Source: an uncultured Parabacteroides sp. (lineage in GTDB: Bacteria; Bacteroidota; Bacteroidia; Bacteroidales; Tannerellaceae). From it: a stretch of 51,080 bases of DNA. Where the stretch lies: the NCBI GenBank assembly GCA_949295065.1, contig CASFJQ010000017.1, forward strand, positions 1-51,080. The letters are read 5' to 3'. The notes under the pieces are model-generated. The model had not been told where the DNA came from. It saw only the letters and a program-made list of their open reading frames with translations, and searched no databases. Below, piece after piece: positions 1 to 51,080 of the stretch (positions are counted from its first letter, which is position 1; every line of letters starts with the position of its first letter). Made by a program: the position numbers and the translations under genes.

Positions 1-111
1 AACGAGGAAACTTTGGCTGAAATCAGAAGATTAAACCGTGAAGTTTTAAGAGAGAGACAAGAAGAGGAAAGAAGAAAACGTGAAAGAGAACAGAATTATA
101 TTTTACAGTGA
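1..111 (+). CDS. C-terminal end of an unidentified protein (5' truncated)
   Basis: Frame 1 is open from the window edge to a TGA at 109-111 and encodes 36 residues. They are rich in Glu, Arg and Lys (a run around REVLRERQEEERRKRERE), typical of a charged helical or coiled-coil tail. The gene start lies outside the window, so its family cannot be named. The stop overlaps the GTG start of the nuclease-like gene at 108 (GTGA), so the two are probably translationally coupled. That the two products work together is inference from this overlap only. Confidence 0.6.
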   Translation, partial: NEETLAEIRRLNREVLRERQEEERRKREREQNYILQ

Positions 112-1037
112 ATAAAATGGAAAAATACGGAAATCAATGTAAGAGTGACAACTCATTTACTAAAAAAGCAAGATTGCTTCAATCAATATATAGAGTCGAG
201 ATTGGAGAAAAAGAAGGTGTCGGACCAACAAAAAATTCCAAAAGGCTATATGGAAATATGATTACCGGAGGAGAAGTTTCTGGGAAAAATTTCCTGATGC
301 AGGAGACTTTTGAATATGCCAGGAAAAGAGTGGAAAACAGAAAAGAATCTGAAACAATTGATGAGTTTCGTTTGTTTAATAACCTTCTGTCCAGTATGCC
401 AATGGCTTTCAATCTGTTTCACCCTTTGATGCTTCTATTGGACGAAGAGCCGGAAAAAGTTTCATCCGCAATAAAGTCGGTGTTTAAGAATATTCCTATT
501 AGCAATGTTATTGAAATAGGTCTGGAATTTATACCGACCCCAATAGATAAATACACAAAAGATAAGTCTGCAATGGACGCATTCATCAAATTTGTTGACG
601 ATAATGGTTGTGAGCAAATTATAGCCATTGAAACAAAATATACAGATGTACTTGGAGTTAATGAAGCTCGTAATTCGCAGGAACAAAAACAAATGTTGCT
701 CGAAACAGGCTTGTTCTGCTCGGAATTTGAAGAGTTGCTGAGCGAAGGAAAAGTAAAACTAACGCAGATTTACAGAAATATATTACTTACCGAAAAGTAT
801 AGAATTGTTGAAGGTCTGAAAGATTCTTATTCCGTAGTGATTGCACCAAAAGATCATCCGTCAACAGCTGAAGAAATAAAGTCAGTGTCGGATTATCTGA
901 AACCGGAATATGCCTATAAACTAACTTCCATCACTCTTGAGGATTTTGTAAATGTGATGGTTCAAAACCTTCCAAAGCGTTACAGTCAGGTATATGAGAG
1001 GTTTTGGGATAGGTATTTGGGGTTTGGGAAGGTTTGA
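108..1037 (+). CDS. PD-(D/E)XK nuclease-like protein (PGN_0703-like)
   Basis: A 309-residue soluble protein. A PD-(D/E)XK-type core can be read in the middle: Asp157 on one strand, then Glu175-Thr-Lys177 after 17 residues, set in hydrophobic strand context (AFIKFVDD and IIAIETKY). This is the metal-binding layout of the superfamily. The overall look (N-terminal FNLF and LLSSMPMAFNLF region, YxNxLL, C-terminal YERFWDRYL) fits the uncharacterised PGN_0703-like restriction-endonuclease-fold family, recognised from memory. DNA cleavage is inferred. GTG at 108 overlaps the previous stop; ATG at 117 is an alternative start three codons in. No methyltransferase is adjacent, so a classical restriction-modification role is not shown. 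A convergent cobalamin operon follows. Confidence 0.6.
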   Translation: MNKMEKYGNQCKSDNSFTKKARLLQSIYRVEIGEKEGVGPTKNSKRLYGNMITGGEVSGKNFLMQETFEYARKRVENRKESETIDEFRLFNNLLSSMPMAFNLFHPLMLLLDEEPEKVSSAIKSVFKNIPISNVIEIGLEFIPTPIDKYTKDKSAMDAFIKFVDDNGCEQIIAIETKYTDVLGVNEARNSQEQKQMLLETGLFCSEFEELLSEGKVKLTQIYRNILLTEKYRIVEGLKDSYSVVIAPKDHPSTAEEIKSVSDYLKPEYAYKLTSITLEDFVNVMVQNLPKRYSQVYERFWDRYLGFGKV

Positions 1038-1082
1038 TAATTTATTCCTTTTAATGTTTAATAAGGGTTGGAGTTATTATTA

Positions 1083-1144
1083 AATTCAGAAAACTTACAA
1101 TTTGAAATTAATCAATAAGTTTCAAATTGTAAGTTTTCTGAATT
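1083..1144. terminator. Perfect 25-bp inverted repeat between convergent genes
   Basis: The arms at 1083-1107 and 1120-1144 are exact reverse complements (25 bp, beginning AATTCAGAAAAC) with a 12-nt loop. The repeat lies between the stop of the nuclease-like gene (1037) and the end of the convergent araC-type gene (1223), where a bidirectional terminator is expected. It is unusually long, AT-rich, and has no clean T-run on either side. A small structured transcript or a mobile-element remnant is therefore also possible. Confidence 0.6.
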
Positions 1145-1222
1145 CAATATTTAGTTTTGCAACACCTTCCTGTAAAGTTAAAGGCCTTCAGCCAAAATTA
1201 TGTTTGTTTTTTTATTAAAAAC

Positions 1223-2125
1223 TTATCCCACCAAAAATCTCTCCTTAAACTCTCCCGGAGTGCAGCCTTCGATTTTCTTGAACAGTCTGATGAAATGCTG
1301 AGGATATTGGAAACCAAGGGAATATGCGATTTCGCTGATATTCTGTTTTCCGTTGATAAGTTCGGTTTTGGACAGACTGATTATTTTGTGCTGGATATAT
1401 TCCTGGGCTGTTTTGCCTGTCTCTTTTTTTATCAGGTCGCCGAAATAGCCGGTGGAAAGACAGATTTCGTTGGCAAAATATTTTACTGACGGGAGACCGT
1501 TTATTTTGTCTTTGTTTCTGAAATATTCATTCAGAAGATTCTCGAATTTGGTGAGAACATCGCTGTTGGCTTTTTTTCGTGTGCAGAACTGGCGGTCGTA
1601 GAAACGCATGCAATAGTCCAGGATAAGCTCGATATGAGTTGTGAGGATGTCACGTGAATGTTTATCAACGGGATAATCCAGCTCATGGTCGATTTTTTTC
1701 AGACAGTCGATGATTGTACTTCTTTCCTGGGCGGAGAGATGCAGGGCTTCGTTTTGCGCATAGTCGAAAAATGTGTATTGCTTGATTTTCTCGCCAAGGT
1801 CTGTTCCGTAAATCAGGTCCGGATGAAACAGTATGCCATATACTTCGGGACGGATTTCTTCGTCTTTCATTTCAACTTCTACAATTTGTCCGGGGGCAAA
1901 ACTTACGATTGTTCCTTCCTGATAGTCGTAGTATTGCCTGCCATATTTCAGCGTACAGTTGATTCCGTTTTTCAGATATAGCGCATATACGCCATAGTTC
2001 ATTCTGACGTGATTGACTGAGCCGGTTGACTTTGTAAGGTCAACAACTGTGACTAACGGGTGCTTTGTGGGAAGTCCGTAAAGCTTGTTGTATGCGTCAA
2101 TGCTGTTTAAGTGTATTATATCCAT
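1223..2125 (-). CDS. AraC-family transcriptional regulator
   Basis: A 300-residue protein with an N-terminal cupin-like sensing half (about residues 15-170) and a C-terminal AraC DNA-binding domain (about 205-297). The latter carries two helix-turn-helix units: FANEICLSTGYFGDLIKKE, and ISEIAYSLGF followed by PQHFIRLFKK and the usual TPGEF ending. It likely activates or represses sigma-70-type promoters in response to a small ligand; the ligand is unknown. It starts 8 bp after the cobC stop on the same strand, so it appears to be the last gene of the cobalamin run rather than an independently placed regulator. Control of cobalamin genes, or of a B12-dependent pathway, is inference from that position. 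No palindromic operator was recognised. Confidence 0.88.
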   Translation of the reverse strand: MDIIHLNSIDAYNKLYGLPTKHPLVTVVDLTKSTGSVNHVRMNYGVYALYLKNGINCTLKYGRQYYDYQEGTIVSFAPGQIVEVEMKDEEIRPEVYGILFHPDLIYGTDLGEKIKQYTFFDYAQNEALHLSAQERSTIIDCLKKIDHELDYPVDKHSRDILTTHIELILDYCMRFYDRQFCTRKKANSDVLTKFENLLNEYFRNKDKINGLPSVKYFANEICLSTGYFGDLIKKETGKTAQEYIQHKIISLSKTELINGKQNISEIAYSLGFQYPQHFIRLFKKIEGCTPGEFKERFLVG

Positions 2126-2133
2126 ACTGCCTG

Positions 2134-2664
2134 CTATATTTCAATTTTTATCACTTCTCCGTACTGGGGTATGCTTTTGAATGCGTCTTCTATTGGATAT
2201 TCCTTTGCGAATACTCTTGCACATGTGAGTACACCTCCGTGAGCAAAGATGCAAATTTTATTGTAGTGTTGTGCTTTTTTCTCGGAAAGAAAATCTGCAA
2301 CTCGCTGATATTGGTCTCTGAGTGATTCGCCGTTCGGTGTGCGGGTGTCTGTCCAGTTTCTGAACCATTCTTTTGAGAGCGGGTCGGCATATATTTCGTC
2401 CCACGATTTCATTTCCCAGTCTCCGAAATTCATTTCCTTCAGGCGATTGTCGATAATTGGATTTTTGAATCCGCAATAATCGGCAAGTCTGCGGCATCGG
2501 GTGAGCGGGCTGCAGAATACTTCGTCGAAACTGATGTTTTCGAGTTCAGCCTTGGTTTTTGCGGCTTCTTCCTCGAATGTGTTGTTCAGTTCAACATCGG
2601 AGAATCCGTAGGTTATTCCTTTGGGAACATTTACGGATGTATGTCTGACAAGATATACTATCAT
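2134..2664 (-). CDS. cobC: Alpha-ribazole phosphatase (histidine phosphatase family)
   Basis: A 176-residue histidine phosphatase. The family signature is visible: LVRHT with Arg7-His8 near the N-terminus (the phosphorylated His), SPLTRCRR around 52-59, Glu77 in RLKEMNFGDWE, and the second His in FAHGG (His142). In cobalamin synthesis CobC removes the phosphate from alpha-ribazole-5'-phosphate (or from adenosylcobalamin phosphate) in the cytoplasm. The family alone cannot distinguish CobC from other small phosphatases, but the start codon overlaps the cobS stop (ATGA, 2661-2664) and cobT and cobU lie just upstream, which supports the assignment. Confidence 0.9.
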   Translation of the reverse strand: MIVYLVRHTSVNVPKGITYGFSDVELNNTFEEEAAKTKAELENISFDEVFCSPLTRCRRLADYCGFKNPIIDNRLKEMNFGDWEMKSWDEIYADPLSKEWFRNWTDTRTPNGESLRDQYQRVADFLSEKKAQHYNKICIFAHGGVLTCARVFAKEYPIEDAFKSIPQYGEVIKIEI

Positions 2665-3413
2665 AGGAATGTTGTTTTAATAGCCAGAATTGCAAGATAG
2701 AAACTCAGCTCGGTCAGCAGGAATGTGGCTCCGCAGCAGTCGCCGGTATATCCGTCGATTTTCTTTTTCATAAATGATGTGAGAGCATACCATACGATAA
2801 CCGGGATAATTATTGCAAACAAATAATATGCATCCGGAAGCCACAGCAATGGAATGGCTGCTGTGGCTATGCATATTATATATTCGCTTGTTGTCATCCT
2901 GCTATATACTGTTTTGTTTTTGGCTTCCTGCTCGTTGCGGGCATAGGGAAGGCGGTTTATTATCATTCCGGAAATGCCTTTGCACAGAGGGTCGCCGGTC
3001 AGTATGGCTGCGGCTGCCAGTTGCAATGGCATTGACGAAAGGGTGAGATACAGAAGCAGAAAATACATAATCAGTCCAATCACTCCATAGCTGCCTATGT
3101 GTGAATCCTTCATTATTGATAGTATTCTCTCGCGGCTTGTTCCACCACCGAAACCGTCGAAGAAATCGGCAAGCCCGTCTTCGTGAAGGCACCCCGTAAC
3201 AAGCAGTCTGCTTATTATGGCAAACAAAACGGAAACTTCTGCGGGGAAGAATTGTGATGCCAGTAACAGGACAAACACGCTGATTCCGGAAGTGAGCCAT
3301 CCTGCCAAAGGCCACATGCTGACTATGTTCTTGAAATATGTTGCCGGAACTTCGGCAAGTTTCCAGAACGGCAGGCGAGTGAAAAATATGAGTGCTGCTA
3401 GGATGCGTAACAT
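2661..3413 (-). CDS. cobS: Adenosylcobinamide-GDP ribazoletransferase (cobalamin synthase)
   Basis: A 250-residue polytopic inner-membrane protein. It joins adenosylcobinamide-GDP to alpha-ribazole (or its phosphate), the last assembly step of cobalamin. The N-terminus AALIFFTRLPF is the CobS hallmark. The acidic motif HEDGLADFFDGFGGG (about residues 76-90) matches the family's metal-binding Asp-rich signature, and DPLCKG near 141 is also typical. Several hydrophobic segments follow to the C-terminus. Length is normal for the family. It starts 11 bp after the cobT stop and overlaps cobC by 4 bp, indicating one transcript. Confidence 0.95.
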   Translation of the reverse strand: MLRILAALIFFTRLPFWKLAEVPATYFKNIVSMWPLAGWLTSGISVFVLLLASQFFPAEVSVLFAIISRLLVTGCLHEDGLADFFDGFGGGTSRERILSIMKDSHIGSYGVIGLIMYFLLLYLTLSSMPLQLAAAAILTGDPLCKGISGMIINRLPYARNEQEAKNKTVYSRMTTSEYIICIATAAIPLLWLPDAYYLFAIIIPVIVWYALTSFMKKKIDGYTGDCCGATFLLTELSFYLAILAIKTTFL

Positions 3414-3424
3414 TTTTTGTCTCC

Positions 3425-4462
3425 TTAAAAATACTTCGTTATCGCCTCCTGCTCAAACGTATGCATTTCATTAATCATACGAACGGCAGAATCTACAATA
3501 GGATATGCACAAATAGCTCCGGAACCTTCGCCAAGGCGCAAACCAAGGTCTAGGAGAGGTTTTGCGTTGAGGCTGTCGAGCACACGGCGGTGTCCGGCTT
3601 CGTCGCCACAATGACCGAAGATACAATAGTGGAGCATATCAGGATATAGGCGTGAAGCAGCAAGCACGCAGTTTGTCATAATAAATCCGTCAACAAGGAT
3701 AATCATTTTCAATTCTGCAGCTTTAAGCATTCCGCCCACGGCCATCACCATTTCATAGCCGCCGAAATATCGCATGACATCGAGTGTTGAGCCATCGCCC
3801 TTATAGTTTTCAAGAGATTTCTTCAACACATTATATTTATGGTTCACACCGTTTTTGTCGAGTCCGCTGCCGGCGCCCACGCATTTGTCCAAAGGAATTC
3901 CAGTGAGGCAAGTCATCCACATACTTGATGCAGAAGTGTTTCCTATTCCCATTTCGCCGAAGCTGATGATGTTGCAGCCTTCGTTGAAACATTGTTCAAC
4001 AATTTCTGCTCCGTATTCAAGCGCCTTTTCCATTTCCTCGTATGTCATGGCTGCTTCGTAAAGGAAATTGCGAGTTCCTTTTCTAATCTTTCTGTTGATG
4101 ATTCTAGGATTTTCTGGGAAATCATAGTCAACGCCACCGTCAACGATTTTTATTTCGAATCCGTGTTGTCTTGCCAGATAGCACACTCCGGCGCCACCGT
4201 TAAGGAAATTATATACGACTTGTCTGGTCACTTCTTTTGGTGACAGGCTGACTCCTTCGTCGGCAATACCGTGGTCTGAGGCATATATTACGTTGACCGG
4301 GTGTGAAAGTTTAGGTGATAAAGTCTGTTGGATCAGACCAATTTGGCGGGCAATCTCTTCGAGTCTTCCCAATGAACCTTTGGGTTTTGTAAGATTGTTG
4401 ATTTTGTCAATCAGTTTGTCACTGATATTTTCATCCGGTTGTTCTATGTTGAATTTTATCAT
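3425..4462 (-). CDS. cobT: Nicotinate-nucleotide--dimethylbenzimidazole phosphoribosyltransferase
   Basis: A 345-residue enzyme that activates the lower-ligand base by forming alpha-ribazole-5'-phosphate from nicotinate mononucleotide. Recognisable blocks are [10 protein letters not shown] (27-36), [13 protein letters not shown] near 61-73, [14 protein letters not shown] (about 167-181) and the C-terminal LRLGEGSGA, whose Glu312 matches the catalytic Glu317 of the Salmonella enzyme. Full length, no gaps. A GTTGACAAG-type repeat lies between it and upstream cobU, so the 97-bp spacer inside this presumed operon carries a hairpin that could lower read-through. Confidence 0.96.
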
Positions 4463-4482
4463 GATATTATTAAGTTTGTTTT

Positions 4483-4566
4483 AGTTGACAAGTTGACGAG
4501 TTGACGAGTTGAAAAGGGAGATGAAATATATTTCTTGTATCTGAAGCCTTGTTTCCTTGTCACCTA
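4483..4566. repeat. Palindromic intergenic repeat, family 1 (copy a)
   Basis: The left arm is GTTGACAAGTTGACGAGTTG starting at 4484. The right side is TCTGAAGCCTTG...CCTTGTCACC at about 4539-4564, reaching the cobU stop codon. The arms are complementary, so the copy can fold into a hairpin between cobU and cobT. The outer AAGTTTCG ends seen in other copies are missing here. Confidence 0.7.
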
Positions 4567-5090
4567 TTCTTCACTTCCATCGGTATTCCGCTAACCATCA
4601 GAAACACCTCGTCTGCATTCGACGCTATGAACTGATTCATCCATCCTTGCAAGTCGGTGAATTTCCTTTGAACCGGGTCGATAGGCACACCGCCCATTCC
4701 AATCTCATTGGTTACGAATATGAAATGTGCGTTTTGAGATGTAAAACGGGTGAATTCCTGTTTTGCCATTTCGAGGATTTCGTCGATTGACTTTTCCTTT
4801 TCGTTGTCGAAGAAGAAATTAGTAAGCCATAGAGTGACGCAGTCGATGATTACAACTCTGCCTTCAACATTGTGTTTGCTGAGTTCTTTTTCCTCCTCGA
4901 TGTTTGTCCATTCCGGACCGCGGTCTGCCTGATGGCGCAGGACTCTTAGACGAAACTCCTCGTCCCATATTCTGGATGTTGCCAGATAAACAGGATGAGG
5001 AGTTTCACTTAAAGCCATTTTTTGTGCGAATCCGCTCTTGCCGGAGCGTTCTCCACCAGTGACTAATGTTATTTTTTTATTCATTGTCAT
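4560..5090 (-). CDS. cobU: Bifunctional adenosylcobinamide kinase / guanylyltransferase
   Basis: Phosphorylates adenosylcobinamide and transfers GMP from GTP to give adenosylcobinamide-GDP. The Walker A loop GGERSGKS lies just after the N-terminal strand KITLVTG. The family motifs VTNEIGMGGVP and DLQGWMNQFIA follow near the C-terminus. The open frame begins at 5114, but that start would overlap the upstream S4-domain gene by 38 bp and adds only a charged RQKEKDK stretch. ATG at 5090 (or 5084) puts the start a few bases before the S4 gene's stop (5077-5079) and gives about 174-176 residues, the normal CobU length. The exact ATG is uncertain. Confidence 0.94.
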   Translation of the reverse strand: MTMNKKITLVTGGERSGKSGFAQKMALSETPHPVYLATSRIWDEEFRLRVLRHQADRGPEWTNIEEEKELSKHNVEGRVVIIDCVTLWLTNFFFDNEKEKSIDEILEMAKQEFTRFTSQNAHFIFVTNEIGMGGVPIDPVQRKFTDLQGWMNQFIASNADEVFLMVSGIPMEVKNR

Positions 5091-5691
5091 TTTGTCTTTT
5101 TCTTTCTGCCGCACGTTTGGCTTTGTTCACCGGATTGTTGCGGCTTGTTTTTCTGAGAGCAGCCGACTTTGGAGATGCAGCTACACGTTGAGCAACTGCT
5201 GAGCGTCCGAGTGATTTGCCGAACTTTGGCTGTAATGCTTCACGGAAAGCCTGTTCGCGGTCGATAGTTGGTTTTCCGGAACCGTTATTTTTTTCTTCTC
5301 TTTCCTTGGCAGCACGGCGGGCAGCAGCATATTTGTTGTATTTTCCGTAGTGCTCGCGTCTTTCGCCTGATGATGAGGCAGAAGATGACGGTTTGTTTCC
5401 GCTGAATGATTTTGACTTTGACGGGCTTCGTCTGATCTGTCTGTTTACAGGCTCACCCATAATGAGATTCTTTGATTTGCCCGGAGCCGCTTTGATTGTA
5501 CCGGCAACTGAGTGTTTGCCGAAACGAACCTGCTCGCCGTCAACAAGGACGATGTCTGTTTCGGTTACTTTCTGTCCGATACTGGGAAGTTGGCCGTTCA
5601 CGGTGACACGTCCCATCTCAATAAATATGTCTGCTTCGCGACGAGAACATAATCCCGAGTCACTTAAAAGTTTGTTTAGTCTTACTTCCAT
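5077..5691 (-). CDS. S4-domain RNA-binding protein with basic tail (pseudouridine-synthase N-domain only)
   Basis: A 204-residue protein. Residues 1-60 (MEVRLNKLLSDSGLCSRREA, then FIEMGRVTVNGQ and DIVLVDGE) form an S4 RNA-binding domain of the kind at the N-terminus of RsuA/RluB-type rRNA pseudouridine synthases. The rest is low-complexity and strongly basic (Lys, Arg, Ser, Ala), with no catalytic GRLD-type motif. It should bind RNA, perhaps rRNA, but should not isomerise uridine by itself. It lies in the middle of the cobalamin run, overlapping or abutting cobU; its link to B12 is unclear and may only be co-transcription. It could also be a truncated and re-purposed synthase. Confidence 0.82.
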   Translation of the reverse strand: MEVRLNKLLSDSGLCSRREADIFIEMGRVTVNGQLPSIGQKVTETDIVLVDGEQVRFGKHSVAGTIKAAPGKSKNLIMGEPVNRQIRRSPSKSKSFSGNKPSSSASSSGERREHYGKYNKYAAARRAAKEREEKNNGSGKPTIDREQAFREALQPKFGKSLGRSAVAQRVAASPKSAALRKTSRNNPVNKAKRAAERKRQNDNE

Positions 5692-5732
5692 TTTTTATAT
5701 TGTTGTTTTGTTTTCTTTCTGTTGTTTAAAGG

Positions 5733-5771
5733 AAAAGATACAAGTGATGAGTTGACAAAATTGTATCTTTT
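5733..5771. terminator. 11-bp inverted repeat between cbiB and the S4-domain gene
   Basis: AAAAGATACAA at 5733-5743 and TTGTATCTTTT at 5761-5771 are perfect complements around a 17-nt loop that contains a GTTGACAA fragment of repeat family 1. The spacer between the cbiB stop and the S4 gene is 117 bp. This could be an attenuating hairpin on the minus-strand transcript, or simply a repeat remnant. Confidence 0.45.
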
Positions 5772-5808
5772 GGAAATTATCGGCAAAGTTACTGAAAAAG
5801 CTTTGTTT

Positions 5809-6744
5809 CTATAAGAAAGAAAGCAGACAAATAATTATTCCCATGAACAATTCTGTCCTTTCGTTCACTCTCACGGCAACTATCATGTCGATTGTGCTGA
5901 ATTCACGTTCGTGTGTTCCGATATATGGCTTATACACCGGTTTGCCGAAATAGTCGTGAGTTCCTCCAAAGCGGCAGTTCAGAATTGTGGCAAGTGCAGC
6001 TTCGGGATATCCGGAATTGGGACTGGCATGAGCCGGACCGAATTCTTTGACGAATTTCCATTTGCTGATATTTCCGGAAACAAGGAGCATGAATACTGCG
6101 GTGATGCGTGCCGGTATGAAGTTGGCAACATCGTCAATCAGAGCTGCTGCAGTTCCAAATTTTATGTATCTTTCGTTTTTATATCCTATCATTGAGTCGA
6201 GAGTGTTCACCATTTTATATGCCATCATTCCCGGAAGCCCGAAAATAAGGAACCAGAACATTGGGGCAATCACACCGTCGCTCAGATTCTCGGCTAAGGT
6301 TTCAAGTGCTGCTGCTCTTATTTCCTGTGGTGAAAGATTTGCTGTGTCGCGACCGACAATTCTGCCAACTTGCACTCGTCCTTCTTCGGTGCTTCTGTCA
6401 ACAGCTTCGAAAACCATACGCACTTCATTGATAAGGGTTTTTCCTGCGAGGCAGAAGAATACACCAATGGCGGTTATTATATATGCCAGTACAGAACTGA
6501 ACATATTAGCTATATATAAGATTGCTAATGTCAGTCCGAATGTGGCAAGAATTAACGTAATGGCTAGAAATGCTCCTTTTTCCCTGCGATTATCACCTTT
6601 GTTCAGGATTTTTTCCCCGGCTGATATGGCTTTGCCGAAATATATCACAGGGTGAGGCAATGAAACTGGGTCACCGAAAATTCTGTCGGCAAGCCATCCG
6701 GTAAGGAATGGAAGGAAACGAGGATTGTATAGCAAATTAAGCAT
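5809..6744 (-). CDS. cbiB: Adenosylcobinamide-phosphate synthase
   Basis: A 311-residue inner-membrane enzyme that attaches the aminopropanol (phosphate) arm to adenosylcobyric acid. Motifs typical of CbiB/CobD: DRIFGDPVSLPHPVIYFG near residues 20-37, the GRDTANLSPQEIRAAALETLAENLSDG block (about 130-156) and the Asn-rich cytoplasmic loop YKMVNTLDSMIGYKN (about 176-190), then PARITA and the APNSGYPEAA motif. Hydrophobic segments are spaced through the chain. It is the first gene of the minus-strand cobalamin run. The only -7-like box upstream (reverse complement of 6794-6801, TAGTTTTG) lies in a family 2 repeat. Confidence 0.95.
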   Translation of the reverse strand: MLNLLYNPRFLPFLTGWLADRIFGDPVSLPHPVIYFGKAISAGEKILNKGDNRREKGAFLAITLILATFGLTLAILYIANMFSSVLAYIITAIGVFFCLAGKTLINEVRMVFEAVDRSTEEGRVQVGRIVGRDTANLSPQEIRAAALETLAENLSDGVIAPMFWFLIFGLPGMMAYKMVNTLDSMIGYKNERYIKFGTAAALIDDVANFIPARITAVFMLLVSGNISKWKFVKEFGPAHASPNSGYPEAALATILNCRFGGTHDYFGKPVYKPYIGTHEREFSTIDMIVAVRVNERTELFMGIIICLLSFL

Positions 6745-6776
6745 TTTATTAAATTTGTAAACGGCTTTTGTTATTC

Positions 6777-7046
6777 AAGTTTCGAGGATGTTGCAAAACT
6801 AATTTAAACACAGAGACACGGAGAACACGGAGTTTTTTTATTTTATTTATTCTGAATATATTAACTCAGTGGTTTTGTGTCTCTTAGTTTTATTATTTAT
6901 GTTTCGAGTTGACAAGTTAATAAGTTGACAAGTTGACGAGGTATTCAGATATTAATTTGTGAAATAAATAGGTGTTCTGACCTTGTCAACTTGTCTCTGA
7001 AGCCTTGTCAACTTATCAATTTTTGAGTCGAGCAGCTTTCGAAACT
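6777..7046. repeat. Composite repeat: family 2 element beside or inside a family 1 element (copy b)
   Basis: This fills the 377-bp gap between divergent cbiB and the SPOR gene. Its outer ends are AAGTTTCGAGGATG (from 6779) and the complementary TCGAAACT near 7046. Next to the left end is a family 2 copy: GTTGCAAAAC, then AAACACAGAGACACGGAG and a decayed partner TTTTGTGTCTCTTAG to about 6892. Next come the family 1 arms: GTTGACAAG units at 6908-6941 and CCTTGTCAACTTGTCTC... at about 6981-7014. No gene is apparent in the stretch. Confidence 0.75.
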
Positions 7047-7086
7047 ATTTTTCCTTTGCAAAAATAGTAGAAAAAAAGAATACTCT

Positions 7087-7117
7087 TTTGCTTTCTGACG
7101 AAAGATATTTACCTTTG
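7087..7117 (+). promoter_or_regulatory. Bacteroidetes promoter for the SPOR gene
   Basis: TTTG at 7087-7090, a 19-bp spacer, then TACCTTTG at 7110-7117, an exact fit to the primary sigma consensus of this phylum. The start codon is only 4 bp downstream (7122), which implies a leaderless or nearly leaderless mRNA. Confidence 0.75.
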
Positions 7118-7121
7118 TAGT

Positions 7122-8141
7122 ATGCTTAGACTAACTATACATATAGAAAGACTGTTATTGACACAGGATTGTGTCATAGTTCCGGGTTTTGGCGGCTTTG
7201 TTATTCAGGCGGTGAATGCTTCATACAATGCCGAGAAATCCATGTTTGTTCCTATGAGCAAGGAAGTGATGTTTAACACTACTTTGCAGCATAATGACGG
7301 TCTGTTGTGTGAGTCGTATATGCAGGCTTATCATACAGATTATGATAAAGCTCAGCAGATGCTGATTCAGGATATTGAAGAGTTGAAATCTGAGTTGCAT
7401 TCTGCCGGTGAAGTTTCGTTGGGCTTTATCGGTTGTTTCCGTATGGGTGATGAAGGCCAGGTGGTGTTTGTGCCTAAAACAACGGATATAATGTCAGTCT
7501 ATTCTTATGGGCTTACTTCTTTCAGCATTCCTACATTGGCTGAACTTGAAGCCGCTGAAAGAACTGCAGTGACAGAGGAAAGAAAATCTGCAAAAACGCA
7601 CGAGGATGTTCTGTATATCCCTGTGAGCCGTCGTTTTATCAGAACTGTGGCTGCATCGGTGGCTGCTGTTTCTTTGTTCCTTGTGGTATCGACTCCGGTG
7701 CGCGATGTGAACCATGCTGCATATAAGGCTAGCTTTGTCCCGACAGAGATGGTAAATTATACTGGCGTATATAATAATGAAACGGCTGTTGAAAATGAAG
7801 TTCCGGAAATGACAGTTTCTCCTGTTATTGATGAACCGAAGCCGGAGCCAAAGCCTGTTGTAGCTGAAAAAACTGTTGTGGCTGAAGAAAAGAAAGCTCC
7901 GCTTCCGCAGCAGAAAATGTTTCATATCGTTATTGCAAGTTTTCCGGACAAAGACCAGGCCGATAAGTTCCTAGCTAAGGTGGACAGAAAACAATTCCCT
8001 CAGACAGATATAATAGAGCGCGGAGGAAAGTTCCGTGTTTATTCAAAGAAATTTGATAATAGGGCAGAGGCAGAGTCTTATTTGGAGAATTTCAGAAACA
8101 ACTCTCCTTATAAGGATGCATGGCTTTTTATCAGCCGCTAA
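7122..8141 (+). CDS. HU/CCDC81-like N-domain, one membrane helix, C-terminal SPOR domain
   Basis: A 339-residue protein. Residues 1-130 (LTIHIERLLLTQDCVIVPGFGGFV, then LQHNDGLL) match the Bacteroidetes HU-related CCDC81-type domain found at the N-terminus of SPOR proteins. A single membrane helix spans about 172-190. A Pro/Glu/Lys/Val-rich linker follows, with a SPOR domain at about 265-337 (FHIVIASFPDKDQADKFL to WLFISR). SPOR domains bind denuded septal peptidoglycan, so a role in division or cell-wall remodelling is likely, with the HU-like part in the cytoplasm, perhaps touching DNA. It lies 12 bp upstream of the helicase gene and is likely co-transcribed with it. Confidence 0.85.
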   Translation: MLRLTIHIERLLLTQDCVIVPGFGGFVIQAVNASYNAEKSMFVPMSKEVMFNTTLQHNDGLLCESYMQAYHTDYDKAQQMLIQDIEELKSELHSAGEVSLGFIGCFRMGDEGQVVFVPKTTDIMSVYSYGLTSFSIPTLAELEAAERTAVTEERKSAKTHEDVLYIPVSRRFIRTVAASVAAVSLFLVVSTPVRDVNHAAYKASFVPTEMVNYTGVYNNETAVENEVPEMTVSPVIDEPKPEPKPVVAEKTVVAEEKKAPLPQQKMFHIVIASFPDKDQADKFLAKVDRKQFPQTDIIERGGKFRVYSKKFDNRAEAESYLENFRNNSPYKDAWLFISR

Positions 8142-8153
8142 GAGTTTATTCCG

Positions 8154-10157
8154 GTGGATTTTGTTATAGATACAGATAACAGGGAGTTTCAGGATGCATT
8201 GCAGCTGATAACTCATACCCGGCAATCTGTTTTCCTTACCGGGAAAGCTGGAACTGGTAAATCTACTTTCCTTAAATATATATGTGAGAATACTCGGAAA
8301 AAACATATAGTTTTGGCTCCGACGGGAATTGCTGCAATCAATGCCCGAGGAGTTACTCTCCATTCTTTCTTTAAACTTCCTTTCAGGCCTATTTTGCCGG
8401 AAGATCCGGATCTCAGCTTGAGAAACGGGCGTATTTTCGAATTTTTCAAATATACAAAAGAGCGTAGGAAAATAATATCGGAGGTGGAACTCGTGATTAT
8501 CGACGAGATTTCGATGGTGCGTGCCGATATTATTGATTGTGTGGACCGTATTTTGCGTGTGTTTTCGGGAAATATGCGTCTTCCTTTTGGTGGAAAACAG
8601 ATGCTTTTTGTCGGTGATGTTTTCCAGCTCGAGCCTGTTGTGCCTTCTGATCAGAAAGATATTCTTTCACGCTTTTATCCCAGTGCTTTTTTCTTTTCGG
8701 CAAGAGTTTTCAAGGAAATAAATCTTGTGCCGATTGAATTGCAGAAAGTTTACAGGCAGAAAGATGTTGATTTTGTTTCAGTGCTGGATAAAATCAGAAG
8801 CAATTCTGCCAGAAATCAGGATTTGGAAAAGCTGAATTCAAGATATATTCCTTCTTTTGAGCCTGACGACAAGGATATGTATATCACCTTGGCAACAAGG
8901 CGCGACCAGGTGGATTTTATCAATGACAAAAAGTTGGCGTCGCTCGAGGGAGAGGAGTTTGTTTCCGTCGGAAGAATATCCGGTGATTTTCCGGAGTCTT
9001 CTTTGCCTACTCAACTTAAATTGTCGATAAAGAAAAATGCTCAGATTATTTTTATTGAAAACGACAGAGATAGGAGATGGGTGAACGGAACAATTGGAAT
9101 GATTTCGGGCATTGATGACGAAGGGCATGTGTTTGTGCTTCTTGAAAATGGAAATGAGTATTTGATTGAGCCTACTGTATGGAATAATTATAAGTATAAA
9201 TATAACGAAGAGAAAAAGCAGATTGAGGAAGAAATTATCGGCTCGTTTGAACAGTTGCCGATTCGTCTTGCCTGGGCGATAACTGTGCATAAAAGTCAGG
9301 GATTGACTTTCAGCCGTGTGGTTGTTGACCTGACTGGCGGAGTTTTTGCCGGAGGTCAGACTTATGTGGCATTGAGCAGATGCACATCAATAGATGGTTT
9401 GGTGTTGAGAAGAAGGATTTCTCAATCTGATATTTTTATAAAGAAAGAAATAGTTGCGTTCAGCAAACAATTCAATGATTCCCGGCTTATTGAGGAAAGT
9501 TTGAAGGAAAGCGAAGCTGAACTTCTTTATGCAAACGCTTCACGAAGTTTCGACAAAAATAATTTTTCTGAAGCAGTTGATATGTTTGCCAAAGCCTTAA
9601 GTAAGAAAAATGTAATGGATAAGCCTGAAGTCCGACGCTTGATAAGTCGGAAATTGCAGCGTATCAACTCTCAGCGTGAGCAAATCAAGGCTTTGAAGGA
9701 GCAAATTCATTCGATGCGCGAAGTACAGAAGGAATATGCTCGTGAATATTATCTTATGGGGAATGAGTGTGTAACTCAGGCTCATGATTTAAAAGCTGCA
9801 CTTCGTTGTTTTGAAAAAGCTCTGAAACTTTATCCGCAATATTTGGATGCTTGGGTAAGAAAAGGTGTGACATTGCTTGAAATCGGTGATGAATATGATG
9901 CCCAGTCGGCTTTTAATATAGCAGTTTCTTTGGATTCAAAATCATTCAAGGCAAGATATAACCGTGGAAAATGCCGTTTGAGATTGAAATATTACGAAGA
10001 AGCCTTGTCTGATTTTAATGTCGCTGTTGGTCTGAAACCGGAACATATTGCTACTCACGTATATTTATCAGAAGTTTACACTTGCCTTGGTGATGAAGAG
10101 ATGGCATTGAAGCATGAGGAAATAGCTGAGGCACTAAGGAGAAAAAAGAACAAATGA
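8154..10157 (+). CDS. Pif1/RecD-like helicase with C-terminal TPR repeats
   Basis: A 667-residue superfamily 1B helicase. The Walker A motif is GKAGTGKS (residues 30-37), TGIAAINARG at about 57-66 resembles Pif1 motif Ia, and Walker B is VIIDE (114-118). GDVFQLEP (154-161) is motif III. The C-terminal helicase motif LAWAITVHKSQGLTF and TYVALSRC (motif VI) lie near 375-410. Residues from about 470 on are helical, with TPR-like units (ALRCFEKALKLYPQYLDAWV, AFNIAVSLDSKSFKARYN). It probably unwinds DNA or G-quadruplexes 5' to 3', with the TPR part recruiting a partner. The start is GTG at 8154; no ATG fits near the conserved N-terminus. Confidence 0.9.
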   Translation: MDFVIDTDNREFQDALQLITHTRQSVFLTGKAGTGKSTFLKYICENTRKKHIVLAPTGIAAINARGVTLHSFFKLPFRPILPEDPDLSLRNGRIFEFFKYTKERRKIISEVELVIIDEISMVRADIIDCVDRILRVFSGNMRLPFGGKQMLFVGDVFQLEPVVPSDQKDILSRFYPSAFFFSARVFKEINLVPIELQKVYRQKDVDFVSVLDKIRSNSARNQDLEKLNSRYIPSFEPDDKDMYITLATRRDQVDFINDKKLASLEGEEFVSVGRISGDFPESSLPTQLKLSIKKNAQIIFIENDRDRRWVNGTIGMISGIDDEGHVFVLLENGNEYLIEPTVWNNYKYKYNEEKKQIEEEIIGSFEQLPIRLAWAITVHKSQGLTFSRVVVDLTGGVFAGGQTYVALSRCTSIDGLVLRRRISQSDIFIKKEIVAFSKQFNDSRLIEESLKESEAELLYANASRSFDKNNFSEAVDMFAKALSKKNVMDKPEVRRLISRKLQRINSQREQIKALKEQIHSMREVQKEYAREYYLMGNECVTQAHDLKAALRCFEKALKLYPQYLDAWVRKGVTLLEIGDEYDAQSAFNIAVSLDSKSFKARYNRGKCRLRLKYYEEALSDFNVAVGLKPEHIATHVYLSEVYTCLGDEEMALKHEEIAEALRRKKNK

Positions 10158-10205
10158 ACTTATTGATAGTTATAATCCAACTAAATCATATATTGAATTT
10201 ATTGT

Positions 10206-10313
10206 ATTCAAAATATCGATTCACCTAGGTGGTTCAATCAACTCACCTAGGTGAGCCAATCAATCCACCTAGGTGAGCCGATTAACCCATCTAGGTGGGG
10301 CGATATTTTGAAT
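10206..10313. repeat. Four 22-bp palindromic units flanked by 13-bp inverted ends
   Basis: CACCTAGGTG occurs at 10222-10231, 10244-10253 and 10266-10275, with a one-base variant CATCTAGGTG at 10288-10297, so the period is exactly 22 bp. The 12-bp spacers resemble each other (AGCCAATCAATC type). The array is bounded by ATTCAAAATATCG (10206-10218) and its perfect complement CGATATTTTGAAT (10301-10313). It begins about 50 bp after the helicase stop. It may be multi-site operator DNA, a nucleoprotein site or a transcription terminator; nothing in the sequence decides between these. Confidence 0.85.
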
Positions 10314-10399
10314 GCGATTTCCTACTTTAATTATTAGGATGAATGTGGAATATTAATGTGATGACTTTTGTGTTGGTGGAATAGAAAATAAAATTCCCC

Positions 10400-10475
10400 G
10401 CATTCTCTCTTTCTCCTCTGTATTGAAAAATATCTCTCTGTGTCTCCGCATCTCTGTGTTTTATCCCCCAAACCC
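10400..10475. repeat. Degenerate family 2 arm (CTCTGTGTCTC repeat)
   Basis: CTCTCTGTGTCTCCGCATCTCTGTGTTTT near 10435-10463 (written here in parts: CTCTCTGTGTCTCCGC, then ATCTCTGTGTTTT) matches the right-hand arm of the family 2 palindrome seen at 38094-38120. No clear left partner is present, so this looks like a half element or decayed copy. Confidence 0.45.
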
Positions 10476-10527
10476 CCATGTTTCGTCCCATAAACCCATT
10501 ATGTTGAAAAAAAATACCAACTTTCTC

Positions 10528-10557
10528 TTGCAGATTAATAATTACTACTTAACTTTG
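10528..10557 (+). promoter_or_regulatory. Promoter of the structured leader / small RNA
   Basis: TTG at 10528-10530, a 19-bp spacer and TAACTTTG at 10550-10557. It lies about 450 bp ahead of the next start codon (11007), so its transcript would first contain the structured segment and the terminator at 10829-10913. Confidence 0.65.
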
Positions 10558-10563
10558 CAGCAA

Positions 10564-10913
10564 TTCCATTAGGCAGATAGCGTTCTGCACTTGAGGAAGT
10601 ACATATTTATGTAAGCATTTTATGGTGATTATTCCTACTCGGAAAATCTGCAAAATTTTTTAAGTAAGACGGAATAATGGACAACATGAAATGCTTGCGC
10701 TTGGAAGGATTATATGATATTGTTGTATCTGTTCGTGTATATTTCATACACTAAAGTCACGCCTTTTTAGGAGGGTGGAAAGCGTATCTATATACACAAA
10801 TATTATAGGATACTTTATATAACCGAATAAGCGCAGGCTGTTGTTTTATTATTGTTTTACTGGCTTTGCAGAGCCTCCGAGTAAATAATAAATACAACGT
10901 CTGCGCTTTTTTT
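10564..10913 (+). ncRNA. Candidate structured RNA (small RNA or long attenuated leader)
   Basis: No convincing ORF is present. A long rod can be drawn: GTAAGCATTTTATG (10611-10624) with CATGAAATGCTTGC (10685-10698), 14 pairs with two G-U. Inside it ATTATTCC (10628-10635) pairs with GGAATAAT (10671-10678). Outside it CAGATA (10574-10579) pairs with TATCTG (10726-10731), leaving two opposed loops of about 30 nt. This stem, large central bubble, stem layout resembles 6S RNA, but that is inference; no primary-sequence signature of RNase P RNA, tmRNA or SRP RNA was seen. A promoter precedes it and a terminator closes it. It could instead be a regulated leader of the 1160-residue gene. Confidence 0.5.
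10829..10913 (+). terminator. Terminator upstream of the DUF6383 gene
   Basis: AAGCGCAG (10829-10836) pairs with CTGCGCTT (10901-10908), continued inward by GTTGT/ACAAC, and is followed by an unbroken T-run. An inner GGCTTTGCAGAGCC hairpin lies in the loop. It should end the 10564 transcript or, if conditionally formed, act as an attenuator for the gene at 11007. Confidence 0.7.
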
Positions 10914-11006
10914 ATGTTCATACTTAATCAAAGGTTTTAAGATGTTGAGCCGAAAATGCTTCTTCTTACGGAACTATTTTTATTAACATTTTAAAATTAA
11001 ATTATT

Positions 11007-14000
11007 ATGAACAAGAAAGTTTCTACACTTTTGACAGTGGCTCTTACTCTTGGAGGCTCACTGTTGAGTAGTTCGGCTTTTGCAACAGATGTTACAGCAA
11101 CATCATTTGCTAATGCTGTTAAAAATGGCGTTTTAGATGTCAAAACATTGGCACCGGACAATGTTATTAATTTGACTCAAGATGTTAATCTAGCTGAAGG
11201 ACAGCACCTTGTAATAGTAAAAGAGGATGGTGTTACTATCACATCAAAAGATGGAAAAACATTTAAAGGACATTTGCTTTTGGCAGGTGATGGCATCACT
11301 GTTTCAAACTTGAAACTTACTTCAAAAGATTTGTTAAGTGTTGTTCGTCAGGGAAACTGGAATAGCTCAATTATTTCTGTTTATGCTAATAATGTAACTA
11401 TTAAGGGTAATACATTTGAAGGTGCTGCTAATCGTTCAGGAGCATTTAATGAAGCTATCTCTTTGGTTCCTCAGTCTAACGAGGTAAATTATGTAGTTGA
11501 AGGAAATGAATTTTCTGGATTTACTACAGATATGGGTGATAATAATAAGCTTAATACTGCAATAAGAATCAATAGAGGAAGCAATTGGATGGCGATTCAA
11601 GTAGATGATCCTAATAAGACTAATTTAGAGAATGCATTCAATGACTCTAAATTGAAAGGTATTAATAATGATGTAATAGGCGCTGGTCCTTCTGCATATC
11701 CTGGAATGTCTATTGAATCAATTGTAAAAGGAAATGAATTTGAAACAACTACTTCAAATGTTATTTTGTCTGGATTTGATGGAGATGACGTAGCTGAAAT
11801 TAGCTTTAATGAGTTAGATGAAGCTGCTGAGGAAGTTTTGAAAAAAATAGCTACAGATCAAAATAATAAACTTTCTTACAATGCTCAGTTGTATATTTCT
11901 GATGCAGAACCAAGTGAAGTGGTAGATGTAATTGAAGAAGTTGGTTTGAAAGGCGATTATGTTATATATGCAAATAATGCAAATATTGTAGATGGTGAAG
12001 GTTATCCAAATAATGATAATCCATGTATATCAGCTGATGGAGTTGAATATCTTTCATCTGCTGAATTGAACGATGTAAATCGTGGTTCTTTCTCTATTGG
12101 TTACCAGTTTGATAAAAACAATAAGGCTACAGAAAATCCTTTTGATAGAGAATTGAAAGCATTCCGTTTGGAAGGAGAAGCTACAATGGTTGTTTATTTA
12201 GCAACTTCATGGCCGGAGTCATTGAATAACAAATCGGTTATTTCTAAAGATGAATTTAACGACTGTGACTTCTTGGTTGCAGCTCCAAGTACAGATGTTA
12301 ATGAATATTACAATATTGCAGGACATAATAAATTTGGAGAATCTGTTAAGTTTGTTTCCGTCAAGGGTGACCGTTTAACTTCTGACATATATCCTGGTAA
12401 TGATGTATCTTCTATTAATGCTGCTAAGGCTGGAAAATATGCATTTGTAAATGCTCAGTTTAGAGTAGTTAATGATGCTACATGTGCAGATGAAGATGCT
12501 GGTGACTATAAGTTTACTATGCCTAATCTTTACGGTTTGTCTGATAATAACAAAAAAGTAAAAGCTTCAGAAGCTGTTGCTACAGTGGCATTGATAGGAA
12601 CAGGAAAAGATCGTATTGTAACTACAACATTTGCAACAGAAGATGCAAATAAATTATGCGTTCATGCAAGTATCGGAAATACAAGAACAGTAGAAGCAAA
12701 AGACTTCTTATCAACAGAAAAGGCTTCTGTATTCAATATTAAGTTTGTAAGTAAGACTCTTGCTGGTGATTTGACAGGAAATGAAGCAAATACTAAATCT
12801 GAATACAATAAGTATCTGACAGTTTATGGAAACGAAACTTTGGCTCATGGTTCTGATTTCACAAACTTGAGTGCTCCAGAAAGCCAGTGGATAGTTGTAG
12901 ATGTTACTGCTGACGGCGAATTTGTATTCCAAAACAGAGAAAATGCAGAAGTTAAAATCACTGTAGAGTTGTTGTCAACAGATAAAGATAATGTATATGA
13001 ATTGCGTTCTACTAATGATGATGAGTTGGCATTATTTGCTTATGTAGATGGCAATGGTGAATATAAACGTTATGGAGGTAAGGCATTGAGCGGAATGTCA
13101 GTTGAATTGACAGCTGTAACTCCAAACAAGGAAGCTGGTTATGCATCTACAGAATTGGATAATGCGGGATTGGTTCGTTTTGTATTCAATAGAAATGAAG
13201 AAAGCGATGTTCAGTTGTCTGATTTCTATGTTACTGTAAATTCAGATAATGCTGTTAAAGTAGATAAAGAGGAATCAAAAGCAGCTCAGTTCTCAGTAAT
13301 TAAGTTTGATGCATCTTCAACATCAACGGCTTTGGCAGATTCAATCTATGCAGATAATAATTATGTAATCTGGAATGCTTCAGACAAAAAGACAGAGATG
13401 GTAGAAGATGGTGACTCTATTGCTGTAGTTGCTTATGCATTCAAACAGTTGCGTGCTGATGGTAAGAATTATTACTTGAATGCAGATATGCAGTTGACAA
13501 AATTCGATGATGAAGCTGATGCTCCAAGATTCTTGGTTAAATTGTATAAGAATGGTTCTTATGGACTACTTTCTGTAGATAGAACATCTTGGAATCGTGG
13601 TGATTATTTCCGTGAAATATTGGAAGAAAATTCTGATATCTTAACATTGAACAATAACGCAGCAATTGAAGGTTCAACATCTGTATATTATGATTATACA
13701 ACTTCACATCTGTTTGACTTCAATATCTTGAAAGAAACTCCTGGTACAAGCTTCAACCACGTTCCACAGCACGTTACAATGGAAGCTGTAAATGGCGGTT
13801 ACATTGCAATGAATGCTGAAAACAAGGAAGGTATCGTTGCTCCTGTATCAACATTGAAGGCTGAATATACTAAGGAAGATTTGACATTCTGGTTGGATAC
13901 AACAGATTCAGAAGCTGTAACTCCATCATTCATGATTTCTAAAGCAGGTAACTATATGTACAATGCAGTAGATTCATTGAATGCTTACAATGATGGTACT

Positions 14001-14489
14001 GCAAGTGCTGAAAAGGCTGAAGACTTCGGTATGAAGGTTAATAATGTTGAATATGCAAAGGCTATCTTCCAGACTGCAGATTTGACTAAGGTTGGTGATA
14101 TCAACAACTACAAGTTCCAGATTGTACAGTCTGCAGACAATGCTGACGAATATGTAATCAAGAGCTTGAACGGTTACAAGTATGTTGCTGCTCACAACCA
14201 GAAACTTTATTTCACTGCGGAAGCTAAGGATGCTTTGAAGGTTATCGTTACTCGCGTTGAAGCACCAACATCTAACGAAGGCGTATCTGCAACAGAAGTT
14301 AAAGTTGTTGCTAACAACGGTTCAGTAGTAGTTAAGAACGCAGCCGGCAAGAACGTAGTAGTATCTACAATCTTAGGTCAGGTAGTAGCTAACGAAGTAT
14401 TGACATCAGACAACGCAACAATCAATGTACCTGCAGGTATCGTGGTAGTTGCTGTTGAGGGTGAAAGCTTCAAAGTAAATGTAAAATAA
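11007..14489 (+). CDS. Large secreted protein with DUF6383-type C-terminal domain
   Basis: 1160 residues. A signal peptide is plain (MNKKVSTLLTVALTLGG followed by an Ala-rich stretch to SAFA, about residue 26). Residues about 30-260 look like a parallel beta-helix (NNVTIKGNTF, NEVNYVVEGNEFSG, ESIVKGNEFETTTSN are rung-like). A long acidic central region without a family I recognise follows. The last 80 residues (VVANNGSVVVKNAAGKNVVV, then STILGQVV to VNVK) match the DUF6383 domain of Bacteroidales and resemble a type IX secretion sorting domain. Location is probably outer membrane or extracellular; function is unknown. A 450-bp leader with its own terminator precedes it. Confidence 0.8.
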   Translation: MNKKVSTLLTVALTLGGSLLSSSAFATDVTATSFANAVKNGVLDVKTLAPDNVINLTQDVNLAEGQHLVIVKEDGVTITSKDGKTFKGHLLLAGDGITVSNLKLTSKDLLSVVRQGNWNSSIISVYANNVTIKGNTFEGAANRSGAFNEAISLVPQSNEVNYVVEGNEFSGFTTDMGDNNKLNTAIRINRGSNWMAIQVDDPNKTNLENAFNDSKLKGINNDVIGAGPSAYPGMSIESIVKGNEFETTTSNVILSGFDGDDVAEISFNELDEAAEEVLKKIATDQNNKLSYNAQLYISDAEPSEVVDVIEEVGLKGDYVIYANNANIVDGEGYPNNDNPCISADGVEYLSSAELNDVNRGSFSIGYQFDKNNKATENPFDRELKAFRLEGEATMVVYLATSWPESLNNKSVISKDEFNDCDFLVAAPSTDVNEYYNIAGHNKFGESVKFVSVKGDRLTSDIYPGNDVSSINAAKAGKYAFVNAQFRVVNDATCADEDAGDYKFTMPNLYGLSDNNKKVKASEAVATVALIGTGKDRIVTTTFATEDANKLCVHASIGNTRTVEAKDFLSTEKASVFNIKFVSKTLAGDLTGNEANTKSEYNKYLTVYGNETLAHGSDFTNLSAPESQWIVVDVTADGEFVFQNRENAEVKITVELLSTDKDNVYELRSTNDDELALFAYVDGNGEYKRYGGKALSGMSVELTAVTPNKEAGYASTELDNAGLVRFVFNRNEESDVQLSDFYVTVNSDNAVKVDKEESKAAQFSVIKFDASSTSTALADSIYADNNYVIWNASDKKTEMVEDGDSIAVVAYAFKQLRADGKNYYLNADMQLTKFDDEADAPRFLVKLYKNGSYGLLSVDRTSWNRGDYFREILEENSDILTLNNNAAIEGSTSVYYDYTTSHLFDFNILKETPGTSFNHVPQHVTMEAVNGGYIAMNAENKEGIVAPVSTLKAEYTKEDLTFWLDTTDSEAVTPSFMISKAGNYMYNAVDSLNAYNDGTASAEKAEDFGMKVNNVEYAKAIFQTADLTKVGDINNYKFQIVQSADNADEYVIKSLNGYKYVAAHNQKLYFTAEAKDALKVIVTRVEAPTSNEGVSATEVKVVANNGSVVVKNAAGKNVVVSTILGQVVANEVLTSDNATINVPAGIVVVAVEGESFKVNVK

Positions 14490-14492
14490 TTC

Positions 14493-14630
14493 AGGTAACA
14501 AGTTGACGAGTTGACAAGTTGACGAGGTAAGTCAGTCAACAGTCAATAAGTCGGCAAGGTTTAGGAAAGATAGAGTTGGCAAGGAAACAAAATCCTTGTC
14601 AACTCGTCAACTGAAGCCTTGTTACCTTTA
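14493..14630. repeat. Palindromic intergenic repeat, family 1 (copy c)
   Basis: The left arm AGGTAACAAGTTGACGAG... (14493 on) and right arm CCTTGTCAACTCGTCAACTG...CTTGTTACCT (ending 14629) are complementary over most of their length around a loop of about 60 nt. It starts 3 bp after the stop of the 1160-residue gene, so it may act as its 3' hairpin. Confidence 0.75.
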
Positions 14631-14772
14631 AAGAAATAAAGTAACTCGTGATGAGCGAATCCCATTAATTTTTAGTTATTAATAATAATTGTGTAATAAA
14701 AAAGTTCTAAGCCCGATGAAGTAACTCCGTGAGGAATGAAAGGGCATGTGAATAAAAATTAAATGTCTAAGG

Positions 14773-14805
14773 AAGGCTGTTTCTCTTCGGGGAAGCAGCC
14801 TTTTG
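14773..14805 (+). terminator. Rho-independent-type terminator
   Basis: AAGGCTGTTTC and GAAGCAGCCTT form a stem around a TCTTCGGG loop, followed by TTTT. The preceding segment (14710-14746) is bracketed by GCCC and GGGC and has no ORF. The 425-bp gap 14490-14914 thus holds a family 1 repeat, this terminator and the ATPase promoter. Confidence 0.7.
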
Positions 14806-14862
14806 TTTATTATAGTTTATATCGAATTATAGCATGGATCACTAAAATTAGTCTGATATCCT

Positions 14863-14893
14863 TTTGAAATATCTTTCAGAAAGATTATCTTTG
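14863..14893 (+). promoter_or_regulatory. Promoter for the DUF234-type ATPase
   Basis: TTTG at 14863-14866, 19 bp, TATCTTTG at 14886-14893. The start codon at 14915 leaves a leader of roughly 15 nt. Confidence 0.7.
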
Positions 14894-14914
14894 TGAAAGA
14901 TATATTTAAATGGC

Positions 14915-16303
14915 ATGGAATTTAAAGACTTTATAGATAGGAAGGACTATTTGGAAAGGGTAGATGAAGCCTTAAAAAGAGAAAAGCCACAGTTTATAGT
15001 CATTTACGGGCGCAGAAGAATAGGCAAGTCAAAACTTATCAGGGAAATCATGGACTGGAAGCGGAAAGACATTTATTTTTTAAGCGACCAGACCAATGAA
15101 GCAAACCAGCGTATGCTGTTTGCAAAGACAGCTACAATGGTAGGTATAGAAGACTTCGATAAGGTTACATATCCTGATTGGGAAACGCTTTTGCGTGCTT
15201 TGAACCGTCGGGTAACGGAAAAGAGTATCGTTTGCTTTGACGAATTTCCGTATCTGGTAAAAAGCTGCTCTTCTCTGCCTTCTGTCATACAAAAGCTTCT
15301 CAACGAGAAATCTCTGAAATTCAATCTTATCATCTGCGGTTCTTCACAACAACTGATGCAGGGCTACATACTTGACAGGAAAGAGCCTCTTTATGGACTC
15401 GCTGATGAAATCATACGTCTTATGCCAATACCTGTGCAATACATAGGGCAAGCTCTTGGTTGTAATGCACAGCAAGCGATAGAAGAATATGCTGTATGGG
15501 GAGGAGTTCCCAGATATTGGGAGTTGAGAGCGGACTATAAGGACAATGAAACAGCGATTGAAAAACTACTGTTGGATAACAAAGGATTTTTAGCGGACGA
15601 ACCGATACGCCTGTTAAGGGATGATATGCGAGATACTGTGCAGGCATCCACGTTGCTATCGATTATCGGTAACGGAGCGAACCGACTCTCTGAAATAGCC
15701 GGACGAGTAGGCAAGGAAGCCACTCAGATAACTGAACCTTTAGGCAAGCTAAGGGAGCTTGGATATATTCGTAGAGAAGTGCCATTCGGTGAGGACGAGA
15801 AAAAGAGCAAGAAAGGGATATATCGTATTAACGATAGTCTGCTGGAGTTCAACTACAGATTTGTCGCGCCCTATAAATCTATTTTGGAACTTGGACGAAC
15901 AGAAACCGTTTTATCCATCATAAAAGCGCAATTCCCCGGATATGTAGGAGATTGTTGGGAACATCTTTGTCGCCAATATGTGAGTGGTAACATCATTGAC
16001 GGAATAGCATACAATATGGCTTCACGATGGTGGGGAAAAATTTTCTCAGAAGAAAATAAGGATGGAGAGATGGTTGAACTTGATGTGGTTGCCGAATCAA
16101 TCGACAAGAAGCATATACTCATAGGAGAATGTAAATGGACTAACAAAGAAGATGCGCAAAGACTTGTAAATTCACTTGAAGCAAAGATAAAGTACTTGCC
16201 TTTTATTAAAAAAGGGCAAAGTGTTCATGTAATACTTTTCTTGAAAAATGAGCCACACAACAAGGATGCTGCACATATTTTATATCCGGCAGACATTATA
16301 TAA
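14915..16303 (+). CDS. AAA ATPase of the archaeal-type ATPase / DUF234 family
   Basis: A 462-residue protein. The Walker A motif is GRRRIGKS (residues 32-39) and Walker B is IVCFDE (105-110), followed by the sensor-like FNLIICGSS. A winged-helix-like segment follows (LSEIAGRVGKEATQITEPLG, near 260-280). A C-terminal DUF234 part carries a PD-(D/E)XK-like pattern: Asp390 in VELDVVAE, then Glu405-Cys-Lys407 in IGECKW. Such proteins are widespread in archaea and gut Bacteroidetes; their physiological task is not established. It has its own promoter and terminator surroundings and stands alone, as often seen for horizontally moving copies. Confidence 0.85.
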   Translation: MEFKDFIDRKDYLERVDEALKREKPQFIVIYGRRRIGKSKLIREIMDWKRKDIYFLSDQTNEANQRMLFAKTATMVGIEDFDKVTYPDWETLLRALNRRVTEKSIVCFDEFPYLVKSCSSLPSVIQKLLNEKSLKFNLIICGSSQQLMQGYILDRKEPLYGLADEIIRLMPIPVQYIGQALGCNAQQAIEEYAVWGGVPRYWELRADYKDNETAIEKLLLDNKGFLADEPIRLLRDDMRDTVQASTLLSIIGNGANRLSEIAGRVGKEATQITEPLGKLRELGYIRREVPFGEDEKKSKKGIYRINDSLLEFNYRFVAPYKSILELGRTETVLSIIKAQFPGYVGDCWEHLCRQYVSGNIIDGIAYNMASRWWGKIFSEENKDGEMVELDVVAESIDKKHILIGECKWTNKEDAQRLVNSLEAKIKYLPFIKKGQSVHVILFLKNEPHNKDAAHILYPADII

Positions 16304-16304
16304 G

Positions 16305-16394
16305 CACACAACTTTTGGCTTTTTTGAAGAAGGGCAACTTGTAAGCCAGGACGTTATAGAAAAAGAGATTATAGGAGATAAAACAGAAAAATAA
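16305..16394 (+). pseudogene. Possible out-of-frame coding remnant after the ATPase gene
   Basis: Immediately after the ATPase stop another frame stays open for about 30 codons to a TAA, reading HTTFGFFEEGQLVSQD and then VIEKEIIGDKTEK. It has no start codon of its own. The composition looks protein-like, so it may be the remnant of a downstream gene or of a longer C-terminus lost by frameshift. It could also be chance. Confidence 0.2.
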
Positions 16395-16500
16395 TAGGAT
16401 TTATAGTTTGTAACAAAATCTAAACACATCGTAACATATATGAAATAAAATCGTAAAAGATGTAAAACATAAGTGTTTCTGTTATGAAATATCGCAGCCA

Positions 16501-16508
16501 TAATTTTG
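16501..16508 (+). promoter_or_regulatory. -7 box for the TonB receptor gene
   Basis: TAATTTTG at 16501-16508, with an imperfect TTTC at 16476-16479 about 21 bp upstream. It argues against a TTG start at 16506 and for the ATG at 16533. Confidence 0.5.
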
Positions 16509-16532
16509 CGTCGTGAAAATTATGGTAGTTAT

Positions 16533-19220
16533 ATGAATAGATTTTTATCAACGAAGTATTTATTACTTTTACTATTAACATTAATCCCTGCCTCGTTGAT
16601 TAAGGCAGTTGACTTAAAAGGAGTTGTGAAAGACAAAACCAATCAGGAACCCTTGATTGGTGCAACAGTGCAGATTCAAGGAACAACAGTTGGAGCCATA
16701 ACTGACATTGATGGTAACTTTGTTCTCTCAGGACTGGATAAAGGAACTTACACATTGATTGCTTCTTATGTGTCATATAAGGCAGAACAAATAGTAGTAA
16801 ACACTAACCAGACTACAAGTATAGAAATCGTACTTTCTCCAGATAATCAACAGATAGATGAGGTAACAGTGGTTGCACGTAAAAAGCTTGAGTCTGAACA
16901 GGCTCTTTTGATGGAAAGACAGAAAGCTTCGGTTGCAATCGAGAATATCGGTTCGAAGGAAATGAGCATCAAAGGTATTTCGACTGTTGAGGATGGAGTG
17001 AAGAAAATTACAGGTATTTCGATAGCATCGGCAGGACAGTTGATTGTGCGTGGATTGGGTGACCGTTACAGTACAACTACGTTGAACGGATTGCCAATCG
17101 CTTCACCTAACCCTGATAATAAGTTGATTCCACTTGATTTATTCCCTACTTCTACTGTAAAGAATATTACTGTAAGTAAAGTATATGAAGCAAGTTCGTT
17201 TGCGGATTATTCTGGTGCTCATATTGATATCAGTACTAAAGATCAGACTGGTGAGGATTTCTTCTCTGTCTCTTTGAATACAGGTGGTAAATTCAATACT
17301 CTCGGCCGTGAGTTTTATCAGATGGATAGAAATGGAACTTTGTTCAGAAACAATAATATGAGTTCAAATGTTCTGAATATGCCTTTGGCTGATTTTGAAG
17401 ATTATTCATCAAAGAACAATATATTCAATACAACATTCCAGACTTCAAAAAGAACAGCTCTTCCTGAATTTGGCGGTAATATCGGATGGGGAAAGACTTA
17501 TGATATTAACGGTCATAATCTCAGCATTCTTGCTTCATTAGGTATTAGCAATGGTTTGCAGACTATGCGTGATGCTACAGTGAAAACTCTTGAGGCAACA
17601 GGAACTACTCTTAACGAGTTTGAATACGACAGTTATACTAATGAGCTTAAGATTGCCGGTTTGGGTAGTTTGGCTTATCAGTTGAAAGGAGCGGATTTAT
17701 TAAGCTATACATTCTTCTATGCACGTAATGCCAGTGATACTTACCTGAATCGTGAAGGTGTGGACTATGAAGATCATCATTTGTTCGGTAGCCATAGCGT
17801 TACACATATTTACAGCTTGCAGAATCATCAGTTGAATGGAAAACACAGTTTCGGTGATAACTGGTTGCTAAACTGGGGAGCTTCATACAGTAAGACTGGT
17901 AGTGATGAACCGGACCGCCGTCAGATAATGTTTATTGAAAATAACGGAAAACTTGAATTGTTCAAATTGAACAGACAGGAAACAATGCGCTACTTTGGCC
18001 AACTTGATGAAGATGAGTTTGCTGCAAATATCAGTAGTACATATAAGTTTGGCGAAATGAACAAGATTCAGTTCGGTTTCAATATGAAGAATAAGAGCCG
18101 TGATTATAGCAGTACTCGTTTCTACTATAATCTGAACAAATTGAACCCGGAAATCTCAAATATATATGATACAGATGATTATATGAATTTTGAGAATGTA
18201 CAGAATGGAACAATCGTTATTCAGCGCAGCCGTCAGCCTCGTGACGGATATAAGGCAGGTAACGATATCTATGCAGGATATGTTTCGGCTGATTATTATC
18301 CGGTGTCAGCATTGTTGATTAACGTTGGCGTACGTTATGAATCAAGTCGCCAGTGGGTTGATTATTACGGTGATGACGGTATTGCTAAAAGAAGAAACTT
18401 GGATAAGGATGATTTCTTCCCGGCAACAAACTTCAAATATCAGTTGAACGACGAAAACAGCTTGCGACTGTCATTCTCAAGAACAATCACTCGCCCGTCA
18501 TTTATCGAAATGGCTCCGTTCCTTTATCAGGAATCATACGGATCAGCTCAGATTCGAGGTAACGAAGATTTGCAGAACGGATATAACTATAACCTGGATT
18601 TGAGATATGAATTGTTCAAGCAGAATCAGGATATGATTTCCGTTACAGGTTATTATAAATATTTGAATTCACCTATCGAACGAATTCAGACATTGGCAGG
18701 TGGTGCAGCAGTTCACTCTTTCCGTAACGCAGATGACGGTTTGGCAGCAGGTTTGGAAATTGAAATGAGAAAAGCCTTGACACGTGAATTGAAACTTGGT
18801 GTTAACGGTTCGTTCATGTACACAAACGTAAAATTGCCTGAAGGCGGTGCTTACACAAACAGCCAGAGAGCATTGCAGGGTGCTTCACCTTATTTGGTTA
18901 ATGCCGACTTGACATATTCTCCACGCATAAATGATGAGCAGGCACTTAGCGCAGCGTTGCTTTATAACTTGCAAGGTCCGCGTATCCACTCAGTAGGTAT
19001 TTCAGGATTGGGTGATGTCAAACAACGTCCGCAGCATACTTTGAATTTCAATGCTAATTATCAGATAAACGAGAAATTCTCATTGAAACTAAAAGTAAAC
19101 GATATCCTAAACCAGGCAATTGTTTTCGAACAGGAAGTTCCAAGAGAGAACACAACTGTTGAGGTGGAAAGATTCAAGAAAGGTGTGAATTTTGAAGTAG
19201 GTTTCGGATATAGATTGTGA
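16533..19220 (+). CDS. TonB-dependent outer-membrane receptor
   Basis: About 895 residues from the ATG at 16533; an upstream TTG at 16506 lies in the promoter. A signal peptide (hydrophobic run LLLLLLTLIPASL, to about residue 24) is followed by a carboxypeptidase-regulatory-like domain (LKGVVKDKTNQEPLIGATV, to about 105). A TonB box-like DEVTVVA precedes the plug (GISTVEDGVKKITGISI, IVRGLGDRYSTTTLNG). The rest alternates aromatic beta-strand segments, ending in the typical terminal strand NFEVGFGYRL. It imports or binds a ligand at the outer membrane using TonB energy; the substrate is unknown. The lipoprotein 96 bp downstream is a likely surface partner. It lacks a SusD neighbour, so it is not a standard Sus pair. 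Confidence 0.92.
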   Translation: MNRFLSTKYLLLLLLTLIPASLIKAVDLKGVVKDKTNQEPLIGATVQIQGTTVGAITDIDGNFVLSGLDKGTYTLIASYVSYKAEQIVVNTNQTTSIEIVLSPDNQQIDEVTVVARKKLESEQALLMERQKASVAIENIGSKEMSIKGISTVEDGVKKITGISIASAGQLIVRGLGDRYSTTTLNGLPIASPNPDNKLIPLDLFPTSTVKNITVSKVYEASSFADYSGAHIDISTKDQTGEDFFSVSLNTGGKFNTLGREFYQMDRNGTLFRNNNMSSNVLNMPLADFEDYSSKNNIFNTTFQTSKRTALPEFGGNIGWGKTYDINGHNLSILASLGISNGLQTMRDATVKTLEATGTTLNEFEYDSYTNELKIAGLGSLAYQLKGADLLSYTFFYARNASDTYLNREGVDYEDHHLFGSHSVTHIYSLQNHQLNGKHSFGDNWLLNWGASYSKTGSDEPDRRQIMFIENNGKLELFKLNRQETMRYFGQLDEDEFAANISSTYKFGEMNKIQFGFNMKNKSRDYSSTRFYYNLNKLNPEISNIYDTDDYMNFENVQNGTIVIQRSRQPRDGYKAGNDIYAGYVSADYYPVSALLINVGVRYESSRQWVDYYGDDGIAKRRNLDKDDFFPATNFKYQLNDENSLRLSFSRTITRPSFIEMAPFLYQESYGSAQIRGNEDLQNGYNYNLDLRYELFKQNQDMISVTGYYKYLNSPIERIQTLAGGAAVHSFRNADDGLAAGLEIEMRKALTRELKLGVNGSFMYTNVKLPEGGAYTNSQRALQGASPYLVNADLTYSPRINDEQALSAALLYNLQGPRIHSVGISGLGDVKQRPQHTLNFNANYQINEKFSLKLKVNDILNQAIVFEQEVPRENTTVEVERFKKGVNFEVGFGYRL

Positions 19221-19251
19221 TAAGTTTTTGAGTTTTTGAGTTGAAATAAAA

Positions 19252-19288
19252 ACTAATAAACTAATAAACTAATAAACTAATAAACTAA
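19252..19288 (+). repeat. Tandem 8-bp repeat ACTAATAA
   Basis: ACTAATAA is repeated about 4.6 times in the 96-bp spacer between the TonB receptor and lipoprotein genes. Such a short tandem repeat ahead of a surface-protein start could vary in copy number by slippage and change spacing or mRNA structure; that effect is inference. Confidence 0.8.
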
Positions 19289-19316
19289 AAATATAATTAT
19301 ATTAAATTTTGATCGT

Positions 19317-20543
19317 ATGAAAACAACTAATTGGAAATTCTTGACAATGTCAATGTTAGCAGGTGTGACTGCATTCACTTCTTGTGATAATGAAGATGGT
19401 AATGATCCAACACCGGAACCAGAACCAAATCCGGTTGAATATAAGCTTGAAGGTGAAATTACATCAGACATGACTTTGGAAGCAGGTCAGACTTATACAT
19501 TGAGTGGCGGTGTTCATGTTAAGAAAGGTGCTGCTTTGAATATTCCGGAAGGAGTTAAGATTGTAGCTCAATACGATGATGTTGCTGATTATATTTTGAT
19601 TGAGCAGGGTGCAAAAATCAATGCAATTGGTACAGCTGAAAAAACAATCGTGATGACAAGCTCAAAGGAAGAAGTTGGAGCTTGGGGTGGTTTGCATATT
19701 TGCGGTTATGCTCATACTAATGTTTCTGGTGGTACTGGTGTTTCTGAAATCGGTGGTGCTACTTATGGTGGAGATGATGATGCCGACAATTCAGGTACTT
19801 TGAAATATATCCGTTTGGAATATACTGGTTTCGCTTTGGACGAAGAACATGAATCAAACGGTATTTCTTTCTATGGTGTAGGAAACGGAACAGTTGTTGA
19901 AAATATCCAGGCATACAAAGGTGCTGATGACGGTTTGGAATTCTTCGGTGGTTCTGTAAATGTTAAGAATATCGTTGTTACAAGCTGTAGTGATGACTCT
20001 TTCGACTGGACTGAAGGCTGGAACGGTAAAGGACAGTTCCTTGTTGCTTATCAGGAAGGTGAAAGCTCATTGGGTTATGATTGCGACTGCTTGATGGAAT
20101 GCGATAACAACAGCAAGGACTTGGCTGCAACTCCAACATCACATCCGGTTTTGGCAAACGTGACATTAGTTGGTAACGGTGGTGAAAAACAGGGCGTGCG
20201 TCTTCGTGCCGGTACTCAGGTAGAATTGTATAACGCTATCATTGCAAATAAGGGTAAAGCATTGACAGTTGAAACTGTAGAAACAGAAAATTCATTGGCA
20301 GACGGTACTTCTGTTTTGGAGAATGTTGCTATCAGCACAGAATTAGATTCTGAAAATTCAATTTATACAAATGATATGTTTGTAAAAGCTGGTAACTTGA
20401 CTAATCAGAAATTTGAATTGTCAGACTTGTTCGTAGGAACAATTGAAGGCGGTTCAAAAGTTGAAGATTCTTTCTTTGTTGACGCTCCTTATAAAGGTGC
20501 TGTAAGCGCAGACAATAACTGGACTGCAGGTTGGACTTTGTAA
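19317..20543 (+). CDS. Lipoprotein with a parallel beta-helix-like body
   Basis: 408 residues. A lipoprotein signal ends at TAFTSC (Cys23), followed by an acidic and Pro-rich linker (DNEDGNDPTPEPEPNP). The body has rung-like repeats (GALNIPEGVKIVA, IEQGAKINAIGTAEKTIVMTS, NGISFYGVGNGTVVENIQ, DDGLEFFGGSVNVKNIVVTS, DDSFDWTEGWNG) typical of right-handed beta-helix proteins. It is probably anchored on the outer leaflet and paired with the TonB receptor just upstream. Ligand unknown. No catalytic residues were recognised, so it may be a binding rather than an enzymatic subunit. Confidence 0.82.
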   Translation: MKTTNWKFLTMSMLAGVTAFTSCDNEDGNDPTPEPEPNPVEYKLEGEITSDMTLEAGQTYTLSGGVHVKKGAALNIPEGVKIVAQYDDVADYILIEQGAKINAIGTAEKTIVMTSSKEEVGAWGGLHICGYAHTNVSGGTGVSEIGGATYGGDDDADNSGTLKYIRLEYTGFALDEEHESNGISFYGVGNGTVVENIQAYKGADDGLEFFGGSVNVKNIVVTSCSDDSFDWTEGWNGKGQFLVAYQEGESSLGYDCDCLMECDNNSKDLAATPTSHPVLANVTLVGNGGEKQGVRLRAGTQVELYNAIIANKGKALTVETVETENSLADGTSVLENVAISTELDSENSIYTNDMFVKAGNLTNQKFELSDLFVGTIEGGSKVEDSFFVDAPYKGAVSADNNWTAGWTL

Positions 20544-20581
20544 ACCGAACTACCAATATTTGACTCACATATATTATTAAT

Positions 20582-20615
20582 AGCCTCGGAGAGCTTCGGT
20601 TCTTCGGGGCTTTTT
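20582..20615 (+). terminator. Strong intrinsic terminator with TTCG loop
   Basis: AGCCTCGGAGAGC and GTTCTTCGGGGCT form 13 continuous pairs (including G-U) capped by TTCG and followed by a T-run. It ends the TonB receptor/lipoprotein unit. Confidence 0.9.
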
Positions 20616-20620
20616 AGTTA

Positions 20621-20648
20621 TTGAACTCATGTTTTTTGATTAACTTTG
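20621..20648 (+). promoter_or_regulatory. Promoter for queA
   Basis: TAACTTTG at 20641-20648, with TTG at 20621-20623 at a 17-bp spacing. It overlaps the TTG at 20646, so translation should begin at the ATG at 20670. Confidence 0.55.
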
Positions 20649-20669
20649 CGCCATAATCAATTATTCGAG

Positions 20670-21884
20670 ATGAATACGCAGCAAATACACATAGACGATT
20701 TCAATTATGAACTGCCGGATGAGAGAATAGCCAAGTTTCCGCTTCCACGCAGAGATGAATCAAAATTACTTGTTTATAAGAATGGTAATATAAGCGAGAG
20801 CCAGTTTAAGAATATAGCGTCTTTGTTGCCAGAGAAATCATTGTTGGTTTATAACAATACGCGTGTAATTCAGGCTCGCCTGTTGTTCCAGAAATCAACA
20901 GGAGCAAAGATTGAAATATTCTGCCTTGAGCCTGTTGTTCCTCATGATTATGCATTGGTGTTTCAGCAGAACGAATCATGTAGCTGGAATTGCCTTGTCG
21001 GAAATCTTAAGAAATGGAAAGAGGGTGCATTGACCAAAACAGTCATTATTGATGGCAATGAGGTTACAATGACGGCTGAAAAGAAAGAGAGTTATGGTGA
21101 TACTCATTTGATTGAATTCAAATGGGATAATTCTGATTATACTTTTGCTGATTTGTTGGATGCTGCCGGAGTTCTTCCGATTCCTCCATATTTGCACCGA
21201 GAGACACAGAAAAGCGATTTGCAGACCTATCAGACTGTATATTCTAAAATAAAAGGTTCGGTTGCAGCTCCAACTGCCGGTTTGCATTTTACTCCTGAAG
21301 TCCTTGCCGATGTTGATGCTCATGGAATAATGAGAGAGGAGGTTACTCTTCATGTAGGTGCAGGAACTTTTAAGCCTGTGAAGAGTGAGACTATTGAAGG
21401 CCATGAGATGCACACTGAGTTTATTTCAGTGAAACGTTCGGCAATTGAAAATATAAAGGGGAAATTGGGAAATATCATAGCTGTAGGAACTACCTCGGTA
21501 AGAACACTCGAAAGTCTTTATTATATAGGAGTTCTTTTGGGTAATAATCCAGATATTGCAGCTGAAGATATTCATATTAAACAATGGATGCCATATTCAG
21601 AAGAAAATAATCATATTTCGGCGGATGAGGCTTTTCAGAATATTCTCAATTATTTGGACAGTCATAAACTGGAAGCTCTTGTTGGTTCAACTCAGATAAT
21701 AATTGCTCCTGGATATGAATTTAAGGTTGTAAGAGGCATAATAACCAATTTCCATCAGCCTAAGAGTACGTTGATTCTTCTTATTTCAGCTTTTGTTAAA
21801 GGAAATTGGAGACCAATATATGATTATGCATTGAATAATGGTTTCCGTTTTCTGAGTTATGGCGACAGCTCGCTGTTGCTTTAG
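20670..21884 (+). CDS. queA: S-adenosylmethionine:tRNA ribosyltransferase-isomerase
   Basis: About 404 residues from the ATG at 20670. QueA transfers and rearranges the ribosyl part of SAM onto 7-aminomethyl-7-deazaguanine in tRNA, giving epoxyqueuosine at the wobble position of GUN anticodons. Family signatures are FNYELPDERIAKFPLPRRDESKLLV at the N-terminus (given as FNYELPDERIAKFPL and RRDESKLL), YNNTRVIQARL, SVAAPTAGLHFT and LHVGAGTFKPV. The C-terminus has NFHQPKSTLILLISAF. It is about 50 residues longer than classical QueA, mostly in the middle insertion, as in other Bacteroidales copies I recall. No other queuosine gene is adjacent. Confidence 0.95.
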   Translation: MNTQQIHIDDFNYELPDERIAKFPLPRRDESKLLVYKNGNISESQFKNIASLLPEKSLLVYNNTRVIQARLLFQKSTGAKIEIFCLEPVVPHDYALVFQQNESCSWNCLVGNLKKWKEGALTKTVIIDGNEVTMTAEKKESYGDTHLIEFKWDNSDYTFADLLDAAGVLPIPPYLHRETQKSDLQTYQTVYSKIKGSVAAPTAGLHFTPEVLADVDAHGIMREEVTLHVGAGTFKPVKSETIEGHEMHTEFISVKRSAIENIKGKLGNIIAVGTTSVRTLESLYYIGVLLGNNPDIAAEDIHIKQWMPYSEENNHISADEAFQNILNYLDSHKLEALVGSTQIIIAPGYEFKVVRGIITNFHQPKSTLILLISAFVKGNWRPIYDYALNNGFRFLSYGDSSLLL

Positions 21885-21981
21885 GCTGTTATTTCGTCTC
21901 CATACAAAAAAACACAAAAATGTAACACTTTATCCGAAAAAAAATTACATCTTTGAGAGACGATAATAAAAGAGTTGAAAT

Positions 21982-22821
21982 ATGACAGATGAGAAAACTC
22001 CCATGCCGTATAAATTAGGCTTGGCATTAAGTGGTGGAGGCGCAAGAGGTTTTGCTCACCTTGGCGCCTTCAAAATGTTGGAAGAGTGCGGTTTGAGACC
22101 TGATATAATTGCAGGGACAAGTGCCGGGGCATTAATGGGTACACTGTTTGCTGACGGATATACGGCGGAAGAAATAAAACGTCTTTTCACTGATAGAGAG
22201 TTTTCGGAATTCGCTCAGTTACAAATTCCAAAGTCCGGCCTGTTTGATACGGAACGTTTTCAGGATTTTCTTAAACGTCATTTAAGAGCGAAAAGGATTG
22301 AAGACTTGAAAATACCAATGGTTATAGTTGCCACTGACCTTGATAATGGTGTCAGCCGCGAGTTCCGTGAGGGGCCGATAGTTGAGGCTGTAACTGCTTC
22401 ATGTAGTATTCCAATAATTTTCAGCCCTGTTGAGATTGATGGGATAAACTACGTTGACGGTGGATTGTTTAAGAATTTTCCTGTATCTGTTATCCGTGAT
22501 GAATGTGAGAGAGTTATAGGCGTTAATGTAAGTCCTCTTATCCCGAAAAAATATAAACAGACTTTGTTCCATATAGCAGTGCGTTCTTATAATTATATTT
22601 TTCAGGCGAATTCTTTGGAAGACCGTGAACTTTGTGACTTGCTTATAGAAGCACAGGAGGTTGGTCTTTATAAAACATTTGATCTGGATAGTATTGATGA
22701 AATTGCTAATATTGGTTATGAAGAGTCTGCAAAAGCCTTTGCAAAGATGATCGGCGAAAATAAGTGTGAAGCTTTGATCAAGGCTATAGATGCAGGTAAA
22801 CGTAAAGCCTTGGAATCATAA
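21982..22821 (+). CDS. Patatin-like phospholipase family protein (RssA/NTE type)
   Basis: A 279-residue cytoplasmic lipid acyl hydrolase. The oxyanion loop is GGGARG (18-23), the nucleophile elbow GTSAG with Ser47, and the catalytic Asp159 is in YVDGG. The Ser-Asp dyad is therefore complete. The fold continues through VIGVNVSPL. Substrate unknown; homologues cleave phospholipids or lysophospholipids. It stands alone, with a full-length family 1 repeat directly after its stop. Confidence 0.92.
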   Translation: MTDEKTPMPYKLGLALSGGGARGFAHLGAFKMLEECGLRPDIIAGTSAGALMGTLFADGYTAEEIKRLFTDREFSEFAQLQIPKSGLFDTERFQDFLKRHLRAKRIEDLKIPMVIVATDLDNGVSREFREGPIVEAVTASCSIPIIFSPVEIDGINYVDGGLFKNFPVSVIRDECERVIGVNVSPLIPKKYKQTLFHIAVRSYNYIFQANSLEDRELCDLLIEAQEVGLYKTFDLDSIDEIANIGYEESAKAFAKMIGENKCEALIKAIDAGKRKALES

Positions 22822-22825
22822 TAAT

Positions 22826-22986
22826 TTAAGTTTCGCAAGCTCAACTTCCAGATAACAAGTTGACAAGATGACAAGTTAACAAGATTTTTGGATAATAATT
22901 TGTGAAATTACAGGTGTTCTGATTTTGTCAACTTGTATCTGAAGCCTTGTTTACTTTATATAAGTTGAGCAACTAGCGAAACTTAA
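22826..22986. repeat. Palindromic intergenic repeat, family 1 (copy d, most complete)
   Basis: A 161-bp element. Outer inverted ends: TTAAGTTTCGCAAGCTCAAC (22826 on) and GTTGAGCAACTAGCGAAACT with TTAA (to 22986). Next inside come the left arm AACAAGTTGACAAGATGACAAG (in parts: AACAAGTTGACAAG, ATGACAAG) and the right arm TTTTGTCAACTTGTATC then TGAAGCCTTG. It lies 6 bp after the patatin-like stop. It looks like a small non-coding mobile (MITE-like) or transcribed hairpin element. Confidence 0.8.
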
Positions 22987-23049
22987 CTTAATTAATAAAG
23001 ATAATGAATGCATAATAAGCTTTCGCTATTATGCTAAATATATAGACCT

Positions 23050-24753
23050 ATGAAAACTGATAGAAAACAAACAGAGAAAATGGTTATTTACCAAGTGTTC
23101 CCACGCTGGTTTGGAAACATGACCACATCGCCAGTGAAAAACGGAAGTATATTTGAAAACGGTGTGGGAAAATTTTCGGATTTTACTCCTGATGCTTTAG
23201 CTAAGATAAAAGAGTTAGGTGTAAATCATATATGGTACACTGGTGTAATCGAACATGCCACAAAAACAGATTATACATTATATAATATAGCAAAAGACCA
23301 TGATGCGGTTGTAAAAGGTAACGCCGGTTCTCCATATGCTATCAAGGATTACTTTGATATTGATCCGGATTTGGCAGACAATGTTGCCAATAGAATGGAA
23401 GAATTTGAGGCTCTGGTTGAGAGGACTCATGATGCCGGGATGAAAGTAATAATCGACTTTGTGCCTAATCATGTTGCTCGTCAGTACAAGTCAGATGTCC
23501 GTCATTCATATATTGAAGGTTTGGGAGAAAAAGATGATTGTACGAAAGCTTTTGATCCAAACAATAATTTCTATTATATACCGGACCAGCCTTTGGTGCT
23601 TCATTTTGGAGCTCAGTGTGAGGATTATGAATACAGCGAGTTCCCGGCAAAGGTGACAGGAAACGATTGTTTTTCTGCTTTCCCGTCTCAGAATGACTGG
23701 TATGAAACGGTAAAGTTGAATTATGGAGTTGATTATATGAACGGAAGGACAAAGCATTTCAATCCTATACCAAGTACATGGAAGAAAATGCTTAACATTC
23801 TTTTGTTCTGGGCTGCTAAAGGTATTGATGGTTTCCGTTGTGACATGGCAGAAATGGTGCCCGTTGAGTTTTGGAACTGGGCAATACCGGCAGTAAAAGA
23901 GAAATATCCTGTATGTTTCATAGCTGAAGTTTATAATCCTTCTGAATACAGGAACTATATCTTCAATGGCCATTTTGATTATTTGTATGATAAAGTTGGT
24001 TTGTATGATACTCTGCGTAATGTGATGTGCGGTAATCAGTTCGCTTCGGATATTTCATATTGCTGGCAATCTCTTAACGGAATACAAGGCAATATGTTGA
24101 ATTTCCTTGAAAATCATGATGAACAGAGAATCGCTTCCGCCTTTTTTGCAGGAAATGCACTTGCCGGAATACCAGCTATGGCTGTTTCAGCACTTATGAA
24201 TACAAATCCCGTTATGATTTATTGCGGTCAGGAACTAGGTGAACCTGGAATGGATGAGGAAGGCTTTAGCGGTCGTGACGGACGAACAACCATATTTGAT
24301 TATTGGAGTTTGAAATCGTTGCGTGACTGGAATAACAATGGCAAATTTGACGGGGCCAATCTTAGTGAAGAACAGAAATATTTGCGTCAAACATATTCTA
24401 AAATACTTCATTTGGCAAAAGAAGAACAGGCTATTGTCAAAGGGGAATTTTATGATTTGATGTATGCAAATTCATCAAATCCATATTTTAATACTCATCG
24501 TCAGTATGCATTTTTAAGAAAATATAATAATGAAGTGATATTAGTGGTAGCTAATTTCGACAAGAGCGAGCAAAAAGTGCGTGTTGAAATTCCTTCAGAT
24601 GCCTTTACTGTATTGGGATTTGAGGACAATAAGGCTGCTAGACAGATAGATTTGTTCAGTGGGTTTGAAACTGTAAGTACATTGACAGAATCATGGCCGT
24701 ATCAATTGGTAATTCCTGGATATTCGGTAAGAATAATCAAGTTTGTGTATTGA
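23050..24753 (+). CDS. Alpha-amylase family glycoside hydrolase (GH13)
   Basis: 567 residues, no signal peptide, so probably cytoplasmic. The GH13 catalytic set is complete: nucleophile Asp265 in GFRCDMAEM, acid/base Glu293 in FIAEVYNP, and Asp357 in LENHDEQR. Conserved region I reads VIIDFVPNHVAR (about 133-144). A C-terminal beta-sandwich follows from about 480. It acts on alpha-glucans or maltodextrins; exact specificity (hydrolase or transferase) cannot be read from the sequence. No sus genes are next to it, so it may serve intracellular glycogen or imported dextrin turnover. Confidence 0.92.
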   Translation: MKTDRKQTEKMVIYQVFPRWFGNMTTSPVKNGSIFENGVGKFSDFTPDALAKIKELGVNHIWYTGVIEHATKTDYTLYNIAKDHDAVVKGNAGSPYAIKDYFDIDPDLADNVANRMEEFEALVERTHDAGMKVIIDFVPNHVARQYKSDVRHSYIEGLGEKDDCTKAFDPNNNFYYIPDQPLVLHFGAQCEDYEYSEFPAKVTGNDCFSAFPSQNDWYETVKLNYGVDYMNGRTKHFNPIPSTWKKMLNILLFWAAKGIDGFRCDMAEMVPVEFWNWAIPAVKEKYPVCFIAEVYNPSEYRNYIFNGHFDYLYDKVGLYDTLRNVMCGNQFASDISYCWQSLNGIQGNMLNFLENHDEQRIASAFFAGNALAGIPAMAVSALMNTNPVMIYCGQELGEPGMDEEGFSGRDGRTTIFDYWSLKSLRDWNNNGKFDGANLSEEQKYLRQTYSKILHLAKEEQAIVKGEFYDLMYANSSNPYFNTHRQYAFLRKYNNEVILVVANFDKSEQKVRVEIPSDAFTVLGFEDNKAARQIDLFSGFETVSTLTESWPYQLVIPGYSVRIIKFVY

Positions 24754-24767
24754 AAATGTGCTTAAAC

Positions 24768-24798
24768 TTGAGTAATTAATAATCTTTTCATACCTTTG
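24768..24798 (+). promoter_or_regulatory. Promoter for prs
   Basis: TTG at 24768-24770, 20 bp, TACCTTTG at 24791-24798. It gives a leader of about 35-40 nt before the ATG at 24841. Confidence 0.75.
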
Positions 24799-24840
24799 CA
24801 ACAAATTTATTATATTCACTTAAGATAAAAAATCGGAATA

Positions 24841-25782
24841 ATGAGTGCACAAACTCCTTTCTTGGTGTTTTCAGGTACAAACACCCGTTATCTTGCAGAG
24901 AAAATTTGTAAAAGCTTAGGTTGTCCTCTTGGACAGATGAACATTCAGCATTTTGCTGACGGAGAGTTCTCTGTTTCTTATGAAGAATCAATCCGTGGCC
25001 GTGATGTTTTCTTGGTTCAGTCAACATTCCCGAATGCTGACAATTTGATGGAATTGTTGCTTATGATTGATGCTGCAAAGCGTGCTTCTGCTCACTCTAT
25101 CATAGCTGTTATTCCTTACTTTGGTTGGGCTCGTCAGGACAGAAAAGACAAACCACGTGTTGCTATCGGTGCAAAACTCATTGCAGATATGTTGAGTGCA
25201 GCTGGTATCGACCGTCTGATTACAATGGACTTCCATGCTGATCAGATTCAGGGATTCTTCAATGTTCCTGTTGACCACTTGTATGCTTCTTCTATTTTCT
25301 TGGATTACATCAAGAATAATCTTTCTCTGGATAACTTGTGTATTGCAACTCCGGATGTTGGTGGAACTAAGCGTGCAAGTAGCTATGCTAAGTATCTTGG
25401 CGTTCCTATGGTTATTTGCCATAAGTCACGTTTGCGTGCAAATGAAGTTGCTGAAATGAGAATTATCGGTGACGTTGAAGGTTTGGACGTATTGTTGGTT
25501 GATGATATGGTTGATACAGCGGGTACAATTACAAAAGCTGCAAACTTGATGTTGGAAAATGGTGCAAAATCTGTACGTGCTATTGCCAGCCATGCAGTAA
25601 TGTCAGATCCTGCTTCAACACGTGTTGACCAGTCTGCTCTTTCTGAAATGATTTTCACAGATTCTATTCCTTATTCTAAGAAATGTGATAAGGTTAAGAT
25701 TCTTTCTGTAGCAGATATGTTTGCTGAAGCTATCCGTCGTGTATGTAGCGGTGAATCTATCAGCTCTTTGTATGTTATCTAA
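24841..25782 (+). CDS. prs: Ribose-phosphate pyrophosphokinase (PRPP synthetase)
   Basis: 313 residues. Makes PRPP from ribose-5-phosphate and ATP for purine, pyrimidine, His, Trp and NAD synthesis. Motifs: FSGTNTRYLAEKI at the N-terminus, FADGEFSV, PYFGWARQDRKDKPR (about 99-113), the MDFHADQIQGFF flexible loop, and the PRPP-binding VLLVDDMVDTAGT (about 219-231). Normal length. Single gene with its own promoter and a terminator after it. Confidence 0.97.
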   Translation: MSAQTPFLVFSGTNTRYLAEKICKSLGCPLGQMNIQHFADGEFSVSYEESIRGRDVFLVQSTFPNADNLMELLLMIDAAKRASAHSIIAVIPYFGWARQDRKDKPRVAIGAKLIADMLSAAGIDRLITMDFHADQIQGFFNVPVDHLYASSIFLDYIKNNLSLDNLCIATPDVGGTKRASSYAKYLGVPMVICHKSRLRANEVAEMRIIGDVEGLDVLLVDDMVDTAGTITKAANLMLENGAKSVRAIASHAVMSDPASTRVDQSALSEMIFTDSIPYSKKCDKVKILSVADMFAEAIRRVCSGESISSLYVI

Positions 25783-25810
25783 GCCTATTCTTTTCAAAGG
25801 CAATATATTG

Positions 25811-25843
25811 GGCATGGACACAATTTGTGTTCATGCCTTTTTT
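25811..25843 (+). terminator. Terminator of prs
   Basis: GGCATGGACAC and GTGTTCATGCC pair around AATTT, followed by TTTTTT. It lies 28 bp past the prs stop. Confidence 0.9.
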
Positions 25844-25905
25844 AATGAAACAATTGACTTTAGCTAAAAAAAATAAATAGCGTAGAAATAACGCGTAAAA
25901 TCCAG

Positions 25906-25913
25906 TATCTTTG
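25906..25913 (+). promoter_or_regulatory. -7 box for glnN
   Basis: TATCTTTG at 25906-25913, about 34 bp before the ATG. No good TTTG or TTG lies at the expected upstream distance, so activator dependence is possible. Confidence 0.5.
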
Positions 25914-25946
25914 CAATTAATTATACAATAATATAAACAGAAGATT

Positions 25947-28136
25947 ATGTCAATCTCACGCTTTAATGCAGTGGAGAAAGCTTCTAATCGTAAGGCGGTT
26001 GAAGCTGTGGCTCCAGAACAGAAAGTATCGGAATTCTTTGGCGAGAATGTGTTTAATCGCAAAGCGATGCAAAAGTATCTCTCAAAAGAAACCTACAAAG
26101 CCTTGACTCAGGCAATTGACAGTGGTACACCGATTGACCGTGAAATAGCAAATCTGGTTGCAGCCGGCATGCGTATGTGGGCTTTGGAAAAAGGTGTTAC
26201 ACACTACACTCACTGGTTCCAGCCTTTGACTGACGGAACAGCAGAAAAACATGATGCTTTTGTGGAACATGACGGAAATGGTGGTATGATTGAAGAGTTC
26301 AGCGGCAAGTTGCTAGTCCAGCAGGAACCTGATGCATCCAGTTTCCCTAACGGTGGGTTGAGAAACACTTTCGAGGCGCGTGGATATTCTGCGTGGGATC
26401 CTTCATCTCCGGCATTCATTATTGATGATACATTGTGTATCCCAACTATCTTTATAGCATATACTGGTGAGGCTTTGGACTATAAAACTCCTCTTATCCG
26501 TTCAATTGAAGCTCTGACTAGTGCCGCTAAAGATGTTTGCCGTTATTTCAATGAAGATGTAAATAAGATTATTTCATATTTGGGATGGGAACAGGAGTAT
26601 TTCCTTGTAGATGAGGATTTGTATTCTGCTCGTCCGGACTTGTCGTTGACTGAACGTACATTGTTAGGTCATGAAAGTGCTAAAAACCAGCAGTTGGACG
26701 ACCATTATTTCGGTGCTATTCCTTCACGTGTGCAGGAATTCATGAAAGATTTGGAAGTAGAATGCTACAAACTTGGTATTCCTGTTAAGACTCGTCATAA
26801 TGAGGTTGCACCTAACCAGTTTGAGCTGGCTCCTATTTATGAGGAATGTAATTTGGCAAACGACCATAACCAGCTGTTGATGTCTGTTATGAAGCGTGTA
26901 GCGCGCCAGCATAATTTCCGTGTTCTGCTTCATGAAAAGCCGTTTAAAGGAGTGAATGGTTCAGGTAAACATTGTAACTGGTCAATGGGAACAGATACAG
27001 GAATCAACCTGTTCTCTCCGGGTAAGAACCGTGAGGATAACCTTCGCTTTATAACATTCGTAGTGAATGCTATCATGGCGGTTTATAAATATAATTCATT
27101 GTTGAAAGCAAGTATTGCTTCAGCTACAAATGCTCACCGTTTGGGTGCAAACGAAGCTCCTCCAGCAATTATTTCTTCTTTCTTAGGCTCTCAGATTTCA
27201 GAAGTATTGGATAAGTTTGAGAATTGCTCAATTGAAGATGCCATTGAAATTGACGATAAGAATCGTTTGCATTTAGGATTCGGACAGATTCCAGAATTGT
27301 TGCTGGATAATACTGACCGCAACCGTACTTCTCCTTTTGCATTCACAGGAAACCGATTTGAGTTCCGTGCATTGGGTTCATCAGCAAACTGTGGTGCAGC
27401 AATGTTGGCTTTGAACTCTGCTGTGGCATATCAGCTTCGTCAGTTCAAGGCAGATGTTGAGTCTTTGCGTGCAGCTGGAAAGAGCAAGGAGCAGGCAATC
27501 TTTGAAGTTCTTAAGGCTTATATCAAGGAATCAAAGCCAATTCGTTTTGATGGAAACGGATATAGTGATGAGTGGAAAGAAGAAGCATTGCGCCGTGGTT
27601 TGGATTGCGAAAACAGTGTTCCATTGCAGTATGATGCTTATCTGAAACCTGAAGTAATCAAGATGTTTGAAGAGACAGGAGTTCTTACTAAGAAGGAACT
27701 TGAAGCCCGCAACGAAGTTAAATGGGAAGTATATATCAAGAAAGTACAGATTGAAGCCAGAGTCCTTGGCGATTTGTCATTGAATCATATCATTCCGGTT
27801 GTTATCCGTTATCAGTCTGTTCTTTTGGATAATATTGCTAAATTGAAGGAAAGCTTCGGTGATGCTGAATATGCAGAACTTTCAGAAGAACCACGTCGTC
27901 TTGTAAGAAAGATTGCCGGACATATCAATGCCGTAACAAAGAAAGTTGACGAAATGGTTGAAGCAAGAAAGAAAGCAAACCGAATTTCTGACTGGAGAAC
28001 AAAAGCTATCGCTTATCATGACACTGTTGCTCCATATTTGGATGAAATCCGTAATCATATTGATGAATTGGAGTTGATGGTGGATAATCAGATGTGGCCA
28101 TTGCCAAAGTATCGTGAACTTTTGTTTATTCGATAA
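25947..28136 (+). CDS. glnN: Glutamine synthetase type III
   Basis: 729 residues, the size of GS III (GS I is about 470). Makes glutamine from glutamate, ammonia and ATP; dodecameric, cytoplasmic. Recognised blocks include VTHYTHWFQPLTDGTAEKHD near residues 79-98, YLGWEQEYFLVD (Glu ligands), TRHNEVAPNQFE (about 280-291), LLHEKPFKGVNGSGKHCNWS (about 329-348) and NRTSPFAFTGNRFEFRALGS. These are the GS III versions of the active-site loops. It is flanked by its own terminators, so it is monocistronic. Confidence 0.97.
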   Translation: MSISRFNAVEKASNRKAVEAVAPEQKVSEFFGENVFNRKAMQKYLSKETYKALTQAIDSGTPIDREIANLVAAGMRMWALEKGVTHYTHWFQPLTDGTAEKHDAFVEHDGNGGMIEEFSGKLLVQQEPDASSFPNGGLRNTFEARGYSAWDPSSPAFIIDDTLCIPTIFIAYTGEALDYKTPLIRSIEALTSAAKDVCRYFNEDVNKIISYLGWEQEYFLVDEDLYSARPDLSLTERTLLGHESAKNQQLDDHYFGAIPSRVQEFMKDLEVECYKLGIPVKTRHNEVAPNQFELAPIYEECNLANDHNQLLMSVMKRVARQHNFRVLLHEKPFKGVNGSGKHCNWSMGTDTGINLFSPGKNREDNLRFITFVVNAIMAVYKYNSLLKASIASATNAHRLGANEAPPAIISSFLGSQISEVLDKFENCSIEDAIEIDDKNRLHLGFGQIPELLLDNTDRNRTSPFAFTGNRFEFRALGSSANCGAAMLALNSAVAYQLRQFKADVESLRAAGKSKEQAIFEVLKAYIKESKPIRFDGNGYSDEWKEEALRRGLDCENSVPLQYDAYLKPEVIKMFEETGVLTKKELEARNEVKWEVYIKKVQIEARVLGDLSLNHIIPVVIRYQSVLLDNIAKLKESFGDAEYAELSEEPRRLVRKIAGHINAVTKKVDEMVEARKKANRISDWRTKAIAYHDTVAPYLDEIRNHIDELELMVDNQMWPLPKYRELLFIR

Positions 28137-28159
28137 TATTTTGCGAATAATATAATTCG

Positions 28160-28215
28160 GGAATGAAGAAATTGTATTCATTTGTAATATGATACTTTTT
28201 CTTCATTCCTTTTTT
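28160..28215 (+). terminator. Terminator of glnN
   Basis: GGAATGAAGAAA (28160-28171) pairs perfectly with TTTCTTCATTCC (28198-28209), followed by a T-run. Confidence 0.85.
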
Positions 28216-28247
28216 ATTGTTTTATAATTGTCATTCATTATTTGATA

Positions 28248-29573
28248 ATGGGAACTAAAAATTTAACAGAAGGACCGATTAAGAAACAGTTGTTCAATCT
28301 TGCCTTGCCAATAATGGGAACGTCTTTCATACAGATGGCTTATAGCTTGACTGATATGGCTTGGGTTGGACGTTTGGGAAGTGAGGCTGTAGCTGCAATC
28401 GGTGCAGTTGGTATTCTGACCTGGATGACTCAGTCTCTTTCTTACCTTAACAAGGTTGGTTCTGAGGTTTCAGTCGGACAAAGCATTGGTGCCAGAAATA
28501 CAGATGAGGCAAAGGCCTATGCTTCGCATAATCTTACAATGGCGCTGATTATTTCAATAGTGTGGGGAACTTTGTTGTTTACCTTTGCTTTTCCCATTAT
28601 TTCTTTATATAAACTGGAAGACAGTATTACGGAAAAGGCTGTAGAATATTTGCGCATTGTTGCTTCCGGCTTCCCGTTTATATTTCTGACTTCAGCCTTC
28701 ACTGGAATACACAATGCTGCAGGGCTGAGTAAAGTTCCCTTCTATATTAGCGGAACAGGTCTTCTGTTGAATATGATATTGGACCCTTTGTTCATACTTG
28801 TGTTTGGTTGGGGAACGGCAGGTGCAGCTTACGCTACTTGGTGTTCGCAATTGCTTGTAGTGTTGCTTTTTATCTATCAGCTGAAAAAACGGCATCCGTT
28901 GTGGGAGAATTTCAGCTTCTTTGTGCCTCTCAAATCTTCATATTGCAGTAAAATAATTCACTTGGGACTTCCGGTTGCTATGCTTAACTGTTTCTTTGCT
29001 GTGATAAACCTTTTGATGGGACGAACAGCTTCTACTTATGGAGGACATTATGGATTGATGGCTCTTACTGCCGGTGGACAAATTGAAGCAATTGCATGGA
29101 ATACTTCTCAGGGATTCAGCACTGCTTTGAGTGCTTTTACGGCACAAAATTATGCTGCACGAAAAAGAGAAAGGGTTTACAGTGCATATCGCACTACAAT
29201 GTTGATGACTTCTGTGTTCGGACTGTTCTGCACTTTGTTGTTTGTCTTCTTTGGTGGAGAACTATTTTCTGTGATTGTTCCCGAACAGGCAGCATATGAA
29301 GCCGGCGGTTTATTCTTGAAAATTGACGGATATTCAATGATTTTCATGATGATTGAAATAACTATGCAGGGCTTGTTTTATGGCACAGGACGCACTGTTC
29401 CACCTGCAATAATAAGCATAACATTCAATACTCTTCGTCTTCCGTTGGCAATCTTCCTTGGTTATATAGGATTCGGAATTGCAGGTGTATGGTGGGCTAT
29501 CAGTATTTCCAGCATATTGAAAGGTATAGTTTCTTTCATATGGTTCAGAATCCTTGAAAAGAAAATCTGGTGA
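28248..29573 (+). CDS. MATE family multidrug/Na+ efflux transporter
   Basis: About 441 residues from the ATG at 28248 (the TTG two codons earlier is unlikely). A 12-helix inner-membrane exporter of the MatE family. The N-terminal signature GPIKKQLFNLALPIMGTSFI and LTDMAWVGRLGSEAVAAIG are typical. The two homologous halves repeat the pattern (second half starts near HLGLPVAMLNCFFAVINL). It exports cationic drugs or metabolites against H+ or Na+; the substrate is not predictable. It is preceded by the glnN terminator and followed after 83 bp by metY on the same strand. Confidence 0.93.
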   Translation: MGTKNLTEGPIKKQLFNLALPIMGTSFIQMAYSLTDMAWVGRLGSEAVAAIGAVGILTWMTQSLSYLNKVGSEVSVGQSIGARNTDEAKAYASHNLTMALIISIVWGTLLFTFAFPIISLYKLEDSITEKAVEYLRIVASGFPFIFLTSAFTGIHNAAGLSKVPFYISGTGLLLNMILDPLFILVFGWGTAGAAYATWCSQLLVVLLFIYQLKKRHPLWENFSFFVPLKSSYCSKIIHLGLPVAMLNCFFAVINLLMGRTASTYGGHYGLMALTAGGQIEAIAWNTSQGFSTALSAFTAQNYAARKRERVYSAYRTTMLMTSVFGLFCTLLFVFFGGELFSVIVPEQAAYEAGGLFLKIDGYSMIFMMIEITMQGLFYGTGRTVPPAIISITFNTLRLPLAIFLGYIGFGIAGVWWAISISSILKGIVSFIWFRILEKKIW

Positions 29574-29591
29574 AAATTTGGATAAATTAGG

Positions 29592-29599
29592 TATATTTG
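29592..29599 (+). promoter_or_regulatory. -7 box for metY
   Basis: TATATTTG at 29592-29599, about 58 bp before the ATG. No correctly spaced -33 box was found. Confidence 0.45.
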
Positions 29600-29656
29600 C
29601 GCGTCGATTTGACATTATTGATAGTCTGATTGTAATAATTCAAATAATTAAATTAT

Positions 29657-30937
29657 ATGGAAAAGCAATTTAAGCCTGAAACACTTTGTGTTCAGGCAGG
29701 ATGGAATCCTAAAAATGGAGAGCCTCGTGTGCTTCCTATTTATCAGAGTACAACATTCAAATATGAAACAAGCGAGCAGATGGCACGTCTGTTTGATTTT
29801 GAAGACAGCGGATATTTCTATACTCGTCTTCAGAATCCTACAAATGATGCTGTTGCTTCAAAGATAGCAGCTCTTGAAGGTGGTGTGGCTGCAATGCTTA
29901 CTTCTTCAGGTCAGGCTGCAAATTTCTTTACATTCTTCAATATTTGTGAGGTTGGCGACCATATCGTAAGTGCAACAAGCATCTATGGTGGAACATATAA
30001 TCTTCTTTCTGTTACGCTGAAAAAGATGGGCATCGAATGTACTTTCGTTGACCAGGATGCAAGTGAGGAAGAAATAAGCAAGGCTTTCCGCCCTAATACT
30101 AAAATGATGTTTGGCGAAACTTTGTCTAATCCGGGCGTGATGGTTCTGGATATCGAGAAGTTTGCCCGTATTGCCCATAAACATGGAGTGCCATTGGTTG
30201 TTGACAACACTTTTGCTACACCAATCAACTGCCGTCCGTTCGAATGGGGAGCTGATATTGTTACTCATTCAACTACAAAATATATGGATGGCCATGCTTG
30301 TTGCGTTGGTGGTTGCATTGTTGATAGCGGTAATTTCGACTGGGATGCTCATGCAGATAAATTCCCTGGCTTGTGCACTCCGGATGAATCATATCACGGA
30401 CTGACTTATACAAAGACATTCGGCAAACTGGCATTTATCACAAAGGCAACTTCACAGCTTATGCGCGACCTTGGTTCAATCCAGTCTCCTCAGAATGCAT
30501 TCCTTCTGAACCTTGGTCTTGAGTCTTTACATCTCCGTGTTCCACAGCATTGCAAAAACGCACAGAAAGTTGCTGAATGGCTTGAAAAGTGCGACAAAGT
30601 AGCGTGGGTAAATTATCCTGGATTGAAGAGCAACAAATATTATGACCTTGCTCAGAAATATCTTCCTAACGGTTCTTGTGGTGTTCTTTCATTCGGCTTG
30701 AAAGGTGGTCGTGATGTTGCTATCCGTTTTATGGACAATCTTAAGTTGGCTGCAATCGTTACTCACGTTGCTGATGCTCGTACTTGCGTATTGCATCCGG
30801 CTAGTCACACTCACCGTCAGTTGTCCGACGAACAGTTGCGTGAGGCTGGAATTGCTCCTGACCTTATCCGTTTCTCTGTTGGTATTGAAAATGCAGATGA
30901 TATAATTGCTGATATTGAGCAAGCGTTGAATAGATAA
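29657..30937 (+). CDS. metY: O-acetylhomoserine (thiol)-lyase, PLP-dependent
   Basis: 426 residues, Cys/Met metabolism PLP family. Makes homocysteine from O-acetylhomoserine and sulfide. The N-terminal ETLCVQAGWNPKNGEPRVLPIYQSTTF region (key parts: ETLCVQAGW, PIYQSTTF), YTRLQNPTNDAV and LTSSGQAA are typical. The PLP lysine is Lys208 in HSTTKYMDGH. The length, longer than MetB or MetC (about 380-400), favours MetY. A terminator shared with the convergent EF-G-like gene follows. Confidence 0.95.
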   Translation: MEKQFKPETLCVQAGWNPKNGEPRVLPIYQSTTFKYETSEQMARLFDFEDSGYFYTRLQNPTNDAVASKIAALEGGVAAMLTSSGQAANFFTFFNICEVGDHIVSATSIYGGTYNLLSVTLKKMGIECTFVDQDASEEEISKAFRPNTKMMFGETLSNPGVMVLDIEKFARIAHKHGVPLVVDNTFATPINCRPFEWGADIVTHSTTKYMDGHACCVGGCIVDSGNFDWDAHADKFPGLCTPDESYHGLTYTKTFGKLAFITKATSQLMRDLGSIQSPQNAFLLNLGLESLHLRVPQHCKNAQKVAEWLEKCDKVAWVNYPGLKSNKYYDLAQKYLPNGSCGVLSFGLKGGRDVAIRFMDNLKLAAIVTHVADARTCVLHPASHTHRQLSDEQLREAGIAPDLIRFSVGIENADDIIADIEQALNR

Positions 30938-30940
30938 TTA

Positions 30941-30990
30941 TAGTTGACAAGTTGACAAGTTAACGAGTTGACAAGTTGACGAGATAATAA
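30941..30990. repeat. Family 1 repeat, left arm only (copy e)
   Basis: Tandem GTTGACAAG/GTTAACGAG units just after the metY stop. A matching right arm is not evident, so this is a half element. Confidence 0.65.
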
Positions 30991-31019
30991 GTTATAAGGA
31001 GTTTTATCTCTGACAAAAA

Positions 31020-31062
31020 GCAAGGCGGCCTGTTTCTCACGAAACTAGCCGCCCTTATTATT
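31020..31062. terminator. Bidirectional terminator between metY and the EF-G-like gene
   Basis: GGCGGCCTGTTTC and GAAACTAGCCGCC form a GC-rich stem around TCAC, with A- and T-rich flanks on both sides. It serves convergent transcription. Confidence 0.85.
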
Positions 31063-31082
31063 TAACCTAAAACAAAAAAATA

Positions 31083-33239
31083 TTAGTCTTCGGTTTGTGA
31101 TGCTTCATAAGCCTTCAACAGTTTTTCCTGAACATCTGAAGGAACCAATTCGTATGAAGCAAACTTCATTGTGAACGAAGCACGTCCACCGGTGATAGAA
31201 CTTAATGAAGTAGAATAGTTAGACATTTCTTTCAAAGGAACCTTAGCCAATAGCTTTTCAAAACCTTTTTCACTATTCATACCCATAATCAATGCTCGGC
31301 GGCTCTGTAGGTCACTCATCACGTCGCCAAGGAAATCTGCCGGTACTGAAACTTCAACATCATAAACAGGTTCAAGAATCTTAGGTCCTGCTTCTTTGAA
31401 CGCTGCACTGAATGCATTACGTCCGGCAAGCATAAATGAAATTTCGTTACTGTCAACCGGGTGCATCTTACCATCATAAACGCAGATACGTACGTCGCGT
31501 GCATATGAGCCAGTCAATGGACCTTGTTCCATGCGTCCCATAATACCTTTTAAAATTGCAGGCAAGAAACGTGAATCAATTGCACCACCAACAATACAGT
31601 TCACGAATACCAGTTTACCACCCCAATCCAAATCAATTATTTGAGTATCTCTTACGTTCATCTTGTATTCCTGACCGCCGAAACGATATGTATCAGGAAC
31701 AGGCATACCTTCGTAATAAGGTTCAACAATCAGGTGAACTTCACCGAACTGGCCGGCACCACCAGACTGTTTCTTGTGTCGGTAGTCGGCACGTGCTGCC
31801 TTAGTGATAGTTTCACGATATGGAATCTTCGGTTCCATAAATTCAACAGCCAATTTGTCGTTGTTCTCGATTCTCCATTTCAGAGTACGCAAGTGGAATT
31901 CTCCCTGTCCGAGAACGATTGTCTGTTTCAATTCTTTTGATTGTTCGATAATCCAAGTCGGGTCTTCTTCGCGCATACGGAAAAGAATTTCCATCATCTT
32001 TTCAGCATCAGCCTCGTTGACAGGCTTGATAGCACGGCGATATTTCGGATCCGGATATTTAATGAAGTCGAAACGATAGTCACAACCTTTGCCGTTCAAT
32101 GTATTTCCACGGCGAACGTCTTTAAGTTTAACTGTTGCACCAATATCACCTGCAACCATTTCAGGAACTTCTGTTCTGTTCTGGCCTGCAATGCTGAACA
32201 ACTGGCTGATACGTTCTTTTGAACCTCTGTCGGCATTCTGCAAATCGTCGCCCGCTTTAACTTTACCTGATAATACTTTGAAATAAGAAACTTGTCCGAT
32301 ATGAGGCTCAACAGTTGTCTTGAAGAAGAACAAACTTGTTGGTCCGTTAGAATCAGGAGTAACTTCAACTCCTTCAGTTGTAATCAGACGAGGCATCTTG
32401 TCTGTGCAAGGAACAACATTGCCAAGGAATTCCAATGTACGGCGAACGCACATATCTCTGCCAGCGCATACGCAGAATACAGGGAACATATTGCGAGTAA
32501 CCAAACCAGCACGGATACCGGCACGCATATCGTCTTCGCTCAAAGTACCTTCTTCAAAGAATTTTTCCATCAAAGCATCGTCGTGTTCTGCTGCAGATTC
32601 AACCAATGCCTTGTGCAATTCCATAGCTTTTTCAGATTCTTCAGTCGGGATTTCAAGAACTTCAGGAACACCGCCTTCCGGTTTCCAGCGATACATCTTC
32701 ATCTTCAACACGTCAACTACTGCATTGAATGAAGCACCGCAAGTTACAGGATATTGAATCTGTACCACCTTGCTGCCCCAACGGTCTTTAAGCTGGGCTA
32801 CAGTACCTTCATAATCTGCTTTGTCATTATCCAATTGATTGACAACGAAGATTACAGGCTTGTGGAACTGGTCTGTATAGCGGAATTGATTTATCGTACC
32901 TACTTCAACACCGTATTGTGCATTCAGTACCATCAATGCTGTATCTGTAACATTCAGAGCTGAAACCGCGCCACCGATAAAGTCATCGGAGCCCGGACAG
33001 TCGATGAAGTTTAGTTTTCTGTCCTGCCATTCAACACTGAAAACGGTTGAGAAGACTGAATATCCGTATTCTTTCTCAACCGGGAAATAGTCGCATACAG
33101 TATTCCCATTCTCAACAGAACCGCGACGTTTTATAACTCCACCCTCGAAAAGCATTGCTTCAGCGAGAGTGGTTTTCCCAGAGCCTGAACTTCCCAATAT
33201 GGAGATATTCTTAATTTCATTAGTTTGGTACACTTTCAT
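31083..33239 (-). CDS. Divergent elongation factor G paralogue (EF-G2-like), GTPase His replaced
   Basis: 718 residues with the five-domain EF-G layout. G1 is GSSGSGKT (16-23) instead of the usual AHIDAGKT. G3 is DCPGSDDF (80-87) instead of DTPGHVDF, so Ser84 stands where the catalytic histidine should be. G4 is NQLD (134-137) instead of NKMD. Domain IV (GGAGQFGEVHL near 500) and the C-terminal domain are intact. It should bind ribosomes, but normal GTP hydrolysis is doubtful. A second EF-G of Bacteroides thetaiotaomicron is reported to translocate without GTP hydrolysis and to matter in starvation and gut colonisation; this gene fits that type. A canonical EF-G should exist elsewhere in the genome. 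Confidence 0.92.
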   Translation of the reverse strand: MKVYQTNEIKNISILGSSGSGKTTLAEAMLFEGGVIKRRGSVENGNTVCDYFPVEKEYGYSVFSTVFSVEWQDRKLNFIDCPGSDDFIGGAVSALNVTDTALMVLNAQYGVEVGTINQFRYTDQFHKPVIFVVNQLDNDKADYEGTVAQLKDRWGSKVVQIQYPVTCGASFNAVVDVLKMKMYRWKPEGGVPEVLEIPTEESEKAMELHKALVESAAEHDDALMEKFFEEGTLSEDDMRAGIRAGLVTRNMFPVFCVCAGRDMCVRRTLEFLGNVVPCTDKMPRLITTEGVEVTPDSNGPTSLFFFKTTVEPHIGQVSYFKVLSGKVKAGDDLQNADRGSKERISQLFSIAGQNRTEVPEMVAGDIGATVKLKDVRRGNTLNGKGCDYRFDFIKYPDPKYRRAIKPVNEADAEKMMEILFRMREEDPTWIIEQSKELKQTIVLGQGEFHLRTLKWRIENNDKLAVEFMEPKIPYRETITKAARADYRHKKQSGGAGQFGEVHLIVEPYYEGMPVPDTYRFGGQEYKMNVRDTQIIDLDWGGKLVFVNCIVGGAIDSRFLPAILKGIMGRMEQGPLTGSYARDVRICVYDGKMHPVDSNEISFMLAGRNAFSAAFKEAGPKILEPVYDVEVSVPADFLGDVMSDLQSRRALIMGMNSEKGFEKLLAKVPLKEMSNYSTSLSSITGGRASFTMKFASYELVPSDVQEKLLKAYEASQTED

Positions 33240-33560
33240 ATCATATAGGTATTAAAGGTTAAACATATAGTTTTGTTACGATTTTTGTTTTATCGTGAGC
33301 GCAAATTATAAATACTCTTCTAGAAAAGCAAAAGATATCTGTTGTTTGAAAACAATGTTGTTCAGCAGTTGTATAGCCTTATTTGTCCGCTTATCTGATT
33401 ATTAACTATGTTTTTATGGCTTGTTTCTGTTGTTCAATATTCTTGCATTATAACTTTTGCATGTCTTTAAGCGGTATTTTGTCTAAAATATAGTATTCTG
33501 AACCGGTTTTGGTAATATGTTTATAATCTTGTGTTTACATTTCCATCGTATTTCTATGCG

Positions 33561-33681
33561 GTGAAAAACTTTTTTCATAATATATGAAAATAAATTTTCA
33601 TGCTGATGAAAAAGAATTTTCATAATATATGGAAAAATTTTTTCACAATATATGAAAAAAAAGTTTCATTGCGATGAAAAA
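33561..33681. repeat. Tandem array of 22-23-bp palindromic units (ATGAAAA...TTTTCAT)
   Basis: Units start at 33561, 33584, 33606, 33629, 33652 and a partial one at 33674. Each reads about RTGAAAAnnnnnTTTTCAT followed by a 4-5 nt linker (AATAT or GCTG/TGCG). It lies in the 538-bp gap between the divergent EF-G-like and hemW genes, upstream of the hemW promoter. Multiple operator sites on the same DNA face are one reading; no protein can be named. Apart from this array and the promoter, I saw nothing in the gap. Confidence 0.8.
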
Positions 33682-33704
33682 CCGGAGATATGCCCGAATG
33701 ATAT

Positions 33705-33735
33705 TTTGCTCTCCACTCGTCTTTCTCTATTTTTG
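33705..33735 (+). promoter_or_regulatory. Promoter for hemW
   Basis: TTTG at 33705-33708, 19 bp, TATTTTTG at 33728-33735. Leader about 40 nt to the ATG at 33778. Confidence 0.75.
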
Positions 33736-33777
33736 TATCCGGAAAATCTTTACTTAGACAGAGAAATTTAATTGATT

Positions 33778-34905
33778 ATGGCAGGATTGTATATTCACGT
33801 TCCGTTTTGTGCCAAAAGATGCTTGTATTGTGATTTCTATTCAAATACGGACATGAGCTATAAGCGCCGCTATGTGTTTTCGGTCATAAAGGAAATGCAG
33901 CTCCGTGCGGATTATCTGAAAGGAGAGGAGATTGAAACCATATATTTTGGTGGAGGAACACCTTCTCAACTGGATGCGTCAGACTTTTCGGAGATATTTG
34001 ATTCGATATACCATATATATAATGTAAGTGACAATCCCGAAATAACCCTTGAAGCGAATCCTGATGATGTTACAGATAAATATATGTCGGAGTTGAGAAC
34101 TCTCCCGTTCAACAGAATCAGTATGGGAGTGCAAAGTTTTGATTCGGAAGATTTGGTGTTTCTTAACCGCCGTCACACTAGTGAACAGGCAATCCGTGCC
34201 GTTGAGATATGCAAGAATCATGATATATATAATATAAGTATAGATTTGATATACGGACTTCCCGGTCAGACACCAGAGAAATGGGAGAAAAATCTGCGGA
34301 AAGCTATTTCGTTGGACATACCACATATTTCGGCATATCATTTAATATATGAAGAGGGCACAGCTCTGTATAAACTATGGGAGGCGGGAAAGGTTTCGTC
34401 CGTCGATGAGGAAACCAGCGTTGAATTGTTCTCGCAATTGATATCCCGGCTTAAGGAAGCCGGATATTTGCATTATGAAATTTCCAATTTTGCCAGAGAA
34501 GGATTCATCTCGCGTCACAACAGTTCATATTGGAAAGGCATAAACTATTTGGGGCTTGGTCCTTCGGCACATTCATTTAATGGCGAAGGAAGGGAATGGA
34601 ACGTGTCATCACTGCCAAAATGGATTGAGGCTTTAGCTGCCGGAAAACCAGCCGTTGAGAAAGAAGTTGAAGATGCAGACACAAGCTATAACGATTATAT
34701 CATTACAGGATTGCGCACAATGTGGGGAATAAATCTTGATGAAATTGAAAAACGGTATGGGGATAAACACCGCAAATATTGTGAAGCGCAAGCAAAAAAA
34801 TATATTGAGCAGGATTTGATATCACAAAACGACGGAAATCTCACCTTGACAGAAAAGGGCGTTTTTATATCTGACGGAATAATGAGCGACCTCTTGTGGG
34901 TATGA
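33778..34905 (+). CDS. hemW: Radical SAM heme chaperone HemW
   Basis: 375 residues from the ATG at 33778 (MAGLYIHVPFC); the TTG at 33772 is disfavoured. The 4Fe-4S motif CxxxCxxC is Cys11-AKR-Cys15-LY-Cys18, followed by Asp-Phe. True oxygen-independent coproporphyrinogen oxidase HemN has an extra Cys after the motif, and its absence here points to HemW. YFGGGTPSQL and EANPDD are standard radical SAM motifs, and the HemN C-terminal domain follows. HemW binds heme and delivers it to respiratory enzymes. Often annotated as coproporphyrinogen III oxidase. Confidence 0.93.
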   Translation: MAGLYIHVPFCAKRCLYCDFYSNTDMSYKRRYVFSVIKEMQLRADYLKGEEIETIYFGGGTPSQLDASDFSEIFDSIYHIYNVSDNPEITLEANPDDVTDKYMSELRTLPFNRISMGVQSFDSEDLVFLNRRHTSEQAIRAVEICKNHDIYNISIDLIYGLPGQTPEKWEKNLRKAISLDIPHISAYHLIYEEGTALYKLWEAGKVSSVDEETSVELFSQLISRLKEAGYLHYEISNFAREGFISRHNSSYWKGINYLGLGPSAHSFNGEGREWNVSSLPKWIEALAAGKPAVEKEVEDADTSYNDYIITGLRTMWGINLDEIEKRYGDKHRKYCEAQAKKYIEQDLISQNDGNLTLTEKGVFISDGIMSDLLWV

Positions 34906-35016
34906 ATTCGTACAAATTCACCGGTTTTTATGACGAAATAGGGGTTATCAAGTACTTTTTTTGCACATATATTGCATTTTTGTGTCAAAAATGTATGGAG
35001 ATATAAAACTTCTTCA

Positions 35017-35024
35017 TATATTTG
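35017..35024 (+). promoter_or_regulatory. Possible -7 box for the zeta-toxin-like gene
   Basis: TATATTTG at 35017-35024, 24 bp ahead of the GTG at 35048. No -33 box was found at the right distance. It supports the short start. Confidence 0.35.
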
Positions 35025-35047
35025 TAGCCGGAAAAATAAGCGAAACA

Positions 35048-35623
35048 GTGCCATACCTATATATAATAGCGGGTTGTAACGGAGCAGGAAAAACAACTGC
35101 TTCATTTACTATACTGCCGGAAATGCTTAAATGTAAAGAGTTCGTTAACTCTGACGAGATCGCGAAAGGTCTCTCTCCCTTTAATTCAGACAGCATTGCG
35201 GTGGCCGTAGAAGCAAGTCGTATTATGTATAAGCGCATAAAGGAGCTGATCGCCGCAGGCGAGACTTTTGCGATGGAAACTACGCTGGCAACCCGTTCGG
35301 TGGCAAACCTGATACGGGAGGCTCAAAAGGAAGGTTATTACGTCACCTTATTGTATTTCTGGCTTAACACGCCGGAGCTGGCAATAGAACGAGTTAAAAT
35401 GAGAGTCTCGGCCGGAGGACACAATATACCGGAAGAAACAATCAGAAGACGTTATGCTGCCGGAATTCGCAATTTGTTTGAACTCTACCTTTCTATTAGT
35501 GATTATTGGATGATAGCCGATAACTCTATGTCGCCGATGCAAATCATTGCAAAAGGCTTCAAAAGAGATAAAATCGAAATATATAATCCGGTTATCTATA
35601 AAAAATTAGAGAATCATGAATGA
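35048..35623 (+). CDS. Zeta-toxin-like P-loop kinase
   Basis: About 191 residues from the GTG at 35048; ATG at 34991 (210 residues) is the alternative. Family members usually begin just before the LYIIAGCNGAGKTT Walker A, and a -7 box at 35017 lies between the two candidate starts, so the short form is preferred. After the P-loop come NSDEIAKGL (substrate-site Asp) and AMETTLATRS (Glu/Thr), as in zeta toxins that phosphorylate UDP-N-acetylglucosamine and stop wall synthesis. Lid-type arginines are present (ETIRRRY). Its stop overlaps the start of a 56-residue gene by 8 bp, suggesting a toxin-antitoxin-like pair. A non-toxic kinase role is possible. Confidence 0.82.
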   Translation: MPYLYIIAGCNGAGKTTASFTILPEMLKCKEFVNSDEIAKGLSPFNSDSIAVAVEASRIMYKRIKELIAAGETFAMETTLATRSVANLIREAQKEGYYVTLLYFWLNTPELAIERVKMRVSAGGHNIPEETIRRRYAAGIRNLFELYLSISDYWMIADNSMSPMQIIAKGFKRDKIEIYNPVIYKKLENHE

Positions 35624-35786
35624 ACAAGAATTAAGAGAATTTGAAGAGAATATTGTAAAGGGCGCAAATATGGCTTTTCAACGTTTGGTTAGTCAGAAAA
35701 AGAAAGAAAACGGTGAATTGGTATTCTCTCGTAATGGTAAGATTATACGTGTGAAAGCAGCAGATTTAGATAATATCACATTCTGA
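35616..35786 (+). CDS. 56-residue protein, putative partner/antitoxin of the zeta-like kinase
   Basis: ATG at 35616 overlaps the last codons of the kinase gene; stop TGA at 35784-35786. The N-terminal half is an acidic helix (MNEQELREFEENIVKGANMA), the middle is basic (QKKKENG) and the end reads LVFSRNGKIIRVKAADL, a beta-hairpin-like piece. No known family was recognised. The 8-bp overlap implies coupled translation with the kinase. Small size and coupling are typical of antitoxins, but in the classical epsilon-zeta modules the antitoxin gene comes first; here the order is reversed. A terminator follows. Confidence 0.7.
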   Translation: MNEQELREFEENIVKGANMAFQRLVSQKKKENGELVFSRNGKIIRVKAADLDNITF

Positions 35787-35847
35787 ATATGATTCTATTT
35801 TTACTCTTGAACTGAAATAAGGATATATATCTATATGATGACATAAA

Positions 35848-35892
35848 AAGGCTGGTCGGTGCTTGTGCAAGTTCCGATTGGTCTTTTTTTTA
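35848..35892 (+). terminator. Terminator of the zeta-like operon
   Basis: GGCTGGTCGG pairs with CCGATTGGTC (several G-U) around a loop TGCTTGTGCAAGTT and is followed by eight T. The T-run also borders the dipeptidyl-peptidase promoter. Confidence 0.75.
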
Positions 35893-35907
35893 TTTTTCCT
35901 ATCTTTG
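35878..35907 (+). promoter_or_regulatory. Promoter for the dipeptidyl-peptidase III gene
   Basis: TTG at 35878-35880, 19 bp, TATCTTTG at 35900-35907. It sits directly on the upstream terminator and makes the ATG at 35937 the start. Confidence 0.7.
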
Positions 35908-35936
35908 CGCTTTGGAATAAAAAACACAATAGAAAT

Positions 35937-37994
35937 ATGAAAAACGTAATTTTATCTGTTATGACAGCTATTGGAATGACAGCTTGCACCGGAGGACAGC
36001 AAACAAAAACTGTTGAGGCTGTAAACAATGACTTTAATTATGTGGTGGATCAATTTGCAGATTTGCAGATTCTCCGCTATCAGGTGCCTGGTTTTGAAGA
36101 ACTGACACTTCGTCAGAAACAATTATTATATCATTTGTCGGAAGCGGCATTGATGGGTCGTGATATTCTTGCAGACCAGAATTGCCGTTACAATTTGCCT
36201 ATCCGTCGCACTTTGGAAGCTGTTTATACTTCTTATAAAGGTGATAAGAACAGTGAAGAGTTCAAGGCTTTGGAAACTTATCTGAAAAGAGTTTGGTTTG
36301 CAAATGGTATTCATCATCATTATGCAGAAGATAAATTCTTGCCGGCTTTCTCAAAAGAGTTTTTTGCTGAATGCGTAAAACAGGTTGAACCGTCGGCTTT
36401 GCCTTTGCGCGAAGGCGAAACAGTTGAGCAGCTTATCGAAGAACTTACTCCTGTGATATTTGATCCTGCTGTTTTGAGCAAACGAACAGTTCAGAGCGGA
36501 GCAAATGATATCATCAAAGCTTCGGCAAACAATTATTATGAAGGAGATTTGACTCAGGCTGAAGTCAACGACTTCTATAATAAAATGAAGATTGGTCAGG
36601 ACTCAGTAAGACCTATTTCTTATGGTTTGAACAGCCGCCTTGTGAAGGAAAACGGAAAGATTTATGAAAAGGTATGGAAAGTCGGCGGTTTATACACTGA
36701 AGCAATCGAGCATATCGTTGCAGAATTGCAGAAGGCTGTAGCTTTTGCTGAAAACGATGCTCAGAAGTCTATCATCGAAAAGTTGATTGAATATTATCAG
36801 ACTGGTGATTTGAAGACTTTCGATGCTTATTCAGTTCTTTGGGTTGAAGATACAAAATCAGATGTTGACTTCGTAAATGGTTTCATCGAAACTTATGGCG
36901 ACCCTCTTGGACGTAAGGCTAGCTGGGAATCAACAGTTAATTTCATAAATAAAAAAGCTACTGAGCGCACAAAGATAATAAGCGAAAACGCACAGTGGTT
37001 TGAAGATAATTCACCAATCGACCCACGTTTCCGCAAGGAGAAAGTCAAAGGTGTGAGTGCAAAGGTTATCACTGTTGCAATGCTTGGTGGTGATTGCTAT
37101 CCTTCAACTCCTATCGGTATTAACTTGCCTAATGCAGACTGGATTCGCCGCGATCACGGTTCTAAGTCTGTGACAATCGAAAATATTACTGAAGCTTACG
37201 ACAAAGCTTCTCAGGGAAGCGGTATGTCTGCAGAATTCATGTGGAGCGACGCAGAGCGTGAGCAGGCTAAGAAATACGGTTTTATGACTGATAACTTGCA
37301 TACAGACTTGCATGAATGTCTGGGTCACGGCTCAGGTAAATTGCTTGATGGTGTTGATCCTGATGCTTTGGGAGCTTACAGCTCAACATTGGAAGAAGCA
37401 CGTGCAGACTTGTTCGGTTTGTATTATATGGCTGACCAGAAGATGGTAGATTTGGGCTTGCTTCCTGATGCAGATGCATACAAAGCTGCATATTATCAGT
37501 ATATGATGAATGGTTTGATGACTCAGCTTGTGCGTATCGAACCGGGAAAAGATGTTGAAGAAGCACATATGCGTAACCGCCAGCTTATTGCTAAATGGGC
37601 TTACGAAAAAGGTAAAGCTGACAATGTTGTTGAGTTGAAACAGCGTGATGGCAAGACTTATGTAGTCGTAAATGATTATGATAAATTGCGTGGCTTGTTC
37701 GCTCAGCTGTTGGCAGAAGTTCAGCGTGTGAAGAGTGAAGGTGATTTTGAAGCCGGAAAACGTCTTGTTGAGGATTATGCAGTGAAAGTGGACCAGGATT
37801 TGCATAAGGAAGTTCTTGAAAGATACAAGAAACTTAATCTTGCTCCATACAAAGGATTTGTGAATCCGGTTATGAAAGAAGTTAAGAATGATAATGGTGA
37901 AGTTACTGATATAGTCCTTGACTATACAGAAGGCTATGTTGAGCAGATGCTTCGTTATAGCCGTGATTATTCATTCTTGCCTAGTTATAATTGA
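35937..37994 (+). CDS. Dipeptidyl-peptidase III (M49), lipoprotein
   Basis: 685 residues from the ATG at 35937; the longer frame from 35859 runs through the terminator and promoter. A short signal with lipobox MTAC (Cys15) predicts a lipid-anchored envelope protein. The M49 zinc motif HEXXGH is His459-ECLG-His464, followed by GSGK, and the second metal motif EEARAD is at 486-491 (Glu487 likely binds zinc). It removes dipeptides from the N-termini of peptides, feeding amino-acid use. Bacteroides DPP III has a similar length and HEXXGH motif. Monocistronic. Confidence 0.93.
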   Translation: MKNVILSVMTAIGMTACTGGQQTKTVEAVNNDFNYVVDQFADLQILRYQVPGFEELTLRQKQLLYHLSEAALMGRDILADQNCRYNLPIRRTLEAVYTSYKGDKNSEEFKALETYLKRVWFANGIHHHYAEDKFLPAFSKEFFAECVKQVEPSALPLREGETVEQLIEELTPVIFDPAVLSKRTVQSGANDIIKASANNYYEGDLTQAEVNDFYNKMKIGQDSVRPISYGLNSRLVKENGKIYEKVWKVGGLYTEAIEHIVAELQKAVAFAENDAQKSIIEKLIEYYQTGDLKTFDAYSVLWVEDTKSDVDFVNGFIETYGDPLGRKASWESTVNFINKKATERTKIISENAQWFEDNSPIDPRFRKEKVKGVSAKVITVAMLGGDCYPSTPIGINLPNADWIRRDHGSKSVTIENITEAYDKASQGSGMSAEFMWSDAEREQAKKYGFMTDNLHTDLHECLGHGSGKLLDGVDPDALGAYSSTLEEARADLFGLYYMADQKMVDLGLLPDADAYKAAYYQYMMNGLMTQLVRIEPGKDVEEAHMRNRQLIAKWAYEKGKADNVVELKQRDGKTYVVVNDYDKLRGLFAQLLAEVQRVKSEGDFEAGKRLVEDYAVKVDQDLHKEVLERYKKLNLAPYKGFVNPVMKEVKNDNGEVTDIVLDYTEGYVEQMLRYSRDYSFLPSYN

Positions 37995-38001
37995 TTACAG
38001 G

Positions 38002-38167
38002 GGACGAGTTGACAAGGGGTGGCTGTTGCAAAACTAATTAAAACACAGAGACACGGAGTACACAGAGATTTTTATTTATTTTCAATATATCACCTCTGTG
38101 ACTTTGTGCCTCTGTGTTTGATTCTCTTTCTTTTGCAACACTCTCATCTGAAGCCTTGTCACCTCGT
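38002..38167. repeat. Family 2 palindrome nested in a family 1 repeat (copy f)
   Basis: The outer part is family 1: GACGAGTTGACAAGG (about 38003-38018) with CCTTGTCACCTCG (38154-38166). Inside is a 115-bp family 2 element with perfect 9-bp ends GTTGCAAAA (38025-38033) and TTTTGCAAC (38131-38139). Its arms AAACACAGAGACACGGAG... (38041-38067) and CTCTGTGACTTTGTGCCTC... (38094-38119) pair over about 25 bp with few mismatches. Confidence 0.85.
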
Positions 38168-38184
38168 ATCTAAAACTATTGTAA

Positions 38185-38856
38185 ATGAATACTGAAGTTC
38201 AGCAAATACGAAAAAAACTCCGTTTGGCTATGAATGGAGTTATTTCGACAAGCCTGCGAGATAAGGGAATGAACTATAAGCTTATCTTCGGTACTCCAAT
38301 ACCCGAAATAAAGCTTATTGCCGGCAGTTGCACTCCAAGTGTTTCATTGGCAGAAGATTTATGGAAAGAAGATGTCCGTGAGCTGAAAATATTGGCAACA
38401 CTTTTATATCCGGCGGGTGATTTTCGGAAAGAAACAGCTTTGCAATGGATAGCGGATATAAAATATATGGAGATAGCGGAACAGCTTTGTTCCAATCTTA
38501 TTCCAAATTCTCCTTCTGTTGAGGAAATAGTTGGTGCTTGTCTTGAAAGTGAGACTCCTTCCGAATATACATATGTATGTGCATTCCTTACATTGGCAAA
38601 TATGTATATAAAGAAAAAAACAGTTTCTCAGGAACTGGAAACCAAGTTCTTTGCTAAAGCCAAAGAAGTTTTGAATTGTGGAATTTCTGCATCACAGCGT
38701 TCGGCTTCTCTTGCTTTGAAGCGTTATGGCAGGAAAGACCGTAACTCTGCGGCAAAAGTTATGGACCTGGTTTCGGAATATGAGAATTGTGGAAAGGCGG
38801 AATTGGAAGAAATATTCAATGACTTGAAGTTTGAGTTCGAATATTATTTTGAGTGA
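38185..38856 (+). CDS. AlkD-like DNA alkylation repair / HEAT-repeat protein
   Basis: 223 residues, all helical. The segment YKLIFGTPIPEIKLIAGSC followed by SVSLAEDLWKEDVRELKILATLLYP matches the start of AlkD-type proteins (the GVxxPxLRxxA motif, then LWxxxxxExRxLAxxL). AlkD enzymes remove bulky alkylated bases through HEAT-like repeats. The later repeats are degenerate and the active-site aromatic and Asp residues cannot be placed with certainty, so enzymatic activity is uncertain. Flanked on both sides by palindromic repeats. Confidence 0.7.
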   Translation: MNTEVQQIRKKLRLAMNGVISTSLRDKGMNYKLIFGTPIPEIKLIAGSCTPSVSLAEDLWKEDVRELKILATLLYPAGDFRKETALQWIADIKYMEIAEQLCSNLIPNSPSVEEIVGACLESETPSEYTYVCAFLTLANMYIKKKTVSQELETKFFAKAKEVLNCGISASQRSASLALKRYGRKDRNSAAKVMDLVSEYENCGKAELEEIFNDLKFEFEYYFE

Positions 38857-38861
38857 TTGAG

Positions 38862-39008
38862 AGGTTTCGGAAGTTTAATTTTAGGTGACAAGTTGACAAG
38901 TAAACAAGTTGACAAGAGCATTAAATAATTTGGAGTTATTTTGACCTTGTCAACTTGTCTCTGAAGCCTTGTCAACTTGTTAAGTTGAGCATCCTGCGAA
39001 ACTTAAAT
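38862..39008. repeat. Palindromic intergenic repeat, family 1 (copy g)
   Basis: Left end GGTTTCGGAAG (degenerate), left arm GTGACAAGTTGACAAG (38885 on), right arm CCTTGTCAACTTGTCTC... (38945 on) and right end AAGTTGAGCATCCTGCGAAA with CTTAA (to about 39005). It follows the AlkD-like stop by a few bases. Confidence 0.78.
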
Positions 39009-39025
39009 TGACTAATAACATTTAA

Positions 39026-39071
39026 ATAGGCAGTTTTTGCTTGATATTCAAGCAGAGATTGCCTATTTTTG
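39026..39071 (+). promoter_or_regulatory. Promoter overlapping a terminator-like hairpin, before the 62-residue gene
   Basis: ATAGGCA (39026-39032) pairs with TGCCTAT (39060-39066), with an inner GCTTGA/TCAAGC stem and TTTTT after it. The same bases hold TTG (39041-39043) and TATTTTTG (39064-39071) at a 20-bp spacing. Confidence 0.6.
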
Positions 39072-39092
39072 TAAAAACCAAAAACTGGAACT

Positions 39093-39281
39093 ATGTGGAA
39101 AGAAAAATTAGGAGTTTATTTGATAGATGTATCTAAATATACATTTACAGGAGTGTTAATAGCATCTTTCTTTAAAGATATGGAAAATACTCGTTTCATT
39201 TATTATGTATTGGGGATGCTAGTTACATTGTTTTCATTATTGTTAGGTTTAGTACTTACAAATAAAAAAGAGGAGAAATAA
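39093..39281 (+). CDS. Small two-helix membrane protein (DUF6722-like)
   Basis: 62 residues. MWKEKLGVYLIDVSKYTFTG leads into a first hydrophobic helix (VLIASFF), then a short polar turn FKDMENTRFI and a second helix YYVLGMLVTLFSLLLGLVLT with a Lys/Glu tail. The DMEN turn and two-helix build fit the small DUF6722 family of Bacteroidales, as I recall it. Function unknown. It has its own promoter and is followed 2 bp later by another tiny membrane protein gene, with which it is surely co-transcribed. Confidence 0.7.
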   Translation: MWKEKLGVYLIDVSKYTFTGVLIASFFKDMENTRFIYYVLGMLVTLFSLLLGLVLTNKKEEK

Positions 39282-39283
39282 TT

Positions 39284-39394
39284 ATGGCAACTATATTTGT
39301 TTTGTCAATGGTTGGAATACCATGTGCTTTGGCTCTTTTATGGTTTCTGACTCCATCCGGAAAGAGATGGTTAAAGTCGAATGGATTGCTTTGA
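39284..39394 (+). CDS. 36-residue single-helix membrane protein
   Basis: The ATG at 39284 is 2 bp after the previous stop and is preceded by an AGGAGAAATAATT ribosome-binding-like stretch (39271-39283). The product has one hydrophobic helix (ATIFVLSMVGIPCALALLWF) and a basic tail LTPSGKRWLKSNGLL. The gene is too short for routine callers. Linkage to the 62-residue membrane protein suggests a two-component small membrane complex; function unknown. Confidence 0.6.
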   Translation: MATIFVLSMVGIPCALALLWFLTPSGKRWLKSNGLL

Positions 39395-39440
39395 TTAGGG
39401 CTTGTAAAATCAGCTTTATGCAAATAAAGTTCCATAAGTT

Positions 39441-39471
39441 TTTGCTTGTTCCTATAAATAAGCTACCTTTG
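39441..39471 (+). promoter_or_regulatory. Promoter for purA
   Basis: TTTG at 39441-39444, 19 bp, TACCTTTG at 39464-39471. It gives a leader of about 65 nt before the ATG at 39540. Confidence 0.78.
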
Positions 39472-39539
39472 TGTGGTTTAAGCTCTAAATGCGACAACCT
39501 CCAAAAATAAGTATATTAACAGTCTATTATATAAAGAAC

Positions 39540-40814
39540 ATGAAAGTAGATGTATTGCTAGGATTACAGTGGGGCGACGAAGGCAAGGGTAAAGTTGTCG
39601 ATGTGTTGACTCCGAAATACGATGTTGTTGCTCGTTTCCAAGGCGGCCCAAACGCAGGTCATACATTGGAATTCGACGGTGAAAAATATGTGTTGCGTTC
39701 AATTCCTTCAGGTATATTCCAGGGAGGAAAGATAAACGTAATCGGTAACGGTGTCGTATTGGATCCTGTCTTGTTCAAAGAAGAAGCTGAAGCTTTGGCT
39801 GCCAGCGGACATGACATCACAAAGCAGCTTTATATTTCTAAGAAAGCTCATTTGATTTTGCCTACTCACCGCATGTTGGACGCAGCTTATGAAGCAGCAA
39901 AAGGTGCTGGTAAGATTGGAACAACCGGTAAAGGTATTGGTCCGACTTATACAGACAAAGTTAGCCGTAATGGTGTTCGCGTTGGTGATTTGTTGCTTGA
40001 CTTCGATTCAATCTATGCAGCAGCAAAAGCAAAACACGAAGCTATTTTGCGTTCTTTGAATTATGAATATGATATTACTGAATTGGAAGCAAAATGGTTT
40101 GACTCATTGAACTATTTGAAACAATTCAAGTTGATTGATAGCGAACATGTTGTTAACAACTTGCTTAAGGAAGGCAAGTCTGTGTTGGCTGAAGGTGCTC
40201 AGGGAACAATGCTTGATGTTGACTTCGGTTCTTATCCGTTCGTTACTTCTTCAAATACTATTTGTGCAGGTTGCTGTACAGGTTTGGGTGTTTCTCCACG
40301 TAATATCGGTGAAGTATATGGTATTTTCAAGGCATACTGCACACGTGTAGGTAGTGGTCCTTTCCCAACAGAATTGTTTGATGAAGTTGGAGAGAAGATT
40401 GGGCAGTTGGGTCATGAATTCGGTGCCGTTACAGGTCGTAAACGTCGTTGCGGTTGGATTGACCTTGTGGCTTTGAAATATGCAATTACAATCAATGGTG
40501 TAAGCCAGTTGATTATGATGAAGAGTGACGTTCTTGACACATTCGACACTATCAAGGCTTGCGTTGCATACAAGATAAACGGTGAGGAAGTAACAGAATT
40601 CCCATATTCAATTGATGAAGGTGTTGAACCTGTCTATGTGGAACTTCCTGGTTGGAAAACTGATATGACAAAAATGCAGAGCGAAGATGAATTCCCTGAA
40701 GAATTCAACGCTTACCTGACATTCCTTGAAGAAGAACTTGGCGTTCGTATCAAGATTGTTTCAGTTGGTCCGGACCGCGAACAGACTATCGAAAGATATA
40801 CAGAAGAAGACTGA
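39540..40814 (+). CDS. purA: Adenylosuccinate synthetase
   Basis: About 424 residues from the ATG at 39540; the frame is open from 39489, but MKVDVLLGLQWGDEGKGK is the conserved start. GTP-dependent conversion of IMP and aspartate to adenylosuccinate, the first step to AMP. GDEGKGK is the phosphate loop with catalytic Asp, then GGPNAGHT, GTTGKGIGPTY, EGAQGTMLD and GRKRRCGWID. Full length. Own promoter and a strong terminator after it. Confidence 0.97.
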   Translation: MKVDVLLGLQWGDEGKGKVVDVLTPKYDVVARFQGGPNAGHTLEFDGEKYVLRSIPSGIFQGGKINVIGNGVVLDPVLFKEEAEALAASGHDITKQLYISKKAHLILPTHRMLDAAYEAAKGAGKIGTTGKGIGPTYTDKVSRNGVRVGDLLLDFDSIYAAAKAKHEAILRSLNYEYDITELEAKWFDSLNYLKQFKLIDSEHVVNNLLKEGKSVLAEGAQGTMLDVDFGSYPFVTSSNTICAGCCTGLGVSPRNIGEVYGIFKAYCTRVGSGPFPTELFDEVGEKIGQLGHEFGAVTGRKRRCGWIDLVALKYAITINGVSQLIMMKSDVLDTFDTIKACVAYKINGEEVTEFPYSIDEGVEPVYVELPGWKTDMTKMQSEDEFPEEFNAYLTFLEEELGVRIKIVSVGPDREQTIERYTEED

Positions 40815-40910
40815 TTGCTTTGCTTGACAAAAAAGCAGGTTGGCACGGTTTAAATCCGTATCAAATTGGAATTTATCCGACAAAAGGTCTTGAATTTGAC
40901 GAAATAGGTA

Positions 40911-40962
40911 AAAATGGCAGAAAAATGTTTCCTTTATAAGGGCTTTTTCTGCCATTTTTTAT
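40911..40962 (+). terminator. Terminator of purA
   Basis: AAAATGGCAGAAAAA (40911-40925) pairs perfectly with TTTTTCTGCCATTTT (40944-40958) and is followed by more T. It lies about 95 bp after the stop; the stretch between holds no ORF. Confidence 0.92.
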
Positions 40963-41016
40963 TTGGCAAACTTTTTGCTATTATATTGATAAACAATAAT
41001 TAGAAATTTATTTTAT

Positions 41017-41700
41017 ATGATTTATTGGATTATATTTATCGGCGTAGCCGTGTTGAGTTGGTTGGTTTCTTCACGTTTGCAGAAGAAATTTGAGTTGTAT
41101 TCGGAAATACCTTTGCCTTCGGGTATGACAGGTAGAGATGTAGCAGAAAAGATGTTGCACGATAATGGTATTTACGATGTAAAAGTGACATGTACACCGG
41201 GACATTTGACAGACCATTACAACCCGATGGACAAAACAGTGAACTTGAGTGAAAGTGTATATTATAGTAACAGTGTTGCAGCTGCTGCCGTTGCTGCCCA
41301 TGAATGCGGACACGCTGTTCAGCATGCTGTAGCTTATGCTCCGTTGAAGATGCGTTCAGCATTGGTGCCGGTTGTAAGCTTTGCTTCAAATATTGTGCAG
41401 TGGGTTTTGCTTGGTGGAATGCTTTTGCTTCATTCTTTCCCTCAGCTTATGCTTTTCGGTATAATCTTGTTTGCTTCGACAACATTGTTCAGTTTGATAA
41501 CATTGCCAGTTGAGATTAATGCCAGCCAGCGAGCTTTGGTTTGGTTGAGCCGTGCAGGTATAACAAATGTTGCAATACATGATAAGGCTGAAGATGCTTT
41601 GCGTTCAGCTGCTTACACATACGTTGTCGCTGCTTTGGGTTCTTTGGCTACATTGTTATATTATGTAATGATGTTCCTTGGTGCTAATCGTGATGAATAA
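41017..41700 (+). CDS. Membrane zinc metallopeptidase (YugP family)
   Basis: 227 residues. N-terminal membrane helix (MIYWIIFIGVAVLSWLVSS), zinc-protease motif His95-ECG-His99 in AAHECGHAVQHA, then two to three more helices (NIVQWVLLGGMLLLHSFPQ, LMLFGIILFASTTLFSLITL, and a C-terminal one). The IPLPSGMTGRDVAEKML and DHYNPMDKTVNLSESVY segments are typical of the DUF-type neutral zinc metallopeptidases of the YugP group. Likely an integral inner-membrane protease; substrate unknown. Monocistronic. Confidence 0.9.
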   Translation: MIYWIIFIGVAVLSWLVSSRLQKKFELYSEIPLPSGMTGRDVAEKMLHDNGIYDVKVTCTPGHLTDHYNPMDKTVNLSESVYYSNSVAAAAVAAHECGHAVQHAVAYAPLKMRSALVPVVSFASNIVQWVLLGGMLLLHSFPQLMLFGIILFASTTLFSLITLPVEINASQRALVWLSRAGITNVAIHDKAEDALRSAAYTYVVAALGSLATLLYYVMMFLGANRDE

Positions 41701-41736
41701 AAGTATTTAATAAATAGGGACTATTGGAACTAAAAT

Positions 41737-41785
41737 AGGGTTCGGAATGTTTCATGATATATGAAATGTTCCGAACTTTGTTTTT
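41737..41785 (+). terminator. Terminator of the metallopeptidase gene
   Basis: GTTCGGAATGTTTCAT pairs with ATGAAATGTTCCGAAC around GATAT, followed by TTTG TTTTT. A long, nearly perfect hairpin 40 bp after the stop. Confidence 0.8.
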
Positions 41786-41799
41786 ATATGGACGAGAGG

Positions 41800-41870
41800 G
41801 ATAAGTTGACAGAATATTTGTTTGTATAAAATATACCTTGTCAACTTGTCTCTGTAGCCTCGTCAACTAT
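41800..41870. repeat. Family 1 repeat, short copy (h)
   Basis: Left arm reduced to GGATAAGTTGACAG, right arm CCTTGTCAACTTGTCTC then TGTAGCCTCGTCAACT. Upstream at 41740-41780, CGGAATGTTTCATG and CATATGAAATGTTCCG form a separate hairpin, probably the metallopeptidase terminator. Confidence 0.65.
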
Positions 41871-41884
41871 AAATATCTTCATCT

Positions 41885-42928
41885 ATGCTAGCATATACAT
41901 TTATAGAAAAAGGAAAATTCCAGCTTCAGGAGAAGAAGAAGCCTGAAATATTGGATTCGCGTGATGCATTGGTGCGTATAACATTGGGAAGTATATGCAC
42001 AAGTGATCTTCATATAAAGCATGGTAGTGTTCCGCGTGCTGTTCCCGGTATAACAGTCGGGCACGAAATGGTAGGAGTTGTCGAGCAAGTCGGCAAGGAT
42101 GTCCGTTCCGTAAAACCTGGTGATAGGGTTGCTGTCAATGTTGAGACATTTTGTGGCGAATGTTTCTTCTGCCGTAACGGTTACGTAAATAATTGTACAG
42201 ACGAAAACGGAGGTTGGGCTTTAGGGTGCCGTATTGACGGCGGACAAGCAGAATATGTACGTGTTCCTTATGCAGACCAGGGATTGAGTATTATTCCTGA
42301 TTCAGTAACAGACGAGCAGGCTCTCTTTGTGGGAGACATTTTGGCAACAGGATTTTGGGCCGCACGCATTTCTGATATCAAACAGGAAGATACGGTTCTT
42401 ATAATAGGAGCTGGTCCGACAGGAATTTGTACTCTCCTCTGTGTTATGCTAAAATCTCCACGGAAAATCATCGTGTGTGAAAAGTCGGAAGAGAGAAGAG
42501 ATTTTGTCAGGAAACATTATTCCGGAGTGATTGTAACCAATCCTGAAAATTGCAAATCCGATGTGCTTGACAATTCATTGCACGGAGGTGCAGATGTAGT
42601 GCTTGAAGTTGCCGGAACAGATGACACATTCCGCATGGCTTGGGATTGTGCCCGTCCAAACGCAACGGTCGCAATAGTTGCCCTCTATGACAAACCTCAG
42701 ATTTTGCCTTTGCCTGAAATGTATGGGAAGAATCTGACATTCAAGACGGGTGGAGTTGACGGTTGCGATTGCCCGGAAATATTAAAGCTTATATCTGAAG
42801 GAAAGATTGATACGACTCCGCTGATAACTCACCGTTTCCCTTTGAGTGATATAGAGCGTGCCTATCAGGTTTTCGAGAACAGAGAAGACGGAGTGATAAA
42901 GGTGGCAATAGAGGGGAAAATTCTGTGA
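41885..42928 (+). CDS. Zinc-dependent medium-chain alcohol dehydrogenase
   Basis: 347 residues. Catalytic zinc ligands Cys38 and His60-Glu61 (GHEMVG). Structural zinc cysteines Cys90, Cys93, Cys96 and Cys104 (CGECFFCRNGYVNNC). Rossmann motif GAGPTG at 175-180. It oxidises or reduces an alcohol or polyol with NAD(P); the substrate cannot be read off. It ends 48 bp before the corrin operon on the same strand, with a weak TATCTTTA between, so co-transcription is possible. A role in cobalamin synthesis is unproven; the neighbour may be incidental. Confidence 0.9.
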   Translation: MLAYTFIEKGKFQLQEKKKPEILDSRDALVRITLGSICTSDLHIKHGSVPRAVPGITVGHEMVGVVEQVGKDVRSVKPGDRVAVNVETFCGECFFCRNGYVNNCTDENGGWALGCRIDGGQAEYVRVPYADQGLSIIPDSVTDEQALFVGDILATGFWAARISDIKQEDTVLIIGAGPTGICTLLCVMLKSPRKIIVCEKSEERRDFVRKHYSGVIVTNPENCKSDVLDNSLHGGADVVLEVAGTDDTFRMAWDCARPNATVAIVALYDKPQILPLPEMYGKNLTFKTGGVDGCDCPEILKLISEGKIDTTPLITHRFPLSDIERAYQVFENREDGVIKVAIEGKIL

Positions 42929-42976
42929 AAATCTTCGTATCTTTACCAATCCATTCATAAACGTTAAAGACTATCA

Positions 42977-44383
42977 ATGAAACAAGGACGAATTATAGTT
43001 GCCGGCATTGGTCCCGGTTCCGCATCAGATATAACTCCTGCAGTGCTGGAGGCAGTTGCCCAAAGCGAAATAGTTGTAGGATATAACTATTACTTTCAGT
43101 TTATAAAATCATACTTAAGACCGGAAACTCGTTGTATCGATACCGGAATGAAACGTGAGAAACTTCGTGCCCAGCAAGCATTTGAAATGGCAGAAGAAGG
43201 TAACATAGTCTGCGTGATAAGCTCAGGTGATTCCGGAATATATGGAATGGCTCCGCTTATCTATGAAATGAAGCGTGACCGAGGAAGTGATATAGAAATC
43301 GAGGTTCTTCCGGGAATAAGTGCTTTCCAGAAAGCTGCTTCATTGCTTGGCGCACCAATTGGCCATGATTTCTGTATCGTATCAATGTCTGATTTGATGA
43401 CACCTTGGGAACGTATCGAGAAACGTATCAAAGCAGCTGCCGACGGTGATTTCATCACTGCCGTTTATAATCCTAAAAGCGAAGGAAGATATTGGCAACT
43501 TTACAGACTGAAGGAGATATTCCTGCAATACAGAGATGCAGCTACTCCTGTCGGTTTCGTGCGTCAGGCAGGACGTGAGGAGCAGAATGTCACAGTCACT
43601 ACTTTAGGCGAATTCAATCCTGAAGATATTGATATGTTTACCATTGTGATTATCGGAAACTCTCAATCCTATATCTACGATAATCATTTTATAACTCCGC
43701 GCGGATATTACCGTAATCAGACAACCGAAGCAGCCGGTATCGGACAGGAAATAATGATTAACAGCTTCCGCACAATCGAAAAGGAACTGAAGAATCCGGA
43801 TATTCCTTTGGACAAGAAGTGGGCTTTGCTTCATGCCATACATACAACAGCAGATTTCGATATGGAGAATGTTCTGCTTATCGACGATAACGCTGTTCCT
43901 TCTTTATATGAAACACTGAGCAGTGGAAAAGTCCGTACAATAGTTACGGATGTTACAATGGCTGCATCCGGTATCCGAAAAGGTGCTCTTCAAAGAATGG
44001 GACTGGAAGTGAAATGTTATTTGTCCGACGAACGTGCTGTTGAACTGGCAAAAGAAAAAGGTATAACCCGCACACAGGCAGGAATAAGACTAGCCGTAGC
44101 CGAGCATCCTGACGCTCTGTTTGTTTTCGGAAATGCGCCTACTGCATTGATGGAGCTTTGCGACCTGATAAGGAAAGGCAAGGCAAAACCTTGCGGAATA
44201 ATTGCAGCTCCGGTCGGTTTTGTTCATGTATGCGAATCAAAACATATGGTGAAACCTTTCACTCATATTCCTAAACTCATTGTTGAAGGAAGAAAAGGCG
44301 GAAGCAATCTTGCAGCAACATTGACAAATGCTATTTTGTGTTATAATGATGCAGAGCAGTTGCGTCCGGGAAGAGATGTCTGA
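42977..44383 (+). CDS. cbiH-cbiC: Fused precorrin-3B C17-methyltransferase / precorrin-8X methylmutase
   Basis: 468 residues, two enzymes in one chain. Residues 1-240 are a SAM-dependent corrin methyltransferase (GIGPGS at 10-15, ISSGDSGIYGMA, LPGISAFQKAA) of the CobJ/CbiH type, which methylates C17 and contracts the ring. Residues about 250-468 are CobH/CbiC (LLHAIHTTADF with the catalytic His near 286-289, DVTMAASGI, GNAPTAL and PVGFVHVCESK), which moves the C11 methyl to C12 to give (cobalt-)hydrogenobyrinate. First gene of a four-gene run, 17 bp from the next. Confidence 0.94.
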   Translation: MKQGRIIVAGIGPGSASDITPAVLEAVAQSEIVVGYNYYFQFIKSYLRPETRCIDTGMKREKLRAQQAFEMAEEGNIVCVISSGDSGIYGMAPLIYEMKRDRGSDIEIEVLPGISAFQKAASLLGAPIGHDFCIVSMSDLMTPWERIEKRIKAAADGDFITAVYNPKSEGRYWQLYRLKEIFLQYRDAATPVGFVRQAGREEQNVTVTTLGEFNPEDIDMFTIVIIGNSQSYIYDNHFITPRGYYRNQTTEAAGIGQEIMINSFRTIEKELKNPDIPLDKKWALLHAIHTTADFDMENVLLIDDNAVPSLYETLSSGKVRTIVTDVTMAASGIRKGALQRMGLEVKCYLSDERAVELAKEKGITRTQAGIRLAVAEHPDALFVFGNAPTALMELCDLIRKGKAKPCGIIAAPVGFVHVCESKHMVKPFTHIPKLIVEGRKGGSNLAATLTNAILCYNDAEQLRPGRDV

Positions 44384-44400
44384 TTTTAAATCCTATATTA

Positions 44401-45591
44401 ATGTCTGTCCAGTCATTCACAGTAATAGGGATAAGTGATAGCAGGAATCAGTTTTTCCCGCCACAAATAATGTCTGTCATTTCCGGAAGCAAAGTATTTT
44501 CCGGAGGAAAAAGGCATTATGAAATAATGAAGCCGTTTTTGCCTGAGGATTCGGTATGGATTGATATAGTTGTGCCTTTGGATAAAGTTTTCGATTCATA
44601 CCGTCAATATACGGATATTGTGGTGTTCGCTTCGGGCGACCCGCTGTTCTTCGGATTTGCCAATACTCTGAAGTCACGTTTGCCGCAGGCAAGTATCAAG
44701 GTTTTCCCTTCGTTCAATTCCCTGCAAATGCTAGCTCACAGACTTGAGCTTCCATATCAGGATATGCACATGGTGTCGCTTACGGGCAGACCTTGGGATG
44801 CCTTTGATGAGGCTTTGATTAATCAGGAAAAAATGATGGGTGTGCTCACCGACAGAAACAACACTCCTTCAGTCATAGCTTCCAGAATGAGAGATTACGG
44901 ATATGACAATTATATTATGTATGTCGGTGAATCTCTCGGAAATGATGAGGCAGAGCGTGTCCGTTCGTTTACAATTGAAGAGGCTGCGGAAACATCGGAC
45001 TTCAAATTTCCGAATTGTATTATCTTGCAACGTACATCACGCAAGGACAGATTTTTCGGAATACCGGAAAGCGAGTTTCATCTCCTTAACGGCAGGACAA
45101 AGATGATAACAAAAATGCCGATACGTCTTCTCAGTCTTTCGATGTTGGATTTGCATAACCGCTCTTCTCTTTGGGATATAGGTTTCTGTACCGGTTCCAT
45201 ATCTGTTGAGGCAAAGTTGCAATTCCCGCATTTGAAGGTTACTTCATTTGAAGTGCGTCCGGAAGGAGAGGAGCTGATGAGGCTCAACAGCCGTAAATTC
45301 GGAACTCCAGGAATAAATGTCCACATTGGTGATTTTATGCAGGCAGATTTGGATAAGTTCCCTGTTCCCGACGCTGTATTTATCGGCGGTCACAACGGAC
45401 ACCTGAAGGATATTATGCGTAAAGTAAAATCAGTAATGTCGCCAGGCGGAGTGATTGTCTTCAATTCCGTTTCCGAAGAAAGTTTACGCCTTTTCCGTGA
45501 AGGCGCGTCGGAATTGGGTATGGAAATAGTATCGTCCGTTCATCTTGCCGTTGATTCGTTTAATCCTATTGAAATATTGAAAGCACAATGA
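44401..45591 (+). CDS. cbiE-cbiT: Fused precorrin-6Y C5,15-methyltransferase (decarboxylating)
   Basis: 396 residues. The N-terminal half is CbiE (tetrapyrrole methylase: FTVIGISDS, VFASGDPLFFGFA, FPSFNSLQMLAHRL), methylating C5. The C-terminal part from about 215 is CbiT, a class I methyltransferase (SLWDIGFCTGSISVEA, then PVPDAVFIGGH), which methylates C15 and decarboxylates the C12 acetate. This is the CobL arrangement. Its stop overlaps the next start by 4 bp (45588-45591). Confidence 0.94.
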   Translation: MSVQSFTVIGISDSRNQFFPPQIMSVISGSKVFSGGKRHYEIMKPFLPEDSVWIDIVVPLDKVFDSYRQYTDIVVFASGDPLFFGFANTLKSRLPQASIKVFPSFNSLQMLAHRLELPYQDMHMVSLTGRPWDAFDEALINQEKMMGVLTDRNNTPSVIASRMRDYGYDNYIMYVGESLGNDEAERVRSFTIEEAAETSDFKFPNCIILQRTSRKDRFFGIPESEFHLLNGRTKMITKMPIRLLSLSMLDLHNRSSLWDIGFCTGSISVEAKLQFPHLKVTSFEVRPEGEELMRLNSRKFGTPGINVHIGDFMQADLDKFPVPDAVFIGGHNGHLKDIMRKVKSVMSPGGVIVFNSVSEESLRLFREGASELGMEIVSSVHLAVDSFNPIEILKAQ

Positions 45592-47411
45592 ATAATATAA
45601 AGACAGCGATATTTGTAATATCGGAAAGCAGTATTCCTATGGCGCAACTTATCAGCTGTGAACTTACAGAATCCGTAGTTTTCACCAAAGCTGATGCTGA
45701 AGGCTGCGTTCGCCTTGATTCTTTCCGCAAGGAAATAAGTGAATCTTTCCATGCATACGACAATATTGTATTTATCGGTGCAATGGGAATTTGTGTCCGT
45801 GAGATTGCTCCATATATAAAGAACAAATATGAGGACCCGGCTGTGGTTTGCATCGACAGCACCGGTAAGTTCGTAATACCTGTACTTTCAGGACACGTTG
45901 GCGGTGCAAATCTTCTCGCAACACGCATTGCCGGAATTCTCGGCGCGACAGCCGTAGTCACTACTCAAAGCGACAATGAAGGTCTTTGGGCTTTGGATAC
46001 AATCGGTGCAAAATATAACTGGAAGGCCGAGACAAAAGGCGCAAGCATGAATGCTCTTATCTCGTCCTTCGTCAATCGCCGACCGACAGCTTTGCTGCTC
46101 GACATCCGTGACCGTGGAACTGATTTCCTTGAAGGTTCTTTGCCTTCGCATATCAAAGTATATTACAATTTCGGTGATATCAATCCTGAAGATTATGAAC
46201 TTCTGATAGCGGTTACTCCATTCATTTATGAGACAAGTTTGCCTGTATTATATTACCGTCCGCAGGTTTTGCATCTTGGTGTAGGTTGCCGCAAGCAATG
46301 CAATCCGGAAGGAATAGCTGAATATATTGGAAAAGAATTAGCTTCAAAAGGAATATCATCTTCCTCAATAGTCTCAGTTTCCACTATAGAACTGAAAAAA
46401 GATGAACCGCTTCTTCAGTCGCTTGCCTCTTATTACAACACATCTTCTCCGGGAATATATTCTGCAGAAGAATTGAAAGATATAGCTGTTCCAAATCCAT
46501 CGGAAAAAGCTTTTGAAGTGACCGGTGTATATGGCGTTGCTGAAAGCACAGCAATCAAGAGTAGCGATATGGGAAGCCTTGTTGTAGAAAAACAGAAAGG
46601 TGTGCTTAACGACAATTCAAACTTCACCTTTGCCGTGGCAATCAGTAAATCAGCCGTACGCAAAGGTCATATAGAGATTGTTGGTGCCGGACCGGGCGAC
46701 CCAGAGCTTGTTTCTGTCCGTGGAAAGCATTTCCTTCAGCAAGCAGATTTGATTCTCTATGCCGGAAGTCTTGTTCCTGTTGAACTTACTTATTATGCAA
46801 AGCCTGGCGCAACTGTCCGCAGTTCGGCAAGTATGAATCTTGAGGAACAGTTTGAACTGATGAAGGAGTTCTACGACCGTGGTCTTCTTGTAGTCCGTCT
46901 TCATACAGGTGACCCTTGTATCTATGGTGCCATCCAGGAACAAATGGCATATTTCGACCAGTATAATATGAGTTATCATATCACTTCGGGAATTTCTTCT
47001 TTCCAGGCTGCTGCCGCTGCTTTGCGCTCGCAGTTCACAATTCCTGAGAAAGTCCAGACAATAATTCTGACTCGTGGAGAGGGCAGAACTCCGATGCCGG
47101 AAAAAGAGCAGCTTCACAAATTGGCTAAATCTCAGAGCACAATGTGCATTTATTTGAGTGCCGGAATAGTGGAAAAAGTTCAGGAAGAACTTCTTCAGGC
47201 TTATCCGCCCGAAACTCCTGTCGCAGCTTGTTATAAGCTGACATGGAAAGACGAGCGTATATATCGCGGAGTGCTGAAAGACCTTGCCAAGATAGTGAAG
47301 GAAAACAAACTCACTCTGACAACTCTACTTGTTGTGGGTGATGCAATTGACAACCGACACGGCTTGTCGCGTCTTTATGCCGACGAGTTCAAACATTTAT
47401 TCAGAAAATGA
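45588..47411 (+). CDS. cbiG-cbiF: Fused cobalt-precorrin-5A hydrolase / precorrin-4 C11-methyltransferase
   Basis: 607 residues. Residues 1-340 are CbiG (GAMGICVREIAPYI, VVCIDSTGKFVIPVLSGHVGG in parts, GVGCRK and the C-terminal AESTA), which opens the delta-lactone of cobalt-precorrin-5A; this step belongs to the anaerobic route. Residues about 357-607 are CobM/CbiF (EIVGAGPGDPELVSVRG, LYAGSLV, SASMNLEEQ, LHTGDPCIYGA), which methylates C11. Overlaps both neighbours by 4 bp. Confidence 0.94.
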   Translation: MNNIKTAIFVISESSIPMAQLISCELTESVVFTKADAEGCVRLDSFRKEISESFHAYDNIVFIGAMGICVREIAPYIKNKYEDPAVVCIDSTGKFVIPVLSGHVGGANLLATRIAGILGATAVVTTQSDNEGLWALDTIGAKYNWKAETKGASMNALISSFVNRRPTALLLDIRDRGTDFLEGSLPSHIKVYYNFGDINPEDYELLIAVTPFIYETSLPVLYYRPQVLHLGVGCRKQCNPEGIAEYIGKELASKGISSSSIVSVSTIELKKDEPLLQSLASYYNTSSPGIYSAEELKDIAVPNPSEKAFEVTGVYGVAESTAIKSSDMGSLVVEKQKGVLNDNSNFTFAVAISKSAVRKGHIEIVGAGPGDPELVSVRGKHFLQQADLILYAGSLVPVELTYYAKPGATVRSSASMNLEEQFELMKEFYDRGLLVVRLHTGDPCIYGAIQEQMAYFDQYNMSYHITSGISSFQAAAAALRSQFTIPEKVQTIILTRGEGRTPMPEKEQLHKLAKSQSTMCIYLSAGIVEKVQEELLQAYPPETPVAACYKLTWKDERIYRGVLKDLAKIVKENKLTLTTLLVVGDAIDNRHGLSRLYADEFKHLFRK

Positions 47412-49201
47412 TACTTGTTTTTGGAGGAACAACAGAAGGAAGAGCTTGCGTGAAAACTCTAGACGAGGCAGGCTCTCCCTTTTTCTATTCCACACGCGGA
47501 GCGGAGCAGGTGGTGGAGAGCCGTAATGGTACACGCCTTACCGGAGCTATGAACGCAACAACTATGGTTTCGTTCTGCCGTGAGAATGGAATCCGTCTTA
47601 TAATAGATGCTGCACATCCTTTTGCGGCAGAGCTTCATCGTACCATTTCGGAGGTTTCCGAAGAATGTGATTTGCCTGTTGTGCGTTATGAAAGAATATT
47701 TCCAACCCTTCATCATTCCGATATTGTTTGTACGGATTATGATGATGCTGTGGCAAAGATGAAACACCATGGCGTCAGGCGATTGCTTGCCCTTACGGGA
47801 GTTAAAACCATATCCCGCCTAAAAGATTTCTGGAAAGAGCATGAATGTTTTTTCCGTATCTTGGACAGAGAAGAATCATATCAGTTGGCTGAATCTGCAG
47901 GTTTCCCTAAATCCGGTTTGCTTACTTATGATACAACTGAACCTGTTGGAGATTTGATTTCACGATTCTCACCGGATGCCGTAATAACCAAGGAAAGTGG
48001 TGAGAGCGGCGGATTTGCCGAAAAAGAAGAAGCTTGCCGCAAGGCAGGAATCCCGCTGTTTGTTGTTTCCCGTCCAAGATTGTCACCGTCATTTATTGTT
48101 GTTACAGGAAATCATGGATTGAGAAAGGCGGTAGAAAGCATTGTTCCTTCATTCTATCCTTTACGCAGCGGATTCACAACCGGATCGTGTGCTACGGTTG
48201 CTGCAAAGGCGGCACTGATGGCTTTGCTTGGGAAAGAAGTTCCGGCACTTGTTCCGTTTACTTTGCCCGATGGCGAAGTTTTGCGTATGCCCATTGCTCG
48301 AGTAGAACCTTGCTCAGGGGGCTGCATAGCAACGGTGATAAAAGACGCAGGTGACGACCCTGATGTGACTCACCGCCATCCAATTTGCGTGAAGGTTTCT
48401 TTTTCTTCCACCAGTTACTGTGGTATCAATTTTATCAGAGGGGAAGGCGTTGGCTTGGTAACTCTTCCCGGGTTAGGTATTCCGGTGGGCGAACCTGCCA
48501 TCAATATCACTCCACGTCGAATGATAGAACGCGAACTTTCTGCAATCTATCCCGGTGCCCTCGATGTTGTCATTTCTGTTCCAGACGGAGTGGAACTTGC
48601 AAAACGTACTTTTAATCCTAAGTTGGGTATTACAGGCGGAATATCTATCATTGGAACATCCGGCATTGTCCGTCCTTTCTCATCCGAAGCTTTTGTCGAT
48701 GCAATCCGCCGCGAAATGGAAGTAGCTGTTGCCTTGGGAGTAAACCATGTGGTGATAAATTCCGGAGCGAAAAGCGAGAAATATATCCGCCAGCTTTATC
48801 CCGATTTCAAGCCCCAGGCTTTCATTCATTTCGGAAACTTTATCGGTGACACTCTCAGTATTGCTGCCGACCTTGGTATAGCAAACGTAACTCTTGGAAT
48901 AATGATGGGAAAGGCTGTGAAACTTGCCGCCGGACATCTGGATACTCACAGCCACAAGGTGGTGATGGACCGTGATTTCCTCAAATCCCTTGCCTTGCAT
49001 GTCGGTTGTTCTACGCAATCACTCAATATTTTGGATAATATAACTCTTGCCCGTGAGATTGCCGAACTTTTCCCGCCGGAAGATTTGCAACTTTTCCTGC
49101 ATGCCCTCTTACAATCTTGCCATAAGCATTGTGCCAAAGTCTATCCGAAAGGTGATTTGAGGATTTATATTATATTGGAGAGTGGAGAGCTAATTAGTTA
49201 A
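47408..49201 (+). CDS. cbiJ-cbiD: Fused precorrin-6A reductase / cobalt-precorrin-5B C1-methyltransferase
   Basis: 597 residues. Residues 1-240 are CbiJ/CobK (ILVFGGTTEGRA, RLIIDAAHPFAAELHRT, FRILDREES), reducing the C18-C19 bond. Residues about 255-597 are CbiD (LRSGFTTGSCATVAAKAAL, KDAGDDPDVTHRHPI, GEGVGLVTLPGL, GIVRPFSSEA, NFIGDTLSIA), the anaerobic-route C1 methyltransferase. Last gene of the cluster in the window; cbiK/X, cbiL, cbiA and cbiP are not here. Confidence 0.94.
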   Translation: MILVFGGTTEGRACVKTLDEAGSPFFYSTRGAEQVVESRNGTRLTGAMNATTMVSFCRENGIRLIIDAAHPFAAELHRTISEVSEECDLPVVRYERIFPTLHHSDIVCTDYDDAVAKMKHHGVRRLLALTGVKTISRLKDFWKEHECFFRILDREESYQLAESAGFPKSGLLTYDTTEPVGDLISRFSPDAVITKESGESGGFAEKEEACRKAGIPLFVVSRPRLSPSFIVVTGNHGLRKAVESIVPSFYPLRSGFTTGSCATVAAKAALMALLGKEVPALVPFTLPDGEVLRMPIARVEPCSGGCIATVIKDAGDDPDVTHRHPICVKVSFSSTSYCGINFIRGEGVGLVTLPGLGIPVGEPAINITPRRMIERELSAIYPGALDVVISVPDGVELAKRTFNPKLGITGGISIIGTSGIVRPFSSEAFVDAIRREMEVAVALGVNHVVINSGAKSEKYIRQLYPDFKPQAFIHFGNFIGDTLSIAADLGIANVTLGIMMGKAVKLAAGHLDTHSHKVVMDRDFLKSLALHVGCSTQSLNILDNITLAREIAELFPPEDLQLFLHALLQSCHKHCAKVYPKGDLRIYIILESGELIS

Positions 49202-49368
49202 GTATCGTTTTAACAGTATATTATTAAATTTCATTTGTGTGGATGTATACTATTTTAGTTGAATAAAATTTACATATTCAAACTAAACTGCTTATAATAC
49301 AGAATATTTCTGTATTTTTATATTGTAATTTGACTGATTGATTAGTAATTTAATTTAAAATTAATACT

Positions 49369-50514
49369 ATGAATGTGAAACAACTAAGCATGCTGGTTTT
49401 TTCCGCACTATTATGTGCCTGTCAGCCTGTAAAAAAACAAACAACAATAAATGGCGTTTTGGCTGGTATTGAGAATGATACTTTGATTGTAAATTATTTT
49501 GATGTATCTGACTTGACACGGAGTAATATACATAGGGATACTATTGCTCTGCAAAATGGTAGATTCAGTTATCAGTTGGAAAACGATAGTGTACCAATGG
49601 AAGCTTATTTTTATGTTCTGCCGCGTAATGGAGCAAAAGCATCATCTTTGCATAAAACTGTTAGTGTGGTGACATTTCCAGGTGAAACGGTTGAATTAAG
49701 TGGTTCTATTGATAATTATAAAGTGAAAGGAAATGCATTCCATGAGGCATACGAAGAAGTTCGTAGTATATGCAAACCTTATCAGGATAAAATGAATGAA
49801 GTATCTGAAGTAATTATGAATATGCAGAGTGATGGAACTTTAACACCTGAACGTCTCGATTCTTTGCGTCAAGTGTTTATGCCTATAAACACAGAAATGA
49901 AAAAGGAGATGGAAGGCTATATTCGTCAACATCCGGATGAAGATATTTCTGTTTATATGATATATGATTTAGGGAAGGATGCTGGTGAACTTCTCGATAT
50001 TATTGGTGAGAAGGCTCAAAATGGTTGTATGGCTCCACTCTATCGTGCGATTAAAGAGGCTATTGCTAATCAGAAAGTTCGTGAAGAAGCACGGAATAAT
50101 ATAAAAGAGGGTGTTGCCGCTCCAGATTTTACTTTGAAAGATATAAATGGAAATAATTTGAGTTTATTTTCTTTGCGTGGAAAATATATAATACTTGATT
50201 TTTGGGGAAGTTGGTGTGGATGGTGTATTAAAGGCATACCAGATATGAAGAAATATTATGAAAAGTATAAAGACAAGATGGAGATACTAGGTGTGGCTTG
50301 CCGTGATACAGAAGAAAAATGGAAAGAAGCAGTTAATAAATATGAACTTCCATGGTTGCATGTGTTTAATTCTGATGATGCTGATATTACTATGAAATAT
50401 GGTATAGAGGGCTATCCTACCAAAATTGTTATTGATCCAGAAGGTAAGGTTTCAAAGATAGTAGTTGGTGAGGATCCTGCTTTTTATGACTACTTGGATG
50501 AGTTGTTTAGATGA
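49369..50514 (+). CDS. TlpA-like thiol-disulfide lipoprotein with DUF4369-type N-domain
   Basis: 381 residues. Lipoprotein signal ending LLCAC (Cys18). Residues about 25-130 resemble DUF4369 (TINGVLAGIENDTLIVNYFD, then RDTIALQNGRFSYQL). A helical linker leads to a thioredoxin-like domain (about 245-381) with APDFTLKDINGNNLSLFSLRGK, WGSWCGWC (Cys283 and Cys286), and the cis-Pro segment EGYPTKIV. It probably reduces or isomerises envelope disulfides, for example in cytochrome maturation or oxidative-stress defence. Common in several copies per Bacteroides genome. Alone in its unit. Confidence 0.92.
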   Translation: MNVKQLSMLVFSALLCACQPVKKQTTINGVLAGIENDTLIVNYFDVSDLTRSNIHRDTIALQNGRFSYQLENDSVPMEAYFYVLPRNGAKASSLHKTVSVVTFPGETVELSGSIDNYKVKGNAFHEAYEEVRSICKPYQDKMNEVSEVIMNMQSDGTLTPERLDSLRQVFMPINTEMKKEMEGYIRQHPDEDISVYMIYDLGKDAGELLDIIGEKAQNGCMAPLYRAIKEAIANQKVREEARNNIKEGVAAPDFTLKDINGNNLSLFSLRGKYIILDFWGSWCGWCIKGIPDMKKYYEKYKDKMEILGVACRDTEEKWKEAVNKYELPWLHVFNSDDADITMKYGIEGYPTKIVIDPEGKVSKIVVGEDPAFYDYLDELFR

Positions 50515-50586
50515 CAGAAGCATTGTATGAAGAAGGAAGTGGATTTAGATGAAGTTATTATGAAGTTATTTGGTTTTAGTTTTTTT

Positions 50587-50732
50587 AGTTGACAAGTTGA
50601 CAAATAAAAGAATGGCTATGTGAGTTATTTTTTCTATATATGTTATCTGAAATATTTCGAATTTTGATACCTTGCGAATATAACTCGATTAAACCTTCAA
50701 GTCTTTATTTAAGTACCCTCGTCAACTTGCCC
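50587..50732. repeat. Family 1 repeat, degenerate copy (i)
   Basis: AGTTGACAAGTTGACAAA (50587 on) and the distant right arm CCTCGTCAACTTGCCCCCTAA (in parts: CCTCGTCAAC, TTGCCCCC; 50717-50733). Between them is AT-rich DNA without an ORF. The rest of the gap 50515-50810 shows nothing else. Confidence 0.6.
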
Positions 50733-50810
50733 CCTAAAAAAACTTCCATTTCTATCCCACTGATACTCAGCCCAACTTAAAAAATAATTCAAAATTTCCT
50801 CCAAAAATAT

Positions 50811-50841
50811 TTTGCAGATTCAAAAATCCGTTCTACTTTTG
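50811..50841 (+). promoter_or_regulatory. Promoter P1 near the window end
   Basis: TTTG at 50811-50814, 19 bp, TACTTTTG at 50834-50841, followed by CACCCGCAATCGATAG. The downstream sequence resembles that after P2 (CCGCAATC shared), suggesting duplication. Confidence 0.75.
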
Positions 50842-50873
50842 CACCCGCAATCGATAGAGATGCGGTGGTCAAC

Positions 50874-50993
50874 ATGATGGAGAGGTTAAGGAAAGATATT
50901 CTGTCAGACATAGGTGAGGTTGGAGATATCCAAGCGAAATTCCGAAAGCTGAAGAAGGAAATAAAAAAACTTCCGAAAAAATTGGAAGATTAA
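50874..50993 (+). CDS. Possible 39-residue basic peptide between tandem promoters
   Basis: ATGATG at 50874, stop TAA at 50991. The product is an amphipathic, Lys-rich helix (MMERLRKDILSDIGEVGD, then IQAKFRKLKKEIKKLPKKLED with many Lys). It has its own promoter P1, 33 bp upstream, and ends just before P2. No family recognised. It could be a real small gene, or chance coding within a duplicated rRNA leader. Confidence 0.35.
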   Translation: MMERLRKDILSDIGEVGDIQAKFRKLKKEIKKLPKKLED

Positions 50994-51013
50994 AATAAAA
51001 GTTCTTACCTTTG
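50982..51013 (+). promoter_or_regulatory. Promoter P2, likely rRNA operon promoter
   Basis: TTG at 50982-50984, 21 bp, TACCTTTG at 51006-51013. It is followed by CAACCGCAATC and then the leader with AGTTCTTTGAAAATATTACA. Confidence 0.75.
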
Positions 51014-51019
51014 CAACCG

Positions 51020-51080
51020 CAATCAAAAATAACGATAGCGACTAAGTTCTTTGAAAATATTACATATATCAACAAGTAGT
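51020..51080 (+). other. Apparent rRNA operon leader (truncated by the window)
   Basis: CGATAGCGACTAAG, then AGTTCTTTGAAAATATTACA and ATCAACAAGTAGT strongly resemble the conserved leader before 16S rRNA in Bacteroides, including the boxA-like GTTCTTTGA. The 16S gene itself would start beyond 51080. Recognition is from memory; no rRNA sequence is in the window. Confidence 0.65.

Follow-up and report, generated by a model that had tools for sequence, protein, structure and literature searches.

A family of intergenic palindromic elements with IS4-family ends in the genome of a Parabacteroides species

The closest published case that we found is the BrickBuilt MITE of Porphyromonas gingivalis, which has 19 copies in strain ATCC 33277, units of 23 nt, and TIRs like those of ISPg1 and ISPg9 (PMC4596501). 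BrickBuilt and the family described here have in common the restriction to a single Bacteroidales species, an intergenic position, short tandem units in the interior (a minisatellite), IS-like TIRs, and the lack of a transposase remnant. Unlike BrickBuilt, the present family has more than 150 core matches, units of 8-9 bp in a palindromic arrangement, IS4-family ends, and a preference for positions near stop codons. For QMITE2 of Coxiella burnetii, a review mentions many truncated copies that lost their TIRs and repeats, which are REP-like, and a location mainly 3' of ORFs (PMC10969869); the host is unrelated, and the likeness to our family is one of description.

REP and REPIN elements are similar to the present family in being intergenic high-copy hairpins, but no RAYT was found here, and both TIRs and target duplications occur among the long copies. 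The IS4-family insertion sequences of Bacteroidales (NZ_CP081900.1 and genomes of the bacterial family) have the same 14-bp TCAAGTTTCGCAAG ends, mostly with AT-rich flanks, but encode a transposase, which the present element does not. ISBf8-type insertion sequences are distant relatives, with 33.7% identity to the transposase query over 77%. Literature searches on the sequence words, on MITEs of Parabacteroides and Bacteroidales, on BrickBuilt, and on IS4-family MITEs did not find a description of the family, and an account elsewhere is possible. The family is new, but the type of element to which it belongs is known.

Copies in the window and in the genome

The window, i.e., the whole stretch of DNA analysed (51,080 nucleotides), is contig C17 of an assembly of 70 contigs and 2.80 Mb that is 86.8% complete. 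By adenylosuccinate synthetase, its nearest named genomes are Candidatus Parabacteroides intestinavium (93%) and P. gordonii (88%), and the genus is very likely Parabacteroides. The initial annotation listed nine palindromic elements in the window, and copies are present at all nine places, where the matches to the CTTGTCAACTTGTC pattern are grouped (29 matches in the window with up to two mismatches, compared with 0.39 expected). A profile made from full-length copies recovers seven of the nine places, while the copies at 38002 and 50587 are pattern matches without a profile match. The copies are, in order:

4482..4562, plus strand: short form without TIR, between cobU and cobT (profile match 4482-4559)
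6904..7046, plus strand: copy lacking an intact left TIR, with an almost complete right end (profile match)
14490..14650, plus strand: copy that lacks the left TIR and has a degenerate right end (profile match)
22826..22986, plus strand: full-length MITE (profile match 22828-22984, model 1-154, 155 bits)
30938..30998, plus strand: only the left arm, made of tandem GTTGACAAG-type units (profile match)
38002..38167, plus strand: copy split by a second repeat at 38021-38142 (pattern matches)
38864..39004, plus strand: near full-length copy, degenerate left TIR (profile match, model 3-154)
41800..41870, plus strand: shortened copy (profile match, model 43-130)
50587..50732, plus strand: degenerate copy with a long loop (pattern matches)

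Six of the nine copies (4482, 14490, 22826, 30938, 38002, and 38864) are no more than a few bases away from a stop codon, a position initially attributed to most of them. Two of these start directly 3' of the stop of the preceding gene (genes 11007-14489 and 29657-30937), and in the full-length copy at 22826, which consists of TIR, left arm of tandem units, loop, right arm with TTTGTCAACTTGTATCTGAAGCC, and TIR, the first TIR starts 4 nt past a TAA stop. The three exceptions are the 6904 copy, which adjoins a second repeat (6786-6904) and sits between divergent genes, and the copies at 41800 and 50587, which are separated from a stop by 99 and 72 nt, respectively. In the latter, the left arm (50587-50604) and the right arm (50718-50731) are about 115 bp apart. 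A terminator-like site with a T tail is located just before the 41800 copy. The placing of one copy within the cobalamin operon agrees with the Pfam assignments of cobU and cobT on either side of the 4482 copy. This copy fills the cobU-cobT spacer, and the TGA stop of cobU (4560-4562, minus strand) lies within the outermost GGTGACAAGG unit at the edge of the copy, just past the end of the profile match at 4559. Rfam models gave no match within the window at gathering score.

Full copies are about 160 bp long overall, and their clean alignment spans about 154 bp and two further bases at either side. The long form is composed of the 14-bp TIR TCAAGTTTCGCAAG, CTCAACTT, tandem GTTGACAAG-type units of 8-9 bp, a loop (39-42 bp in 23 of 40 long copies), CTTGTCAACTTGTATCTGAAGCCTTGTTAACTT, AAGTTGAGCAA, and the second TIR, such that the interior is a palindrome of degenerate 8-9-bp units with no ORF. 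The outer inverted ends proposed initially, AAGTTTCG and CGAAACTT, are real, but the element extends beyond them to TCAAGTTTCGCAAG. For the copy at 22826-22986, the predicted fold has an energy of -50.7 kcal/mol (z -6.56), and that of the other strand -49.7 kcal/mol (z -6.65). In the first of these folds, CAGATA in the left arm is the pairing partner of TATCTG, and the AAGCC... segment beyond the latter forms a one-sided bulge, unpaired or locally paired. The asymmetry of TCTGAAGCC, which had been taken to mean that the element is more than a plain hairpin, is present, but can be mostly accounted for in the predicted fold because this pairing leaves AAGCC... as a bulge. Among 22 copies, compensatory changes occur in two of 30 consensus pairs, and the covariation term is unfavourable (+0.75). 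The hairpin is strong by prediction, without sign of selection as such.

The family recurs far beyond the window. The core has 153 matches in the 2.80-Mb genome (up to three mismatches, both strands), and the reversed core, used as a control, has none. The profile has 12 matches in 236.5 kb of arbitrary stretches, mostly between the listed core places. The proposed density of one copy per 5-6 kb describes the window better than the genome, where copies occur at about one per 18 kb. In relatives, the core is absent from all 58 genomes searched, 34 of them of the same genus, and a profile search with E values of up to 10 gave no copy in 351,775 bp from seven relatives (18 stretches), nor in 29 cobU loci and 80 named loci. 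As judged from these sequences, the expansion is known from one species only. Spacer self-comparison of 20-60 kb from each of seven relatives revealed few analogous interspersed repeats. Searches for the core pattern in genome contigs, viral contigs, and the literature gave no match, and neither the outer arm in viral contigs nor a full copy in phages was found. The 14-base TIR is present in at least 120 stretches of viral contigs, as expected by chance for so short a word. Matches in 47 plasmid records are short resemblances to the tandem units, covering 24-58% of the query among the matches listed; one that was inspected lies beside a partition gene, and we take the plasmid matches as chance or as partition-site repeats.

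Comparison of orthologous spacers reveals relatives without the element, and hence presence and absence between species. A cobU gene is found in 35 of 38 genomes of the genus, and the locus was compared between the genome of origin and 29 others. None of these 29 has the element; the next frame is within 75 nt or overlaps in 27 of them, and two have longer, other sequence. Similarly, the M49 peptidase gene of the window is followed by a 190-nt spacer, occupied by the split copy at 38002, and by-eye reading gives a spacer of at most 3 nt at this position in P. gordonii and another Parabacteroides.

Shared ends, probable transposase partner, and target

A transposase with matching ends, as envisaged in the initial annotation, is found in other genomes, but not in the assembly that carries the element. 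Exact TCAAGTTTCGCAAG sequences occur in eight of 123 genomes of the bacterial family, one of which is the genome of origin with 32 places. TIR-adjacent transposase frames are present in three genomes, all of them partial; one (G073) matches the NCBIfam IS4 model NF049925 above the cut-off (310 bits, 2.5e-92), and the other two (G136 and G100) match it below the cut-off. Genome G017 contains a complete IS copy, in which one end has a mismatch and the transposase is in pieces. In a Bacteroides salyersiae plasmid (NZ_CP081900.1), two exact ends flank an unannotated IS4-type frame that has 48.8% identity over the whole query, and extends to near the origin of the record, and in a Segatella hominis plasmid (NZ_CP137560.1) the ends that flank an annotated transposase have one mismatch each. 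These three complete outside copies have no clear duplication (agreement at 4/9 positions in G017, 6/9 in B. salyersiae, and 3/9 in Segatella), which either speaks against the model or is an effect of age. Genome G001 has eight TIR places, and its only transposase match at E<=1e-20 is situated elsewhere; one kind of end in this genome continues with TTCAACTTGC, close to CTCAACTT of the element.

The IS4-type transposase query matches in four of 38 genomes of the genus, and has no match at E<=10 in the 86.8% complete assembly of origin. The single DDE_Tnp_1 gene of this genome (C63) was considered as a parent IS, and was set aside as its locus is without a TIR match. TIR-like places with up to one mismatch number 103 in the genome, compared with 10 for a reversed control, and 20 further regions among them, with ends judged by eye, mostly look like miniature elements, and a few like chance. 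A second core (GCTTCGCATAGCC...) exists at eleven places, with the same end seen at three of them, and at two other loci the same-end elements measure about 50 and 90 bp. These ends seem to have served several non-autonomous families. The mobiliser is very probably an IS4-type transposase missing from the incomplete assembly.

Target duplications are detected in a minority of the full copies. With the element fixed as TCAAG...CTTGA, the 9-bp flanks agree at eight or more positions in six of 34 full copies (permuted mean 0.78, largest value five in 5,000 permutations), examples being ATAATATTT/ATAATATTT and ATTAATAAC/ATTAATAAT, and 10 of 35 full copies have shared flanking words of at least 8 bp (permuted mean 1.2, largest six in 2,000). 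A C/T difference recurs at the ninth base of the duplications. The flanks of the remaining 28 of the 34 agree at no more than seven of nine positions (two at seven, 26 below). Two of the 26 do share a 9-bp word, displaced by one or two bases, and most full copies have a duplication that is missing, eroded, or not in register.

At 64 left and 57 right ends, the flanking sequences read toward the element have one common preference, for T at -10, A at -8, T at -6, A at -4, and a pyrimidine at -3. Combined with the 9-bp duplication, this preference points to a palindromic target near ATAAWTTAT. Using ORFs of at least 80 codons as gene calls, the 5' ends of which are rough, 28 gene ends face an intact TIR at -5 to 60 nt, and 15 of these are at 4-6 nt (seven at 5 nt). 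TAA is the stop in 13 of the 15, compared with a background of 136 of 271 ORF ends. Since the target would contain TAA, long copies would come to lie about 5 nt past TAA stops, and the target preference can explain many long copies near stops without a role in transcription.

These observations bear out the initial proposal of a MITE for the long form. Its size is within 50-1000 bp, it has high copy number and no ORF or other coding capacity, it shares its TIRs with autonomous IS4-family elements of other genomes, and a significant minority of full copies have 9-bp duplications, which the short form lacks; moreover, the expansion is confined to one genome, with empty sites in relatives. We estimate a probability of roughly 85% that the long form is a type II MITE with IS4-family ends, mobilised by a transposase in trans toward an ATAAWTTAT target, with a source IS that is lost or unassembled; of this, we infer the exact target, the mobilisation by an IS4-type transposase, and the fate of the source IS.

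Alternative explanations and the short forms

An effect on mRNA ends had also been proposed, in which case the elements might have been kept as structured 3'-end signals, i.e., terminators or mRNA stabilisers, and have spread through their usefulness. The hairpin predicted on both strands (z about -6.6) would suit such a role, as would the location of the copies: 60 of 125 neighbouring 3' ends are within 10 nt of a copy compared with eight of 137 5' ends, and in 87 tandem spacers 35 copies are within 10 nt of the 3' end, where uniform placement predicts 17.2. For many long forms, however, the distance to the stop codon is accounted for by the target preference, and neither orientation, covariation, nor the terminator scan supports the proposal. 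Copies are co-directional in 45 cases and counter-directional in 44, and another 24 lie between divergent genes and 18 between convergent ones (counts that exclude, from the 162 places, nine within ORFs and 22 at the edges of stretches), the pairs in the predicted stem have hardly any compensatory change, as noted above, and none of 16 terminator-like sites in positions 22001-42000 of the window falls within a copy. A selected role is unsupported and, in our view, very unlikely, and side effects on neighbouring genes may still occur. A true REP or REPIN system moved by a RAYT (Y1 transposase), the strict form of the REP-like interpretation, would agree with small intergenic palindromes of high copy number and no ORF, but no Y1_Tnp gene is found in the 86.8% complete assembly (PF01797, compared with presence in five of 14 control genomes). 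Transposition of the IS200/IS605 type makes no target duplications, and those in full copies are above chance. We regard a RAYT-driven system as extremely improbable.

The short forms call for a separate evaluation. The 162 profile places, from 374 kb of sequence, divide into 44 with both outer ends, 28 with the left, 22 with the right, and 68 with neither; a stricter limit gives 34 with both ends, 53 with one, and 75 with none. No target duplication was detected in 32 short copies that have both inner boundaries (p=0.27). These 32 copies start and end near inner module boundaries (model 18-30 and 120-136), which could indicate that the TIR-less hairpin (AGTTGACAAG...CTTGTCAACT) is a mobile REP-like unit of its own that inserts near stop codons without duplication, and was later flanked by IS4-type ends. 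Consistent with such a unit, the loops vary from 8 to 89 bp in 35 copies without both outer ends, compared with the narrow range in the majority of long forms; among 60 neighbouring 3' ends, 38 are at most 10 nt away from copies of this kind; and one short copy occupies a spacer that is empty in relatives (cobU-cobT). Decay of the TIRs, the other possible source of short forms, would have left no clear remnant, since the flanks of copies without TIR contain hardly any TIR-like sequence. Against the independent unit, TIR-like words are slightly more frequent than expected in left flanks (mean best 7.48 compared with 7.17, sd 0.11), with no such excess in right flanks (7.21 compared with 7.18). 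In addition, the core is common to short and long forms, the assembly has no Y1_Tnp that could act as a RAYT, and truncated QMITE2 copies that lost their TIRs look REP-like, as described in a review (PMC10969869). An independently mobile hairpin is rather unlikely on this evidence, and decayed copies are the likelier origin of the short forms; the independent hairpin would cover the short form only, and is compatible with a MITE explanation of the long form. We consider it unlikely that the TIR-less core is a REP-like unit that entered stops without duplication, can supply a new stop itself (the TGA of GTTGACAAG or GGTGACAAG), and spread further once IS4-type ends had captured it.

Proposed mechanism and meaning for Parabacteroides

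In the MITE interpretation that we favour for the long form, an IS4-family transposase acting in trans would excise the element at its 14-bp TCAAGTTTCGCAAG ends, and the excised form would be joined to a staggered 9-bp target near ATAAWTTAT. With TAA inside the target, many copies would arrive about 5 nt past TAA stops, where they may do little harm, and the source IS would since have been lost from the species or be absent from the assembly. The position of a MITE at gene ends would then be traceable to the target of the transposase, and not to a function in transcription, at least for the long form. Such repeats lengthen the spacers of operons, and can replace a stop codon. The family adds to Parabacteroides a large set of MITEs found in one species only, and linked by its ends to an IS4-type family.

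Second repeat family and main-element loops

A second repeat family, with ends TGTTGCAAAAC...TTTTGCAACA and tandem units of ACACAGAGA type, is present in the window as follows:

6786-6904, second repeat
38021-38142, second repeat

Among the 59 genomes searched, the second repeat was found at 39 places in the window's own genome, and at one place each in G026 and G040; a sister form occupies 38 places in G056, a genome from another family, and none was found in the remaining 55 genomes. One copy is contained in the loop of the main-element copy at 38002, and another in the loop of a main-element copy elsewhere (L034). Judged by coordinates, further second-repeat copies may be located inside main-element loops, at C15:16750 and C24:6092.

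Other small repeats and a plasmid match

Further tandem arrays in the window are:

33562-33681, TGAAAA...TTTTCA palindromes, in tandem
19250-19297, AAACTAAT units in tandem, following the ORF at 16506-19220

The TGAAAA...TTTTCA palindromes are one more small repeat family, and words resembling them also occur in L275, another stretch of the same genome. In G008, from the same genus, the cobU-cobT spacer (L174) is occupied by a different tandem palindrome array, composed of GCTCCAACACTTGGAGG repeats.

The tandem units of the main-element arm are matched in the E. coli plasmid pP16-1 (L193; 38 bases, 89.5%), close to a parA/soj-type partition gene, a match that is probably due to chance or to partition-site repeats.

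Target duplications and a second core

In several full main-element copies, the two halves of the target duplication differ at the ninth base, with C adjacent to the left end and T in the right duplicate, as in ATAAATAAC/ATAAATAAT. A second core, GCTTCGCATAGCCG...AGTTAAAAGC, occurs at 11 places (L131-L141), three of which also carry the TIR of the main element (L131, L133 and L138, identical to loci L063, L088 and L145, respectively). Judged from this shared terminal sequence, the second-core element probably represents a further MITE that belongs, like the main element, to this IS family.
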